A stretch of 64,000 nucleotides of DNA from an uncultured Flavobacteriaceae bacterium (GTDB taxonomy: Bacteria; Bacteroidota; Bacteroidia; Flavobacteriales; Flavobacteriaceae). The DNA lies in NCBI GenBank assembly GCA_947494715.1, contig CANLWG010000015.1, positions 113,323 to 177,322 on the forward strand, read 5' to 3'. Below, piece after piece: positions 1-64,000 of this stretch. The notes below the pieces were generated by a model, which saw only the letters and a program-made list of their open reading frames with translations, was not told the origin of the DNA and did not search any database. Position numbers and translations under genes: made by a program. How positions within the stretch are numbered: position 1 is the stretch's first letter; each line of letters begins with the position of its first letter.

Positions 1-2451
1 AACGATGGCAATACTACCTTTAGTGAAATCGGCCTACTATCCGGAATTCATCAGACCGATTGGAGCTGGTCGCCCTTAGTCGCCGATTTTGACAATGACG
101 GATTTCGTGATCTTGTTATTACCAACGGATTTCCCAAGGATGTAACCGATTTGGATTTCATGAATTATAGTCAGGGAACCGTTGGTGCTGTAGCTGGTAA
201 ATACTTGTTGGATTCCATCCCCGAAGTGAAAATTGCAAACTATGCCTATAGAAACAAAGGCAATCTGACCTTTGAGAACGTTACACAAGATTGGGGCCTG
301 GACCATCCATCATTCTCAAATGGAGCGGCAACCGTGGATTTGGATAACGATGGTGATTTGGACATAGTCATCAACAATATAAATGACTCCGCTTTTATCT
401 ATCAAAACAACCTTGAAAAAGTGTCGGGCCCAAAGGAAAGACCCAATTACCTAAAGGTTGCGTTTCGAGGCCCTAGGTCGAATCCTTTGGGAATCGGAAG
501 CAAGGTTCTCTTAGAATATAACGGAACCAGGCAAATATATGAGCACGTCATACAACGTGGATATTTATCAAGTATGGAGAACATTGCGCATTTTGGATTG
601 GGAGGCACTTCTACTGTAGACTCCCTTTTTGTAGAATGGCCCGATGGCCGATCCATTATTCTTCATAACGTGCAAGGCAATCAACAAATAACTTTGGACT
701 ATAAGGATAGTGAGGATTCAAAAAATCATATTACTCCAAAAAGCGAGTCACTATTTACCGACATTTCCCAACAAAAAGGTATTGATTTCACACATGAGGA
801 ATCCGATAAGATAGATTTTAATATCCAACCTACGCTCCCACACAAATTCACACAAAATGGGCCTGCCATTTCCGTGACCGACGTAAACAATGATGGCTTG
901 GATGATTTCTTTATTGGCGGCTCCGCTAGCCGGAAGGGCACGCTGTATTTACAGGATACAAGAGGAAATTTCAAAAGGCAAGATGAGTTTGGCATCTCTA
1001 AAGATTCCATTCCCGAAGACTTGGGCACTCTTTTTTTTGATGTTGACAATGATGGCGATCAAGACCTTTATGTGGTAAGTGGTAGCTATGAGTTTGCTCC
1101 CGGATCACCATTTCTTCAAGATCGACTATATCTAAATGACGGAACCGGATATTTTATCAGGGACGAAAATGCACTTCCCAAAATCAATTCCAGTGGTTCC
1201 TGTGTAAGGGCGGCCGATTATGATCGTGATGGTGACCTCGACCTTTTTGTGGGAGGTCTCGTCATACCCGGCAGCTACCCTCTTCCTCCAAGGAGTTATT
1301 TGCTGGAAAATAATCACGGTAAATTTACGGATGTCACAGCGGAAATTGCCCCGGAACTCGAGAAAATAGGTTTGGTGACGGATGCGCTATGGTCCGACTT
1401 TGACAATGACGGCTGGGTGGATTTGGTAGTTCTAGGGGAATGGATGCCGGTGACATTTGTAAGGAACGATATGGGAAGTTTCCTTCCCATAAACCAATCC
1501 GGTATAGAATCCTCTACTGGATGGTGGAGCAGTCTGGCCGCTGGAGATTTTGATTATGACGGGGATATGGATTATATCGCCGGGAACGTGGGACTCAACA
1601 CACCGTACAAAGGTACTCCTGAAAAACCGCTTGTCATCTATGCCGATGATTTTGATGGAAATGGCGGTTTAGATGCCGTTTTGGGTTGTTTCATTAAGGG
1701 GGATGATGGCGTTGAACGATTGTATCCAATCCATTCCAGGGACGATTTAAAGAGTCAATTGTTACGGGTGCGACAGGATTTTCAACGCTATGAACATTTT
1801 GGACATGCCACCATTGAAGATGTACTTACCGATAAGGAGCGTACCGACGCCCTATCCTACAAAGCAACACATATGGCAAGTAGTTTGATAAAAAATCTGG
1901 GCAACGGCCGTTTTGAAATCGAATCCCTACCCCTCAAAGCACAATTTTCCCCTATTAAGGGAATGCGTGTTCAAGATTTTGACGGTGATGGCAACTTGGA
2001 TGTACTCACTGTCGGAAATGACTATGGTACCGAAACCTTGACCGGTAGATACGATGCATCCATCGGCTTGCTTTTAAAAGGGGATGGTCAAGGCATTTTC
2101 CGACCCGTTGAGAGTTTTGATAGTCAGTTTATTGCGGATGGAGACACCAAAGCCTTGGTACAGTTGTATGATTTTGAAGATAATCCTATTATTCTAGTTT
2201 CCCGCAACAGGGGCCAATTAAAAGCGTTTGCGCACAAGGCCCCATCTTCTGGAAGCTACCAAAAACTCCGGGATTTGGATGCCAATGCGATTCTTGAATA
2301 CGAAGATGGAAAAAAACAACGAGTGGAAGGCTATTATGGCTTTTCCTACCTTTCGCAGTCTTCCAGAAGGCTTCATATTCCGAGGGATGTCACCAAGCTT
2401 ACTATATATAACTTTAAGGGAGAAAGTAGGGAAATATACTTCGCCCCCTAA
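1..2451 (+). CDS. VCBS/FG-GAP repeat protein with ASPIC/UnbV-like segment (5' end lies outside window)
   Basis: Frame 1 is open from base 1 (NDGNTTFSEIGLLSGIHQTDWSWSPLVADFDNDG...). Many DxDxDGxxD calcium-loop repeats; ASPIC/UnbV-like stretch NPLGIGSKVLLEYNGTRQIYEHVIQRGYLSSMENIAHFGLG. Confidence 0.85.
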   Translation, partial: NDGNTTFSEIGLLSGIHQTDWSWSPLVADFDNDGFRDLVITNGFPKDVTDLDFMNYSQGTVGAVAGKYLLDSIPEVKIANYAYRNKGNLTFENVTQDWGLDHPSFSNGAATVDLDNDGDLDIVINNINDSAFIYQNNLEKVSGPKERPNYLKVAFRGPRSNPLGIGSKVLLEYNGTRQIYEHVIQRGYLSSMENIAHFGLGGTSTVDSLFVEWPDGRSIILHNVQGNQQITLDYKDSEDSKNHITPKSESLFTDISQQKGIDFTHEESDKIDFNIQPTLPHKFTQNGPAISVTDVNNDGLDDFFIGGSASRKGTLYLQDTRGNFKRQDEFGISKDSIPEDLGTLFFDVDNDGDQDLYVVSGSYEFAPGSPFLQDRLYLNDGTGYFIRDENALPKINSSGSCVRAADYDRDGDLDLFVGGLVIPGSYPLPPRSYLLENNHGKFTDVTAEIAPELEKIGLVTDALWSDFDNDGWVDLVVLGEWMPVTFVRNDMGSFLPINQSGIESSTGWWSSLAAGDFDYDGDMDYIAGNVGLNTPYKGTPEKPLVIYADDFDGNGGLDAVLGCFIKGDDGVERLYPIHSRDDLKSQLLRVRQDFQRYEHFGHATIEDVLTDKERTDALSYKATHMASSLIKNLGNGRFEIESLPLKAQFSPIKGMRVQDFDGDGNLDVLTVGNDYGTETLTGRYDASIGLLLKGDGQGIFRPVESFDSQFIADGDTKALVQLYDFEDNPIILVSRNRGQLKAFAHKAPSSGSYQKLRDLDANAILEYEDGKKQRVEGYYGFSYLSQSSRRLHIPRDVTKLTIYNFKGESREIYFAP

Positions 2452-2573
2452 AAGTTATTTTCTAACCTGATTGTGGAGTATTTTGGCTTCTACAGAGCCA
2501 CGATCTAAAGCTGGATGTTCCAATAGTACAGATATATCGGACGAGGCTCTACTTCAATTATATTCGCCTGTGT

Positions 2574-3878
2574 TCACTTCTCTATTTGATTCCTATTATA
2601 CTCCTGTATTTCATTATGGATACTGGTCGTTTCTATTTCATTTTCCAAACGGACCTTTAGGGGTATGGCAATTGATCCTCCGGGGGGTAACAAGTAGCTC
2701 TGGTTAAAAGAGCTATCTACATTACCATCATGATCCAGGGCAGAAGATCCAAATTCAATTCCTATCCCATCCCAATTGCGGGTTAACAATGACACGCCGT
2801 TCAAATCGGTAAATTCATTGCTCCCTTGACCTCCGGAGCACAACCAGGACTGATAATAAGGAAAGTTCGGGGTTTCCATCACAATCCCGGTCCCATCGGG
2901 ATAGACCACAAGACTTTGAACCATCTTCTTAGCCGTAATCGAATCCTCGAGCAATTGCAACCCCTTTCGTATCACCCCGACTTCCGTGCGTATCTTTTTG
3001 TTCTTCGAGGGAGGCCAAATGTTATGATCTTCCGGAATCGGCCCGGCGGATCGGTCTTCGATTATCTTGGAAGGTATGGCTATTTCACAGCCTTCTACGG
3101 GGTATAATGTAATATGATAGCCGAAGCTTGGCACTAGTTCATGTTCGCTGGTATTGATGATTTCATCCTCCAGAAAAATTTCCGGAATGCCATTTTGGAA
3201 TGAAATCTTTCGGATAACCTGAAACAAAGGTTTCCCTCGCTTATACCATGGTTCTGTCCCAGATTCCTCATAATCCCTTACCGTCATATATCCTTTGATC
3301 ATCATACCTGTTTCTACTATCTTTGCGACCACGCTGTCCATCGGGATGTTGGAGGTTTCTCCGTGAAGCGGATGGAATTCCCCAGTATTCGGGTCGGTGT
3401 AGTGCATGCCCCAATTTTGGAGTCCGTAAAGTTCTATTCCGCCCATCAAGGTTTTAAGAAACTGCACCCCTCGGGTTGGCACTCCATTGATAGCAACTGA
3501 AGAATCTTGAAGATTAAGGGCATTGACATCCGGCAAATCTACAGGAGCGCTCCAAAAAAGAGGTCGCTCTTTATAGAATACCTGCCCTACCGAGAGGCCT
3601 TTAGTTGGGAGCAATTCAACGTTCAGATCCTTTCCTGAAACGTATATACGGTTCATTCCATCTGCATCGGTCTTTAAATGCTTTACTACTATTGCATATG
3701 TCCCAAGACTGTCTGCCCATCCTTCTTCGGAAAGGTTCATAAAATCAATTAACCGCTCTTTCCGGGCATCATTAGCGTTGTCCCTGGCACAACCATAGGT
3801 CATACAGACCGCAAGGGCCAAGACGATAATAAGTCTTGCAATACCCATTGTTTTTTGGAGGTTTGTGTACTTGGACAT
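2574..3878 (-). CDS. Exported DUF4432/aldose-1-epimerase-like lipoprotein
   Basis: Start likely MSKYTNLQK (3878) or MGIARLIIVLALAVCMTYGC (3848), not 4046. Lipoprotein-type signal; galactose-mutarotase-like region (GGIELYGLQNWGMHY, PSFGYHITLYP). Confidence 0.65.
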   Translation of the reverse strand: MSKYTNLQKTMGIARLIIVLALAVCMTYGCARDNANDARKERLIDFMNLSEEGWADSLGTYAIVVKHLKTDADGMNRIYVSGKDLNVELLPTKGLSVGQVFYKERPLFWSAPVDLPDVNALNLQDSSVAINGVPTRGVQFLKTLMGGIELYGLQNWGMHYTDPNTGEFHPLHGETSNIPMDSVVAKIVETGMMIKGYMTVRDYEESGTEPWYKRGKPLFQVIRKISFQNGIPEIFLEDEIINTSEHELVPSFGYHITLYPVEGCEIAIPSKIIEDRSAGPIPEDHNIWPPSKNKKIRTEVGVIRKGLQLLEDSITAKKMVQSLVVYPDGTGIVMETPNFPYYQSWLCSGGQGSNEFTDLNGVSLLTRNWDGIGIEFGSSALDHDGNVDSSFNQSYLLPPGGSIAIPLKVRLENEIETTSIHNEIQEYNRNQIEK

Positions 3879-3907
3879 GAGATATGTATTAAACCAAGGC
3901 AAACACT

Positions 3908-4807
3908 TTAGCCATATAGGTTGTACTTTATTTTTTGTATGATAAGATCTCCCACGGCCTCGAAATCCAAGTGAACAATATCGCCCCCATATTGCTCTAC
4001 GGTATAAATTCCATTGAAACCACTTTCCTCCGCTATTTGCATGCACTTGTCAAAATCATAGGAAACGTGTTCTCCATGCGCATTTAATTCCTTCATCTTT
4101 GCGGATACCTGATAAGCGTATGGCATAACTTTTTCAAGGGCTTTGTACAAATCGATGTATTCCGGCCAGTTCCCGAAATCGGGAAGGGTATGGAAGTTTT
4201 TATGGTTCACTTCCCGAATAATCCTAAGATGGTTTTCCGGAATCGATTCCACCCCAAAATGATTTTCACATTGCATAATCACGCCCAATCGATTCGCATA
4301 GGCGTTCAATTTTTTGTAGGAAGCAATGGCGTTATCCAAATTTTCCTTTCCGGCATTTACACGAACGGCCAAGGCACCAAGGTCCGCTGCGGTCCCGATC
4401 CAACTTTTTGCCAATTCCAGGCTCCTTTCCCTTCTCGATCGGTCCAAAGAGGAAATGTCAAAATTATCATCAATCTGTATATTGATGAGTATCGACCTGC
4501 TTTTTCTAAGCCTGGCCTTCAGCTCATGGATATACGAGGGGGATCTTTCCTCAAAATGTCTAGTCCATAAATCGACATTATAAATACCAAAACGATCTCT
4601 GAAATAAGCGGGCACTTCCAAAAGCGTAAGGTCAGGAGATGCCCAGGACGGTGCCGTAGATGCAATCCTAGTCCTTACCATCACCGTGGCCATACCGATA
4701 CGTTGCATGGGATCAAGGGCTCCACATGCGAAGTAATTGAATGATAATAGGGTCGCCGACGCCCCACCCGCCAATTTGATAAATTTTCTTCTATCCAGAG
4801 TGCTCAT
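3908..4807 (-). CDS. Sugar phosphate isomerase/epimerase-like TIM barrel, Tat-type signal
   Basis: MSTLDRRKFIKLAGGASATLLSFNYFACG signal; AP_endonuc_2/xylose-isomerase-like TIM barrel pattern (MQCENHFGVES, HTLPDFGNW). Confidence 0.75.
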   Translation of the reverse strand: MSTLDRRKFIKLAGGASATLLSFNYFACGALDPMQRIGMATVMVRTRIASTAPSWASPDLTLLEVPAYFRDRFGIYNVDLWTRHFEERSPSYIHELKARLRKSRSILINIQIDDNFDISSLDRSRRERSLELAKSWIGTAADLGALAVRVNAGKENLDNAIASYKKLNAYANRLGVIMQCENHFGVESIPENHLRIIREVNHKNFHTLPDFGNWPEYIDLYKALEKVMPYAYQVSAKMKELNAHGEHVSYDFDKCMQIAEESGFNGIYTVEQYGGDIVHLDFEAVGDLIIQKIKYNLYG

Positions 4808-4943
4808 TTGATAATTACTTTCTTCGGTTTACCCCTAATTTTGATGTTCCAGCTGTACCAGGTCCATTCTTAAAAAGTGCCGACAGATCAAGCACTTCGA
4901 ACGGATTTATATCTCATCTCCACTTTCGCTAAACTAAACTATA

Positions 4944-4955
4944 ATTGTATACAAT
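4944..4955. promoter_or_regulatory. Candidate GntR/FadR-type operator ATTGTATACAAT
   Basis: Perfect 12-bp palindrome between divergent genes 4807(-) and 5020(+); matches FadR-subfamily TNGTNNNACNA. Confidence 0.6.
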
Positions 4956-5019
4956 AATAACAATTTTTTATATATTTTTATGTAAAAACTAAGCAATAGC
5001 ATTTTAACACGATTTCAAA

Positions 5020-6387
5020 ATGGATAAACGTGAGTTCTTAAAACTTTCAGGAAATATTTTGGCGGTATCAATGCTATCTCCCATCCTATCCTGCCGTGAG
5101 GCTGCCGCCCCGTCTGCCAAAAAAACTTTGGGGGCATCTCGGGCCAATTGGGCAAACAACCTTATTTACGATAGCAATACCTTTTACGAGCCTCGAAACA
5201 TTGGCGAACTACAACAGATTGTAAAGGAAAACAAGAAAATCAAGGCCCTGGGCACAAAACACTGTTTTAATAAAATTGCAGATAGCAGATTTTCCCATGT
5301 TTCGATAAGAAACATGAACCGCATTGTTTCAGTGGATAGTCGCCAAATGACGGCAACCATTGAGGGAGGTGCGAGCTACGGACAGATTTGCACTGCCCTG
5401 CATGAAGAGGGCTATGCGCTTCACAATCTTGCCTCGCTGCCACATATTTCGTTGGCCGGAGCCATTGCAACGGCGACCCATGGCTCCGGGGTTTCCAACA
5501 GTAATTTAGGTGCAATGGTCAGTGCGCTGGAATTTATAAATACCGACGGAGATCTAGTTACGTTATCGCGAAACGGTCACGGTGATGAATTTTCAGGAAT
5601 GATCACCCATCTCGGCGGATTGGGAATACTTACCAAACTCACTTTGGACCTTCAACCTACTTTTCAAGTAAGGCAGGACGTATACCAACACTTACCCGTA
5701 TCCAATCTTCTTGAAAATTTTGAGGCCATTATGGCCGGTGGATACAGCGTAAGTCTATTTACCGACTATCAGTCAGATCAGGTCAACCAAGTATGGGTCA
5801 AATCCAAAGTAGCTAAAGATGATCAATTGCCCACAGAATATTTCGGGGCAATCTCTGCCGAACGGGACATCCATCCCATCCTTGAACTATCTGCAGAAAA
5901 CTGTACCGCCCAAATGGGCGTACCCGGACCATGGTTTGATCGGCTTCCCCACTTTAAGATGGATTTCACTCCCAGTAGTGGAAAAGAACTGCAATCCGAA
6001 TATTTCGTTCCCCTGGACAAAGGTCCCGCAGCTTACGAGGCGATACAAAGCCTAAAGGATGAAATAGCTCCCTATCTCATGATTTCCGAAGTTCGCACCA
6101 TCGCTGCAGACAATCAGTGGATGAGTCCCTGTTATGAGCAAAAAAGTGCAGCTTTTCATTTTACCTGGCAACAGGATTGGAAGGGTCTAAAAAAAGTGCT
6201 TCCCCTTTTGGAAAGTAAACTGGAGCCCTTTAATGTGCGCCCACACTGGGGAAAGATGTTCACTATGACACCTGCAAAAATCCATTCCCTCTATCCTAGG
6301 CTTGTCGATTTTAAAACCTTCCTCATGGACCATGATGCCAATGGAAAATTCCGGAACGACTTTTTGCAAAAATATCTTTATACTTAG
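5020..6387 (+). CDS. FAD-dependent alditol/sugar-1,4-lactone oxidase-like (AldO/ALO family), exported
   Basis: FAD_binding_4 pattern (GTKHCFNKIADS, HISLAGAIATATHGSG) and C-terminal ALO-like HWGKMFT; Tat/lipoprotein-like N-terminus KREFLKLSG...SPILSC. Confidence 0.8.
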   Translation: MDKREFLKLSGNILAVSMLSPILSCREAAAPSAKKTLGASRANWANNLIYDSNTFYEPRNIGELQQIVKENKKIKALGTKHCFNKIADSRFSHVSIRNMNRIVSVDSRQMTATIEGGASYGQICTALHEEGYALHNLASLPHISLAGAIATATHGSGVSNSNLGAMVSALEFINTDGDLVTLSRNGHGDEFSGMITHLGGLGILTKLTLDLQPTFQVRQDVYQHLPVSNLLENFEAIMAGGYSVSLFTDYQSDQVNQVWVKSKVAKDDQLPTEYFGAISAERDIHPILELSAENCTAQMGVPGPWFDRLPHFKMDFTPSSGKELQSEYFVPLDKGPAAYEAIQSLKDEIAPYLMISEVRTIAADNQWMSPCYEQKSAAFHFTWQQDWKGLKKVLPLLESKLEPFNVRPHWGKMFTMTPAKIHSLYPRLVDFKTFLMDHDANGKFRNDFLQKYLYT

Positions 6388-6402
6388 GTTTTGTTTGCTT
6401 AA

Positions 6403-9400
6403 TTACTCCAAGGGCGAGCCAACGGCACTATTCACCCCAAAGCAAAGGAGTGGAAGGTTATTACGTGCAATTATAAGATGCGGAATACCATTCATTTCAA
6501 TGGAAACGACATCCCTCACCTGCCCAAAGACGCTAAGTCCGGATTGTTCATTGGAAAGCGCCCTAAAAGTTCCGGAGCTATTGCCCTTTAACAAAGTTCC
6601 CTTGCTCGAATCCAGTCGCCCAAACTCGGGTTTTAGGCCATGAAAATTACCTCCCAACCACAAATCGATTACACCATCTAAATCCAGATCCTTGGCAACA
6701 ATACCAAATACAGGAGCCACTTGCGCTGCGAGCGGCAAGGCTTCTATCCGAATCACGCCTTCATCGTTCCAGGCAATACTGGACTCCAAGTTGACCGCAC
6801 TATAGGAAATCACATTTCGCCGCTCTTCTTCTGTCAATAAAGATTCATAGGTTTTTTCGGCATATTCCTTATACCGCAAATTGTGTTTTTTCAAATGGGG
6901 CAGTTGCGTGGTAAGGTCCATTTTGGTGGCAAAGGGATAAGCTTGACCATCCAAGGGCGGGTACCAATTCAAAATGAAGTCACTTTTTCCGTTCGTATCA
7001 AAATCTTTAACATAGAGGTTCAAGGGTTTCTTCACGGAAGCCTTGAATTTAGAATTTAGACCCCAGTTTCCCAATATATAATCGTCGTCCCCATCACCAT
7101 CCAAATCCGAAGCCTCTATGGTCAGCCACCAGCCAGAGGATGATTTCAGTCCCGGCAAGGTCTTCTTTCGTAATTGTCCATTACCATTCTCAAAATAAGT
7201 TATAGGAAGCCATTCACCGGATACCCATAAATCCATATCCCCATCCCTGTCGGTATCGCTCCAAACTGCGTCGGTAATCATTCCCAATTCTCCAATTTCC
7301 CTAGTTGTAATATCGGTCCATTGGCCGTTACCCTCGTTTCTGAATACATAGCTTCTAGGTTTTAGACCATAATTCCCTGGAATAGCACGGGCCCCAATAA
7401 AAAGATCCTGGTCACCGTCCCCATCAATATCCGTATTCTTAATACATGAGAAATTACCTGTGGCCATTGGTGCCTTTTCCGATGTTTTCAGGAATTTACC
7501 CGAACCATTATTTTCGTAAAAGCGTAGCCGATAGGAATGCGCTTCCTTTTTCAATTCGTTGCCGCCCGACCCTAAAAGTATGTCGTTGTCGCCATCTCCA
7601 TCCGCATCAAAAATAGCTCCACAAGTAGTCTCGAAGATAGTGTCCGTTTCCGATGATGAAATAGTATTCAATCCTCGGGATTTCCAATAGTCCCCGTTTT
7701 GGATAAACACTTTGTCCATTTCCTCCGGACCTCCCCCTGCTACAAAGTCTTCTTTTCCATCGCCGTTTAAATCCCCTTTTATAATTGGTGGGCCTTCTGT
7801 GGACAACATTCTAGGCAATAGATTTTCATGGTCAAAATCGTTGAAGTTGTTTTCAATATGATCACGATTTCCCATCAGTACTTTCTCGGTACATTCCTCA
7901 AAAAGGGGCCTATTGGACAATCTCTCTTGAAGAACGGGTTCTTTAGCATTGGACTGAAGAACTTTTAAGGTTTGGTTGGCGGCCACATTGTGCAGGGTCT
8001 CGGTGGTCAAATCGGGCCACGTTATTTGGATTTCATCCACAACAGGGTTTGAGCCGATGCCAAAATTCAAAATGGGTGTCACGGCACTTTGAAATCCGCG
8101 CGAGGTGAAATTCTGTAGTACTTGTATCTGATTTCCTATTTTAGCTTTTACTTCAGCTCCAATACCGTATGGGTTCTTGCCCGAACCTTCCAATCTGATC
8201 TTTAGAAAATTGTTCTTGGAATTATTTCGATATAGGTATGCAGGCATATTCACATTGTTCACTATCATATCCAAATCTCCGTCATTATCCAAATCCCCAT
8301 AGGCCGCCCCGTTGGAAAAGCCGGGATTCCCCAGCCCCATGATATTCGCCCTGTTCTTGAACATTGGAATTTGGCCCTTCCCGCTATTTACAAAAGCATA
8401 GTTGGCCAAGGGTTTGGAGGGCAGGAATTCTACGAAGTCAGACCAATCGAACCTGCCCTTTTGCATGACTACTTTTTTAATTTCCTCCTTGTCACTTATA
8501 AAATCCGAAAAGTCCAAATCCATTATTTCGCGATTTAAACCATTGGATACAAATATGTCTTTCCAACCGTCATTGTCAAAATCAAAAATCAATGCTCCCC
8601 AACTCCAATCCGTGGCGGCGACATTACTTAAATGTGCCACTTCTTGAAATGTACCCTCTCCATTGTTTAACTGAAGGCAATTTTGCAATACTTGATAATG
8701 AAAATTTGCTTTGTTCTTCGCATCCCTTAAATGAAAGGGTTCAAAATACGTCATGGTCTTTAACCTATAGTTGCTTCCTGGAAGCATATCCGTGGTAAAA
8801 ATCTCCATCGATCCGTCATTGTTGAGGTCACCTACATCGGAGCCCATACTGGAAATGGGACAAATGCTGACAGAACCATTCAATTCTTCGGAGAATGTAC
8901 CATCGCCATTATTGAAATAAAGATAATCCCGCTCCCAAAAATCATTACTGATATAAATATCGGTGAGATGGTCCCCATTAAAATCACCTGTAGAGACCCC
9001 TAGCCCAAATCCTATGGCACTGTTATAAATGCCAGCTTCCGACGTAACATCCTTGAAGTGGTCGCCTTCATTTCTCAAAAGCTTATCCCCTCCCAAGTTA
9101 TCATGTTCCTCGCGGGATATGGTATAGAGCTCAATCTTTGAGGGATCCTTAAAGGAATTATTTAGGATATAACAGTCCAGGTCGCCGTCCTGGTCATAAT
9201 CGAAGAAAGAGGCATGGGTAGTGAAACCTTTATCATTCAAGTTATACTCCCCTGCCCTATTGCTAAAAGTATTGTCCTTGTTATTGATAAACAATTCATT
9301 TTCCCGGCTATCCCCCTTCAAATCACCGGAGTTGCACACATAAATATCCAGCCAACCGTCTCCGTTAACATCGGCCATGGTAACACCGGTGCTCCAGGCC

Positions 9401-9765
9401 ATTTTGCCGCCAACCCCTGCAGAACCAGTGATATCCTTAAATTGCATTTCACCAAGATTCAGGTAAAGCTTGTTAGGTCCCATATTGGCGGTCATATATA
9501 CATCGCTTAGACCATCATTGTTGATATCCCCAATGGCAACTCCTCCTCCATTGTAAAAATTTCTATAGGTAAGCACATTAAAATGCTCACCGTCCCTAAC
9601 GCTATTCACAAAGTCCAATCCTGTGATTTCAGGTTGAAGCATGGTAAAAAGATTGACAAACGGTTTATCAGCAGTGGCATAAGCCTGCTTGTCCAACACC
9701 TCGGAATGGCAACTCCCAAATAGTATTATTAATGGGGCAATCCAAATTAATCTAGGCAAACCCAT
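6403..9765 (-). CDS. Long VCBS/FG-GAP + ASPIC/UnbV lipoprotein
   Basis: 1120 aa, IILFGSCHSE signal, many DxxxDGxxD repeats, NPYGIGAEVKAKIGNQIQVLQNFTSRGFQSAVTPILNFGIG; downstream of susCD. Confidence 0.85.
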   Translation of the reverse strand: MGLPRLIWIAPLIILFGSCHSEVLDKQAYATADKPFVNLFTMLQPEITGLDFVNSVRDGEHFNVLTYRNFYNGGGVAIGDINNDGLSDVYMTANMGPNKLYLNLGEMQFKDITGSAGVGGKMAWSTGVTMADVNGDGWLDIYVCNSGDLKGDSRENELFINNKDNTFSNRAGEYNLNDKGFTTHASFFDYDQDGDLDCYILNNSFKDPSKIELYTISREEHDNLGGDKLLRNEGDHFKDVTSEAGIYNSAIGFGLGVSTGDFNGDHLTDIYISNDFWERDYLYFNNGDGTFSEELNGSVSICPISSMGSDVGDLNNDGSMEIFTTDMLPGSNYRLKTMTYFEPFHLRDAKNKANFHYQVLQNCLQLNNGEGTFQEVAHLSNVAATDWSWGALIFDFDNDGWKDIFVSNGLNREIMDLDFSDFISDKEEIKKVVMQKGRFDWSDFVEFLPSKPLANYAFVNSGKGQIPMFKNRANIMGLGNPGFSNGAAYGDLDNDGDLDMIVNNVNMPAYLYRNNSKNNFLKIRLEGSGKNPYGIGAEVKAKIGNQIQVLQNFTSRGFQSAVTPILNFGIGSNPVVDEIQITWPDLTTETLHNVAANQTLKVLQSNAKEPVLQERLSNRPLFEECTEKVLMGNRDHIENNFNDFDHENLLPRMLSTEGPPIIKGDLNGDGKEDFVAGGGPEEMDKVFIQNGDYWKSRGLNTISSSETDTIFETTCGAIFDADGDGDNDILLGSGGNELKKEAHSYRLRFYENNGSGKFLKTSEKAPMATGNFSCIKNTDIDGDGDQDLFIGARAIPGNYGLKPRSYVFRNEGNGQWTDITTREIGELGMITDAVWSDTDRDGDMDLWVSGEWLPITYFENGNGQLRKKTLPGLKSSSGWWLTIEASDLDGDGDDDYILGNWGLNSKFKASVKKPLNLYVKDFDTNGKSDFILNWYPPLDGQAYPFATKMDLTTQLPHLKKHNLRYKEYAEKTYESLLTEEERRNVISYSAVNLESSIAWNDEGVIRIEALPLAAQVAPVFGIVAKDLDLDGVIDLWLGGNFHGLKPEFGRLDSSKGTLLKGNSSGTFRALSNEQSGLSVFGQVRDVVSIEMNGIPHLIIARNNLPLLCFGVNSAVGSPLE

Positions 9766-9929
9766 ACTATTTCACTTTCTCCATTGTAGTACTTAGCATC
9801 CAGAACCCAAGCTGTTTAAGGCTCCAGAGGTTCTTATTGGTAAGATAGCTTAATAATTTTTATTTCCCGACAACTTTACAAAATTGATAATTTGCAAAAA
9901 CGGTCAGTAGATTACTAACCGGAAAGCAT

Positions 9930-9957
9930 AAAGGGCAGTCAATTAAAACTGCCCTTT
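9930..9957. terminator. Stem-loop terminator between SusD and VCBS genes
   Basis: AAGGGCAGT (9931-9939) pairs with ACTGCCCTT (9948-9956), 8-nt loop, flanking A/T runs. Confidence 0.6.
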
Positions 9958-10002
9958 TGTAAAAAAACTAACTCAAACTACTAAACAACATTTTTGATTT
10001 CT

Positions 10003-11694
10003 TTAATATCCCGGATTTTGTGTATACAGGGATCCACCTTCTACCTTGTTCAATTCGATCTGAAGCGAAGGTATGGGCAATCGCATATGGCGATCTTCAA
10101 AACCATTACTGTCCGAAAGATATGCCCTAGTTTCGGCCTCTGTGGTCAGATAATTATTGAGCACCTCCGAGGCCACTCCCCATCTTTTTAAGTCGAAAAA
10201 TCGATGTCCTTCCAAAGCAAGTTCCAACCTTCGCTCATGACGCACGGCCTTACGTGCTAAATCGGTATCCGTCCAAGGGTCGTCATAGGTTCCAACATTG
10301 TATGTGGCCCATGTTATTCCTGAGTCATCCAAAGATGTACTCAACCCGTCCGGTCCTATGGCGGATTGCCCGGCACGTGTTCTCACCATATTTACGAGCT
10401 CCCGGGCACGCTCTAAATTGCCCAGTTCCACCTCGGCTTCTGCCAACATCAACAATACGTCGGCATACCTGATTATCGGAACGTTAATAGGTGATAATTG
10501 TTCTGGCCTCCACCCTACCAGACTCGCATCCCCGGGTGCCGGAAGAAATTTCTTTTGCGAATAGGGCCCGGCCCAGTTTCTATCACGAATCCAAAAGGAT
10601 TGATGCGGTCCCCATTCCTTAAATGGCACATCATCACGTCCCACGGTCCAATCCAATCTTGGGTCTACAGGATCTGTGATGGTAACATCGGAATCGTCAA
10701 AGGTGTCCAAAAGTGGTAAGCCGTTGGGATCGGTTTTATGGGCATTGACCAAATTTTGTGAAGGCTGATGAAAACCGCAGCAGCCGAATGGGCTGCCTTC
10801 ATGTGGATAGGCTAACCTATCCCCCCAATTACCATTGGCCCCATTGGTAGATCCGTCATTGGCCGACGCCTGAATTGAAAACAAATGTTCGCCGGCATTC
10901 TCCAGTTCCGCGGTAAATATATCAGCAACCGATGGCAGAAGTTCGTAAAGTCCACTATTGACCACCAGGTCGAATTCTTGCTTGGCATTGGCAAAATCCT
11001 GATTGTACAAATATGCCTTGCCAAGGTACGCCCTAGCGGCTCCTTCAGAGGCCCGGCCAATCTCCCCTTGGGTCGCTGGCAAGTTATCTGCAGCAAACTG
11101 TAAATCCTGAATAATCAAGGAAATAACGTCATCATCGGTATTAGATCTCTTTTCTAAAGGATCATAGGTCTCTAACATGTAGGGCACGTTTACCCATAGT
11201 TTCCAAAGATCAAAGTGGTAATGGGCGCGTAAAAACCTGGCTTCAGCTGCAATGGGGTTTGGATTAGCGATGTCCTCTGCATTTGCTAGAAGGTTCAATG
11301 CCGTATTGGCCCTTGAGATGCCCTCGTACATTGCCCTCCATTTGGAATCGAAATAGGTGTTGCCCGGGGCCCAACGAAAAAGCTCGACCTCTAAAATCTC
11401 AGGTTGGTCACTTGGTGTAGAGCCTTTATGGGCATCGTCGGAGGCAACGCTCCCAAAAATCCAGTTGCTACTGGAATTTGGCCATGGCTGGCTTTGAAAG
11501 GCACTGCCATCATTTTGCCACCCGTCCAACATAGAGTATGCGGAAATCAGAGCCGCCTGAACACCGGTCTCATTTTCTAAAACTTCCTGTGAGAAACTGG
11601 CCTGAGGGGCAACCTCGAGAAAGTCCTCCGAGCATGATATTGCTATTATACCAGCTAACAATAAGGCTGAAATTATTACTTTTATCCGTTTCAT
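10003..11694 (-). CDS. susD: SusD/RagB family outer-membrane nutrient-binding lipoprotein
   Basis: LAGIIAISCSEDFLEVAPQ; SusD-like repeats (AEARFLRAHYHFDLWKLWVNVPYM, RYADVLLMLAEAEVELG, HERRLELALEGHRFFDLKRWG). Confidence 0.93.
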   Translation of the reverse strand: MKRIKVIISALLLAGIIAISCSEDFLEVAPQASFSQEVLENETGVQAALISAYSMLDGWQNDGSAFQSQPWPNSSSNWIFGSVASDDAHKGSTPSDQPEILEVELFRWAPGNTYFDSKWRAMYEGISRANTALNLLANAEDIANPNPIAAEARFLRAHYHFDLWKLWVNVPYMLETYDPLEKRSNTDDDVISLIIQDLQFAADNLPATQGEIGRASEGAARAYLGKAYLYNQDFANAKQEFDLVVNSGLYELLPSVADIFTAELENAGEHLFSIQASANDGSTNGANGNWGDRLAYPHEGSPFGCCGFHQPSQNLVNAHKTDPNGLPLLDTFDDSDVTITDPVDPRLDWTVGRDDVPFKEWGPHQSFWIRDRNWAGPYSQKKFLPAPGDASLVGWRPEQLSPINVPIIRYADVLLMLAEAEVELGNLERARELVNMVRTRAGQSAIGPDGLSTSLDDSGITWATYNVGTYDDPWTDTDLARKAVRHERRLELALEGHRFFDLKRWGVASEVLNNYLTTEAETRAYLSDSNGFEDRHMRLPIPSLQIELNKVEGGSLYTQNPGY

Positions 11695-11711
11695 TTTAGT
11701 CTTTATTTATA

Positions 11712-14700
11712 TTAGAATTGTGCGCTGAAACCTATTTGAAAAACTCGATTGGAAGGGTAATTGGAAACATCGAATCCATTCCAAAGATCGCCATTTCTAT
11801 TGCCGGCCCCAAAATTGGATATGGCGGGATCCAAGCCATCATAACCGGTAATGGTAAACAGGTTCTGGGCCTGTAGATACAATCTAAAACCATCCAATAC
11901 ATTCCCGAATACCTTCTTGGGAAAGGTGTAGCCTAACTGCATATTCTTTGCTCGTAGGTAGGATCCGTCATCCACATAAAATGTACTGGGATCGTTACTA
12001 AAAGTATCACTGGCATCAGGTCTTGGATAACTGGCATCCAGATTATCCGGTGACCAAGCATCCAGAACGGCATCTATACGAACGTTTGAATTGAATTCGT
12101 GAAAAACATCGAATGTGTGCGTATAGTTGAAAATCTCGTTGCCCACAGAAGCAAACAATAGCATGCTAAAATCAAAGTTTTTGTATTCGAAACCTAAATT
12201 TACCCCTAGCGTAAAGTCTGGGTGTGGGTTGCCTATAATTCCTTTATCATCATCATTGATAACCCCATCATTATTGATATCTACAAACTTGATCCTTCCA
12301 AGATCCGCACCGTCCTGGACGGCATGAGAGTCTATCTCGGCCTGGGAATCAAAGAATCCATCCGCCGTTAAGCCCCAAAAAGAGGACAAGGGGCTACCGA
12401 CCTGTGCCGCTACGATGGGCAATCCTATCCTTGAATCGAATCCTGTGGGAAAGAATATATCCGTATCTCCATCAATTGCTATCACCTCATTCACATATCT
12501 ACTAAAATTGAACGCGGTGTTAAATCTAAATTCATCCCCTATTTTACCACGATATTGCAATCCTATATCCACTCCGTTATTCTCAATTTCGCCAAGATTT
12601 ACAAATGGTGGGGAAGACAATCCTGCTGTTGCGGGCAATGGAGCTTCAACCAATAGGCCATCAACTGTTCTTTTGTAGATGTCCACTACCAAGTTGATCT
12701 TACCTTGCCACATGGATAAATCCAAGCCGAAGTTGCTACTTATATTCTCTTCCCATCGTGTGGCGTTATCCCCTCTAGCTTGAAGACTGAATCCCCTGAC
12801 CAATGAGGTATTTGCACCTGTAATGTCATAAAACGTCGATCCTTGATCACCTCCATATCTATTGAAAGCATTACCGGAAGGAATCGCCTGATTCCCAGTT
12901 TTACCCCAACTATAACGAAGTTTCAGGTCATCCAGCCATTCCGCATTTTCGAGAAATGATTCTTCGCTTACACGCCATCCTGCACTGAATGCCGGGAAAT
13001 TACCCCATCGCGTATCCGAGCCAAAATTTGAGGAACCGTCCCGTCTATAAGTTAAACTGATCAGATACTTGTCGTCAAAGGAATAATCCAGTTTAGCAAA
13101 AGCCGATGCCAATTTATTGATATCACCCGTGGAGAATATGGTCCTGGTATCACCGTTGGCCAAGCCTGGTTGCAAGTACCATAGACTTTGATCGTCCAAA
13201 AAGAATTGTTGCAATCCTCCTTGGGCTTCCCTAAACGTAGTGCTTACGGCCTCATAACCCAGTAACGCCTGTATACTGTGCTTTTCCCCTAGCAAAACAT
13301 CGTATGCCAATGTATTGGTCCAGTTCCAATTGTTCCTTTCGTTCCAGGTCTCCTGCAATTCGTTTTGATCAATGGGAGGGGGAACAACATCCGTGTTATC
13401 ATATCTGCCAAAAAATACTCCAAGTCCATGGGAAATATCAACACCATAGGTTGTTCTGGCCTTGAGGCCTTTCAAAAGTTCAAATTCGAGAAAGGCATTT
13501 GCCAAAATCCTAGTTTCCACAAATTCGTTGTCCTTATTTCTTGTAAGTGCGGCCACCGGCTGTCTAACCGAAACTCCTTCTGCCTGACCGGCAAATTGTT
13601 CTCCTGTGATATCATATACATTTGCAATTGATGCCGTACGCATGGCCGCATATACCATGCCTCCTTCTACCTGATTTCCATTACCTATAAAATCACCACC
13701 ATTCCTTGAGGAACGACTGACCAAAAGGTTTTCGCCGATAGTAAGTTTACCTATTTTGAATGACGTATTGGCTCTTAATGAGGCCCTTTCAAAATAGTTA
13801 TGGATCATTGTACCCTCGTGATTAAGGTAATTGGTAGAAAAATAATAGTTTGTTTTTTCCGTGGCTCCAGAAACCGATACATTATGCTCTTGGATAAGAG
13901 CAGGATTAAAAATCTCGTTGAACCAATCCGTACCCTGCTTGTTGGCCCTATCTACCGGCCTATCGGGAAATCGGTAAAACGCTTCTTCGTCAAACTGACC
14001 AATCCTATTGATTTCATTGGTGACCGGGTCGCGATAGGGTCGTATATAATCCGGCAATATTCCACGACCTTCCGAATAAGGATCCTGATCTGAAGGTGTT
14101 ATTCCAGCATTTTCCCATCTGTCCCACTTAAATTGAGACATGAGCAGAGGATCCTTTACCATATAATCCATATCATTGACCGGGGTAGCAATGCCAAAAT
14201 AGGCATCATATTGCACCTTGGGCTTGGTACCTACCTTACCTTTCTTTGTGGTTATTATAATCACCCCATTATTCGCTCTGGCCCCATAAATTGATGCTGA
14301 TGCAGCGTCCTTTAGAACCTGGATACTTTCTATATCATTTGGGTTAAAAGCGGTATTAAAGGCATCTTGTACGGGCACCCCGTCTATGATATACAGCGGA
14401 TCATTATTCGTAAAGGATCCGAATCCGCGAATCCTGATGTTGGAACCCTCCCCAGGCTCCCCAGAAGTAGAAACGGTGAGTCCGGTAGTCTGCCCCTCAA
14501 GCTTTTGAGCGAAACTCGGGGCTGCAATTTTATTCATTTCCTCAGTATCGACCACGGCTACCGCTCCAGTGATATCTCTTTGCCGTTGAGAGGTATAACC
14601 GGTCAAAATCACTTCATCCAATGCCAAGGAATCGGGCACCATACTAAAGTTTATGGTACTCCTTCCCTCAATACCAACCTCCTGAGTGGTATATCCAACA

Positions 14701-14996
14701 TAGGATGCAATCAAAATTTCGCTACCATCCGGGACATTTATCTCATAATTACCATCAAAATCGGTAACGGTTCCTATTGAAGTTCCTTTTACAAGAATGG
14801 CGGCCCCTAGCAGCGGAACGCCATTTTCATCAGTAACCGTTCCAGAAATGGTACGATCTGTTGTTTGCCATACCATAAGGTTCGCTTTCATAGCATAGGT
14901 GGATGCCACATTCATAAGCATGCTTAGGTAGAACAATAAATAACCGGTTCGCTTAGCAGTCCTTGAAAAAAGACCCTGTGTAAAAAATGGTTTCAT
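11712..14996 (-). CDS. susC: SusC/RagA TonB-dependent transporter without STN domain
   Basis: CarboxypepD_reg-like region (TISGTVTDENGVPLLGAAILVKGTSIGTVTDFDGNYEI), plug (IRIRGFGSFTNNDPLYIIDGVP), beta-barrel C-terminus ending QIGFSAQF. Confidence 0.95.
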   Translation of the reverse strand: MKPFFTQGLFSRTAKRTGYLLFYLSMLMNVASTYAMKANLMVWQTTDRTISGTVTDENGVPLLGAAILVKGTSIGTVTDFDGNYEINVPDGSEILIASYVGYTTQEVGIEGRSTINFSMVPDSLALDEVILTGYTSQRQRDITGAVAVVDTEEMNKIAAPSFAQKLEGQTTGLTVSTSGEPGEGSNIRIRGFGSFTNNDPLYIIDGVPVQDAFNTAFNPNDIESIQVLKDAASASIYGARANNGVIIITTKKGKVGTKPKVQYDAYFGIATPVNDMDYMVKDPLLMSQFKWDRWENAGITPSDQDPYSEGRGILPDYIRPYRDPVTNEINRIGQFDEEAFYRFPDRPVDRANKQGTDWFNEIFNPALIQEHNVSVSGATEKTNYYFSTNYLNHEGTMIHNYFERASLRANTSFKIGKLTIGENLLVSRSSRNGGDFIGNGNQVEGGMVYAAMRTASIANVYDITGEQFAGQAEGVSVRQPVAALTRNKDNEFVETRILANAFLEFELLKGLKARTTYGVDISHGLGVFFGRYDNTDVVPPPIDQNELQETWNERNNWNWTNTLAYDVLLGEKHSIQALLGYEAVSTTFREAQGGLQQFFLDDQSLWYLQPGLANGDTRTIFSTGDINKLASAFAKLDYSFDDKYLISLTYRRDGSSNFGSDTRWGNFPAFSAGWRVSEESFLENAEWLDDLKLRYSWGKTGNQAIPSGNAFNRYGGDQGSTFYDITGANTSLVRGFSLQARGDNATRWEENISSNFGLDLSMWQGKINLVVDIYKRTVDGLLVEAPLPATAGLSSPPFVNLGEIENNGVDIGLQYRGKIGDEFRFNTAFNFSRYVNEVIAIDGDTDIFFPTGFDSRIGLPIVAAQVGSPLSSFWGLTADGFFDSQAEIDSHAVQDGADLGRIKFVDINNDGVINDDDKGIIGNPHPDFTLGVNLGFEYKNFDFSMLLFASVGNEIFNYTHTFDVFHEFNSNVRIDAVLDAWSPDNLDASYPRPDASDTFSNDPSTFYVDDGSYLRAKNMQLGYTFPKKVFGNVLDGFRLYLQAQNLFTITGYDGLDPAISNFGAGNRNGDLWNGFDVSNYPSNRVFQIGFSAQF

Positions 14997-15177
14997 ACTT
15001 ATTTATTGGTTTTTGTAAAAAGAAGTTCTCACGAAGTTCTTTTAAGGTTGAGTAAAGCACCCCCATATTGGTTCTCGTTTCTTGTTTGACAATGAGGGTT
15101 TTGATTATATAAAAGTGTTTAGGTGTTTCAATTGTATTATCTCAAAATCGAATTATGAATAACAAATATATATATTT

Positions 15178-15187
15178 TTGTATACAA
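15178..15187. promoter_or_regulatory. Candidate operator TTGTATACAA upstream of susC
   Basis: 10-bp palindrome, 7 nt upstream of a minus-strand TATATTTG (-7 type) element at 15163-15170. Confidence 0.6.
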
Positions 15188-15448
15188 TTATGAAAATGAA
15201 TAATATATTTTTTGTTAAAAGCAAGAATATCGAAAACATGTAGGTAAAATCCTATATGCTTCCGCCGATAATGCCCCTAGCAGCTAATGCCTTGATTTAT
15301 AATATGCCACGAAGAGTGAATTCATGTTTTAGAAGGCTGATGCCATGAAGAAGATAATCCGATGGAAGCAGTCATCCCTATAAACGCACCAAATAAGCTT
15401 GTATAAACAAAATCAACAAGGAAAGAATTCTATTTCACCACGCTCAAA

Positions 15449-15458
15449 TTGTATACAA
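15449..15458. promoter_or_regulatory. Candidate operator TTGTATACAA between GntR gene and susC
   Basis: Same 10-bp palindrome (aaattGTATACaaaaatt). Confidence 0.5.
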
Positions 15459-15535
15459 AAATTTAATACCTAAATGCAACATGGAATTTGAAAGGTCCGA
15501 AGGGAGGTTACAAGCAAGTTTAAGGCGTGAAAATT

Positions 15536-16207
15536 TTAATCCGAATAACTAAATAGATTCATAAAGTTTATGATTTCCTTTTTCAAATATTCTATATGCC
15601 TTTTTATCGAAGCTTCTGCTTCTTCGGCATTACCATTAATGATGTGGGTGACGAATTCTTCATGCTCCAAAGCCGATTTTGAAGTTCTTCCCTCCAAAAT
15701 GTAAATCGAAACCCGCATCCTATGCCATTGAATATTCAATTTTTCGATAAAGTCCGCGGCCTTGCGTGAATTGGCCATCTTGAAAATCAGTTGGTGCAGT
15801 CTTTTATCCAGTTCCAACCAATCCTCCAAATAGCGTTGGCGGCTGTCCTCGTCCTCCGGCCGTTCCTGGGCCATGGCTTTCATTTCCTGGACAATCTCCT
15901 TGAGTTTTTTCTTATCGCTTTTTGAACCTCTTTTAGCTGCCCAACCCACAATGGCACCCTCAAGGGCATATTTGATGTCGAATATTTCAATTATTTCATC
16001 CACGGTCAACCGATAGACTGTTTTTCGTCCTTTTTTTGAATAGATCAGGCCTTCGGATTCAAGTCTGGCAAGGGCTTCGCGAATAGGTGTTCTTCCAATT
16101 CCCAAACGTTCCGATAAAGCAGTTTCCGTTATACTCTCACCTGGTTTAATTTCCATGGAGATAATTAACTTTTGTATGCTCTCGTAAGCTTCGTCCTTAG
16201 ATTTCAT
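15536..16207 (-). CDS. GntR family regulator, FadR/FCD subfamily
   Basis: N-terminal wHTH (ITETALSERLGIGRTPIREALARLESEGLIYSKKGRKTVYRLT) and FCD-like all-helical C-terminal domain. Confidence 0.92.
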   Translation of the reverse strand: MKSKDEAYESIQKLIISMEIKPGESITETALSERLGIGRTPIREALARLESEGLIYSKKGRKTVYRLTVDEIIEIFDIKYALEGAIVGWAAKRGSKSDKKKLKEIVQEMKAMAQERPEDEDSRQRYLEDWLELDKRLHQLIFKMANSRKAADFIEKLNIQWHRMRVSIYILEGRTSKSALEHEEFVTHIINGNAEEAEASIKRHIEYLKKEIINFMNLFSYSD

Positions 16208-17108
16208 GCTATCAACCTTTTAATTTACAGCCAAGATACCTTATTTCAACAAAAGTCGTGAATAGCCCGTACCAACAACAAGGTTTTAAATTGCATATTA
16301 CAAGGGCAACCTGTTCCAAAAAACTCTTCTTCTTGGAATAGATTCCTCTTCATTATATATTTTTCGGTATATGCTTGCAATATAACATTATATCCTAATT
16401 GGATTCATTTAAAATAAAAGCATGTTGGAAAACTCTGCTTCCTGGAAACCGGTATTTTGAGAACCATAGCATCAAATTAAGCAAGTTCCGCATCTGGATA
16501 TGCAACCGATTTAATTGATAGCCAGAACCTCAAACTTATGATTGTCAATTCACATTGTTTTTAAAAATGTTCTAATCTGAAAAACCAAATAAACGGAATT
16601 GGCAACTAAAAAACAATATTAAGGACATGAATAACCCTTCCTTGTTCTCAAAATAAAAATTTTCTTGAAACCGACTATCCCCAAGGCAAGCCATAGAAAT
16701 ATTTCGCCGATTTCATCCCGATTGCCATCGGCAACCGAAATTTTGTAGTTAGCCTCGCCCAAAACTGCTGAAAACGACAGTTCTGACCTTGTACATTCCT
16801 CTCGCTATGCTCGTCAGATACCATAGGAGAGGTGAAATCGGAGACGCCAACCCAGGGTCGGAGAATCTTTAGATTGAAAAATTAAGCCTACTCGGGCGGG
16901 CTTTACCAAATTCTTTACAATGTAAAGTCGTTTTGAGTTATTCTTGCCAGCTTTTCTTAAAAATACCACCTTGGAAGGTGTATTCCTCCTTAATCGCTAT
17001 AGTAGGATGTTAAGATGCTACGAAATATGTGAATTACTCCTTTCTAGATGATAACTACAAAATAAAACTCCAATTTCCCTCAACACGGGATTCGCCATCA
17101 ACCTTGTT

Positions 17109-17495
17109 TTACACATCAGGAAAATCTATTTCCTCAAAGAACAAATAGTTGTCCAAACTTGTCGGAGGTGCAAAAAAACAAATGACCTTCATTTCCAAAT
17201 CACTTGTATTATGGAGCATATGCACTTTATTTTTAGGGAATAAAATACTGGAACCTTCCTTTACCTCACCAACTTGCCCATCTATCAAAACCCTGCCGCT
17301 ACCTTTTATAATATGTATCAATTCTTCGCCATGCGGATGTGAGTGGGCCGGCCTCACCTTTTCCCCAGGGGGTACCCTAATTATACAGGCGGACAAGTAT
17401 TTGGCTCCCAATATTTTCTCGTTCGCAATCCACTTTAAGTGTCTTCCAGGTAGAGTGGCCTCATTTCCTTCGTTATAATGTAGTATGTTCTTCAC
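17109..17495 (-). CDS. Cupin domain protein
   Basis: Cupin motif RPAHSHPHGEELIHIIKGSGRVLIDGQVGEVKEGSSILFPKNKVH. Confidence 0.88.
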   Translation of the reverse strand: MKNILHYNEGNEATLPGRHLKWIANEKILGAKYLSACIIRVPPGEKVRPAHSHPHGEELIHIIKGSGRVLIDGQVGEVKEGSSILFPKNKVHMLHNTSDLEMKVICFFAPPTSLDNYLFFEEIDFPDV

Positions 17496-17501
17496 GGAAT
17501 G

Positions 17502-19592
17502 TTAGGTTTTGCTCAACTCCAGCGCACTTTTAATTTTCTCCGCAAGTTGTGCCGGTGAAAGGCCTAGATTTTCAATGAGTTGTTTATAGGTGCCGGAATG
17601 GATGTAATTAATCTCTCCATTTCCGTTTTTGGTATTAATTGGTATAAGGCTATTGTATTTGATATCTCTACCCTTTAGGTTCATTTCGAGAAGAAGCTTG
17701 GACCATAAATATCCGTTATTCTGTTCTATAATGAATAGGGATATATTGTCTTTGACGAATTCCTCCACGACTGAAACATCTACCGATGGCATATCGATTA
17801 TTTTGGCATGTATTCCCTCTTTTTGTAACAATTTAGCAGTAGTTAAGGCCTCATGTACCCCTCGACCACTGCTTATTATTGCTAAGTCTTCTTTCTCCTC
17901 GGTTTCAAAAACGACGTTCGCCGTGCCATACTCAAACTGGTAATCCTTATTGTAAATGACAGCTGCGGGTGCCCTTAAAATCCTTAAATAAACAAGTCCT
18001 TTGTTTCCCTCCATAATCCATTGCATCACTGCCAGTAATTGTTGTGGACAACATACAGTAATAATCTTGAGGTGTGCCAGTGCATCAAACAACAGCGCAT
18101 CGTCATTTCCCATGTGGGTGGCTCCATTGGTCTGTGTATCGAGGTCGGCAGCGGTAGCCAAAAAAGTCAGATCCAATCCGTACCCTTCACTTAGCCAACC
18201 GTCCTTATGCTCCATGATTTCCAGTCTTTCCTGATGACCTACGGCAATCCGCCTAAGGACTTTCCAGTCAAAAAACGGACAAAACGTACTGACCCAAACG
18301 TTATGGCCCAGTGCGGCGTACGCCTCTCCTATCAACATCATATTGGCTTCCGCGACACCGACGTTAAATGCCCGGTGCTGATCGATTCCACCAATACCGG
18401 ATTCCAGCCCGCTGGTAGACGCCAAATCGGAATCGACCGATACCACCTTACTGTCCCGGGCAAAAACCTTCATGGCCTCGGCAATCAATAAATGTGCACT
18501 ATAAGTCTTGGATTCGTCCAGAACGGGAAGTTGGTTTTTATCAAAATCCAATTTCTTTTCCCTTACAGGTGCCCGTTTGGTCCTGACCTTAGGCTTAATC
18601 ATTTGGACATTATGGCACATACCATCATCACCTTCTTGAATCTTAAGATTCATTTGTGCAGCTTTTGAGGCAATGTCCTGCCGTTGCCCGGCATCCAATT
18701 TGTCGTAAAATTTGCAGAATTCTTCTTCCCTGGCCTTTCTTCTTGTCTTTTGTGAAGCAACTTCATGTTGCATAATTTCTTCTGGAATGGCTACCTTATG
18801 ATTATTAAGGAATGCCGAAAAACTTCCCGAGCCTTTAAATGCATCACAAATAATGGCCGTTGGTTTCCCAGATCTTGGGCCATTCTTAAATTCGTTCAGA
18901 CAATCATAGATGCTATGATATTTGGTAGTATCGGCGGTGAGGACCCGCCAGCCAAAGGATTCAAAACTACCTTGTATATTTTTATGGGGTAGTATCAATC
19001 GATTTACAACATCCAATTGTCCGCCATTGCTATCCACAAGAACACACAAATTATCCAATCTTTTGTATCCGGCGTACATCACCGCTTCCCAAATGGGTCC
19101 TTCCTGTAATTCCCCGTCACCGGTCATTGCGTATACATCAAAATGTGGATTTGACCGACCCGCCAATGCAAATCCCTGTGCCACGCCCAATCCTTGGCCC
19201 ATGGGCCCGGTAGCGATTTGTATTCCTGGAAGTATGGGCCCTGGATGACCATTGAGTATGCTGTCAATTGATCTAGACCCTTTCAAAACGTTTTCATCAA
19301 AATATCCAATATCCGCATATATGGAAGCAAGTGTAGCCACTGCATGGCCTTTGCTCAACACGAACATGTCCTGTCCGATCTTATTGGGATTTTCGATATC
19401 CAAATCGATAAATCCCCCATAGTACAAGGCGGTCAAGGGGATAATAGCCGATGAAGCCCCCCCGGAATGTATTCCATGATCTACGGCAAATTCACTCTGT
19501 AGCAGATTGCGTAATCTTACGTCGGAATCCTTTATCTCCAGCAATTTGAGAATCCCTTTCCGAACCATGTCCCTAGTCTGTGCGTTATTCAT
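17502..19592 (-). CDS. Atypical full-length transketolase-like protein
   Basis: TPP motif MTGDGELQEGPIWEAVMYAG...DSNGGQLD; pyrimidine domain with GATHMGNDDALLFD instead of GPTHQPIEH. Confidence 0.85.
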   Translation of the reverse strand: MNNAQTRDMVRKGILKLLEIKDSDVRLRNLLQSEFAVDHGIHSGGASSAIIPLTALYYGGFIDLDIENPNKIGQDMFVLSKGHAVATLASIYADIGYFDENVLKGSRSIDSILNGHPGPILPGIQIATGPMGQGLGVAQGFALAGRSNPHFDVYAMTGDGELQEGPIWEAVMYAGYKRLDNLCVLVDSNGGQLDVVNRLILPHKNIQGSFESFGWRVLTADTTKYHSIYDCLNEFKNGPRSGKPTAIICDAFKGSGSFSAFLNNHKVAIPEEIMQHEVASQKTRRKAREEEFCKFYDKLDAGQRQDIASKAAQMNLKIQEGDDGMCHNVQMIKPKVRTKRAPVREKKLDFDKNQLPVLDESKTYSAHLLIAEAMKVFARDSKVVSVDSDLASTSGLESGIGGIDQHRAFNVGVAEANMMLIGEAYAALGHNVWVSTFCPFFDWKVLRRIAVGHQERLEIMEHKDGWLSEGYGLDLTFLATAADLDTQTNGATHMGNDDALLFDALAHLKIITVCCPQQLLAVMQWIMEGNKGLVYLRILRAPAAVIYNKDYQFEYGTANVVFETEEKEDLAIISSGRGVHEALTTAKLLQKEGIHAKIIDMPSVDVSVVEEFVKDNISLFIIEQNNGYLWSKLLLEMNLKGRDIKYNSLIPINTKNGNGEINYIHSGTYKQLIENLGLSPAQLAEKIKSALELSKT

Positions 19593-19598
19593 TTCGAG

Positions 19599-20354
19599 TT
19601 ATAATATAGACCAACCTCCATCCACAAAATAAGTAGCACCCGTTACAAAGGAGGCCTCATCCGATGCGAGAAAATATACTACATTGGCCACTTCCATGGC
19701 CGTTCCCATTCTGTTGAACACGCTTTTGCCATTCAGAATGCCTTCGGTCTCCTCGGGGTCCGGGGAATCATTGATGGATCCGCGTAGCAGTGGGGTATCT
19801 ATGGCTCCCGGAACGACACAGTTGACACGGATGTTTTTTTCCGCCAAATCCATGGCCATGGACCTCGTTAGCGTATCTATGGCTCCCTTGGAGGAAGAGT
19901 AGGCCGCCCTTTCGGGTACGGACCTAAAACCTAAAATAGATCCTGTATTTACCACGGCACCTTTTCCCTGCTCCATTATCAGAGGTACAAAGGCACGAGA
20001 CATATAATACATGCCTTTTAGGTTAACATCGTATAATTTTGTCCAATCCTCTTCCGTACAATCCAATATACTTCCCCTAACTTCAATACCCGCGTTATTA
20101 TGCAGTACATCTACCCTTCCCAGTTCTTTGCTGATTTTTTCCAATGCAGCTTCGACCTGGGACTTATCCGAAATATCACATTTACAGAAGACACCTTTCC
20201 GGCCCAATGACTGTATTTTTTCCTCGGCCTTTTTGCCTTTGACCTCATCAATATCTATAAGGCCTATGGCATATCCCTGTTTTGCAAATTTTATCGCGGA
20301 TGCCAGTCCCAATCCAGACGATGCTCCACTGACTACAAGTACTTTATCACTCAT
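19599..20354 (-). CDS. SDR family oxidoreductase
   Basis: GASSGLGLA Rossmann motif, HNNAG, AAYSSSKGA (YxxxK), VTGATYFVDGGWS. Confidence 0.93.
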   Translation of the reverse strand: MSDKVLVVSGASSGLGLASAIKFAKQGYAIGLIDIDEVKGKKAEEKIQSLGRKGVFCKCDISDKSQVEAALEKISKELGRVDVLHNNAGIEVRGSILDCTEEDWTKLYDVNLKGMYYMSRAFVPLIMEQGKGAVVNTGSILGFRSVPERAAYSSSKGAIDTLTRSMAMDLAEKNIRVNCVVPGAIDTPLLRGSINDSPDPEETEGILNGKSVFNRMGTAMEVANVVYFLASDEASFVTGATYFVDGGWSIL

Positions 20355-20386
20355 CGCAACACTATTTTTTGTTTAAGGATTATTTT

Positions 20387-21454
20387 TCAATTCGGTTTAA
20401 CGGCCACTTTCATTGCACCATCTTTTCTGCTCTCATAGGTCTCTAGGGCCTGGGCAAAGTCTTCGAGCTGAAATCTATGTGTGAACAATGGGGTCCAGTC
20501 TATTCTACCTTCCTGGACAAGCCGCAGAGCCTCCTCCGCAGTATTTGGATTGGCCCTTACCCCAACTATTTCTATTTCATCCAAGACTATTCTCTTCATG
20601 GGCAGTATAGGTTCTTCATGCGGAATGCCTATTACAGCGATAATCCCCCCTTTCGCGGCGGCATCACAGGCCTGTTGTATGGATTTAACGGTACCTGCAC
20701 ATTCCGTAATGGCGGGTACTCCCAAACCATTGGTTAATTCCATCACTTTTTGAACCACATCGATTTCCCTGTAATTGATGGGAATGGCACCCAGCTCGGC
20801 CGCCATATTTAAGCGATCCCCACTTCCTGCGATGATTATTCGGCCTGCCCCAAGGGCTTTGGCACAGAGTACGGCCATCAAACCCTGTGGTCCCGTACCC
20901 ATTATGAGAATATCGTCCCCGGGCTGAAGACGCGTTCTTTTTACGGTGTTCAATGCGATGCTCAGTGGGTCGATACACGCAGCCATTTCCAAATCCATAT
21001 CTTCAGGAATCTTATAAATGGCTTTAACTGAAGTACGCATATACTGGGCATAGGCCCCGGGCGTATAATGACCATATTGACGATGGCCTGTACTTTCATC
21101 GCCATAATTCAAGCATAAGTTGTACCGGCCAATCAGACAATTGCGACAATAGCCACAACCTACATGCGATATGGCACACACACGATCTCCTTTTTTCCAG
21201 CCCAGTTTTGATGCTTTGTTGCCTACAAGTTCTACCGTCCCGGACCATTCGTGTCCTGGAACAAACGGTAACGATTTAGGCCAGAATCCAGGAAAATCCC
21301 CTGCTATGATATGTGGATCTGTGCCACATATATAGGTGGTGTCCACTTTACACAAGACCTCGTCCGGATCAATCTCTGGAACCTCGATTTCCTGTATGCT
21401 AAAATCCCTTACGCCTTCCAGGACCAGGGCATTCATTTTTTTTGGTATACTCAT
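20387..21454 (-). CDS. Zinc-dependent medium-chain alcohol dehydrogenase
   Basis: GHEWSGTVELVG, CGYCRNCLIGRYNLC structural-zinc motif, MGTGPQGLMAVLCAKALGAG. Confidence 0.93.
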   Translation of the reverse strand: MSIPKKMNALVLEGVRDFSIQEIEVPEIDPDEVLCKVDTTYICGTDPHIIAGDFPGFWPKSLPFVPGHEWSGTVELVGNKASKLGWKKGDRVCAISHVGCGYCRNCLIGRYNLCLNYGDESTGHRQYGHYTPGAYAQYMRTSVKAIYKIPEDMDLEMAACIDPLSIALNTVKRTRLQPGDDILIMGTGPQGLMAVLCAKALGAGRIIIAGSGDRLNMAAELGAIPINYREIDVVQKVMELTNGLGVPAITECAGTVKSIQQACDAAAKGGIIAVIGIPHEEPILPMKRIVLDEIEIVGVRANPNTAEEALRLVQEGRIDWTPLFTHRFQLEDFAQALETYESRKDGAMKVAVKPN

Positions 21455-21467
21455 TCTTTTCTAAATT

Positions 21468-22487
21468 TTATTTCCAGTGAACCATTGGTAATCCCGGTAC
21501 GGGGGACTTGAAATAGGGAATGGATTTACCCTTAAGCGATCCTATGTAAACGGTACCCAAATCTGGCCCTCCAAAGGTGACGCTTGCCATCCAGGGAGCA
21601 ATCCCCCTACCTGTTGCAAATAAGACTTCTTCGGTTACACTATTGCTGAAAAATGCTTTTTCCAAAGCCTCCACCTTTTCGGGGTCCCCTTCGTCCAAAA
21701 GCATTTTCATATCACCTTCCGGGGTTAGGACAAACAATTTATCGGAATACACTGTAGTCCCCCATAAATTTCCGTAGGTATCAAAGGCAATGCCATCCGG
21801 CCATGCCCCCTTTCCCAGTTTGGATGGTCCAAAAACCTCCCGGTCCACCAAATCACCCTTCTCGGTAAGCCTCATTCTGGATATGCAGCCACCGGTGGTC
21901 TCAACGATGTAGAGATACTCCTCAGTTTTATCAAACCTTATTTCGTTCGTGAATCCAAAACCTTCAGCCATTATCCTAAAAGCGCCATCCTCATATCTGG
22001 CAACATAGCCATCCTTGAGATCATGCTTTAATGCGTGCATCCAATTCTTTGTTTTGGTCGAAATCGTAATCCATATTCGATTCCTTGAATCCCTGAGCAC
22101 AAAGTTTACCTTACCGATTTCTTCCCCTTCTATGGAATCGGCCATCACTACGGTGTGACCTTTTCGCGTCATACGTTCCAGACGATCGGTGCCGAAATTG
22201 GAAATAAGAATATCCCCATTGTCGGCAAAGGCCAGCCCATTGGGCAATGTACCTTCAAGATATCTGGTGGCCTCCGAACCGGCATCCTCAAAGAAATCCG
22301 AACCGGATTGGGTCACCAGCTCCTGTTGCCCATTGAGACCTATGCGCATGACACCTCCCCTGGCATCCGCCGACCATAGTGTTCCATCCGGTTCCGCTAA
22401 AATGCATTCGGGTCGTTGTAAGTCCTTTCCGATGAACTGAATATTAGAGGTGTCCAGTTCAAAATCTAGTATTGGATTTCGTTGCAT
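21468..22487 (-). CDS. SMP-30/gluconolactonase/LRE family protein
   Basis: PECILAEPDGTLWSADARGGVMRI, LPNGLAFADNGDILISNFG, WPDGIAFDTYGNLWGTTVYSDKLFVL; no obvious signal peptide. Confidence 0.88.
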   Translation of the reverse strand: MQRNPILDFELDTSNIQFIGKDLQRPECILAEPDGTLWSADARGGVMRIGLNGQQELVTQSGSDFFEDAGSEATRYLEGTLPNGLAFADNGDILISNFGTDRLERMTRKGHTVVMADSIEGEEIGKVNFVLRDSRNRIWITISTKTKNWMHALKHDLKDGYVARYEDGAFRIMAEGFGFTNEIRFDKTEEYLYIVETTGGCISRMRLTEKGDLVDREVFGPSKLGKGAWPDGIAFDTYGNLWGTTVYSDKLFVLTPEGDMKMLLDEGDPEKVEALEKAFFSNSVTEEVLFATGRGIAPWMASVTFGGPDLGTVYIGSLKGKSIPYFKSPVPGLPMVHWK

Positions 22488-22497
22488 TCTAATTGAG

Positions 22498-24039
22498 TTA
22501 AGAGCTTAATGCGCCGTCCCAGGTATCAATTTTTATATTTTTCAATTCCTCTTCGTCGAACCATCTTGTAGTTACCGCTTTGGACTCGGTAAAAAATTTA
22601 ATGCCGTCCTTGCCCATGGTATGTAGGTCGCCAAAAAAGGAATTTTTATGCCCTGTGAACGGAAAAATGCTGGCTGGAACCGGAATACCCACATTTACGC
22701 CCACCATTCCCGCATGGGTCCTGCGGGCAAATTCCCTGGCATAATGTCCGTTTTGGGTAAAAATGATGGATCCATTTGCATATGGATTGGCATTCATTAC
22801 GGCAATCCCTTCCTCAAAATCCCTGACCCTTTTTATGCTCAGTACCGGACCGAAAATTTCTTCATCCCCTACGGCCATCCCTGGTTTTACGTGGTCAAAA
22901 ATATTAGGGCCCAGATAGTAACCTTCCTCATGACCTGGTACATTAATTTCCCTGCCATCCAATACTAATTCTGCCCCTTCAGCCACACCGTTCTTTATCC
23001 TTCCGCTGACCAACTCATGATGACCTTTGCTCACCAAAGGACCCAACTGTGTGGATTTATCGTAAGCGGGTCCCACCTTTAAAGCCGAGGCAAACCCACT
23101 TATAATATCGGAAAGTTCATCTGCTATCTTTTCCTGTACGGTTATTACGGGCAAGGCCATGCATCGTTCGCCCGCACAGCCATACGAGGCACTGATTATT
23201 CCCCTTGCCGTACGTTCCAAGGGGGCATCGTCCAGGACAAGCGCATGATTTTTGGCCTGACAGAGTGCCTGAACCCTTTTGCCATGGGCGGCGGCCGTGG
23301 CATAGATATGCTTTCCTACTTTTGTAGAGCCGACGAAAGTAATACCCCTAACATTTTCATGGGTTATAAGTCTTTCAGCATCCTCATTTTTGCAGGTCAC
23401 CAAGTTAAAGACCCCTTTTGGTAGCCCTGCCTCATACAGTAATTCGGTCATTCGCATGGCCGTCATCGGTGTGACATTCGACGCCTTAAGTACCATGGTA
23501 TTACCCGTAGCAATACACAAAGGCATCATCCATCCCATTGGGATCATTGCCGGAAAATTGAATGGTGCTATCCCTATGAATACCCCCAATGGCTCCCGAT
23601 AGAGTACCGTATCAAATCCTTTGGACGTATTCATCAATGATTCGCCCATCATTAACGAAGGTGTACCGCACGCCAACTCTACCACCTCCTTTGCCTTAAG
23701 CACATCACCTACAGCTTCATCCCATACTTTCCCATTTTCCTTACATAAGGTTAGTACGAGTTCATCAAAATGTCGGTCAATCAAATCCCTAAACTTATAG
23801 AGCACCTGAACCCTTTTCAATACCGGGGTATCCGCCCATTCAGGAAATGCCTGATGAGCGGATTGAATGGCTTGGTCCAATTCACTTTGGGTACACATCG
23901 GCACTTGTGCAAGAACCTTACCTGTACTGGGGTTGTGAATGTTTTGATAATTTCCTGAGGAGGAATCGGTCCATTCACCATTAATATTCAGCCTTAGCTT
24001 TTTGATTTCGCCTTCATTCAAAATTTCGGTCTCTGCCAT
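22498..24039 (-). CDS. mmsA: CoA-acylating methylmalonate-semialdehyde dehydrogenase family (MmsA/IolA-like)
   Basis: ALDH fold with FVGSTKVGKHIYATAAAHGKRVQALCQAKNH and GCAGERCMALPV, typical of MMSDH. Confidence 0.85.
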   Translation of the reverse strand: MAETEILNEGEIKKLRLNINGEWTDSSSGNYQNIHNPSTGKVLAQVPMCTQSELDQAIQSAHQAFPEWADTPVLKRVQVLYKFRDLIDRHFDELVLTLCKENGKVWDEAVGDVLKAKEVVELACGTPSLMMGESLMNTSKGFDTVLYREPLGVFIGIAPFNFPAMIPMGWMMPLCIATGNTMVLKASNVTPMTAMRMTELLYEAGLPKGVFNLVTCKNEDAERLITHENVRGITFVGSTKVGKHIYATAAAHGKRVQALCQAKNHALVLDDAPLERTARGIISASYGCAGERCMALPVITVQEKIADELSDIISGFASALKVGPAYDKSTQLGPLVSKGHHELVSGRIKNGVAEGAELVLDGREINVPGHEEGYYLGPNIFDHVKPGMAVGDEEIFGPVLSIKRVRDFEEGIAVMNANPYANGSIIFTQNGHYAREFARRTHAGMVGVNVGIPVPASIFPFTGHKNSFFGDLHTMGKDGIKFFTESKAVTTRWFDEEELKNIKIDTWDGALSS

Positions 24040-24078
24040 TTTTAATATTTGGTTATATGAGTTCTTACTTCTGGATAT

Positions 24079-24990
24079 CTAGGATTTGAAACTGTAACCA
24101 AAATCCGCAAGATATTTTTTGCTTATTTCCGCTGCTTCTTTAGGGGTCCGCGGCATCTTCTTGGAATAGTCCAATTCTGCCATGACCATACCTTTGTAAT
24201 CCGAATTCTCCAAAACGTCCAGCACCTCCTTAATCTTTACTTTTCCCATGCCCAAGGGCGCATATCCCAAATAGTACTCTCCCCCATCGAAATCCTTGAG
24301 GTGAATGTGTTCCGTAATCGAAATAAAATCCTTCAGTACCTGTACCGGATCCCCACCTCCTTTTTTTAGTTGGCCAATGTCCGGCCCAAATCTTACATAC
24401 TTTGTGTCCACATTGTTCATCAAGGAATAAACTTCATCGGGCAGTTCTATGGGGGTATCCGTATGTTGGTGAAATGCAAAGGTGATTCCCTCATCGGTAA
24501 CCCTTTTGGCATATTCGTTAAATGCATTGATAATGGTGGACTTGTATTCTGCATATTGGTAATTGTCCACTTTTTTCCGATTCATGCTTGCACTGAATTC
24601 CATGACATCACCACCGTATTTTTTACAGAGTTTTGCCCATTTCACCAATTTGTCCCCTTCTTCCTTTATGACCCTTTTATCCAGAACGTTGGCCATACAA
24701 AAAGCAGATTTAAGCGGTAGTTGGTACTTTTCTATCAATGTTCCGATACCTCCTTCTTTCTTTTCATAGTCTTCGATAACCCTGCCAAAGGTCTCAAAGG
24801 CATTAAATCCAAGTTCCGACATACCTTTCATGGCAGGTTCCAGATCATCAGTGCCGTACCCCCATGTGATGTAGGTATACCCGATATCTAATTTGGTATG
24901 ATACTTCAGCTTAAAGTCAGGAATTGAGGGCATCATTAATCCCAGGGCCCCGACTCCGGCCGTATGTAGAAAATCTCTTCGTGTTCCCAT
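24079..24990 (-). CDS. Sugar phosphate isomerase/epimerase-like TIM barrel, Tat-type signal
   Basis: MGTRRDFLHTAGVGALGLMMPS; TIM barrel pattern (FAFHQHTDTPIEL, FGPDIGQLKKGGGDPV, HIHLKDFDGG). Confidence 0.8.
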   Translation of the reverse strand: MGTRRDFLHTAGVGALGLMMPSIPDFKLKYHTKLDIGYTYITWGYGTDDLEPAMKGMSELGFNAFETFGRVIEDYEKKEGGIGTLIEKYQLPLKSAFCMANVLDKRVIKEEGDKLVKWAKLCKKYGGDVMEFSASMNRKKVDNYQYAEYKSTIINAFNEYAKRVTDEGITFAFHQHTDTPIELPDEVYSLMNNVDTKYVRFGPDIGQLKKGGGDPVQVLKDFISITEHIHLKDFDGGEYYLGYAPLGMGKVKIKEVLDVLENSDYKGMVMAELDYSKKMPRTPKEAAEISKKYLADFGYSFKS

Positions 24991-25025
24991 TTGTCTTTGC
25001 TTTAATAATTCGGCTATTTAAAATG

Positions 25026-25484
25026 TTATTCCGAGGCTATCTTATCACCATAAACAGTAAAAAACACACCAACTAATAAGATGAAGGCACCCAGTATCTT
25101 CATTCCGGTAATCTTGCTCACCGGTGACCCCAATATTCCATAATGGGAGAATACCAAACCACATAAAACTTGCCCGGCCAACATGATTATCATTACCGGA
25201 CCTGCACCCAATCTTGGAATCAACCAGGCAATGCCAAAAACAAGACAACCGCCCATGGCCCCCGCCGTAAACAGCCAAAAGGGTACTTCCCTTAACCGTT
25301 CAAAAAATTGTGGCTCCCAGCCGGTAAGACCTATAAGTAATGCGGCCACTGCCCCAATTACCCAAAATAAGGCATTGCCCATACGTGGATTGTTCACAAT
25401 ATTCCCGACACTTCCATTCATCGCCAAATGGAGACAAAGAACAATCCCAATTACAAAACTTAACAATATCAATAGTGCTTTCAT
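25026..25484 (-). CDS. DMT-superfamily small transporter, YdcZ/DUF606-like
   Basis: 152 aa, about five hydrophobic helices; AMNGSVGNIVNNPRMGNALFWVIGAVAALLIGL and AGQVLCGLVFSHYGILG. Confidence 0.75.
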   Translation of the reverse strand: MKALLILLSFVIGIVLCLHLAMNGSVGNIVNNPRMGNALFWVIGAVAALLIGLTGWEPQFFERLREVPFWLFTAGAMGGCLVFGIAWLIPRLGAGPVMIIMLAGQVLCGLVFSHYGILGSPVSKITGMKILGAFILLVGVFFTVYGDKIASE

Positions 25485-25701
25485 CTGTTGGTATTTATCA
25501 ATTATTTAAAGTCAGATGTGCCCGTTATGTTTAGGCCGGTATAATCTTGCCCGTCGGCAGACAGGTACGCCAACCAACCTCTCGGTCAGTACCAATAATT
25601 GTTATGGCTCATTTCACAACCACGAACTTGATTTAAATACAACAAGCTATAGCTTTTGCATTTCTTAATCAATCATAATTGTACTTCAAATATACTAATT
25701 T

Positions 25702-25711
25702 TTGTATACAA
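25702..25711. promoter_or_regulatory. Candidate operator TTGTATACAA upstream of the 25484->17109 operon
   Basis: Palindrome 7 nt upstream of minus-strand TATATTTG (25687-25694), the same spacing as at susC. Confidence 0.65.
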
Positions 25712-25883
25712 TTATAAATTTTAAATGTATTTTTTATCTTAACCTTTTCGACTATTGCCTTGAGCCATAACCCGGTTATACTACATTTTTCCGATTTTGT
25801 TATGGAAATAAGTTGCTATGGCCTATTGAAGGTACATCCTTCAATTTGACAGGAATTAACCAGGCAGGTTGGCATACAATATA

Positions 25884-28052
25884 TCAATCCGGCAATTTGA
25901 ATGCCATGTACTTTCCTAGAAAGCCACTGTTTTTGTTCCCCGTTACAGCGATGACTACATATTGTTCACCATCAATCTCATAGGTAGTAGGCGTTGCCAG
26001 TCCGGGCCCGGGTAGTTGATATTCCCACAACAGTTCGCCACTGTCCTTGTCAAACGCACGGAATTTAGCATCTTTGGTAGCTGCAATAAAAATAAGTCCC
26101 CCCGCAGTTACGACAGGACCTCCTTGATTGATCGTTCCCGTAGGGGGAATTCCCTTTTTTGTCAATTCCTCATATTCTCCCAACGGTATTTGCCAAAGTA
26201 TCTCCCCTTTGTTTAAATCAACTGCATTTAAAGTTCCCCAAGGCGGTTTAATGGCCGGATACCCTTCCTCATCCGTAAAGGTTATATATCCCCGATTGGT
26301 ATATTTTAGTCTTTTGGTCAGGTTCTTTAGATTTTCGGTGCTGTCCAAAGTAGTTTCCTTTTCGGATTCCCACGACTCCGTCTTTTCTACGCTATTTTTT
26401 TGAATATCATCCAATCCGAGCAAATAAGCTGCGATTGCCGACTTTTCCTCTGCAGTCACATAGCTCATTGCGGGCATTAGGCCCCTGCCATTTTCGATAT
26501 ACCCTACTATATTGGAATGGGAGAGTTTTTCCTCGATTCCGATCAATGAGGGAATATAGTGCCCTCCTTCGCGGGACGGGCCGTGACATGTGGCGCAATA
26601 TGTTTGGTACAACTGAAATCCATTCAGGTCATTTGATGCCAGTTCGGCTTCTAAATCGATTAATTTTAACAACCAGGGCACATCATTTACGTTAATTATC
26701 AAGGTTCCGGTTTCCTCATCAATGGCCCCGCCCCCCCAGTTGGCGCCCCCGTTATAAAAGGGTTGGACAATGACTCCCTCAGTATTGGGCGGTGTGAATA
26801 TTTTGGTTTGATATTTTTTTAGCTCCTTCCTTACATAGGCATTGGCCTCGGGAGAAATATCTGTGGCCAAATCCTCCGTTAACTCCTGTCTCGTAAATGG
26901 TGGAGGCTTTACGGGAAGTGGTTGGGTCGGCCAGGTAACCTCATCCGTCATCGAGGATTGAGGCACCGGGACTTCCTTGATCTCAAAAAGCGGTTCCCCG
27001 GTTATCCTATTGAACAAATAAACGTATCCCTGCTTGGTAGGTTGAGCCACGGCATCTATCTCCTGACCATCATGGACCACCGTGGTCAAATTAGGCGGAC
27101 AGGACAAATCCCTATCCCATAGATCATGATGCACAAATTGATAATGCCAGATTCTTTCACCTGTCTCAGCATTAAGGGCCAAAAGGCAATTTGAAAACAA
27201 GTTCTGCCCTGTTCTATTGGCTCCATAAAAATCATAGGTTGCGGAACCCGTCGGAACATAAACGATGCCCCTTTCCACATCAAGGCTCAATCCGCTCCAA
27301 CTATTGGCTCCGCCAATATATTTGTATGCGTTTTCGGGCCACGTATCATAACCAAAATCCCCTGGTTCCGGTATAGTCCGAAACACCCATTCCAATTCAC
27401 CGGTAATGGCATTAAATGCCCTAATGTGACCAGGGGCCGCAGGCAAAAACTCGGACACCGTAGACCCGGCAATAATCAAATCCTTGTACACAATACCAGG
27501 GGAGGTAGCCCGTACACCCTTTATTTCTTGGTCACCCAATCCCGTGGAATAACGTATTCTACCATTTTCCCCAAAACTATCGACAATTTTGCCCGTTTTG
27601 GCATCTACCGCATATAGGAATTCAGAATACACATAAAAAATTCGACTATCCGATTCTTTTTCCCAATACATTAATCCCCTGGCGGATGACTGGTTACCTA
27701 TAGAATCATATTCCTTTAGATCTAGATACCATTTCTCCTGGCCGGTAAGGGCATCCAGGGCAACCATATTTCTACTGGCGGTGGTACCATATAAGACCCC
27801 ATTTACCATCAATGGATTGCACTTCACCTGCCCATGGGTTTCCGTCGGTCTCATATCATAGGACCAGGCCACTTCAAGCGATTCGACGTTTTCCTTATTT
27901 ATTTGCGATAATTTCGAATATTTGTTGCTGGAAGGCGATCCGTTGTAACTTCTCCATTCGCTAGTCCCCTTGTCCCTTGAAGATTCTTCCGGGGTACAGG
28001 CCACTATGGTTAAGAAGATTATAAAGGTTGAACTAAACCTGAAGATTCTCAT
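25884..28052 (-). CDS. PQQ-dependent (quinoprotein) dehydrogenase with inserted cytochrome c domain, lipoprotein
   Basis: IVACTPEES signal; WSYDMRPTETHGQVKCNPLMVNGVLYG, GANWGGGAIDEETGTL, heme site YCATCHG. Confidence 0.9.
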   Translation of the reverse strand: MRIFRFSSTFIIFLTIVACTPEESSRDKGTSEWRSYNGSPSSNKYSKLSQINKENVESLEVAWSYDMRPTETHGQVKCNPLMVNGVLYGTTASRNMVALDALTGQEKWYLDLKEYDSIGNQSSARGLMYWEKESDSRIFYVYSEFLYAVDAKTGKIVDSFGENGRIRYSTGLGDQEIKGVRATSPGIVYKDLIIAGSTVSEFLPAAPGHIRAFNAITGELEWVFRTIPEPGDFGYDTWPENAYKYIGGANSWSGLSLDVERGIVYVPTGSATYDFYGANRTGQNLFSNCLLALNAETGERIWHYQFVHHDLWDRDLSCPPNLTTVVHDGQEIDAVAQPTKQGYVYLFNRITGEPLFEIKEVPVPQSSMTDEVTWPTQPLPVKPPPFTRQELTEDLATDISPEANAYVRKELKKYQTKIFTPPNTEGVIVQPFYNGGANWGGGAIDEETGTLIINVNDVPWLLKLIDLEAELASNDLNGFQLYQTYCATCHGPSREGGHYIPSLIGIEEKLSHSNIVGYIENGRGLMPAMSYVTAEEKSAIAAYLLGLDDIQKNSVEKTESWESEKETTLDSTENLKNLTKRLKYTNRGYITFTDEEGYPAIKPPWGTLNAVDLNKGEILWQIPLGEYEELTKKGIPPTGTINQGGPVVTAGGLIFIAATKDAKFRAFDKDSGELLWEYQLPGPGLATPTTYEIDGEQYVVIAVTGNKNSGFLGKYMAFKLPD

Positions 28053-28981
28053 TTAAAATAGGTCTTGGTCAATTCTGATTCAAAACCAACTTCGGGTACT
28101 TCTGCTCCGGCGGTCCAGATTATGGCATTGAGTACAAATTTTCTAAAATCAGGGATATACATATTTTCATGATTGTGACATCCAGTAAAACCAAATCCAC
28201 GACCTCCATCGGGTCGTTCCATTGCCCAGGCAATGGTTTCCGGCTTTGGATCTTCCTTGGGCAATGAAGACTTTAGAATAGGTATTATTCGGTTAGGATC
28301 CTCACCAAAGTACATGCGGTGATAGTACTCGGCTACCGAAGTCCATGGCTTTACCCCATTGAGTATTGGATGTTCGGGACTTGCCAATTCCACAGTCTCC
28401 GTAGCCGTGGTCCCAGGGGTATTGGAATCTCCGTCTACATTGGACTTTCCATCCAAATAATACCCCCCTACCCATTTTGAGTACCGATCTTGTGCAATTG
28501 GATGATCTACCCATGTCGCATAATGAAGGACCACTAATCCCATGCCTCCGTCCATTTTAGCATCAAAGTACTTCAGAAATTTTTTGTAATCGGCATCTTG
28601 ATACTCTTCGGCCCTGGGATTGGGCGGAAATATACCGTGCCATTCATGGGCGTACCTATCCGCACTGGTATGGACAACAACAACATCAACATCCTCCAAA
28701 CTGCCAATTGGCGGTCTTTCCCCTACATACATTTGCACATCGATATCAATTCCGTTCTTCCCTTCCCTCAAACAGTCCCTGACAATAAGGAGATCCTGGA
28801 TGTATTTATGGCATGGTTTGCTGTTGTCGCTACAATGATCATTAGGGCCTGCGATCAAAACAATTTTATACGTTGAAGGGGGATGGTCAGTTGGTTTACT
28901 GGGCGTTGATTGACAACCCGCGAACACAGATGCTGTCATAATCCAAGCCAGAAAGAGGCTGCCGTTCTTTTTGAAAATCAT
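28049..28981 (-). CDS. ThuA-like domain lipoprotein
   Basis: Probable start MIFKKNGSLFLAWIM at 28981; SVFAGCQS signal; VLIAGPNDHC, GLVVLHYATW, FGFTGCHNHENM. Confidence 0.8.
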   Translation of the reverse strand: MIFKKNGSLFLAWIMTASVFAGCQSTPSKPTDHPPSTYKIVLIAGPNDHCSDNSKPCHKYIQDLLIVRDCLREGKNGIDIDVQMYVGERPPIGSLEDVDVVVVHTSADRYAHEWHGIFPPNPRAEEYQDADYKKFLKYFDAKMDGGMGLVVLHYATWVDHPIAQDRYSKWVGGYYLDGKSNVDGDSNTPGTTATETVELASPEHPILNGVKPWTSVAEYYHRMYFGEDPNRIIPILKSSLPKEDPKPETIAWAMERPDGGRGFGFTGCHNHENMYIPDFRKFVLNAIIWTAGAEVPEVGFESELTKTYFK

Positions 28982-29003
28982 AAAAAATATATTATTATAA
29001 TAT

Positions 29004-29031
29004 AATATTGCATACAAATGTATGCAATATT
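29004..29031. promoter_or_regulatory. 28-bp near-perfect palindrome, candidate operator of ThuA/PQQ operon
   Basis: AATATTGCATACA-AA-TGTATGCAATATT: 13-bp perfect arms; left part TTGCATACAA differs from TTGTATACAA by one base. Confidence 0.6.
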
Positions 29032-29625
29032 TTAATAAATAGCACATTAGGCATCTATTTTTTTAGAAAAATGAACATGGAGCGAAGAGATTCCCAGCGA
29101 TGAGAGAAATTTGCGCATGCCTTGATGGCCTTGCCGCCGCAAAATTCTCTTGACTTTAAGAGAGTTTGGCGCATCAATTTACCAAAGAATTCTTTACGCT
29201 AATTTGAGATTCGGTAGTTTGGCCCGACATCATTTTGATGAACTACAAATATTGTTGGGGACACTATCCAAGCCCAATTTGAAAAGGCTAAATCGAAATT
29301 TATTTTCAATCATCGGTCTTCAAATCTAAACGACCAAAATTTGCGTAGCCGTTGCGTGAATATCCAACTACCGAAAGCATTTGGCTAAAATCTTAAATTC
29401 CGATACTGGAGAGACTATTGTGAAATAATTACTAAATTACCAAAAAAAATGCTTTTATCCCCACTTCGACATCGTTCAAATTTTGTACGACAATCTTTTT
29501 CAAATGGCGTTTCATAGCTAAAGCCAAAGTTTAGTCTTATTTACTCCTCTCAAAAAATGGAAAATTAGACTATTTCGAATAAAATAATATTTATATGTGT
29601 ATTAATATTCAATTTTATATTATTT

Positions 29626-29635
29626 TTGTATACAA
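29626..29635. promoter_or_regulatory. Candidate operator TTGTATACAA 20 bp upstream of oiaC-like gene
   Basis: Palindrome overlapping TATTTTTG (29621-29628), a TAnnTTTG-type element. Confidence 0.65.
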
Positions 29636-29655
29636 TATTTTAGAGACAAAATTTC

Positions 29656-30483
29656 ATGCCGACCACGATATTAGGAATTGGATCGTATACTTTCCCCCTA
29701 GCGATCCAAACAAAGAACGCCAATCATTCAATGAGCCTAAATCAACTCTTGGCAAAGGCGTACGATTATGAAATCCATACAATTCAAATTGCAGATAATC
29801 ATCCGCTTCATCTGATGTCCAAGGAGGAATTGATTTCCCTAAGGCAACAAGCAACCGATTTAGGCATTGACTTAGAAGTAGGTACACGACGTTTGGAGGA
29901 GAAACATATGTTGAACTACCTAAAAATTGCAGAACATCTAAACTCAAAATTTCTGAGAGTCGTAATCGATGATGTAAACTACGAACCTTCGAAGAAGGCC
30001 ATTATAGACATCTTGCAAAAACTCGTTCCAAGCTTAGAGAAATCCGGAATAGTATTGGCAATTGAAAACCACGATAGATTTCGATCATCGGATTATGCCG
30101 AGATCATTGAATCCACCGGTTCCGATTGGATCGGTATTTGTTTGGATACAGCCAATTCATTAGGTGCCGGGGAAGGAATCAACGAAGTTTTGGATAGTCT
30201 CGCAAGGTATTGTATAAATCTACATATAAAGGACATTACTGTCGCCAGGGTGCCAAGCAACATGGGTTTCAATGTCCGTGGCTGTCCCGCAGGTGAAGGG
30301 ATAATTAATATCCCTGATGTTCTGCGGAGGGTGCAAAACAACGGCAAATTAGTATCGATTACGCTTGAAGTATGGTCAGAGGACGATGGCACGGAAGAAT
30401 TAAAAATAGATAGAGAAAATAGGTGGGCGAATAAAAGCATTAAATATCTGAAAAAATTAATCGATACATATGACTATGAATAA
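29656..30483 (+). CDS. oiaC: OiaC-like 3-oxo-isoapionate decarboxylase (AP endonuclease 2/TIM barrel family)
   Basis: No signal peptide; GIGSYTFPLAIQ, TIQIADNHPLHLM, LEVGTRRLE, LAIENHDRF, GICLDTANSLGAGEG, MGFNVRGCPAGEG; adjacent to apnO-, apsD- and apnL-like genes. Confidence 0.7.
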   Translation: MPTTILGIGSYTFPLAIQTKNANHSMSLNQLLAKAYDYEIHTIQIADNHPLHLMSKEELISLRQQATDLGIDLEVGTRRLEEKHMLNYLKIAEHLNSKFLRVVIDDVNYEPSKKAIIDILQKLVPSLEKSGIVLAIENHDRFRSSDYAEIIESTGSDWIGICLDTANSLGAGEGINEVLDSLARYCINLHIKDITVARVPSNMGFNVRGCPAGEGIINIPDVLRRVQNNGKLVSITLEVWSEDDGTEELKIDRENRWANKSIKYLKKLIDTYDYE

Positions 30484-31303
30484 AGTTACACTTGTAGGAG
30501 CTGGCGGCAAAATGGGCATGCGTTGCACCCATAATTTACTGAAATCGGAATATGAAGTAAGTTATCTGGAAATAGCCCCTGACGCCATTAAAAAATTAAA
30601 CGTGTTAGGTGTAGAAATATCAGACCCGGAAATAGTGTTAAGCGATGCGGATATCGTAATACTTGCTATTCCCGATGTTGCCATTCAAGCTGTTTCGGCT
30701 ACTGTAGTGCCCAAATTAAAACCAGGAGCAATGGTAGTGTGCCTAGATCCCGCAGCTCCCTTTGCCGGGCATCTGCCCCTTAGGGAAGATTTGACCTATT
30801 ACGTAACACATCCATCCCATCCTTCGGTCTTTAACTGGGAAGCCAATCAAGAAATGCATTTTGATTATTATGGGGGTATAGCAGCGAAACAGACCGTGGT
30901 CTCCGCTATTATGCATGGCCCAGAAGAGCATTTCCAAATAGGCGACAAATTGACCAAGGTAATCTTTCAACCCGTTACCAAGAACTATAAAATTACCGTT
31001 GAACAAATGGCCATTCTAGAACCCGGATTTAGCGAAACGCTCTGCTCAACCTGTATAAAAAAGATACGGGATGGATTGGATATCGTAGTTTCAAAAGGGG
31101 TTCCGGAAGAAGTGGCAAAAGAATTCATTTTGGGGCATATCAATATTCAACTTGCGGTGTTGTTCGGGGAATTACCCATCCAATTTTCAGATGCCGCCAT
31201 CAAAGCGCTGGAAAGGGCCGAAGATATTCTCTTTAAAGAAGGATGGGAGCAGATTTTTGAAATTGATAATATAAAGGAACAAATAAAGGCTATAACCGAA
31301 TAA
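30470..31303 (+). CDS. apnO: ApnO-like D-apionate oxidoisomerase (NAD-binding + PGDH_C-type)
   Basis: LVGAGGKMGMR Rossmann motif, CLDPAAPFAGHLP, YVTHPSHPSVFN, GGIAAKQTVVSAIMHGPEEHFQIG, VEQMAILEPGFSET. Confidence 0.75.
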   Translation: MTMNKVTLVGAGGKMGMRCTHNLLKSEYEVSYLEIAPDAIKKLNVLGVEISDPEIVLSDADIVILAIPDVAIQAVSATVVPKLKPGAMVVCLDPAAPFAGHLPLREDLTYYVTHPSHPSVFNWEANQEMHFDYYGGIAAKQTVVSAIMHGPEEHFQIGDKLTKVIFQPVTKNYKITVEQMAILEPGFSETLCSTCIKKIRDGLDIVVSKGVPEEVAKEFILGHINIQLAVLFGELPIQFSDAAIKALERAEDILFKEGWEQIFEIDNIKEQIKAITE

Positions 31304-31304
31304 A

Positions 31305-32327
31305 ATGCAAAAGCTCAATTTTGCCGTGTTTGGTACCGGATTTTGGTCCAATTACCAAATACCAGGATGGTTGGAACTTGGTGACCTAAAATGTCTGGCC
31401 GCCTATAACCGGACGATAGAAAAAGCCAAGAAAATTGGTGAAAAATTTGATATTCCTTTTATATACGATAATCCCGAAAAGCTGATTAAAAATCACGGTG
31501 ATCTAGACTTTGTGGATATCTGTACCAATGTTGAGACCCATCTACCCCTGACCAAGTTAGCCGCAGAAAACGGATTGGATATCGTTTGCCAAAAACCTAT
31601 GGCCGGGAACTTGGACGATGCCCGAGAGATGTTGAGAATTTGTAATCATAACGACGTAAAACTTTTTATTAATGAAAATTTCAGGTGGCAGACACCCATC
31701 AGGGCATTTAAGAAAATCATGGATTCCGGGGAAATCGGCAAACCCTTCAAGGCTAGAATATCATTCTGCACCGCTTTTCCTGTGTTCGAGAATCAACCTT
31801 TTTTAAAGGAGGTAGAACATTTTATTTTAGCCGATGTTGGTTCCCATACGTTGGATCTATGCCGATTTCTTTTTGGGGAAGTAGACACGCTGTATTGTCA
31901 AACCGCCAAGATCAATCCCACGATAAAAGGGGAGGACGTTGCCTCTATACTGCTTAAAATGGTTTCGGGCTTAACCTGCTTTGTGGAAATGTCCTATGCT
32001 TCCCGACTGGAAAAAGATTCATTCCCTGAAGCCCTAATTTTATTGGAGGGCAGCCATGGATCCATTTATTTGGACCATGGTTATGAAATAAAAATCACTA
32101 CAAAGAAAGGCACTGTCAAAAAAAGCGTAGAACCCCAAATCTATCCTTGGGTAAATCCAGAATATACCATAGTGCATTCCAGTATCGTAGACTGTCAACG
32201 CAATATTCTGGAAGGACTTCGAGGAAATAGGGCCGAAACAACAGGTGCGGATAACTTAAAAACGGCCGAACTGGTCTGGGGTTCCTACCGTTCCGCGGAG
32301 ACAAATGAATTGGTACGGTTACAGTAA
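31305..32327 (+). CDS. apsD: ApsD-like D-apiose dehydrogenase (Gfo/Idh/MocA family)
   Basis: AVFGTGFWSNYQIPGW, AAYNRTIEKA, DIVCQKPMAGNLDDA, INENFRWQTPIRAFKKIMDSGEIGKPFKARI, ADVGSHTLDLCRFLFGE. Confidence 0.75.
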   Translation: MQKLNFAVFGTGFWSNYQIPGWLELGDLKCLAAYNRTIEKAKKIGEKFDIPFIYDNPEKLIKNHGDLDFVDICTNVETHLPLTKLAAENGLDIVCQKPMAGNLDDAREMLRICNHNDVKLFINENFRWQTPIRAFKKIMDSGEIGKPFKARISFCTAFPVFENQPFLKEVEHFILADVGSHTLDLCRFLFGEVDTLYCQTAKINPTIKGEDVASILLKMVSGLTCFVEMSYASRLEKDSFPEALILLEGSHGSIYLDHGYEIKITTKKGTVKKSVEPQIYPWVNPEYTIVHSSIVDCQRNILEGLRGNRAETTGADNLKTAELVWGSYRSAETNELVRLQ

Positions 32328-34172
32328 ATCGACTTGGTTTAGGTCGGAATCAAAAATGGTAATCCCCTTTTCCGGGAGTACTAGGTTTCGATTCTTTATT
32401 TTGACCACCTGCTCCTTGGAGCCAAGGTTTAGCAATACATAATATTTTTCATCTCCCTTTTGAAAAACAAGTCCATCATACGCCTGTGGATAGGGAGAGA
32501 CCGTTTTTAGTACTTCATATTCCTTCATTTTTGCCAAGAAGGCCAAAACCTTGTAAACGGGGAATAATTTCTTGCTATCTAAAATTCCTTCGGATCCATA
32601 CGTTTGAAACAGGGTAATTTCATCGATTTCAGCCTCACTGATATATTTTATGCTCAACAGCGTCCATAGGGCCGTCAATTCCGAAGACTGGCGGGGATCT
32701 GATCGTTGGACCTTCGTTAAAAATCGTGCATTTGCATCCGTGGCGGCAGGGTTTAAGCGTCCCGTCAAGGTAATAGGCGATATATGTACCGGCTTTCCAT
32801 CAGAAATGGCTTTTGCGCTTTTGCCCATATCCAGAAAGGTGCTTGAGGTTTCCAAAATTGATGTATCATCAAAGGCATGGACCTGTGGATGGACCGAAAA
32901 CGAAAGATAATCTATCTTATCCATGGGAGGTCTCATTCTATTGACCTCCGTAAAATAGTAATCGGTACCGCCCCCTATAGGCACTTCTCCTAGACTCCGG
33001 CGAACTGCTTTAGAAAATGAGGCTATAAACCCTGCTGAATTACTGATTTCATCCAAATCCACGGCCATAACCTTTTTTATGTCCAATTTGGAGAAATTCG
33101 AAACTGTTATGATTTCCCTCAGATGGGCGCCAATTTCCTTTGCATTGCTATATATAAATAGCTCCACTGGCAGACCCAGTTGCAATGCTTGTCGGGTTTG
33201 TTTTTCAAAATCATTTTTCCAATCCCCTTCATGGGTCTTGGCCTCCAGTCTTAAGTGGGCCAGGTCCAGTTTTTTCAAATCTTCTATGTGCCGCTCTTCC
33301 AAGACCGTCCCGTTGGCCACTAAACCGATCTGGGGAAGTTCATATTCCTTGTCCCCTATTAGCAATTGGTTCTTTGGAACGAGGACCGGATCATCTTGAG
33401 GCCGTCCGGAAAAGGTAATGGAAATCTTTTGGTGGACTTCCTCCCCTTTACTGATATCCACGGGAAAAGGTCTTTCCAAAGGGGTACAATAGGTCTTATA
33501 GGAAGCATCCAACCAATTGCGCTGGTCCTCCATCTCAAAGACCTCCCCGCTAAACTCTATGTTGACCGCTAACCCATTTTCCTCCCAATGCATGCCCTTA
33601 ATATCCTTAAAGGGTTGATGTGGACTTATAGTTTCAGGGAATATTCCCATAGTTTTACTACCGTCCGAATGTTCAATTTCAACAGATTTTCCTGCCATTC
33701 TATTGGGATGCAAAAGGACAAAACCCAAACGGTTTCCTTTAAAATTGCTATGCGCTTTCCCCGCAATATCGAACGCTACTTCATTGGCATTGGCGGTAAC
33801 GGCACAGTTCCATCTAAAATCAATACTGTCCCTAAAACTTTTGACTTGGTAATTCAAATGAAAACCTATTCCGGCACTATTATATACAGTGTCCTCCACC
33901 GTGTTGGGAACCGTTCCCCAATTGGCATCCCTTACGAAGAAATTTATCCCTCTTATAACTTCCAATCCCTGATAGGTAATGTAGCGTAGGCCCCCATTTT
34001 CAAAGGTCATACGTATTGGTCCAGAAGTAAGATCGCCTTTATTATAAAGCCCGTCCACTTGCATATCAATTTTTTTGTTTGCCATGGGTTCTATGCGTTT
34101 GCAACATGATAGGGCTGTACATATTACGAAAAAGAAAAGTACTTTATGCATGGTTAATATTTTGATCCCCAC
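32319..34172 (-). CDS. apnL: ApnL-like D-apionate lactonase with putative export/lipoprotein signal
   Basis: 617 aa; RYITYQGLEVIRGINFFVRDANWGTV, GNRLGFVLLHPNRMAGKSVEIEHSDGS, FPETISPHQPFKDIKGM, FEMEDQRNWLDASYKTYCTPLERPFP; N-terminus MHKVLFFFVICTALSCCKR. Confidence 0.75.
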   Translation of the reverse strand: MGIKILTMHKVLFFFVICTALSCCKRIEPMANKKIDMQVDGLYNKGDLTSGPIRMTFENGGLRYITYQGLEVIRGINFFVRDANWGTVPNTVEDTVYNSAGIGFHLNYQVKSFRDSIDFRWNCAVTANANEVAFDIAGKAHSNFKGNRLGFVLLHPNRMAGKSVEIEHSDGSKTMGIFPETISPHQPFKDIKGMHWEENGLAVNIEFSGEVFEMEDQRNWLDASYKTYCTPLERPFPVDISKGEEVHQKISITFSGRPQDDPVLVPKNQLLIGDKEYELPQIGLVANGTVLEERHIEDLKKLDLAHLRLEAKTHEGDWKNDFEKQTRQALQLGLPVELFIYSNAKEIGAHLREIITVSNFSKLDIKKVMAVDLDEISNSAGFIASFSKAVRRSLGEVPIGGGTDYYFTEVNRMRPPMDKIDYLSFSVHPQVHAFDDTSILETSSTFLDMGKSAKAISDGKPVHISPITLTGRLNPAATDANARFLTKVQRSDPRQSSELTALWTLLSIKYISEAEIDEITLFQTYGSEGILDSKKLFPVYKVLAFLAKMKEYEVLKTVSPYPQAYDGLVFQKGDEKYYVLLNLGSKEQVVKIKNRNLVLPEKGITIFDSDLNQVDLL

Positions 34173-35125
34173 ATGGAAGCCGATTTTTCTTCAAGATTGC
34201 CTTGATGAATCACAAAACCGGGATCTACTATCAGTTCGTCCACTTCTTTCCCATTTATCCTATCCAGTAGGGCTTCCACTGCAGATTCACATTCAAAATA
34301 CACGTCTTGAACACCATCCGCATCCAGATATTCTTCCTTCAACATACGGTACGCCATGGCATCCCCATCAAAACCACCTAAAATTACGTGGTCCGGATGG
34401 CCTATTTTGTGGTATTTGTCCGCATTTTTCAAAGCTGAAATAATGGAAGGAAACAAAAAATCCGAGCAGGTAAAAATGAAATTTATATCGGGATTTGCCT
34501 GAAGTGCGTTGGTTACTCCCGCCAATGCCTTTTCCTGGTTCCATTCCGTGGGAACCTCGGCCACAACCTCTATAATATCCGAGAATTCGGCGACCGCATC
34601 ATTAAATCCATTTCTCCTATTGATCGCGTTCATATCGCCCAAATCGCCAATGAGTATCATCGCTTTATGCTTTTTTCCCTTTTTCCGGGCAAGCCTTCCC
34701 AAATGTCGTACTGTATTCAAGCTAATCTCATAATTATCGGCAACCACGGTAACATATTCCCCAGGATTTTCCGCCGGAAGTCTATTGTATATGGCAATAG
34801 GAATACCCGCCCTATTGGCTGCCTTGATAATGGGAATAATGGTATGGGCATCCTTGGGTGCTATAACGATGCCATCGACACCTCGTGAAATAAAGTTATT
34901 CACCTGCTCAAACTGTCGGTTAGCGTCGCCGTTGGCAACCGCCTCTAGATAGACAAGGTCATATTCTTCACAAGAAGCTTTTAACGCATCTATGCTGGCC
35001 ACCCAATATTCTGTCTGTAACGTTTCAAAGGAAATTCCGATAGTCGTTTTATCTTTTATGTCCTTGCAGGAACAGAGCACCAGCAATAATCCTACAAGTT
35101 TTGTCATTTTGTTTTTTGAAACCAT
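34154..35125 (-). CDS. Sugar ABC transporter substrate-binding lipoprotein (Peripla_BP_4/RbsB-like)
   Basis: MTKLVGLLLVLCSCKD signal; IGISFETLQTEYWVASIDALKASCEE, NNFISRGVDGIVIAPKD, FTCSDFLFPSIISAL. Confidence 0.88.
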   Translation of the reverse strand: MVSKNKMTKLVGLLLVLCSCKDIKDKTTIGISFETLQTEYWVASIDALKASCEEYDLVYLEAVANGDANRQFEQVNNFISRGVDGIVIAPKDAHTIIPIIKAANRAGIPIAIYNRLPAENPGEYVTVVADNYEISLNTVRHLGRLARKKGKKHKAMILIGDLGDMNAINRRNGFNDAVAEFSDIIEVVAEVPTEWNQEKALAGVTNALQANPDINFIFTCSDFLFPSIISALKNADKYHKIGHPDHVILGGFDGDAMAYRMLKEEYLDADGVQDVYFECESAVEALLDRINGKEVDELIVDPGFVIHQGNLEEKSASMWGSKY

Positions 35126-35138
35126 CCTATGCCAAGAA

Positions 35139-36113
35139 TTAATTGATGCCCAACCTTTTCAATTTTTTCTGCTGTAAATGCCGTATGCTATCGATGAGTA
35201 CGATAAGAAATATTACCCCTCCTGTTATCACGGTATAGAGATAAGGATCTGCATTCACCATAACCAAACCATTTTGAATGGACTGTATTAGCAAAACACC
35301 TATCAAAGTTCCCGGAAATATGCTTCCCCTACCCCCAAAAAGACTTGTTCCTCCCAGTACGGAAGCGGCTATGGCCATAAACTCGCTCTGAAGGCCAAAG
35401 GTGGGGGATATCGCACCCAATTGGGCTATCGCAACGAGACCTCCCAAAGCGGCACAAAAACCACAAATAATATAGACTTTAAGGAGAAGACCATCCACGG
35501 GGATACCCGCTTTCCTTGATTTTACCTCGTCATGCCCTACGGCATACAAGTGCTTTCCGAAAATTGTTTTGGTCAATACCAGATGCCCTGCTATAATTAC
35601 AATGGTCATAACAATTATGGGGGCCGGAACACCAAAAAATTTTGTAGAACCGATTTTTAGAAAAGATTCGGGCAGGTTTACCGCCCTGGTCTCAGAGATA
35701 AAGAGCCCTAGACCCCGGCCTACATAAAATGTGGCAAGGGTTACGATAAAGGGAATAACTTTGGCCTTAAAGATAAAGGCTCCGTTTATCAACCCAAAAA
35801 GGACACCGATTACCAGGACCAGCGTACAGGCCATCCATAAGGGAAAACCTGCAACCACCAATTTCCCGGAAATTACCCCGGCCAAGAACATAATAGACCC
35901 CACGGAGAGATCGATTCCGGCAGTAAGCAATACGAAAGTCATTCCCGTTGCTATGATGGCCAAAGAGGACGCTTGAACCAGAATATTGAAAAAGTTTTGA
36001 AATGAAAAAAAATGATGGGACAATATACTGAATGTGAGCAACACTATGGCAAAAAGTACAAGTGTTGAATTATTCAGTATACGTTGGGTGGTTTTGTTCA
36101 TTATCCAGTTCAT
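35139..36113 (-). CDS. Sugar ABC transporter permease (RbsC-like)
   Basis: ATGMTFVLLTAGIDLSVGSIMFLAGVISG, IAASVLGGTSLFGGRGSIFPGTLIGVLLIQSIQNGL. Confidence 0.92.
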   Translation of the reverse strand: MNWIMNKTTQRILNNSTLVLFAIVLLTFSILSHHFFSFQNFFNILVQASSLAIIATGMTFVLLTAGIDLSVGSIMFLAGVISGKLVVAGFPLWMACTLVLVIGVLFGLINGAFIFKAKVIPFIVTLATFYVGRGLGLFISETRAVNLPESFLKIGSTKFFGVPAPIIVMTIVIIAGHLVLTKTIFGKHLYAVGHDEVKSRKAGIPVDGLLLKVYIICGFCAALGGLVAIAQLGAISPTFGLQSEFMAIAASVLGGTSLFGGRGSIFPGTLIGVLLIQSIQNGLVMVNADPYLYTVITGGVIFLIVLIDSIRHLQQKKLKRLGIN

Positions 36114-37627
36114 AGTTTTTGTTCCTCCTTTCCTGCTTTATGAAGTGCCGCTTCCAATATTTTGGAGCGATCAAATTCCTCCTTTTCGAATTCCTTGGTA
36201 ATCTGTCCTTCGCTCACGACCAGAATTCTGTCGCACAGTCCCAATAATTCCTCTATCTCCGAAGATATAAGCATAATACTAGATCCGCATTCTACCAAGG
36301 AATTGGCCAATACATATATTTCATGTTTCGCACCAATATCTATTCCCTTGGTGGGCTCATCCAAAATGAATAGCTTGGGGTGTATCAACAACCATTTGGC
36401 CAATACTACCTTTTGCTGATTGCCTCCACTTAAGGTAGAAACCAATTGATCCGTAATGCTGTGATATTTAGTCTTTGTGGCGTCGGCCTGAGTTTTGCTT
36501 TTTTTCTTGACTTCCTTGTAGTCGATGATATTAAACCGCCTTGTGAAGCTGGGCAATGCCGCGAGTTGTATGTTTTTTTCCAAATTCTGAAGTGTCATAA
36601 GGCCTTCCTCCTGTCTGTTCTCGGTAAGAAATGCCACGCCTTCCTTGATCCATTGAACCGGGTTAGGCGACGTGATTTCCTTTCCATTCCAGATAATGCT
36701 GCCCGTTTCCATCGGATCCAGACCGTAGATAAGACGCGCCATTTCCGAACGTCCTGCACCGACCAAGCCATAAAAGCCCAAGATTTCCTGTTTCCTTATC
36801 GAAAAGGACATATTTTGAATAAAACCGGCTCCCAGATTTTTGACCTCCAGGGAGAATTCCTTGAGTGGAACCGTATTCCGGTGGGGAAAGAATTGATCCA
36901 TATCCCGACCTACCATATCTTTGACCATACTTGGAATGGTATAATTTTGCCTTTCCCCCGAACTAATTAATTCCCCGTCCCGCAGTACTGCTATCCGATC
37001 GGCAAGGTGCATAATATCATCCAGGTTATGACTTATATAGATCATGGCAATCCCCTCTTGTTTAAGCTTTTTGATCAGTTGAAACAACTTTTGCGCCTCA
37101 TGACGGGTAAGCGAAGTAGTAGGTTCGTCAAATATGATGATCCGGGGAGAAGCGCTCAAAGCCTTTGCAATCTCCAGCATTTGGCGTTGGGCCGCCGTCA
37201 ATCGTTCCACAGGAGATTTAGGCGAAACGGACAGCCCAACCTGGGAGAGCAACTCCAAGGCCTTTTTTCGAGCCTGTTTTTGATTCAGAAAAGAGAATCC
37301 CATGGTCTTTTTCCTTGGATAATTACTGATAAAGAGATTTTCGGCTACACTAAGATTAAGAAAGAGATTCAATTCCTGATGGATAAATGAAATACCTTCG
37401 TTAAGGGCATCGTTCGGCGATTTAGGGTGGTAATTTTTACCATTGACCCTCATTTCTCCGGAACTGGGTGGAAAGATGCCGCCCAAAATATTCATTAAAG
37501 TCGATTTTCCGGCACCATTTTCCCCAACCAGACCCAATAGCTCTCCTTTGTCCAGCTTAAATCCAACACCTTTAAGTACGTTTACCTCTCCAAATGATTT
37601 TTGTATCTGTTTTAGTTCCAACAACAT
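36110..37627 (-). CDS. Sugar ABC transporter ATP-binding protein, two ABC domains (RbsA/MglA-like)
   Basis: GENGAGKSTLMNILGG, LTAAQRQMLEIAKALS, FDEPTTSLT; second half LSGGNQQKVVLAKWLL, LDEPTKGIDIGAK. Confidence 0.95.
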   Translation of the reverse strand: MLLELKQIQKSFGEVNVLKGVGFKLDKGELLGLVGENGAGKSTLMNILGGIFPPSSGEMRVNGKNYHPKSPNDALNEGISFIHQELNLFLNLSVAENLFISNYPRKKTMGFSFLNQKQARKKALELLSQVGLSVSPKSPVERLTAAQRQMLEIAKALSASPRIIIFDEPTTSLTRHEAQKLFQLIKKLKQEGIAMIYISHNLDDIMHLADRIAVLRDGELISSGERQNYTIPSMVKDMVGRDMDQFFPHRNTVPLKEFSLEVKNLGAGFIQNMSFSIRKQEILGFYGLVGAGRSEMARLIYGLDPMETGSIIWNGKEITSPNPVQWIKEGVAFLTENRQEEGLMTLQNLEKNIQLAALPSFTRRFNIIDYKEVKKKSKTQADATKTKYHSITDQLVSTLSGGNQQKVVLAKWLLIHPKLFILDEPTKGIDIGAKHEIYVLANSLVECGSSIMLISSEIEELLGLCDRILVVSEGQITKEFEKEEFDRSKILEAALHKAGKEEQKL

Positions 37628-37628
37628 A

Positions 37629-38606
37629 TTAGGCGGTGGTCTTGAGTGATTTTTCCTTTAAGGTATTCAGCATGGCGGCGGCAAGGATTACGGCTCCCTT
37701 AACGATCATAATCAGAAAAAAGGAAAGCCCTATAAGATTTAGGCTATTGTCCAACAAAGTCATAAAAAGTGCCCCGAAAAAGGTCCATATTATTTTTCCC
37801 TTCCCACCGAATAGGCTGGTACCCCCTATGACAACCGCCCCAATGACATCCAAGAGAATATTCTGTCCCATTACGGGTGACCCTGTTTCCAATCTGGCCG
37901 TATAGAATATGGCCCCGACAGCTGCGCAAAATCCACTGAACATATAGACCAGAATCAGCGTCCTATGAACCTTGACCCCTGATATTTTGGCCACTTCACA
38001 ATTGAGCCCAATGGCATAGATCCATTCCCCGAACAATGTTTTGTTCAATAAAAAGTAGGCCAATACCAGTACAAATACGCCGATAAAAACCGGTACTGGA
38101 ATACCAAGGAAGAAGCTGTAGGACATGTTGACAAAGGGTTCCGGTAAATTATATATATTCTGGGATTGTGTGCACCAAATGGCGAATCCACTAAAGAGCA
38201 TCATGGTGGTCAGGGTCACCATGAAGGCGGGCATACCAAATTTAGTAACGGATATACCGTTTACCATTCCAATGACCATTCCCACGAGCAACATAGTCAA
38301 TATTCCAAAGAAAATGGATTCCGGATCACTAAAAATAGAGGTGTCGGAACTCATGACATATCCCCCTGCGATACTGCAGACCGCAATAATGGACGTAACG
38401 GAAAGATCTATTCCTGCGGTTATCATCACATAGGTCTGACCTATGGCAACAACAAGCAAGGGCAATAGATTGTAGAGTATATTCCATGAGTTGTTCATGG
38501 TAAAGAATCCAGGTGCCAATAAAGAGGCCAGTACGTAATAGATAAGACAAACGTAAATTAGAATATTGGATGATTTGCCGTACCCCCCTTTAAAAAAAGA
38601 TTTCAA
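37629..38606 (-). CDS. Second sugar ABC transporter permease (RbsC-like)
   Basis: AIGQTYVMITAGIDLSVTSIIAVCSIAGGYVM, IGAVVIGGTSLFGGKGKIIWTFFGALFMTLLDNSLNLIGL. Confidence 0.9.
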   Translation of the reverse strand: MKSFFKGGYGKSSNILIYVCLIYYVLASLLAPGFFTMNNSWNILYNLLPLLVVAIGQTYVMITAGIDLSVTSIIAVCSIAGGYVMSSDTSIFSDPESIFFGILTMLLVGMVIGMVNGISVTKFGMPAFMVTLTTMMLFSGFAIWCTQSQNIYNLPEPFVNMSYSFFLGIPVPVFIGVFVLVLAYFLLNKTLFGEWIYAIGLNCEVAKISGVKVHRTLILVYMFSGFCAAVGAIFYTARLETGSPVMGQNILLDVIGAVVIGGTSLFGGKGKIIWTFFGALFMTLLDNSLNLIGLSFFLIMIVKGAVILAAAMLNTLKEKSLKTTA

Positions 38607-38621
38607 TGGTCTGTATTTAGT

Positions 38622-40010
38622 TTATAGGCCTGGTGCGTCAAAGTCCCGATTTTTTGAATCGATTACCAAAACCCAATCATGACCCTTACCGGATGAGGGA
38701 GGGTTGATCTTTATTGTATTGGATTTTCTTAAATCCTCTCCCGAAAAGGCGATCCCTGTTCTCGGATCAAACCACCATGTCCCAAAAGCCGATCCCGTAA
38801 GACTCTCGAGATTGACGTGAATTTCCTTACCTGTGGGAAAATATACCATGGCATAGCTACCATCCCTATCCCTAGTCGCTACTACGTAATCCGTGTTTTC
38901 TACCTGATCTTCCACGATGAGCTTCTGATCGGGTATTCTAGATAAAAACGGTCTTGACAACATCAAATTTTTTAGATGTTTTGCCTGATTGGCCATGGGC
39001 AGATCCAAAGCGACCATCCACGGTCTTAAAGGTCTATTGATCCCCTCCCTTTCTTGGGTAAACATCTGCCAAACGGCATGACAACCGTAGGTTTGGCCGA
39101 ATGCTCCCGCAAACACATTCCAATACATTTCCTTACGAATGTCTTCTGGAATACTATGGCCAAATTCATCGGGTTTAAAACAGTTGGGATGATCTTCATA
39201 AAGTGGCTCTCCGTCCAAAACAGGTTTTATTGGATCAAGATTATAGTCATGTACAATATGTTTAAAGGTCAATTTGTCCGGACAATGCCCTGTTTGGTGC
39301 ATATTAAAATCCAGCCATTTATCCGAATGGAACCATTGCGAGGAACCACCAAGCGTTGTGGGTTGCGGATGAAATGTCATTAGTGTTTCGTCGTATCCTC
39401 CCACTCCATCGACTACCCCTTCGGCCATTTCCCGGTAAACAGCAACGTCATTGGTATTATCCCTTGGGTTTCGATCTCCTCCAATGACCCAGATAATATT
39501 ATCCCTATCCTTATATCTATTCCCTAGCCATTTTCCGAATGCCCTCGCATTGTCCTCATTGAAAACTTCCGGTCCAACACCCCAGTGGGCCGTGTAAAGT
39601 TTATCTCCCCAAGTAGGTAACAGGGCAATGTACAGACCAAGATCATTGGCTTTCCCTATGACATAATCCACATGCTCAAAATATTCGGGATTAGGGGATT
39701 TGGGATTGTTATCGACCAAGGGTTTATGCCCATAGGGATTGGGGTCGTTTAGACCATCTATTTCCGCGAGAGCCACGGCCTGAATGACATTAAATCCCTG
39801 GGATGCCCTTTTTTCCAGATACTGGTCCACCTCCTCTCTATCGCAACGGTGAAATAATTCCCATGCCGTATCGGCAAGCCAGAAGAAAGGCTCTCCATTC
39901 TCCTTGACCAAAAAACGATCGTTATCGGAAACCCTTAAAGTTTGGGCCACCGTGTGGATTGAAATCAGCAAGATTGAACAGTGTATAATTCTTTTGGTAA
40001 TTCTTCTCAT
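38622..40010 (-). CDS. DUF4038/GH140 family protein, likely apiosidase
   Basis: Signal peptide, LRVSDNDRFLVKENGEPFFWLADTAWELFHRCDREEVDQYLEKRASQGFNVIQAVALAEIDGLNDPNPYG, VIGGDRNPRDN, HPQPTTLGGSSQWFH, LDGEPLYEDHP. Confidence 0.8.
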   Translation of the reverse strand: MRRITKRIIHCSILLISIHTVAQTLRVSDNDRFLVKENGEPFFWLADTAWELFHRCDREEVDQYLEKRASQGFNVIQAVALAEIDGLNDPNPYGHKPLVDNNPKSPNPEYFEHVDYVIGKANDLGLYIALLPTWGDKLYTAHWGVGPEVFNEDNARAFGKWLGNRYKDRDNIIWVIGGDRNPRDNTNDVAVYREMAEGVVDGVGGYDETLMTFHPQPTTLGGSSQWFHSDKWLDFNMHQTGHCPDKLTFKHIVHDYNLDPIKPVLDGEPLYEDHPNCFKPDEFGHSIPEDIRKEMYWNVFAGAFGQTYGCHAVWQMFTQEREGINRPLRPWMVALDLPMANQAKHLKNLMLSRPFLSRIPDQKLIVEDQVENTDYVVATRDRDGSYAMVYFPTGKEIHVNLESLTGSAFGTWWFDPRTGIAFSGEDLRKSNTIKINPPSSGKGHDWVLVIDSKNRDFDAPGL

Positions 40011-40360
40011 ATATAAATCAATTTTGAACGGTATCCGTACAACAGAACCTTAGGCTTTATTAAATTAAAAAAAACTAACATCTTTTTCACTAAATCGACA
40101 AGGTCAAATATACAATATAAAACATATTTCATACAATAATATCATTTTTTTTCATACATTTTATACATGTAATTGTATATTTGTTGTCGCCTTTATCAAA
40201 AGAAGGCAACAGAAACCAAAAAGAAACTAGGCTGTCCGCCAACCGTAATGGATTTACCAGCAAGAAAAAGCAATTATACCTAATTTGGGTATACCCTCAT
40301 GGAGGTACGCTTCGGAACGAAGGTTGAATATAGGATTGCCCCAACGCGAAACATATCTTA

Positions 40361-42406
40361 ATGGATAAAAAATTGAGTAAACGATCTGCGGATAATATTA
40401 GGGCCCTAGCCGTGGCAATGGTAGAAAAGGCCAAATCCGGGCATCCTGGAGGCCCAATGGGAGGTGCGGACTTTATGCATATTCTATATTCGGAATTTAT
40501 TAATTATGACCCATTGGATATGCACTGGCCCTTTAGGGACCGTTTCTTTATGGATGCGGGCCATCTTTCTTCCTTAATGTACGCCCAATATTTCGTATTA
40601 GGGAACTTTGAAAAAAAGGACATTGCTAACTTTAGGCAATGGGGTTCCGTGACTCCGGGACATCCCGAATTGGATGTGGCTAGAGGAATAGAAAATACAT
40701 CCGGCCCCCTAGGCCAGGGCCATACCATGGGAGTGGGTGCCGCCATTGCCGCCAAGTTCTTGAGTGCGCGTTTTGGCGATTGGATGGACTACAAGATTTA
40801 TGGCTATATATCCGATGGTGGAATACAGGAGGAGATTTCTCAAGGAGCGGGAAGACTTGCGGGCCACCTAGGGTTGAATAATTTTATTTTGTTCTATGAT
40901 GCCAACGACGTCCAGCTATCCACCAAAACCAAAGAGGTGACCTCCGAGAAAACGGCAATGAAGTATTTGGCCTGGGGCTGGAAAGTGGTTACCATAGACG
41001 GGCACGATCATGACGAGATAAGAAAAGCACTCAAGGAAGCCCATGAAGAACGGGAGAGGCCTACGCTCATTATGGGACGGACTATCATGGGTAAGGGAGC
41101 GATTGGAAAAGACGGTTCCCCGTACGAGGGATATACCGAATTACACGGTAAGCCCCTGGGGGACACCGGTGCGGACTATGAAAAAACGCTTAAAAATCTG
41201 GGCACAGACCCCAAAAATCCTTTTACTATTTATCCCGATGTCGAGAATTTCTATGATTCGGTAATTGAAAGGAAAAAAGCTGAAGCATTGGCCAAAAAGA
41301 AAGAAATAGCGGCCTGGAGGTCAAAAAATAAGCCCTTGGCCAAAAAATTGGAGCGGTTCCTTGGCGGGCGGCTTCCAACGCTTGATTTTGAATCTATAGA
41401 ACATAAAAAAGATTTAGCCACGCGGGCCGCTTCTTCCAATGTTTTGACCTATCTCGCCGATAAGGTTGAAAATATGATCGTTTCATCCGCCGACCTTTCC
41501 AATAGTGACAAAACCGATGGTTTCCTCCAGAAAACTACCGTAATGGGGAAGGGTGATTTTTCCGGGGCCTTTTTACAGGCCGGGGTTTCGGAGTTGACTA
41601 TGGCCGCGGTTGCCAATGGCATTGCCCTGCACGGTGGGATTATACCTGTGGTGGCAACCTTCTTCGTTTTCTCGGATTATATGAAACCGGCAATTCGTCT
41701 AAGTTGCATTCAGGAATTGCCTGTTAAGTTTATTTGGACACACGACGCCTTTAGGGTGGGAGAAGATGGGCCCACCCATCAACCTATAGAACATGAGGCA
41801 CAAATACGCCTCTTGGAGAAGGTAAGGAACCATAGCCATGGACAAAGTTTTTTGGCCCTGCGGCCTGCAGATTCCCAAGAGACCAGCGTAGCCTGGAAGA
41901 TGGCAATGGAAAATAACAAAACACCCACTGGTCTAATTTTGTCAAGACAGGGAATAAAGGACCTCCCAACAAACTCCATATCTAGATATAAGGCAGCCCT
42001 GGGTGCCCAAAAAGGAGGGTATCTAATTAAGGAAGAGTCAAATCCATATATGGTACTTGTGGCCAATGGTTCGGAAGTGGCAACTTTAATTGAAGCCGCA
42101 CACTATATAGAGGAGAGGTCGGGATTAAAGGTGAACATAGCCTCGATCCCATCTGAGGGTATGTTCAGACAAAATCCAAGAAGCTATCAAGAGCGTATCC
42201 TACCATCCAATAAACCCATATTTGGACTTACCGCCGGTCTCCCTGTGAATTTGGAGGCATTGGTCGGGCCCAATGGAAAGGTATTCGGTCTGGAACATTT
42301 TGGCTATTCCGCCCCGGCCGGAGTATTGGATGAAAAATTTGGGTTTACGGGAGAAAAGGTTTACGCCAAAGTGATGGACCATGTAAAAGGGTTATTTGAA
42401 TTTTAG
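40361..42406 (+). CDS. tkt: Transketolase (canonical full-length)
   Basis: VEKAKSGHPGGPMGGADF, GPLGQGHTMGVGAAIAAKFL, GDGG/IQEEISQGAGRLAG, DAFRVGEDGPTHQPIEHEAQ. Confidence 0.92.
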   Translation: MDKKLSKRSADNIRALAVAMVEKAKSGHPGGPMGGADFMHILYSEFINYDPLDMHWPFRDRFFMDAGHLSSLMYAQYFVLGNFEKKDIANFRQWGSVTPGHPELDVARGIENTSGPLGQGHTMGVGAAIAAKFLSARFGDWMDYKIYGYISDGGIQEEISQGAGRLAGHLGLNNFILFYDANDVQLSTKTKEVTSEKTAMKYLAWGWKVVTIDGHDHDEIRKALKEAHEERERPTLIMGRTIMGKGAIGKDGSPYEGYTELHGKPLGDTGADYEKTLKNLGTDPKNPFTIYPDVENFYDSVIERKKAEALAKKKEIAAWRSKNKPLAKKLERFLGGRLPTLDFESIEHKKDLATRAASSNVLTYLADKVENMIVSSADLSNSDKTDGFLQKTTVMGKGDFSGAFLQAGVSELTMAAVANGIALHGGIIPVVATFFVFSDYMKPAIRLSCIQELPVKFIWTHDAFRVGEDGPTHQPIEHEAQIRLLEKVRNHSHGQSFLALRPADSQETSVAWKMAMENNKTPTGLILSRQGIKDLPTNSISRYKAALGAQKGGYLIKEESNPYMVLVANGSEVATLIEAAHYIEERSGLKVNIASIPSEGMFRQNPRSYQERILPSNKPIFGLTAGLPVNLEALVGPNGKVFGLEHFGYSAPAGVLDEKFGFTGEKVYAKVMDHVKGLFEF

Positions 42407-42480
42407 ATATGGAAAGAAAGTGATAATTTGCATAAAAGCTCAAGTAAAGGAAAACGCTCAATTGTAAATAAAGGACCCAT

Positions 42481-44166
42481 GTGCCAATGCATCAGGATAA
42501 TTACACAATAGGGATCGATTTTGGTTCGGATTCAGTGCGTGCCTTATTGATTAATACAGATACTGGGGAGGAATTACGCTCATCCGTTCATTACTATAAA
42601 AGATGGAGCGAGGGCAAATACTGTGATGCGTCTAAAAATCAATTTAGGCAACATCCACTGGACTACATTGAAGGTTTAACAACTACTATCAATAATGTTT
42701 TAAATAACGTTGTCGAGGAAGTCAGGAAAAACATTGTCGGTATCGGTGTAGATACGACGGGATCCACCCCTGTGGCCGTTGATAAATTTGGAACACCCTT
42801 GGCCCTATTGGATGGATTCAAGGATAATCCGAACGCGATGTTCATACTTTGGAAGGATCACACGGCGGTCAGGGAAGCGGAAGAAATAAATGATTTATGC
42901 AGGCGATGGAAAGAGGATTATTCAAAATATTCGGGAGGTATTTATTCTTCGGAATGGTTTTGGGCCAAAATATTAAAAATTTCAAGAGAAGACGCCATGG
43001 TCTACAAGGCAGCACATTCCTGGGTGGAACACTGCGATTGGATTCCATTTCTATTGACAGGCTGCACTGATGTTCTTCGAATGAAAAGAAGTAGATGTGC
43101 TGCGGGACACAAGGCCCTATGGCATGCATCCTTTGGTGGTTTACCTCCAAATGATTTTTTTGTTGCGTTAGATCCTATTTTGGACGGACTAAGAGATCGA
43201 ATGTTTACAGAAACCTATACTTCCGATATCCCCGCAGGAAACCTATCCCAGAAATGGGCCGAAAAACTGGGTTTGTCCACCAATGTTGTCGTTGCCGTTG
43301 GAGCCTTTGATGCACATATGGGCGCAGTAGGTGGACAAATTGAACCCCACTACCTAACAAAAATCATAGGAACTTCAACTTGTGATATTTTGGTTGCGGA
43401 GAAAACGGCTAACGCAAGACTTGTACAAGGAATTTGTGGTCAAGTCGATGGTTCCGTCCTTCCCGGAATGATGGGGTTAGAGGCCGGGCAGTCTGCATTT
43501 GGGGACCTATATGCATGGTATAGAAATTTATTGGCATGGCCAATTAAGCATGTACTTGCAAACTCTACGTTAATCGACCGACCCAAACAAAACCAAATAA
43601 TAGAGGAAACGGTAGATGCAATTATTACCCAGTTAAGTGAGGCCGCATCTAAAGAACCTATAGGTTCTTCCGGTGAACTTACCCTGGACTGGATGAACGG
43701 ACGCCGAACACCAGATGCCAATCAGTATTTGAAAGGGGCTATAACCGGTTTAAATCTTGGAAGTACGGCTCCAAAAATATTCAGATCCTTAGTAGAATCA
43801 TCTTGTTTCGGAGCAAAGAAAATTGTGGATCGATTTATTTCAGAGGGTATTCCCATCAAGGGAGTTATAGCTTTGGGCGGTGTCGCAAAAAAGTCCACTT
43901 TTATTATGCAAATGATGGCAGATGTTCTCAATATGTCTATTAAGGTAGCATCTTCCGATCAAACCTGTGCTTTGGGTGCCGGTATGTTCGCCGCAACTGC
44001 GGCAGGAATCTACGATGATGTTTCACAAGCTGTAGAAAAAATGGGGAGCGGTTTTGACAGAATTTACATACCTAATATGCAAAATGTGAGAGCATATCAA
44101 GTGTTATACGAAAAATATGGAGACTTATGCAATACTATGGAAACACACATCATGAAACAGATATAA
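42481..44166 (+). CDS. araB: FGGY carbohydrate kinase, ribulokinase-like
   Basis: TIGIDFGSDSVRALLINTDTGEELRSSVHYYKRW, KIIGTSTCDILVA, VIALGGVAKKSTFIMQMMADVLNM. Confidence 0.88.
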   Translation: MPMHQDNYTIGIDFGSDSVRALLINTDTGEELRSSVHYYKRWSEGKYCDASKNQFRQHPLDYIEGLTTTINNVLNNVVEEVRKNIVGIGVDTTGSTPVAVDKFGTPLALLDGFKDNPNAMFILWKDHTAVREAEEINDLCRRWKEDYSKYSGGIYSSEWFWAKILKISREDAMVYKAAHSWVEHCDWIPFLLTGCTDVLRMKRSRCAAGHKALWHASFGGLPPNDFFVALDPILDGLRDRMFTETYTSDIPAGNLSQKWAEKLGLSTNVVVAVGAFDAHMGAVGGQIEPHYLTKIIGTSTCDILVAEKTANARLVQGICGQVDGSVLPGMMGLEAGQSAFGDLYAWYRNLLAWPIKHVLANSTLIDRPKQNQIIEETVDAIITQLSEAASKEPIGSSGELTLDWMNGRRTPDANQYLKGAITGLNLGSTAPKIFRSLVESSCFGAKKIVDRFISEGIPIKGVIALGGVAKKSTFIMQMMADVLNMSIKVASSDQTCALGAGMFAATAAGIYDDVSQAVEKMGSGFDRIYIPNMQNVRAYQVLYEKYGDLCNTMETHIMKQI

Positions 44167-44167
44167 G

Positions 44168-44863
44168 ATGGGCTACAAAACTCTAAAAGAAGAGGCCTAT
44201 GAGGCTAATATGCAATTGCCCAGTCTCGGATTAGTCCTATTCACATTTGGCAATGCAAGTGCAGTGGATAGGTATAAAGGTGTTTTCGCCATTAAACCAA
44301 GTGGGGTGCCTTACGTAGACTTAGAACCAGGGGATATGGTCATTTGTGATTTTGATTCAAAAATTGTTGAAGGCAAAATGCGTCCTTCCTCAGATACCAA
44401 AACGCATGCCGTTTTATACAAAGAATGGTCGGATATTGGCGGAGTGGTACACACACATTCCACCTATGGCACTGCTTGGGCGCAAGCCATAAAGGACATT
44501 CCTATTTTTGGAACTACCCATGCCGATCACCTGGTTGTAGATATCCCTTGTGCCTCACCCATGAAGGATGAATATATTCAAGGTAATTACGAACATATGA
44601 CAGGGTATCAAATCATTGATTGTTTAAACGAACGCGATTTGGATTACCATGAAATTGGCATGATTCTGGTAGGGAGCCATGCGCCCTTTAGCTGGGGAAA
44701 AACGGCAGCCGAGGCAGTGTACCATAGTGCCATATGCGAGGAAGTAGCCAAAATGGCCTTCCTTACCCAACAGATAAACCCCAATACTCCTACTTTAAAG
44801 GACGCTCTAAAGAAAAAGCATTATGAGCGCAAACATGGAAAGGATGCTTACTATGGTCAGTGA
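44168..44863 (+). CDS. araD: Class II aldolase family, L-ribulose-5-phosphate 4-epimerase-like
   Basis: FGNASAVDRYKGVFAIKPSGVPY, MRPSSDTKTHAVLYKEWSDIGGVVHTHSTYGTAWAQA, TTHADHLVVDIPCASPM. Confidence 0.92.
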   Translation: MGYKTLKEEAYEANMQLPSLGLVLFTFGNASAVDRYKGVFAIKPSGVPYVDLEPGDMVICDFDSKIVEGKMRPSSDTKTHAVLYKEWSDIGGVVHTHSTYGTAWAQAIKDIPIFGTTHADHLVVDIPCASPMKDEYIQGNYEHMTGYQIIDCLNERDLDYHEIGMILVGSHAPFSWGKTAAEAVYHSAICEEVAKMAFLTQQINPNTPTLKDALKKKHYERKHGKDAYYGQ

Positions 44864-44933
44864 TGTTGAAGATGTATTTTATAAATCCTCTGGTTTATTA
44901 TGAGTAGATTCCCTTTTTAATCATATCGGTCCC

Positions 44934-46322
44934 ATGAAAAAATTAACACCCAGAATACGTCATACTGTCTTTCTCCTTCTAATGTCATGTCTTTGCTCAA
45001 ACAGTGACCAACTATTTGGACAAATGCAGAAATTGCAAATAGGAAACGACCATCGGTTTTTAGTAAACGAAGATGGAAGTCCCTTCGTATGGATCGGGGA
45101 GACCAATTGGTTTTTTGCGAAGTTGCCTCCCGCTACCCTGGATCTTATTTTGGAAGTGCGAAGTACACAGGGATTTACGGTAATGTCCGTGAGTTGTAGG
45201 GAAGATTTATATAATGGACTCGGAGGGCCGGGCAGCATAGCATCCCCAAATGAAGCATGGTGGTCCTACCTTGATCGGTACATTAAAAAAGCAGACGAAA
45301 AAAATTTATATGTTGCGATTACCTTGGGGTGGTGGGGACTGGCCAAAAACAATAGCGCAGAAGACTTGTTCACTTATGGCAAATGGGTGGGTAATCGATA
45401 TAAGGACAACGATAATGTTATTTGGCTGACCTTGGGAGAATCCGGTAGCCACAAAAGAAAAGAAACGTTGTCCGACTCCAAAATAGAAGCACTTGTAAAC
45501 GGTATAAGAGCCGGTGATACCGGTAACAAACTCTTGACCATACATGCGGACTATCAGCGAGGTTCAAGTATCTCAGATAACGGGGAACTTTGTGATTTTA
45601 ACAACTGGCAGACCAGTCAATGGGATGCCCCGACAACTTTACCACGTGCTAGTCCCCCAATCGGGCAAGGTACGGTGTGGGACGTCATTCAATATGACTA
45701 TAACAAAATGTACGATGGCAATCCAAGACCCACATTAGACTCCGAGGCCAAATACGAAAACAATAAGGATTTTTGCGGTTCCACGCCATTTGTTATCAGG
45801 CGCAGGGCCTACTTTACCATCTTTGCAGGGGCCTTTGGGCACACTTATGGAGCGGGAGGAATATGGGACGGACTGATTTCAAGGACCAGTTGTAGTGCAA
45901 GTGCATTGGAGGCTCTAAGATATCCAGGATCTATTCAGATAGGCTATTTAAGTAAATTTCTCCACGGTCTGAAAAATGACTTTTTAAAATTGTGCCCGGA
46001 CCAAAGTATAATTACTGATGGGAATTCTGAAGATTACGACTATCACATCCAAGCAACTTTGGCAAATGACAAAAGTTTTGCATTGGTATACTCCGCAAGT
46101 GATTCGCCCTATACCCTAGATCTATCCAAACTATCAAAAAAATCGATATCATCCTTTTGGTATAACCCTCGCACTGGTCAGTATCATACTCAAGAAAAAC
46201 TGGATTTGAACAAAGAGACAAAAGTTCAAAAATTCGACCCGCCCGGAGAATTTGGAAGTGAAAAGGACTGGGTTTTAGTTGTAGGGGAAATGGAACGTAT
46301 CAATCATTTTGCTTTTAATTGA
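44934..46322 (+). CDS. Divergent DUF4038/GH140-like secreted protein
   Basis: N-terminal signal; LQIGNDHRFLVNEDGSPFVWIGETNWFFAKLPPATLDLILEVRSTQGFTVM, VGNRYKDNDNVIWLTLGE, FAGAFGHTYGAGGIWDG, WYNPRTG. Confidence 0.72.
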   Translation: MKKLTPRIRHTVFLLLMSCLCSNSDQLFGQMQKLQIGNDHRFLVNEDGSPFVWIGETNWFFAKLPPATLDLILEVRSTQGFTVMSVSCREDLYNGLGGPGSIASPNEAWWSYLDRYIKKADEKNLYVAITLGWWGLAKNNSAEDLFTYGKWVGNRYKDNDNVIWLTLGESGSHKRKETLSDSKIEALVNGIRAGDTGNKLLTIHADYQRGSSISDNGELCDFNNWQTSQWDAPTTLPRASPPIGQGTVWDVIQYDYNKMYDGNPRPTLDSEAKYENNKDFCGSTPFVIRRRAYFTIFAGAFGHTYGAGGIWDGLISRTSCSASALEALRYPGSIQIGYLSKFLHGLKNDFLKLCPDQSIITDGNSEDYDYHIQATLANDKSFALVYSASDSPYTLDLSKLSKKSISSFWYNPRTGQYHTQEKLDLNKETKVQKFDPPGEFGSEKDWVLVVGEMERINHFAFN

Positions 46323-46470
46323 GATATTTATAATACCCATTTAATCAACGGATTTTGGTGGAGTATCTAAAGATAGAATAGTCTAAGAAAACGTTCTTTT
46401 TACGAAATCGAAAAAAACAACATGGTATACAATAGTTTTGTCTACCGTAGTTGTTGATTTTACTATCGGA

Positions 46471-47070
46471 CTAAGACTCCTGTTTTAAATCCACACCAAA
46501 TAATAAAAAGAAAATTTGATCCATTTTACCGTCAAGGGCTTTGCGTATTATGGAAAATGCTTTGGTAATATGACCTTCAACCGATTTCGTAGAAATATTC
46601 AAATACTCGGCGATTTCAATATTGCTAAGACCGTCTTGTTTGCTTAACAAAAAAACTTGCTGGCATTTTGGCGGTAGATTTTTAATTTCCTTTTTCACAT
46701 TTGCAATAAGTCTTTCCAAAGAATTTTCGGAATCCTCCTGAACGAATACCTTTAGGGAGTCGATATGTACTTTTTCCAATGAAAAAACAGGTCTTCTTTT
46801 TCGATATTGGTCAATAAACCCATTATAGACAGATTTGTACAAATAATTTGTTAGGTCGATATCATCCTTTAAATTTTTGCGCTGTTTCCAGATTTTCATA
46901 AAAACGTTCTGAACAATATCCTCGGACAGATCATAATCGCCGATAAGTCCAAAGGCATAGGTGCATAGCTTATGATGGTAGGTTTCTACCAAATAGGTAT
47001 ACGCTTTTGAATCTCCCTTTTTTAAACCTTTAACAAAGGCAACCTCATTAATAAAATCGATTTTCATCAT
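46471..47070 (-). CDS. ECF RNA polymerase sigma factor (FecI-like)
   Basis: Sigma-70 r2 (DYDLSEDIVQNVFMKIWKQR) and r4 (LPPKCQQVFLLSKQDGLSNIEIAEYLNISTKSVEGHITKAF). Confidence 0.93.
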   Translation of the reverse strand: MMKIDFINEVAFVKGLKKGDSKAYTYLVETYHHKLCTYAFGLIGDYDLSEDIVQNVFMKIWKQRKNLKDDIDLTNYLYKSVYNGFIDQYRKRRPVFSLEKVHIDSLKVFVQEDSENSLERLIANVKKEIKNLPPKCQQVFLLSKQDGLSNIEIAEYLNISTKSVEGHITKAFSIIRKALDGKMDQIFFLLFGVDLKQES

Positions 47071-47158
47071 GCAAAAATTGTGGTTTTTTTGACAAAGTAT
47101 AAAAATAATTAGTAAAAAAGTAAGGGATGCGTAAAATTAGCGCGTTTTAATTAATAGT

Positions 47159-48340
47159 ATGATGTCTCGAACAAATCAAAGCCTGATGGCAAAATACTTC
47201 ACGAAGCAAGCATCTCTTTCTGAACTGGATGAGCTTTCTAAGTGGATTGAAAACGACGCCGATAAGGAAGAGTTTATAAAGTATGCAAAAATCAATCATG
47301 CAATCGATTTCAATATGAAAAAGTTTGGTTCGGACAAATCCAAAAAGCGGTTATTACAATTTATTGAGCAGGAAAAGAAGGCCCATAAAATACGAAGAGC
47401 CTTAAATTATGTAAAATATGCGGCAGTAGTCTTGGTTTTTCTGGGTATCGGGTATTTTTTTAGAAATGGGCTTCCAGAAAACAAGCAAGGTCCAATAGAG
47501 GAAAAAGCCAATAGCCCCTTGGTGGTTGATGATAAAATCAAGGTAGGTACGGATAAGGCCATCCTGACTTTGGAGGATGGTTCACAAATCGATTTGGAAA
47601 AGGGAAAAACCATACGTACAAAAAACGTAAAAAGTAATGGTGAAGAGTTGGTGTATGATTCTTCGCATAAAAGGAGTGCTGAGACAGCCTACAATTACCT
47701 CACCATTCCACGAGGGGGTCAATTTCACGTAAAATTAGCAGATGGAACCTTGGTGTGGCTTAACTCGGAAAGCCAGTTAAAGTACCCTGTGGCTTTTATA
47801 GAGGGGGAAACAAGGAATGTGGAGTTGGTCTATGGTGAAGCTTATTTTGAGGTATCCCCGAGCACCGTACACAAAGGGGCAACATTTAAGGTTTTAAACG
47901 TATCCCAAGAGATAGAGGTTCTAGGAACGGAGTTTAATGTAAAGGCCTATAAGGACGAAACGAATATTTATACCACATTGGTGGAGGGCAAAGTAACCAT
48001 TAGTACGGCCACGGCAAAGCGAGTTTTGGAGCCTGATCAGCAGTCTAATTTGGACCTTAAGAATAACAGCATTAGCGTTAACCCCGCCAATGTAATCCAT
48101 GAAACATCATGGAGAAAGGGGCTCTTTAGTTTTAAGGGCAAATCTTTGGAAGAGATTGCCAAGGTACTATCCCGGTGGTACGATGTAGATATACTATTTT
48201 CCAGCCCAGAACTTAAAACCGTAAAGTTTAATGGCGTGTTAAGTAAAGAAGAAACCATAGAGGAAATATTAAACAGTATTTTAACTACCAATTTTATAAA
48301 TGCCTATGAGATAAAGAACAAAACCATTACAATAAAATAA
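47159..48340 (+). CDS. FecR family anti-sigma factor
   Basis: One TM segment, YLTIPRGGQFHVKLADGTLVWLNSESQLKYPVAF, DUF4974-like C-terminus. Confidence 0.93.
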   Translation: MMSRTNQSLMAKYFTKQASLSELDELSKWIENDADKEEFIKYAKINHAIDFNMKKFGSDKSKKRLLQFIEQEKKAHKIRRALNYVKYAAVVLVFLGIGYFFRNGLPENKQGPIEEKANSPLVVDDKIKVGTDKAILTLEDGSQIDLEKGKTIRTKNVKSNGEELVYDSSHKRSAETAYNYLTIPRGGQFHVKLADGTLVWLNSESQLKYPVAFIEGETRNVELVYGEAYFEVSPSTVHKGATFKVLNVSQEIEVLGTEFNVKAYKDETNIYTTLVEGKVTISTATAKRVLEPDQQSNLDLKNNSISVNPANVIHETSWRKGLFSFKGKSLEEIAKVLSRWYDVDILFSSPELKTVKFNGVLSKEETIEEILNSILTTNFINAYEIKNKTITIK

Positions 48341-48411
48341 GAAAAGGGGAATAAAGTATATACCTGGACAGTACGCTGCTTTTATCCCCTCTTTGAATCA
48401 ATTGATTAAAA

Positions 48412-51400
48412 ATGTTTAACCAACTAATACTCAAATTTATGAAAATTAAATTTACCAACCATCTTTTCCGTAAGTGGAAAGAGCTACTGAAGTTCATCAT
48501 GAGAACCTTTATATTCTTACTTTGTTCCACGGTATTTGGTTTTACTTCCGGCGACATTTTCTCACAGAACACCAAAATCCGAATTGACAAAGATCAGCTG
48601 GCATCTATTGATGAAGTCTTTGATTTGCTACGAGATCAGACCGAATACACGTTTATATACCAAGAAGATCTTTTTAAGAACGCACCCAAAGTACAACTAA
48701 AAAAAGGTATCATTCGCGCCAATAAATTATTGAAGTCTTGTTTTTCCGGTAAGGATTTCAAATTAGATTTTAAAGGCAATAAAATAGTAATTATCGCAAC
48801 CGATTCTTCAGGCACGGATCAGCAAACATATACGGTTACCGGTATTGTTACGGACAAGGATGATGTGCCCTTACCTGGTGCTAGTGTGTTCGTTATCGGG
48901 ACCACAACGGGAACCCAGGCCGATTTTGATGGTAATTTCACAATAACCGTTCCAGAGGGAGGGGTTCTTGAGATTACCTATTTAGGGTACTCTTCCCAAC
49001 GTTTTACCATCACTCAGGACGAGGACCTGCAAATCCAGTTGCAGGAGGATGCTGCATCCTTGAACGAAGTAGTCGTAATCGGATATGGTACTGCTATCAA
49101 GAAAGATTTAACAGGAGCCGTCTCCTCTTTTGATCAAAAAGCGGTGGATCGCCAACCGGGGGCAACCGATGTTTCCGAATTGATGAGAGGGGCCGTGCCG
49201 GGGCTTAACGTGGGCACAAGTACGGGGCCATCGGGAAACTCAAGCTTAATCGTAAGGGGTATTACTTCTTTTAGCACGGACGACGACGACCCTACCTTCG
49301 GGGCAAATAATGCGCCCTTATTGGTAGTGGATGATGTTATCTTTCAAGGAAGTATCTCCAGTATCAATCCAGCCGATATTGCCAGTGTCAATGTATTGAA
49401 AGATGCCAGCGCCGCCGCGGTATACGGATCCAGGGCAGCATCCGGGGTAATTATTATTACCACAAAAAAAGGGACAACCGGAAAACCGACGATAAACCTA
49501 AGGAGTGCCGTGGGGTTTGCGCATGTCGGCATTATTGAAGAAGTCTATGGACCTGGGGAATATTTGGATTATAAAGGGGAAGTCTTCGACGTAATAGATG
49601 GTAGCAATGAATTGGGGTATTATCAGGATCCCAATAACCTGCCGGATGGTGTTACATTGAACAACTGGTTGGAATATGACGGACTTGGGGGAACACAGAC
49701 CGATCCTGTGGAAATATGGTTGGATAGATTGGAAATGAGCGACATTGAAAAAGAAAACTTCAGGCAAGGAAACATATTGGATTGGAGGGATATCATTTTC
49801 CAAGTGGGTCTTAGGACCAATAACACGATCAGTATTTCCGGTAAAACTGAAAATATAAGTTACTATACCTCCTTGGGCCATGTAAGTAATGAAGGTATCC
49901 TGCTTTTCGAAAAAGATGAAACACTTAGAGGTAGGTTAAACCTAGAGATGAAAATCAGTGATTTTTTGTCGGCAGGCGTTAATTTACAAGCCTTTACTAG
50001 AACAGCTCCTACGAATTTACCCAATCATTTGCTGATTTATGATCGGCAAAGCCCATATGGCAGTTTGTTCTATGACGATGGGGAATTTAGGCATCTTCCT
50101 TATGATGATGCTTTGGCCACCAACCCTTTTTTATGGGAGTATCAGGATAATAGTTTCAAACAGCGAGAGCTTTTTACCAACATCTTCGCAAAAGTGAAAT
50201 TACCCTATGGTTTTTCGTTTCGGGTCAATTGGTCCAACCGTGCCAATTATGTCCAGGATTACCGATTTACACCCGTGATAGCTACCTTGGGAGAAGGAGG
50301 CGATGTTGGTTCAAGAAGGGATCTATATAGTCAACGATGGATGGTGGACAACATCCTGAACTGGAACAAGACCTTTGGGGACGTCCACAACTTTGATATA
50401 ACCTTCTTGTTTAATATTGAAGAAGCGGAGACATTTAATAGCTTTCAATCCAATTCTGAATTCAGACCCAATGATAAGCTTTCGTATCATAACCTGGCAC
50501 TTGGCATCAATCCTGCCCTGTCTAATGATGATACGCGTTCTACGGCCGATGCGGTAATGGGAAGATTGAGCTATAATTTGCTCAATCGCTATTACTTGAC
50601 CGCCACCGTCAGACGGGACGGCTATTCGGCTTTTGGAGTGAACAATCCCAGGGCGACATTTCCATCTGTTTCCCTGGGATGGAGGTTATCTGAGGAGAGT
50701 TTTATGGAAAAGGCGGAGTTTATCGATAATCTTAAATTAAGAGCATCATGGGGGCGGAACGGAAACAGGGATATTGGGGTCTATTCGGCTTTATCACAGT
50801 TAGAAGGTGTTCCCTACATTTATGACCAATCTACCGTAATAGGGGTCAGTGCTTCCGAACTTGCCAACTTGGATTTAAAATGGGAGACCACGGAGGCTTA
50901 TAATGCCGGCTTGGACTTTGGCCTTTTTGGCTCACGTATATCCGGGTCTATAGATGCATATTATAGTTTGACCGATGACCTGCTACTACAACGATCATTA
51001 CCTAGAATCACAGGTTTTCAAAATGTCTTTGCCAACCTAGGGGAGGTAGAGAATAAAGGACTGGAAATAGCACTGAATACAGTGAATATTGATACAGATA
51101 ATTTTAGGTGGAGTTCCAACCTTGTATTTTCGTTCAACCGAAACAAGATTAAAAGTCTTTATGGTGATATCGTTGATGTATTGGATGATGAAGGCAACGT
51201 CATCGGGCAACGTGAAGAAGATGACATAGAGAACGATTGGTATATAGGCCATGCCATAGATGAGATTTTCGATTATAAGATAATCGGGGTATGGCAGTTA
51301 GGTGAAGAGGAAGAGGCGGAGACCTTTGGAAGGGTTCCTGGAGATTTTAAGATTTTGGATGCCAATGAGGACGGTATAATCGATTTTGATGATCAGGTTT

Positions 51401-51864
51401 TTCAAGGGAATAGACTGCCCCAATATCGGGCCAGTTTACGGAATGATTTTGTATATAAGAATTTTGATCTGTCCATTTTCGCGAATGCCCTCTTGGATTA
51501 TAAGGGCGATAATGACGAACACTTTAATTTTAGGGTTCAACAACAAAGGTTCAACAAGATAAAAACCCCGTATTGGACACTGGACAATCCCACTAATGAA
51601 TGGGCCAGGTTGGATTCGAAGAATTCCTCACCAGAAACCAAGTGGTATGACGATAGATCCTTTATTAGGATACAAAACATCACCTTGGGCTATACATTTC
51701 CCAAGACTATCTTGGATAAGTTCAATATCAAATCTTTACGATTCTATGCCAATGTTCAGAATCTCCCCGCATTTTCTTTGGGAGGATGGGAATATAAGTG
51801 GGACGTTGAAACAGGTGTTCCAACACCCGTTCTTACGGCATTTGGTTTGGATTTAAGTTTCTAA
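48412..51864 (+). CDS. susC: SusC/RagA TonB-dependent transporter with N-terminal STN domain
   Basis: STN-like IRIDKDQLASIDEVFDLLRDQTEYTFIYQEDLF; TVTGIVTDKDDVPLPGASVFV; plug VIGYGTAIKKDLTGAVSSF; C-terminal barrel. Confidence 0.95.
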   Translation: MFNQLILKFMKIKFTNHLFRKWKELLKFIMRTFIFLLCSTVFGFTSGDIFSQNTKIRIDKDQLASIDEVFDLLRDQTEYTFIYQEDLFKNAPKVQLKKGIIRANKLLKSCFSGKDFKLDFKGNKIVIIATDSSGTDQQTYTVTGIVTDKDDVPLPGASVFVIGTTTGTQADFDGNFTITVPEGGVLEITYLGYSSQRFTITQDEDLQIQLQEDAASLNEVVVIGYGTAIKKDLTGAVSSFDQKAVDRQPGATDVSELMRGAVPGLNVGTSTGPSGNSSLIVRGITSFSTDDDDPTFGANNAPLLVVDDVIFQGSISSINPADIASVNVLKDASAAAVYGSRAASGVIIITTKKGTTGKPTINLRSAVGFAHVGIIEEVYGPGEYLDYKGEVFDVIDGSNELGYYQDPNNLPDGVTLNNWLEYDGLGGTQTDPVEIWLDRLEMSDIEKENFRQGNILDWRDIIFQVGLRTNNTISISGKTENISYYTSLGHVSNEGILLFEKDETLRGRLNLEMKISDFLSAGVNLQAFTRTAPTNLPNHLLIYDRQSPYGSLFYDDGEFRHLPYDDALATNPFLWEYQDNSFKQRELFTNIFAKVKLPYGFSFRVNWSNRANYVQDYRFTPVIATLGEGGDVGSRRDLYSQRWMVDNILNWNKTFGDVHNFDITFLFNIEEAETFNSFQSNSEFRPNDKLSYHNLALGINPALSNDDTRSTADAVMGRLSYNLLNRYYLTATVRRDGYSAFGVNNPRATFPSVSLGWRLSEESFMEKAEFIDNLKLRASWGRNGNRDIGVYSALSQLEGVPYIYDQSTVIGVSASELANLDLKWETTEAYNAGLDFGLFGSRISGSIDAYYSLTDDLLLQRSLPRITGFQNVFANLGEVENKGLEIALNTVNIDTDNFRWSSNLVFSFNRNKIKSLYGDIVDVLDDEGNVIGQREEDDIENDWYIGHAIDEIFDYKIIGVWQLGEEEEAETFGRVPGDFKILDANEDGIIDFDDQVFQGNRLPQYRASLRNDFVYKNFDLSIFANALLDYKGDNDEHFNFRVQQQRFNKIKTPYWTLDNPTNEWARLDSKNSSPETKWYDDRSFIRIQNITLGYTFPKTILDKFNIKSLRFYANVQNLPAFSLGGWEYKWDVETGVPTPVLTAFGLDLSF

Positions 51865-51872
51865 TTAAAAAC

Positions 51873-53672
51873 ATGCAAAAAATGAAAATAGATAAATATA
51901 GCTTTGTTGTACTATTGTTTCTGGTGTTCGGTTGTTCGGAAGAACGATTGGAGCCAGATCCAAAATCGTTCTTTACCCCGGAAAATACGCTTATTGACAT
52001 AGCCGGACTAGAATCCGTAGTGGTGAGTATGAATAGCCGCTTTAGAACTGAATATGCCCGAACAGACAGCCATAATTTGATGTGGGAATGGAATTTTTCG
52101 GATTTTACGGTCAATGGGGCCCCGCCTGCAAGCGTTCCCCATAACCTGGAACTGCAGATGACCCCGAATTCTACCGAAGATGCGGCAGTGAGGCGGTATT
52201 GGGATCTTGCTTGGGAAAGCATTAAAGATGCAAATTTAATCATAAATAGGGCTGATCCAATAGAGGCACCGGAGCTGGTAAAGAATGAGCTGCTTGCCAA
52301 GGGCTACTTTGGCAGGGCCTATTGGTACTATAGGCTGGTACATCAATTTGGCGATGTGCCTTTACTCTTAGAAGAGATTTCATCCCCCAAGCTCGATTTT
52401 TATTCGCATTCCAGAGAGACTATACTGCAAAAGATTACCGAAGATTTGGAATTTGCGGTACAATGGTTGCCAGATTTTGTGGAACCCGGGGATATTAATC
52501 GTGCCGCCGGATCTTTTTTATTGACGAAATGCTATCTTTCGCTTCGTGAGTTTGACAAAGCCATCTCAGAAGCATCAAAAGTGATTGACGCAGGACAATA
52601 TGCTTTGATGACCGATCGCTTTGGAACTACCGAATCCCAATTTCTGGAATATTCATTCTTAAACCCAGCGGAATTTGATGTCATATGGGATCTACATCAA
52701 AAATTCAACAAAAGCCTTGCGGAAAATACGGAAGCTATCCTGATAGTACAAGATCAACATCTGACCGAGGGGAATGTGTCCAATGTAGGTACTGCCAAAA
52801 TGAGGGATTATGTCCCGGTCTGGTGGCAGGCAAGGGATCCCAACGGAACACGGGCTGCTACCGACCTTGATTTTGGTACTGGGCTTAGGATGATCGAGCA
52901 GCTAGGGCGTGGTGTGGGAAGAATGGTTCCCTCCCAAGAGTTTCGAGATCTGCGCAATGAGGATCCCAACGATCTACGATATTCACAAAACAACTGGTTC
53001 GGCATGGAGCGTTATGTCTATAACGATCCAAATTCTGATTTTTTCGAACAGCCCTTTGATCCGGCTTCCGTTACTGATATTCGCCAATGGTACCCTATTG
53101 CGTATAGTAAAATGGTCTATATTGATGAAACTGGGGATCCCCGCCCAGCGAGAGCATCTAGCGATGAATACGTTTTTCGACTTGCGGAACTGTATTTACT
53201 CAGGGCCGAGGCCCATTGGTGGAAAGGGGACGTAGCAAGTGCAACTGCCGATGTTAATGTCGTTAGGGAAAGAGCCCAGGCCATACCGGCCGTCACTGTG
53301 GATATTGATTATATCTTTGACGAAAGGGCCCGGGAATTATACACTGAAACACCACGCAAAACTGAGCTTACCCGAGTAGCTTACATTATGGCCCAGTTGG
53401 GAATGAACGGCTATTCCCTGGATAATATGCACCAGAGCAATTGGTTTTATGATCGCGTCATTAGCAGTAATCATTTTTATAGGGACGAAATACTGCAAGG
53501 GGCCAATATTTACCGAATATTGCCGTATCATGTGTATTGGCCTATCAAAGAGGAGGAAATAAGGGCAAATTCCCTTGGCAAAATAAATCAGGCTATGGGC
53601 TATCCCGGTTCTGAGACCAATATCCCGCCTCTTACCGATCCCAACCAGACCAAACCGGACGGAATAGAGTAG
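51873..53672 (+). CDS. susD: SusD/RagB family lipoprotein
   Basis: LFLVFGCSEERLEPDPKSFFTPEN; YFGRAYWYYRLVHQFGDVPLL; FRLAELYLLRAEAHWWKGD; PIKEEEIRANSLGKINQAMGYPG. Confidence 0.93.
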   Translation: MQKMKIDKYSFVVLLFLVFGCSEERLEPDPKSFFTPENTLIDIAGLESVVVSMNSRFRTEYARTDSHNLMWEWNFSDFTVNGAPPASVPHNLELQMTPNSTEDAAVRRYWDLAWESIKDANLIINRADPIEAPELVKNELLAKGYFGRAYWYYRLVHQFGDVPLLLEEISSPKLDFYSHSRETILQKITEDLEFAVQWLPDFVEPGDINRAAGSFLLTKCYLSLREFDKAISEASKVIDAGQYALMTDRFGTTESQFLEYSFLNPAEFDVIWDLHQKFNKSLAENTEAILIVQDQHLTEGNVSNVGTAKMRDYVPVWWQARDPNGTRAATDLDFGTGLRMIEQLGRGVGRMVPSQEFRDLRNEDPNDLRYSQNNWFGMERYVYNDPNSDFFEQPFDPASVTDIRQWYPIAYSKMVYIDETGDPRPARASSDEYVFRLAELYLLRAEAHWWKGDVASATADVNVVRERAQAIPAVTVDIDYIFDERARELYTETPRKTELTRVAYIMAQLGMNGYSLDNMHQSNWFYDRVISSNHFYRDEILQGANIYRILPYHVYWPIKEEEIRANSLGKINQAMGYPGSETNIPPLTDPNQTKPDGIE

Positions 53673-53694
53673 TGTTTGAGTTTAGTTTAGATTG

Positions 53695-53723
53695 AACACG
53701 CCCTGATCTTAGGGCGTGTTTTT
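53695..53723 (+). terminator. Rho-independent terminator after susD
   Basis: AACACGCCCT-GATCTT-AGGGCGTGTT followed by TTT; perfect 10-bp stem. Confidence 0.85.
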
Positions 53724-53752
53724 ATTCTTTCACTTGATCAATAAATTGAACC

Positions 53753-55879
53753 TTGATTAAAATGAAACTAAGATTCCCATTGCCAAAATTTTATCTGGCC
53801 CTATTAGCGGTTAGTATTCTGTTTTCATGCGCTGAAAAGCAAAACGCGGATTCTTCCATACCCAACAGTATAGATATTACCACGGGTAAAGAAGGCAACG
53901 TCATTGTCCTTGAAGCAACGGATGCGGCGAATGCCTTTTCAAAGCGAAGGATTCTCCTGCCAGCATTTGAAAAATATGTACATGTGGCCGCAGATGCCCA
54001 GCATTTCAGATGGATCGGGGCCAGTAATAGGATGTTTCCATGGGTGGGCAAAAACGACCTTACATCCATCTTTGCACCGAAAAATCCAACACCTCCCAGG
54101 ATTCCCGATCCCAACCGCCGGGCGTTGACCATGATGTTCAAGCTAACAAATGGAAATTATCTCACACTGTTACCCCTTGCCGGAGAGGCCAGTACCAGTT
54201 GGTTGGAGGTGACAGAGGAGGGAGAGTTGATATTGGATTACGGATCTCTTGGAAGCCAAGCTATTCCAGAAGGCAAAAAGGTACCCTTGTTGGCATGGTA
54301 TGAATCGGACAATGTATACGAGTCTTTGGCAAAAACCTGGGAGCTGGCCATCTCCAATGACAATCTTATGGCTGCAGGTAGTTTGCGGCAAAATAAGATA
54401 TATCCAGAACCCTTAAAGTACCTGGGGTGGTGTACTTGGGAACAATATCGTAAAGATATTGACGAGGAAATTTTGGTGTCGGCGATTGACAAGATCGAAG
54501 GTTCAGGGATTCCTGTACGCTGGTTTTTGATCGATGATGGACATCAGGATGATGAGGGCAGGTTTCTCAAATCGTTCACACCCAACACTAAAAAGTTTCC
54601 CAACGGTTGGGATCCTATCGTATCTAGAAAAAAAGAGGATGCCATAAAATGGATGGGGATATGGCACGGGTTTCTGTCCCACTGGGATGGTGTACACATT
54701 GACCATTCCATGGAAGAAATGACGCCGTTTCTTATCGCTAACCCTAATCGTGAAAAAGGATTGTTGCCCAAGGACGATATGGCGTCCAGTGAGGCATTTT
54801 ATGAATACCTGGTCACAACGATAAAAGGGCAAGGCTTCGATTTTATGAAAACGGACAATGTGTCTCGATCAACCTTGGAATACACGGGATTTGCCAACGC
54901 CTCCAAAGCGCAACGGCAAAATGTGCTGGCACTGGAAAGGGCCTGCCATAAACATGGCATCGGCCTTATGAATTGCAGTGCCCAAAACACTATTGATATG
55001 CTGAATGCTTTCCATAGTGCCACGATGCGTACAAGTCCCGATTATCAAAAACATAATTTGCCCACTTCAAAATCACAGATTCTGCAATCGGTTTTTAATG
55101 TGCTTTGGCTTGGGCAAACCCTATGGCCGGACCATGATATGTTCCATTCATCCGATTTGGAGGTTGGGGGGAGCATGTCCGTTACCAAAGCCATGTCCGG
55201 AGGCCCGATCTATGTATCGGACGACCCCGCTGATTTTAACAAAGAAGTGATTATGCCTTTGTGTTATGAAGATGGCTTGTTGATTAGGCCCGAAGCTCCT
55301 GCGGTGCCATTAGTTGAAAGTATCTTTAACGATGCACTTTATGAGTCCGGGAACGTCTACAGAGCCATAGCTCCCTTAAAGAACAAGGCCTGTGCCATTA
55401 CCGCTTATAACCTGAGCATTAAGGCCACCCAACCCTTAAAGGGTTCCATACAAAAAAAGGATTATACCTATGCATCCGCAATGATACAGCCGTATACCGG
55501 CCCATGGGAAATGCCCAAAGAGGGGTTGGTCATTTATGACTGGAAGGAGCAAACCGGCAAAAAACTCGATGGACAAGGGCTAGAATTCCAAATTGATGGA
55601 TTTGGCCATAAGCTTTTCCTGTTATGCCCGATCAAAAATCAGTGGGCGGTTATCGGTAGGCCCGATAAGTACCTGTCTCCAAGTACGGTAGAGATATTGG
55701 ACACCTCCGCCAATGCGATTACTCTGCGGATGGAAGAAAAAGGCCCTATACTATTGTATTCGGCAACGGGAAAACCTTCCTCGGATTACTTGGCTTTTTC
55801 AGCCATGGGCAATGGTTTTTACAAAGGAGTACCTTTAAAAAGGTATCCTAATGATAACATATTTAAAATTTCGAGATAG
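53753..55879 (+). CDS. GH36/Sip1-related alpha-galactosidase-like lipoprotein
   Basis: VSILFSCAEKQ signal; LGWCTWEQYRKDIDEE, RWFLIDDGHQDDEGR, GFDFMKTDNVSRS, PDHDMFHSS, SGGPIYVSD. Confidence 0.82.
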   Translation: MIKMKLRFPLPKFYLALLAVSILFSCAEKQNADSSIPNSIDITTGKEGNVIVLEATDAANAFSKRRILLPAFEKYVHVAADAQHFRWIGASNRMFPWVGKNDLTSIFAPKNPTPPRIPDPNRRALTMMFKLTNGNYLTLLPLAGEASTSWLEVTEEGELILDYGSLGSQAIPEGKKVPLLAWYESDNVYESLAKTWELAISNDNLMAAGSLRQNKIYPEPLKYLGWCTWEQYRKDIDEEILVSAIDKIEGSGIPVRWFLIDDGHQDDEGRFLKSFTPNTKKFPNGWDPIVSRKKEDAIKWMGIWHGFLSHWDGVHIDHSMEEMTPFLIANPNREKGLLPKDDMASSEAFYEYLVTTIKGQGFDFMKTDNVSRSTLEYTGFANASKAQRQNVLALERACHKHGIGLMNCSAQNTIDMLNAFHSATMRTSPDYQKHNLPTSKSQILQSVFNVLWLGQTLWPDHDMFHSSDLEVGGSMSVTKAMSGGPIYVSDDPADFNKEVIMPLCYEDGLLIRPEAPAVPLVESIFNDALYESGNVYRAIAPLKNKACAITAYNLSIKATQPLKGSIQKKDYTYASAMIQPYTGPWEMPKEGLVIYDWKEQTGKKLDGQGLEFQIDGFGHKLFLLCPIKNQWAVIGRPDKYLSPSTVEILDTSANAITLRMEEKGPILLYSATGKPSSDYLAFSAMGNGFYKGVPLKRYPNDNIFKISR

Positions 55880-55888
55880 AACTAAAAC

Positions 55889-56722
55889 ATGTACAAGTTT
55901 CTAAAATCTCTTTTGTTGCCGATTATCCTGATAGGATGTGGTGAAAATACCAATGGTGATAAAACGACCGAAACACCCCGAGAGGAACAAACATTGGAAT
56001 TACCACCACGATCCAACCTATGGGTGTTTGTAATGGCCGGTCAATCCAATATGGCTGGACGGGGAACAATAGATTCACAGGACAAAATAAGACACAACAG
56101 GATTTTTGCGATCAATAGCAAGAATGACATTGTTCTTGCCCAGGAGCCCTTACATTTTTATGAACCATCAAGAGCTGGATTGGATTGTGGAATGTCATTT
56201 AGCACGGAAATGCTTAAAAGTGCCCTGGATAATGTCTCCATATTACTTATCCCCGCAGCCGTTGGGGGCAGTTCTATAGAACAGTGGATCAATGACGAAA
56301 CGCATCGGGAAGTAAAGCTTTTGAGTAATTTTAAACGGCGGTTACAAATAGCTCTTAAACATGGTACGTTAAAAGGTGTTCTGTGGCATCAGGGCGAGTC
56401 GGATGCCCATAAAGAGGAGACTATAAAGAAGTATCGGGAAAATATGGAAACCTTGTTCAAGAAATTCAGGGAGATAGGGAAAAAAGAATCTTTACCAATA
56501 GTGGTAGGAAAATTGGGTTCTTTTGCAGTTGACCAAGGAAATTGGGACAAAATTAATCAAGCTATCGAGGCCTATTCACGCGTAGATGAGTTTTGTAAAG
56601 TTATTGAAACGAATGACTTAAATCATAAAGGTGATCAGGTACATTTTAATTCCGAAGCTCAGAGAGCTATTGGAAAAAGATATGCAGAAATCATGTTGAG
56701 TTTTATACAAAAAGAAAAGTAG
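55889..56722 (+). CDS. SASA/sialate O-acetylesterase-like carbohydrate esterase lipoprotein
   Basis: IILIGCGENT; WVFVMAGQSNMAGRG, PAAVGGSSIEQW, GVLWHQGESDA, HFNSEAQRAIGKRYAEIM. Confidence 0.88.
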   Translation: MYKFLKSLLLPIILIGCGENTNGDKTTETPREEQTLELPPRSNLWVFVMAGQSNMAGRGTIDSQDKIRHNRIFAINSKNDIVLAQEPLHFYEPSRAGLDCGMSFSTEMLKSALDNVSILLIPAAVGGSSIEQWINDETHREVKLLSNFKRRLQIALKHGTLKGVLWHQGESDAHKEETIKKYRENMETLFKKFREIGKKESLPIVVGKLGSFAVDQGNWDKINQAIEAYSRVDEFCKVIETNDLNHKGDQVHFNSEAQRAIGKRYAEIMLSFIQKEK

Positions 56723-58303
56723 ATGAAGAGAATCGCCGTAGTTACAATGGTATTGCTGGCCGGTACAATCCTTTGTTGGGTTGGTTGCTCATCAAAAGCA
56801 TCGAAAACTGTTGCAAAAAATGATGTCAAACCCAAAAGAACTAACATTATCTTAATAATGGGCGATGACCATGGCTGGGAAGAAACTGGGTACAATGGGC
56901 ATCCGTTTATCCAAACTCCAATACTTGACGAGATGGCAAAAAAGGGACTGGTTTTGAACCGGTTCTATTCTGCACATCCGAGTTGTTCCCCTACACGAGG
57001 AAGTATCATCACAGGGCGCCACCCCAATAGATATGGTACGTTTACACCAGGTTGGTCGATTAGGCCCGAAGAGATTTCCCTAGCCCAGCTTATCAAGGAC
57101 AAAGGCTACGCCACGGCCCACTTTGGAAAATGGCATTTGGGGCCTGTAAAAGCAACATCTCCGACCAACCCAGGGGCAATGGGATTTGATGCATGGGTAT
57201 CACATGACAATTTTTTTGAGATGGATCCCATACTTTCCAGAAACGGCGCTCCACCCATAAAAATAGAAGGGGAAGGGTCTGAAGTTATTGTTGATGAGAC
57301 GATTTCCTTTATCCACGACTCAAAAGAAAGGGACATCCCGTTTTTTACCGTTGTATGGTTCGGGTCGCCTCACGAACCGTATCAGGCTCGGCCAGAAGAT
57401 CTGGCACTCTATGAAAACCTTCCCGATAGTCTTAGTAATATGCTGGTAGGCTTAACATCTTTTAAAACAGGCACTCGGGTCAACAGGCCTTTGGATTCAG
57501 TGTTGCAAGAGCGCTTTGCGGAGATTACCGCCATGGATAGGGCCATTGGCAAATTAAGAGACTACCTAAAAAAGGAAGGGATAAGGGACAATACGCTCAT
57601 TTGGTATTGTGGTGACAATGGAATTCCCCCTAGCGGATTGTATAACTCTATGTTTCACGGTTTAAAGGGGACAGTGTACGAAGGGGGTACAAGAGTCCCG
57701 GGTATCATTGAATGGCCTGAAAAGATATCCAGACCCGGTATTTCGGATGTACATGGCGTAACTACGGACATCTTTACCACCCTTTCCGAAGTAGTTGGAT
57801 TTGAGCTGCCTGACCGACCCATGGACGGCATAAGTCTTATGCCAGCGATTAAGGGCGAAGTAAAAGCACGTTCCAAACCCGTCTGTTTCTGGAATTTCGA
57901 TATAACACACCTTACGGATACAGACCCGTATATTAATCCTGAATTACAAGTAGGGACTACCCCTTTGGTAAAAAAAGCTGGCAATACATTTACAAGAACC
58001 TTTAGAAATTTTCATCACAAAAAAATTGATGAAAAGGATTATTTGGGAAGTAGGGCCATTCTTGATAATCGCTATAAACTGGTCATTGCTGATCGTAACG
58101 GCGAACTTGCGAAGGAACTATATAATATCCGTGACGATCCCAGCGAAACGAATAACCTCATAGATAACTACCCCAATATTGCAATGGACCTGGAAAGACA
58201 AATGAAGGTGTGGCAACAGTCAGTGCTTGAAAGCTTGATGGAGAAGGATTACCAACTTCATAGGAATACCGAAAATCGAGAAGAAAGAAAAATTGATGAT
58301 TGA
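56723..58303 (+). CDS. Type I (S1) sulfatase
   Basis: NIILIMGDDHGWEETGYNGHP; formylglycine motif CSPTRGSIITGR; ATAHFGKWHLG; SPHEPYQ. Confidence 0.93.
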   Translation: MKRIAVVTMVLLAGTILCWVGCSSKASKTVAKNDVKPKRTNIILIMGDDHGWEETGYNGHPFIQTPILDEMAKKGLVLNRFYSAHPSCSPTRGSIITGRHPNRYGTFTPGWSIRPEEISLAQLIKDKGYATAHFGKWHLGPVKATSPTNPGAMGFDAWVSHDNFFEMDPILSRNGAPPIKIEGEGSEVIVDETISFIHDSKERDIPFFTVVWFGSPHEPYQARPEDLALYENLPDSLSNMLVGLTSFKTGTRVNRPLDSVLQERFAEITAMDRAIGKLRDYLKKEGIRDNTLIWYCGDNGIPPSGLYNSMFHGLKGTVYEGGTRVPGIIEWPEKISRPGISDVHGVTTDIFTTLSEVVGFELPDRPMDGISLMPAIKGEVKARSKPVCFWNFDITHLTDTDPYINPELQVGTTPLVKKAGNTFTRTFRNFHHKKIDEKDYLGSRAILDNRYKLVIADRNGELAKELYNIRDDPSETNNLIDNYPNIAMDLERQMKVWQQSVLESLMEKDYQLHRNTENREERKIDD

Positions 58304-58368
58304 AAGGCTTGTGCAATTGGCAACTCCTAGTTATAGGTTTTGGCTGGGTTTTATAAAAACACAATAAA

Positions 58369-59265
58369 ATGAACCAAATAGATATACGGAACGTACCCCT
58401 CCTGTATTTCAACATGAGTCTCCTAGGGCTATTGATTTCCTGTGGTTCCGCACAACCGAAATCAAATTCAAAATCGGATGGGGATGGTATTTCACTATTC
58501 AACGGAAAGGACTTAAAGGGCTGGTACACTTACCAAAGAAAACCTGAACTCACATCCGTGATAAAAGGCATGGACAGGGAGCATGGCGAATATGAGCGGC
58601 CCATAGGGTTGCATAAGGATCCGCTACGTGTATTTACGGTGGTACATGAGGATGGGAAACCTGCCATCCGTATTTCCGGTGAAGTATTCGGGGTTCTGGT
58701 AACCGAGCAAGAGTTTGAAAACTATCATCTGAGCATGGAGTTCAAGTGGGGCGTGAAAAAATATCCTCCGAGAAAGGATAAGAAACGGGATAGTGGTGTT
58801 CTTTATCATTCGGTAGGAAAAGAGGGTGTTCGGGGAGGCGCATGGATGCGTTCGGTAGAACTACAGGTTCAAGAAGGGGATGTAGGGGATTTATGGTGTG
58901 TAGATTCTACAACTGCACGCGTAAGAACCATACAATTGGAAAACAAAAAATTTCAATATCATCCTAGGGGAGAAATGCGATCTTTTGATATGAGAGAAGA
59001 TAGATTTTGCCAGAAATCTGAGGATTTTGAAAAAGAATTAGGGGAGTGGAACAGATTGGATATCTATGCCTATGACAGGGAAAGTGTGCATGTAATCAAT
59101 GGAAAAAAGAACATGCACTTAACGTATATTGGTCAAATCGTGAATGGTAAGATCCAGTCGCTGACCAGTGGAAAAATTCAGATTCAATCGGAGGGAGCAG
59201 AAGTGTTTTACCGGGATATTACGCTTAGTCCGATTGAAAAAATGCCGGATTTCAATCAGAAATAG
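58369..59265 (+). CDS. DUF1080 (3-keto-disaccharide hydrolase-like) lipoprotein
   Basis: LLGLLISCGS; ISLFNGKDLKGWYTYQ, YHLSMEFKWGVKKYPPRKDKKRDSGVLYHS, MRSVELQVQEGDVGDLW. Confidence 0.85.
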   Translation: MNQIDIRNVPLLYFNMSLLGLLISCGSAQPKSNSKSDGDGISLFNGKDLKGWYTYQRKPELTSVIKGMDREHGEYERPIGLHKDPLRVFTVVHEDGKPAIRISGEVFGVLVTEQEFENYHLSMEFKWGVKKYPPRKDKKRDSGVLYHSVGKEGVRGGAWMRSVELQVQEGDVGDLWCVDSTTARVRTIQLENKKFQYHPRGEMRSFDMREDRFCQKSEDFEKELGEWNRLDIYAYDRESVHVINGKKNMHLTYIGQIVNGKIQSLTSGKIQIQSEGAEVFYRDITLSPIEKMPDFNQK

Positions 59266-60213
59266 AAGCGAAACACGGTAATTGACCACCTCGGAAAAAA
59301 TAGAGCTGGAATTCTAAAAAGGGAAATATTGGGACTTAACAAGATGAAAAAATCAATAATTGTACTTTTTTCCTTATAAGTAATCAAGAATATAGGGCCA
59401 ATTGTTTCGCTAAAGACTCTTACTTAAATGGCTTTTAAGAATTGTTAGTTGTTAGTTTGCAAAGAAGAGGAGTTTTGGGTTGAACTTTTATATACAAATG
59501 CACTCAGACCCCTTTTTAAATGAAATCCATCGTATATAAGGTTTGAAGTTGGACTAATGACCATAGGGAAAATGTATATGATTCTTTTAGTTTTTAAGTT
59601 ATAGATTGAGCCTTGAAACTAGAGGGCCTGCCGATGAGAAAATTGTTAAATAAATTAATATTTCGGCAATCCCTCCTTTAGTTAACTTTTTATACACTAT
59701 CGTAGCTTCCGAGCAAGTCTTTCCTACTCATAGAAACTTCAAAACAGGAAGCAAAATTTGAGCATGCAGAAGACCTCAATAGAAGCAAAACAACTTATTG
59801 ATTCCACAAAAGAAGAAGTGCCGCAAAGGGGCCATATAATGGAAATCTTTTTTTCATCGTATATGCCATTTTAAAAGAGTCCTATTCCCAGTCTCTTTTA
59901 ATAGTTTCGTTAATTCCCCTTTTATGGAACCTGATTCAGAAGGTATTTTTGCTGTTACGCTCAATTCATTCCCTTAACTCTCCATACCTGAAAAGAAGCT
60001 TCTTTCAAAGTTATGGGCACTTGCCAAAAAAAATATCTTGATTCTTGTGGAGAAATTTTTGTAAACATGGTATCCAGTTTTTTGTTAACTATTAGATACA
60101 TTTTAGGGTAAAGTCCGCTCGGTCAAAAATTCGACTTTCCGCTTTGTTCCACTTCCGTAGATTCCGTACTCTTCCCCATCTGTTTTGGCAATATCTCCAG
60201 TAACGCCACCATC

Positions 60214-60352
60214 ACCCTTTTATTCGATAGCAAAAAAACAACACCCATTCTTGGTGACGGCATAAAGCCAGTCCCGCTGTTCACGGGGCTTTTTTATACG
60301 TCTTTCCCAAGCCTGGATATTGTAGGTGGTACGGCATCAAAAAAGGGTAACG
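60214..60352. repeat. Imperfect long-hairpin repeat, copy 1
   Basis: ACCCTTTTATTCGATAGC...GGCATCAAAAAAGGGTAACG with terminal inverted similarity; shares blocks with copy 2 (AACAACAYCCATTCTTGG, GACGGCATAAA, TTTATACGTCTT, CAAGCYTGGATATTGTA). Confidence 0.7.
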
Positions 60353-60460
60353 GCGGACGGCCTTTAGTTTTGTTCTATAGATGAAATCTATTATGGTTAT
60401 GATGTTGAAAAGAGGGGGTCCGGGGGAGACTCATAACCCACAACTTTGTTGATAAACTGA

Positions 60461-60640
60461 AACAGGATAGGGAGAACCATAGCGACGGCGAGACATTGGG
60501 TCTTTATAGAATACTGGTCCCTATCCTTTTTCAACGATTTAAGGATATTTATATGGAATAGATTGAAAAAGGACAGGGTGAACTTCAGCGACGGCCAGGC
60601 TAATGGCCTTTATAGTGTATCAGTCCCTGTCCTTGATAAC
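60461..60640 (+). ncRNA. Candidate IS110 bridge RNA (two tandem structured loops)
   Basis: Two related units (60464-60527, 60570-60633) share GAAC...AGCGACGGC...CTTTATAG...GTCCCT.TCCTT, each closed by a 9-10 bp stem and holding a covarying inner 4-bp stem; directly upstream of an IS110 transposase. Confidence 0.65.
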
Positions 60641-60723
60641 CAGGTTGTCAGAACCATATAGGATTTTAGCCTTAGCTAGTAAAGGTCTTAGTTTAAGCAA
60701 CCTAATTAAACCCAAGTAAAAAT

Positions 60724-61713
60724 ATGGAAATTAAGGGGGTCATCGGAATCGATGTAAGTAAGCTGACATTGGATTGTTGTATCCATAAAAGTCAGGATTT
60801 CAGGGTATTCAAGAACGATTCTGGAGGTATCAAGAAGCTGATGGATTGGTCCTTGAAGAAGAGTAAAACGGATAAGGACAACCTGCTCTTTGTACTGGAG
60901 CATACGGGCCTTTATTCGGACCATTTGGTTCGATTGCTGGATGGACAGGGTTGCCTTTTGAACATTGTTTCCGGTCTCGAGGTAAAACGCTCGTTGGGCA
61001 TTACAAGGGGAAAGGATGACAGGACGGATGCGAAACGGCTGGCACTTTACGGATATCGTACAAGGGAGGAAGTCCTTCCGAACAAGATGCCCAGTTCTAC
61101 ATTGGCGAGGCTAAAACGGCTGATGTCCATGCGCAGGAAGTTGGTCGGCCAACGAGCCGGGCACATGGCTACGCTAAGGGAGCAAAAAAGGGTGCTGGAA
61201 GAAGATCCTTTGTTGTTCTGGGTACAGGAAGATGTGATCGACCTATTGACCTGGAGGATCAAAGACCTTGAGCGGGAGATGGATAAACTGATACAAGGGG
61301 ACATGGAACTCAAACGGATCTTGGCATTGTTGACCGGGATCAAGGGTATCGGTAAGGTAACGGCCCGTTTCATGATCGTCCATACCGTAGGGTTCACTTC
61401 TTTTGCTACCTGGCGAAAATTTGCATCATACTGTGGCATAGCCCCCTTTCCACATACTTCCGGCACGAGTGTGAGGGGAAGGACAAAGGTCAGTAGATTG
61501 GCAAACAGGGAAGGAAAGGCCCTGTTGCACCAATGTTCCCTATCTGCCATAAAGTGCAACCCGGAAATGAAGGCCTATTATGAACGTAGACTTACGATAG
61601 GAAAGAGCAAGATGAGCACGCTTAACATCATCAGGAACAAATTGGTGGCCAGGGCGTTTGCAGTAGTATTCAGGGGCACTCCCTATGTCAATACGATGGG
61701 ATATGCCGGTTGA
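60724..61713 (+). mobile_element. IS110-family transposase (DEDD recombinase)
   Basis: IGIDVSKLTLDCCIHK, LEHTGLYSDHLVRLL, DRTDAKRLALYG, LLTGIKGIGKVTARFMI, FASYCGIAPFPHTSGTSVRGRTKVSRLANREGKALLHQ. Confidence 0.93.
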
Positions 61714-61732
61714 AGCATCTTGCTTCGTTCGG

Positions 61733-62524
61733 TCACCGTCCGAATTTCAATATTCGGACAGCTCCCTGTACGACCAGGACAAAAACGATGGCACCTATTA
61801 TGAGGTCGGGCCTGTTGGAGTCCAGCCAGTTCACCAATAGTCCTGCAGTGATTACCCCCAGATTGATGATTACATCGTTGGAGGTAAAAATCATACTGGC
61901 CTTCATATGTGCCTCATCGCTCTTGGATTTTTGAAGGAGATAGAGACAGATTCCGTTCGCCATAAGCGCGAAAATGGACACGACGACCATTGTCGAAAAA
62001 TCGGGAAGCCTTTCAGCCCCGAAAAAACGCCTCAATACTTCGGCAAAGCCAATTATGGCCAGGATAATCTGGAAATACCCGGCCAGGCGCGCTATCCTTT
62101 TCTTTCTTACTAGCGTTCCCCCAACGGCGAAAAGGCTGATTCCGTAAACGAAGGAGTCCGCCAACATATCCAAGCTGTCCGCTACAAGGCCCATCGACCC
62201 TGAGAGGATGCCTGTGGCCATCTCGATAAGAAAGAAGGCGAAATTGATTCCAAGGACCGTCCAGAGCAGTTTTTTTTGCCCTGAGCTTTCCTCAAAGGCC
62301 ATATCATTGGCCTCCTCGGTCGATATTATTTTCGCGCCCAATCCCAGTTCCAGTATCGAATCCTCAATCCGTTCGTACTCACCGTCATGGTAGACAAATA
62401 ATCTCCTGTTGGGAATATCGAAATCCAAGTGGGCGATGGACCGAATCCCATCCAGCTTCATCCGTATCAGGTTCTCCTCTGAAGGACAGTCCATCTTGGC
62501 AATGTTGAAAAGGGTTTTCTGCAT
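61733..62524 (-). CDS. Cation diffusion facilitator-like transporter with N-terminal metal-binding-like domain
   Basis: MDCPSEENLIRMKL; GILSGSMGLVADSLDMLADSFVYGISLFAVG; multiple TM helices. Confidence 0.82.
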   Translation of the reverse strand: MQKTLFNIAKMDCPSEENLIRMKLDGIRSIAHLDFDIPNRRLFVYHDGEYERIEDSILELGLGAKIISTEEANDMAFEESSGQKKLLWTVLGINFAFFLIEMATGILSGSMGLVADSLDMLADSFVYGISLFAVGGTLVRKKRIARLAGYFQIILAIIGFAEVLRRFFGAERLPDFSTMVVVSIFALMANGICLYLLQKSKSDEAHMKASMIFTSNDVIINLGVITAGLLVNWLDSNRPDLIIGAIVFVLVVQGAVRILKFGR

Positions 62525-62672
62525 AAATTATTGTTACGACAGTGTTGTAAAATTACCGATTCGGGAAGAGGGTTCAAAACGGTTCTCCTTAACGCATTTT
62601 GTGCCATTGCTTTGAAGCGGGCCCTCTTCATCAATAGGTGTTCGACTTGCCCGGACGTCCATATAGCACAGT

Positions 62673-62805
62673 ACCTTTTTTTGGATAGCGAAAAAACAAC
62701 ATCCATTCTTGGACGACGGCATAAATCGTTGCGCTACGCTCCACTATTTATACGTCTTACCAAGCTTGGATATTGTACGATCATTTGCATCAAAAAAAGG
62801 TAATG
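62673..62805. repeat. Imperfect long-hairpin repeat, copy 2
   Basis: ACCTTTTTTTGGATAGC...GCATCAAAAAAAGGTAATG; same block order as copy 1 with a different apical loop. Confidence 0.7.
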
Positions 62806-62815
62806 TGAGGGCTCT

Positions 62816-62925
62816 ATGGGAAGTAAGTCGAAAACAGATAAAGATGAAATCGAATCCACTACAAAAAATCGCAACGGCACAAAAGAATCAAAAAAAGGAA
62901 AATGCTCAGGATATAATAAGTATGT
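62816..62925 (+). pseudogene. Decayed upstream copy of small MGSKSKT ORF
   Basis: ATGGGAAGTAAGTCGAAAACAGATAAAGATGAAATCG...GGAAAATGCTCAGGATATAATAAGTA resembles 63000-63113, but its start and end lie in different frames. Confidence 0.5.
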
Positions 62926-62999
62926 CGATTTTTTCTTATTGGGCGGATTCGATAGAAAAAATTTATGGGGAAAGATTTGGATTTACCATAGGATACACT

Positions 63000-63134
63000 A
63001 TGGGAAGTAAATCAAAAACAAAAAAGATGAAATCGTACGGAATCGACAAAAAGGAAGCAGAACAAAAGTTAAAAAATCAAAAAAGGGAAAACGCTCCGGA
63101 TATAATAAGTAAATCCCTGTCAGCCGTAGGCTGA
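63000..63134 (+). CDS. Small protein (MGSKSKTKKMKSYGIDKKEAEQKLKNQKRENAPDIISKSLSAVG)
   Basis: 44-aa lysine-rich ORF; more intact copy of the duplicated unit. Confidence 0.45.
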   Translation: MGSKSKTKKMKSYGIDKKEAEQKLKNQKRENAPDIISKSLSAVG

Positions 63135-63197
63135 GATTTTAAAAGCTGTCCGAGGGTCGGGCGGTCATATAGTTAATAATTCTAAATTTTTTCAATT

Positions 63198-63551
63198 ATG
63201 AGTAATCTAAGGAACAAAGTACAATTGATCGGCAACGTGGGGAACGAGCCCGAAATGACCGTTTTGGAAAGCGGTAAAAAACTGATCCGTTTTTCATTGG
63301 CAACCAACGAGAACTACAAGAACGCCAAGGGCGAGAAAGTACAGAGCACGGACTGGCACAACATGGTCGCTTGGAACAAGACCGCCGAGATCATCGAGAA
63401 GTATGCGGGTAAAGGAAAAGAGATTGCCGTGGAAGGCAAATTGACCTCTAGAAGTTATGAGACCAAGGAAGGTGAAAAGCGATACATCACGGAAGTGATT
63501 ATTAGCGAGGTCTTGTTATTGGGTGCCAAGAACGAAAACAAGGCGGCCTAA
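63198..63551 (+). CDS. ssb: Short single-stranded DNA-binding protein
   Basis: LRNKVQLIGNVGNEPEMTVLESGKKLIRFSLATNENYKNAKGEKVQSTDWHNMVAWNKTAEIIEKYAGKGKEIAVEGKLTSRSYE; no acidic C-terminal tip. Confidence 0.93.
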   Translation: MSNLRNKVQLIGNVGNEPEMTVLESGKKLIRFSLATNENYKNAKGEKVQSTDWHNMVAWNKTAEIIEKYAGKGKEIAVEGKLTSRSYETKEGEKRYITEVIISEVLLLGAKNENKAA

Positions 63552-63639
63552 TATGTTGACCATTTAAAAAGTAAAGAGGGCATCTCTCGCAAAAGTTCTG
63601 CCCTCTTTTTCATTATCAAACTCTTTAAAAAGTATAACA

Positions 63640-63954
63640 ATGAAGAACAAAGTTAACGAAATTCAAGTAAGCTATAGGGAAAGGATCCCGGCCACCTTTT
63701 GGCATAAGATCAATTCATCCCAAGATGCCGCCGATCTTCTTTACGGGCATTGGGACAAAAGTACGATCCAAGTACATGAATCCTTTAAGGTGGTGCTATT
63801 GAACAACAACAATAAAGTGAAGGGTATCTACCAACTCTCAAAGGGCGGGATCACGGCTACTGTTATCGATATGCGTATCCTTTTTGCAGTGGTCCTAAAA
63901 TCATTATCGGTCGCCATTATACTGACCCATTATGTAGAGTGTAAGATTATGTAG
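63640..63954 (+). pseudogene. Truncated RadC/JAB-domain protein
   Basis: RadC-like ESFKVVLLNNNNKVKGIYQLSKGGITATVIDMRILFAVVLKSLSVAIILTH, then YVECKIM* where HNHPSG is expected. Confidence 0.75.
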
Positions 63955-64000
63955 AGTAAATCCCCTAAACCCTTGTCATTAATAAGAAGAGTTTAAAATT

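Follow-up and report, generated by a model that had tools for sequence, protein, structure and literature searches.

Organisation of the locus and its candidate promoters

The window (the whole 64-kb stretch of DNA analysed) carries a gene for a GntR/FadR-subfamily regulator, a susC-susD pair, genes for a TIM-barrel protein and an FAD-linked sugar-lactone oxidase, the DMT-MMSDH-transketolase and thuA-PQQ operons and the apiose operon oiaC-apnO-apsD (Table 1). Five exact matches to the 10-base palindrome TTGTATACAA lie among these genes at precisely the positions given in the initial annotation, whose claim of intergenic placement near operon starts was borne out, also for a sixth copy that it had missed, 1.2 kb left of the window (C15:112097) and before an ASPIC/FG-GAP gene. 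Also missed was the variant double site before the thuA-PQQ operon, whose promoter geometry matches that of the oiaC site. The thuA start is overextended in the ORF list, and ATATTGCATACATTTGTATGCAATAT, composed of two adjacent 10-bp TTGTATACAA variants, lies upstream of the likely start.

Table 1 Features of the cluster, with candidate operators and promoter elements.
Feature	Position	Strand	Remarks
TIM-barrel protein gene (-) and FAD-linked sugar-lactone oxidase gene (+)	3908–6387		flank the 4945 site
Candidate operator TTGTATACAA	4945–4954		between divergent TIM-barrel/DUF4432 genes (-) and FAD-linked lactone oxidase gene (+)
susC-susD pair	10003–14996	-	behind the 15178/15449 sites
Candidate -7 box (sigma-ABfr) TATATTTG for susCD	15163–15170	-	offset +17; consensus PMC7366714
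Candidate operator upstream of susC	15178–15187		7 nt upstream of -7 box
Second candidate operator between gntR and susC	15449–15458		271 bp from the first
GntR/FadR-subfamily regulator (GntR HTH + FCD), candidate repressor	15536–16207	-
Candidate operon DMT(YdcZ)-IolE-like-MMSDH-SGL lactonase-Zn ADH-SDR-transketolase-like-cupin	17109–25484	-	behind the 25702 site
Candidate -7 box TATATTTG for DMT operon	25687–25694	-	offset +17
Candidate operator upstream of DMT-MMSDH-transketolase operon	25702–25711		7 nt upstream of -7 box
ThuA-like and PQQ/cytochrome c dehydrogenase operon	25884–28970	-	behind the variant site
Variant double candidate operator, minus strand TTGCATACAT and TTGTATGCAA	29008–29027		-7 box TACATTTG (29015–29022) inside
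Candidate -7 box TATTTTTG	29621–29628	+	overlaps oiaC site
Candidate operator, 20 nt upstream of oiaC start codon	29626–29635		overlaps -7 box
Apiose operon oiaC-apnO-apsD	29656–32327	+	orthologous operons in other genomes

TAnnTTTG at -7 is a promoter element of Bacteroidota (PMC7366714), and exact boxes of this form recur at fixed distances from the sites, at offset +17 for 15178 and 25702 (where the 7-nt gap to a minus-strand TATATTTG reported earlier is exact) and at -5, overlapping the site, for 29626 and 29008; the probability of two such shared offsets by chance was p = 0.0004 (flank shuffles). No good -7 box was found beside the 15449 site. Placement inside the core promoter fits a repressor. 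The ABC transporter/GH140 operon (32319–40010) has no clear site, so that apiose uptake may be separately controlled.

The gaps at 16208–17108 (beside gntR) and 29048–29600 (before oiaC) contain stops in every frame and look like decayed coding sequence. Immediately to the left of the cluster, two tyrosine integrase genes (L020, 9648–12603) lie close to a KDPG-aldolase-like gene; together with an IS110 transposase (60724–61713) they suggest a mobile region. A further polysaccharide cluster begins with paired genes for an ECF sigma factor and a FecR-like anti-sigma factor (46471–48340). A search of 395 other Bacteroidota genomes at E <= 1e-90 gave no match to the transketolase-like protein (17502–19592); its gene, unique in the sample, was dropped as a marker for sister clusters, and the operon may be of extra-phylum origin.

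Frequency and clustering of the palindrome

Dinucleotide shuffles of the window give an expectation of 0.08 for TTGTATACAA, and shuffles of its intergenic DNA 0.017 (largest count, 1). Any palindromic 10-mer reached five copies in only 1 of 1000 shuffles of this intergenic DNA, in which no second palindromic 10-mer occurs even twice. In the whole genome (5.97 Mb), exact matches number 14, vs 11 for the reversed control; TTGTATACAA is thus not globally over-represented but strongly clustered, with 6 of the 14 copies in 31 kb (C15:112097–142957). All six cluster copies are intergenic and near gene starts, while 6/8 off-cluster copies lie in coding frames (Fisher p = 0.009), and the other two precede an M14 peptidase gene and a gene for a LytTR regulator. 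Equal frequency in unrelated intergenic DNA, which would speak against a local regulon, was therefore not found, only 2/14 copies lying there. No paper on a regulator was among the matches listed by a literature search for TTGTATACAA.

The GntR-type regulator

The protein encoded at 15536–16207 has a GntR HTH (PF00392, 1.7e-16) and an FCD domain (PF07729, 1.2e-21), both above cut-off, and matches solved FCD structures, including 3sxy/3fms. It contains D134, H138, H182 and H204 (Asp-x3-His, His, His), conserved in the Allomuricauda ortholog described below, a pattern that we take to be the FCD metal/carboxylate site. No NCBIfam cut-off was reached for the named GntR equivalogs LldR, NanR, PdhR, UxuR, CsiR and PhnR (best, 96.7 bits vs 271.5).

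In a survey that analysed no Bacteroidetes member of the FadR subfamily (PMC4494728), the spacer separating GT from AC is usually 3 nt long, but 2 nt long in the sites of GntR, HpxS, HypR, MdcY, PrpR and UxuR. The palindrome here, TTGT-AT-ACAA, agrees with the subfamily pattern of T(T/G)GT...AC(A/C)A boxes with a 2–3 nt spacer, but not with the consensus TNGTNNNACNA quoted in the initial annotation, whose 11 bp include a 3-nt spacer; in the present site, of 10 bp, GT and AC are 2 nt apart. TGGT half-sites are favoured by Arg at HTH position 28, and a G there is disfavoured by Pro at position 40 (PMC4494728); the 15536–16207 protein has Thr28 and Pro40, in agreement with TTGT half-sites. These recognition residues are non-discriminating, being common to homologs with no nearby sites, and the palindrome was assigned to this protein by co-occurrence. 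An autoregulatory site, common though not universal in the FadR/FCD subfamily, was not found (TTGTATACAA is absent from the 900 nt upstream of gntR), and the promoter of the Allomuricauda ortholog likewise lacks TTGTATACAA.

As in the systems of PMC4494728, a GntR HTH and an FCD domain are here combined with an A/T-rich palindrome with TKGT/ACMA boxes, a 2-nt spacer and a local catabolic regulon; unlike in those systems, the sites lie on sigma-ABfr-type promoters, the regulon includes susCD and apiose genes, and there is no autoregulatory site.

Distant homologs and a second FCD-GntR

A peptide-pattern scan of genome contigs identified no close GntR orthologs, and no protein exceeded 36% identity in searches of about 300 genomes of the family and 396 of the phylum. 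Among 17 loci of distant FCD-GntR homologs (26–36% identity), five carry a perfect TTGTATACAA, against an expectation of ~0.008 per 3.6-kb locus at the density of the present genome. Four of the five loci (L024, L027, L028, L034) have it immediately ahead of the gntR start, as part of TGTATATTGTATACAATATACA-like palindromes; in the fifth, L022, it precedes a dehydrogenase-gntR pair, at a distance of about 1.1 kb from gntR. In the tree, the nearest relatives of the 15536–16207 protein are other homologs, which have no motif nearby; the association is thus a family-level property. Bacillus subtilis GntR, which controls the gluconate operon, has the operator ATACTTGTATACAAGTAT, with the same 10-bp core as TTGTATACAA; this serves as a lead only, and pathway and phylum differ.

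Other FCD-GntR genes (L042–L045), preceded by TGTATATTGTATACAATATACA-like palindromes, stand first in operons that also encode a DAPDH_C-type dehydrogenase, DUF6917 and a B12-binding protein; these operons resemble ornithine fermentation genes and are likely a separate autoregulated regulon. The present genome also encodes a second FCD-GntR (L015, contig C3), upstream of an MFS-like transporter gene, with TTTTGTATACCGTATACAAAA just before its own gene (C3:287337–287353); the 17-bp palindrome core occurs once in the genome.

Apiose loci and their candidate regulators in other genomes

Among 395 genomes of the class, ApnO was found in the present genome only. With an ApnO alignment as query, 80 apiose loci from other genomes were collected, 54 of them with usable oiaC upstream regions. 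TTGTATACAA is present in two of the 80 (L077 and L087); the L087 copy was dismissed as lying inside coding sequence. In L077, from an Allomuricauda metagenome-assembled genome (MAG), a perfect TTGTATACAA lies 67 nt before an apiosidase gene, accompanied by an imperfect -7 box that again has the offset +17, and a one-mismatch site, TTGTATACAT, lies 18–20 nt before oiaC. This is the only one of the 54 oiaC upstream regions with a site within one mismatch. The MAG, searched for GntR after the motif had been seen, encodes a 57% identical ortholog whose gene adjoins two apiosidase genes and sulfatase genes; this MAG is the sole genome found with a true ortholog, was picked by its motif and may be affected by mis-binning. 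Near-sites around this gntR occur at background density only. On its contig (L155) the ortholog gene stands beside two GH140-type apiosidase genes, sulfatase genes and a gene for a beta-lactamase-fold protein, which possibly serve a sulfated apiose-containing polysaccharide. The PQQ gene also neighbours the apiose operon in L077 (53% identity), in support of its assignment to the pathway.

Poritiphilus flavus (G213) and Ulvibacterium sp. (G219, same genus as the present genome) have oiaC-apnO-apsD and lack both a GntR ortholog and the site. The comparison of orthologous loci that had been proposed thus finds site and GntR together in the Allomuricauda MAG and both missing in these two genomes. 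In both, an AraC gene is divergent to oiaC (63% identity between the two proteins), with relatives beside oiaC in L074, L075, L098 and L131. AraC-type regulators adjoining oiaC in other Bacteroidota (L067, L068, L074, L075, L098, L131) are, like the GntR here, candidates for local control of the apiose operon; they belong to a different family, and the present genome, where the GntR site is present, has no ortholog (best match, 37%). Remnants of the AraC gene were sought in the window and none was found. The chances appear evenly balanced that a regulator replacement has taken place in this lineage, in which control of oiaC-apnO-apsD by an adjacent AraC, the arrangement of several other Bacteroidota, gave way to a GntR/TTGTATACAA repressor acting across the cluster, with susCD, the periplasmic oxidation system and the catabolic operon with the transketolase-like gene also under its control.

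Proposed regulation and alternatives

The initial annotation had proposed that the FCD-GntR co-regulates the left cluster and the apiose genes. This idea is supported by the clustering and intergenic placement of TTGTATACAA, by its recurrence at apiose genes, among the loci sampled, only in the genome with the 57% identical ortholog, by two relatives that have the operon but neither motif nor GntR, and by TTGTATACAA at promoters of distant homologs. TTGTATACAA is thus very probably the binding site of a locally encoded GntR-type regulator, and we put at roughly 0.8 the probability that the 15536–16207 protein is a local pathway regulator that binds it, represses five or six operons and is released by a carboxylate. 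While the sites, their clustering, their promoter geometry and their co-occurrence with GntR across genomes were determined computationally, GntR binding, repression and the effector are what we infer.

The same GntR might instead activate, or loop between the two susC sites; some FCD proteins act as activators, and the two susC sites, 271 bp apart, are separated by about 25.8 helical turns. Sites on the -7 box or in the core-promoter spacer are in the position of a repressor, however, and these modes of action seem unlikely. Alternatively, the sites are real operators bound by the paralogous FCD-GntR on C3, or by both proteins, as both would recognise GTATAC; Pro occupies position 40 in the paralog as well, and TTTTGTATACCGTATACAAAA in the promoter of its gene is built from the same half-site. 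That element, however, has a different 17-bp arrangement in a single genomic copy, TTGTATACAA is absent from the 20 kb around the paralog gene, and the cluster sites surround the gntR at 15536–16207 rather than the C3 gene, which makes a role for the paralog improbable.

The AT-richness of intergenic DNA and some flanking letters shared by the 15178 and 25702 sites could point to chance or to another cause of the repeats, such as duplicated promoter fragments or base composition. The flanks of the remaining sites are unrelated, shuffles and genome clustering speak against chance repeats, and a second genome that encodes a GntR ortholog again has the motif at oiaC, leaving this origin very improbable.

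The 15536–16207 protein is most likely a carboxylate-responsive repressor overlapping core promoters. As proposed, a GntR dimer would bind TTGTATACAA at promoters in the 31-kb cluster, as well as the weaker variant at 29008, the target operons being those for the ASPIC protein, the TIM-barrel protein/FAD oxidase, susCD, DMT-MMSDH-transketolase, thuA-PQQ and oiaC-apnO-apsD. When substrate is lacking, the dimer would sit on the -7 region or just upstream of it and, with its sites so placed, should therefore block RNA polymerase. A small carboxylate derived from the substrate, with an apionate-like acid as the most obvious candidate, would bind the FCD domain and release GntR, so that uptake through susCD, periplasmic oxidation by the FAD oxidase and the PQQ dehydrogenase, and the breakdown of apiose would rise jointly.

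The regulator is of the known FadR-subfamily type; an open-access literature search for apiose with GntR found nothing. The common signal groups genes for uncharacterised proteins (FAD lactone oxidase, PQQ dehydrogenase, IolE-like, MMSDH and transketolase-like) into one candidate pathway, and the comparison with AraC-associated loci points to a conserved operon on which a possible exchange of regulators can be put to the test. For marine Bacteroidota, TTGTATACAA and the FCD-GntR are a concrete candidate operator and regulator for the use of apiose, a plant sugar whose genes, if the proposal is true, would be switched together with the whole gene set.

What the first reader, a model, noticed from the sequence alone, without database searches (positions are those of the whole stretch)
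60461..60640. Two-unit structured RNA upstream of IS110 transposase with covarying stems: candidate bridge RNA
Seen: unit A AGGATAGGGA...TCCCTATCCT and unit B AGGACAGGG...CCCTGTCCT share a scaffold (GAAC-AGCGACGGC-CTTTATAG-GTCCCT). The outer stem covaries (T-A to C-G) and so does the inner stem (AGAC/GTCT to AGGC/GCCT). Only three short stretches differ (CAT vs TTC; around ATTGG vs TAATG; GAATACTG vs TGTATCAG). Known: IS110-group elements encode a bridge RNA with target- and donor-binding loops in the noncoding left end. Inference: units A and B are the two loops, and the divergent stretches include the guides.
Basis: partly seen in the sequence, partly recalled or inferred. Interest (0 to 1): 0.78.

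Follow-up and report, generated by a model that had tools for sequence, protein, structure and literature searches.

The report
IS110 transposon with two target loops
A jumping DNA element in a flavobacterium appears to encode a guide RNA that tells its enzyme where to insert; unlike its relatives found here and the published examples I could read, this RNA has two "address" hairpins for the same kind of target site, and the element also carries a metal-efflux gene.

Summary
In detail: units A (60464-60527) and B (60570-60633) are real, structured and covarying. The region encodes an IS110-group bridge RNA, but A and B are not its target loop and donor loop. B is the target-binding loop (TBL). 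The donor-binding loop (DBL) lies outside the reported coordinates, at 60643-60702. A is a second TBL-like unit.

A guide rule tested on 25 single-TBL relatives (about 10 s.d. above permutation for each guide) also explains the window insertion, through B. An empty site in a same-genus genome fixes the element at 60362-62996.

Seven elements form one clade (support 100/99). All seven have two TBLs, a right end 0.5-2.5 kb beyond the transposase, an internal copy of the target region, and insertion upstream of ssb-radC. Three carry metal-handling genes. A TBL covariance model finds one TBL in 40 other elements and two only in these seven.

A keeps the left guide (GCGACGGC) and a compensating stem while the neighbouring spacer decays, so it is probably functional. 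A and B encode different first bases of the right target, a position that varies in natural sites (T 33, A 10, G 8, C 3). A's role is inferred: I favour a second target specificity. The window's own A has a mutated core guide.

The parts
60362..62996 (+). Whole IS110-group element, left end CTTTAG to right end GGATAC (2635 bp)
   Evidence: Empty site in same-genus genome G002 (L080) reads GGGTAACGGCGGACGGC|ACTATGGGAAG; 148/150 and 140/149 flank identity
60230..60361 (+). Left flank: hairpin P of the target and left target GGTAACGGCGGACGGC (outside the element)
60362..60407 (+). Left end with TAGTTTTG (possible -7 box of a circle-junction promoter) and small hairpin ATAGAT-GAA-ATCTAT
   Evidence: Sequence; junction motif in 16 of 25 elements; promoter is inference
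60408..60437 (+). G-rich motif AAAAGAGGGGGTCCGGGGGAGACTCATAAC, shared by most related left ends
   Evidence: function unknown
60464..60527 (+). Unit A: second TBL-like loop
   Evidence: Covariance model E 3e-8; compensatory stem changes
60481..60489 (+). Left target guide of A (AGCGACGGC)
   Evidence: Conserved 0.958 against 0.40 for the A-B spacer
60503..60514 (+). Right target guide side of A (TTTATAGAATAC); core guide AU instead of GU in this copy
60570..60633 (+). Unit B: target-binding loop
   Evidence: Equivalent to the only TBL of relatives; guides fit the insertion site
60584..60595 (+). Left target guide of B (TTCAGCGACGGC)
   Evidence: Guide rule; window fit
60609..60620 (+). Right target guide of B (TTTATAGTGTAT)
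   Evidence: Pairs with ACTATGGG at 62997: 5 Watson-Crick and 3 G-U
60643..60702 (+). Donor-binding loop (GGTTG...CAACC; left donor guide around TAGGAT, right donor guide TAAAGGTCTTAG)
   Evidence: Left donor guide covaries with right end in 35 of 35 elements
60724..61713 (+). IS110 recombinase, 329 aa
   Evidence: PF01548 and PF02371
61733..62524 (-). Cargo: cation diffusion facilitator family transporter, 263 aa
   Evidence: PF01545, TIGR01297 below its cut-off
62692..62960 (+). Internal copy of the target region: hairpin P' and altered site GGTAATGTGAGGGC|TCTATGGGAAG
   Evidence: Present in all seven dual-TBL elements
62982..62996 (+). Right end TTTACCATAGGATAC
   Evidence: Same motif as relatives' right ends; empty site
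62997..63140 (+). Right flank: right target ACTATGGG and short conserved region upstream of ssb (63198-63551)

Best explanation
The region encodes the bridge RNA of an IS110-group transposon at 60362-62996. It consists of one target-binding loop (B), one donor-binding loop (60643-60702) and, in this clade only, a second target-binding loop (A) upstream. When the element excises as a circle, the joined ends would form the donor site and a promoter for the RNA. The DBL would pair with that junction, and B with the site GCGACGGC|ACTATGGG upstream of ssb-radC, and the recombinase would join the two. A shares the left guide but encodes a different first base of the right target, so one transcript could address two alleles of the same target. 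Shown here: anatomy, single origin of the two-TBL layout, guide rule in relatives, window insertion site, cargo, internal target copy. Inferred: transcription, recombination, and the role of A. I put B plus DBL as a bridge RNA at about 0.95, and A as a working second target loop at about 0.5.
For: Guides match flanks in 25 non-redundant relatives: left 142/225 against 59.8 +/- 8.2 permuted, right 110/175 against 49.7 +/- 6.1. Donor guide and right end covary 35 of 35. Exact empty site. B pairs with the window's flanks. Two TBLs in exactly seven elements, one in 40 others, one origin at 100/99. A keeps its left guide and a compensating stem. First right-target base differs between A and B in 7 of 7, and is T 33, A 10, G 8, C 3 in 54 empty sites.
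Against: No RNA or activity data. A is less conserved than B (0.685 against 0.87). Its core-adjacent bases depart from the GUAU of 30 of 33 relatives, and the window copy's core guide is AU. The agreement of each loop with a particular site base (5 of 7) is not beyond chance for seven related elements (hand calculation, about 0.14 and 0.29). All seven known insertions are explained about equally by A or B apart from one base.
Confidence: 0.6

Rival explanations
1. A is a target loop that docks on the target without completing strand exchange, acting as a decoy, regulator or guard against repeated insertion.
For: The two bases after A's core guide differ from the family GUAU in all seven elements, being UU or AA, or with the core changed in the window; these positions correspond to the handshake guides that affect strand exchange in IS621 (PMC11208158).
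Against: Three B loops also vary at the second of these bases. No direct evidence of occupancy or immunity.
Confidence: 0.2
2. A is a decaying duplicate of B without function.
For: A is less conserved than B and the window copy has a core-guide change. L043 shows another tandem duplication in the same RNA, so duplications happen.
Against: A is kept in all seven elements, down to 73% recombinase identity, with compensatory stem changes at five positions and a nearly invariant 8-nt left guide beside a decayed spacer.
Confidence: 0.2
3. A and B are the target loop and the donor loop of one bridge RNA.
For: Two similar stem-loops upstream of an IS110 recombinase, as a two-loop RNA would have.
Against: A true DBL lies at 60643-60702 and covaries with the right end. 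Forty relatives have only B plus this DBL. A and B share the same left guide, and neither matches the element's right end or left end.
Confidence: 0.02
4. The structure is unrelated to transposition, for example a regulatory leader or attenuator of the recombinase gene.
For: It lies directly upstream of the gene.
Against: Guide sequences track insertion-site flanks in 25 elements far above permutation.
Confidence: 0.02

Closest known systems
IS621 and its bridge RNA (IS110 group; PMC11208160, PMC11208158)
   Same: DEDD/Tnp recombinase, RNA in the long left end, order TBL then DBL, split left and right guides, target and donor pairing, hairpin-type targets, possible promoter across the joined ends.
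   Different: Here there are two TBLs, a displaced right end with cargo, an internal copy of the target, a core that looks like AC (only the C is invariant) rather than CT, and Bacteroidetes-type promoter motifs.
Single-TBL IS110 elements of Bacteroidota found here (for example L044-L061, own-genome C2 and C19)
   Same: Recombinase 44-65% identical, same left end, TBL (equivalent to B), DBL and right end.
   Different: One TBL, right end 27-98 nt after the stop codon, no cargo seen between, other targets (L060 and L061 lie in group II introns).
IS1111 group and seekRNA (PMC11187229)
   Same: RNA-guided DEDD recombinase family that favours folded repeat targets such as attC and REP.
   Different: IS1111 carries the RNA downstream of the gene and has subterminal inverted repeats; here the RNA is upstream.

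Membership tests
IS110-group element | Recombinase with DEDD_Tnp_IS110 and Transposase_20 domains | tested here: met
   PF01548 E 5e-19, PF02371 E 8e-21
IS110-group element | Long non-coding left end upstream of the gene that holds the structured RNA | tested here: met
   362 nt from left end to ATG
IS110-group element | Short right end after the gene | tested here: not met
   Right end lies 1.28 kb after the stop codon, with a cargo gene and target copy between; the terminal 45 nt keep the family motif
IS110-group element | Insertion without target duplication at a specific site | tested here: met
   Empty site in G002; no duplication apart from one shared C
Bridge RNA | Target loop whose left and right guides match the insertion-site flanks | tested here: met
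   Family rule; unit B in the window, left guide only 6 contiguous matches
Bridge RNA | Donor loop whose guides match the element ends | tested here: met
   Left donor guide, 35 of 35; right donor guide seen by eye only
Bridge RNA | Exactly one target loop and one donor loop | tested here: not met
   Two target-type loops in seven elements
Bridge RNA | Promoter rebuilt across the joined ends | tested here: inconclusive
   TTTG-N20-TAGTTTTG in the window, motif in 16 of 25; no shuffled control was run
Bridge RNA | RNA is transcribed, binds the recombinase and directs recombination | not testable with these tools
   Needs RNA sequencing, binding and recombination assays
IS1111 group | RNA downstream of the gene; subterminal inverted repeats | tested here: not met
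   TBL and DBL lie upstream; inverted repeats were not separately searched

The most novel reading that the evidence does not exclude
A clade of cargo-carrying bridge-RNA transposons with a naturally two-target bridge RNA: B drives insertion at one allele of the target, and A either opens other alleles or docks without strand exchange. The element also brings its own altered copy of the interrupted hairpin, so that the ssb-radC operon keeps its upstream region and the copy escapes self-targeting.
Probability: 0.35. Interest if true: 0.78.

Novelty: new variant of a known kind. Interest (0 to 1): 0.62.

Why it matters
Published bridge RNAs have one target loop and one donor loop. A natural RNA with two target loops and one donor loop would be a ready model for multiplexed or degenerate targeting with bridge recombinases, and would show target specificity evolving by loop duplication. 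In the IS621 structure the target and donor loops of one complex appear to come from different RNA molecules (PMC11208158), so a second target loop on the transcript is mechanically plausible. The cargo (cation efflux here, mercury transport genes in a relative) suggests that IS110 recombinases move passenger genes in nature. The guide rule and the 54 empty sites make the question directly testable.

Tried and rejected
A and B as target and donor loops: rejected. The conserved stretch 60400-60455 as insertion target or captured IS3 end: rejected as target, because it lies inside the left ends of most homologues; why IS3-type ends share it is unexplained. A right end close to the recombinase stop: none in any dual element. 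The internal target copy as the site read by A: first-base agreement is 5 of 7, which is not beyond chance, and the left guides fit it no better than the external site. A-A distances against A-B distances to date the duplication: uninformative, both 0.317. Known Rfam family for the bridge RNA or target hairpin: no match in 59500-64000 at E up to 1, none in empty sites L081 and L086. Integron attC identity of the hairpin: considered from its shape, not tested. More relatives: none in viral contigs, only 35-38% identity in plasmids.

Full report
What is there. Units A (60464-60527) and B (60570-60633) are real, and the region is more structured than 199 of 200 shuffles. They lie in the 362-nt left end of an IS110-group element whose recombinase (60724-61713) has both family domains. 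The window belongs to a 5.97-Mb genome; the named relatives closest to its recombinase are Flavobacteriaceae.

How the family works. I collected homologues from the same genome, from samples of up to 400 genomes of the family and order, and from GTDB species genomes. Single-TBL elements have this layout: left end CTTTAG, one TBL, a second and different loop, recombinase, right end [C/T]ATAG[G/A]ATAC 27-98 nt after the stop codon. The twelve nucleotides after GTGAAC match the DNA left of the left end, and the 3' side of the TBL is complementary to the DNA right of the right end. In 25 non-redundant elements the left guide matches at 142/225 positions (permuted mean 59.8, s.d. 8.2, maximum 97 in 5000 permutations) and the right guide at 110/175 (49.7, 6.1, maximum 72). 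The second loop reads TAGGAT when the right end is TAGGATAC, and TAGAAT when it is TAGAATAC, in 35 of 35 elements. These two results identify target loop, donor loop and ends from the data. The layout agrees with that described for IS621 (PMC11208160). TBL stems covary at 11 of 17 pairs.

The window element. A same-genus genome has the unoccupied site GGGTAACGGCGGACGGC|ACTATGGGAAG, with 148/150 and 140/149 identity to the window's flanks. The element is therefore 60362-62996. B's right guide pairs with ACTATGGG over 8 nt (5 Watson-Crick, 3 G-U), and its left guide matches the 6 nt next to the crossover. The donor loop is at 60643-60702, outside the reported coordinates.

Unit A. A covariance model trained on 15 single-TBL elements and two B units finds two plus-strand TBLs upstream of the recombinase in the window, L039, L040, L041, L042, L043 and L059. 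It finds one in 40 other loci (some near-identical) and none in three more distant ones. Weak opposite-strand hits are the mirror of the same hairpins. The seven share one origin on the recombinase tree (100/99). They also share three other features: no right end near the recombinase, an internal copy of the target region just before the displaced right end, and insertion upstream of ssb-radC (ssb and radC families at an empty site). In six of them A is less conserved than B (0.685 against 0.87), but A's 8-nt left guide is 0.958 conserved and the A-B spacer only 0.40. A's stem shows compensatory types at five positions. I read this as retained function.

What A may do. A and B share the left guide and differ at the first right-target base in every element: A has T in six and A in one; B has A in four and G in three. 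In 54 distinct unoccupied sites this base is T 33, A 10, G 8, C 3. Together the two loops would cover the commonest alleles. This is inference: B agrees with the actual flank in 5 of 7 and A with the internal copy in 5 of 7, but with these base frequencies I calculate by hand about 0.14 and 0.29 for such agreement by chance, and the elements are related. The bases after A's core guide also differ from the GUAU of 30 of 33 single-TBL elements. They correspond in position to the handshake guides of IS621 (PMC11208158), so A may bind without completing exchange. In the window's copy the core guide itself is AU instead of GU.

Cargo and internal target. The window carries a cation diffusion facilitator-type gene. 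L040 carries a mercuric transport protein MerTP, an ArsR-type regulator and a GDCCVxC protein. L059 carries a CDF-type transporter and similar open frames for the other three. The internal hairpin copies are more alike between elements (0.839) than to their own external target (0.782), so they travel with the element. Their left target differs from the external one in all seven. A plausible reading is that the copy restores the region upstream of ssb and avoids self-targeting; this was not tested. Regions similar to part of the target occur in 96 of 400 family genomes.

Promoter. Joining right and left ends gives TTTG-N20-TAGTTTTG in the window and a matching motif in 16 of 25 junctions. TAnnTTTG is the described Bacteroidetes promoter consensus (PMC10309648); the upstream TTTG box and its spacing are from my own knowledge. 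No RNA data were available.

Known or new. The kind is known: bridge RNA-guided IS110 recombination. The variant, with two target loops on one RNA, natural cargo and an internal target copy, was not found in the papers searched or read. Those are open-licence papers only; subscription papers and bioRxiv are not held, so an earlier description cannot be excluded.

Noticed in passing
window 60408-60437; L033 and L035 (G089, G083); left ends of L044-L048, L060, L061, L063: A 30-nt G-rich motif (AAAAGAGGGGGTCYGGGGGAGACTCATAAC) is nearly invariant in these IS110 left ends and also occurs, on the opposite strand to the transposase, at the end of an IS3-like element. In 150 genomes searched for it with up to one mismatch it was found only in G000 and G089.
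   Followed up: partly
L043, about 3240-3480: Salegentibacter element with a further tandem duplication of about 97 bp covering part of TBL B and part of the DBL.
   Followed up: no
L060 3192-3265; L061 1372-1445: Single-TBL relatives are inserted inside group II introns (Rfam RF00029), with left guide GTACGGTTC matching the intron sequence.
   Followed up: partly
window 60230-60361 and 62692-62810; L080-L105: Conserved imperfect hairpin with inverted flanking arms upstream of ssb-radC, similar in part in 96 of 400 family genomes, with no Rfam match. Its role is unknown.
   Followed up: partly
L040 4570-5751; L059 4502-6480: Metal-resistance genes (MerTP, ArsR-type regulator, GDCCVxC protein in L040; CDF-type transporter in L059) carried inside IS110-group elements.
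   Followed up: yes
G000:C2:260055-261040 (L024): An own-genome relative of the recombinase is split into two frames, so probably broken.
   Followed up: no
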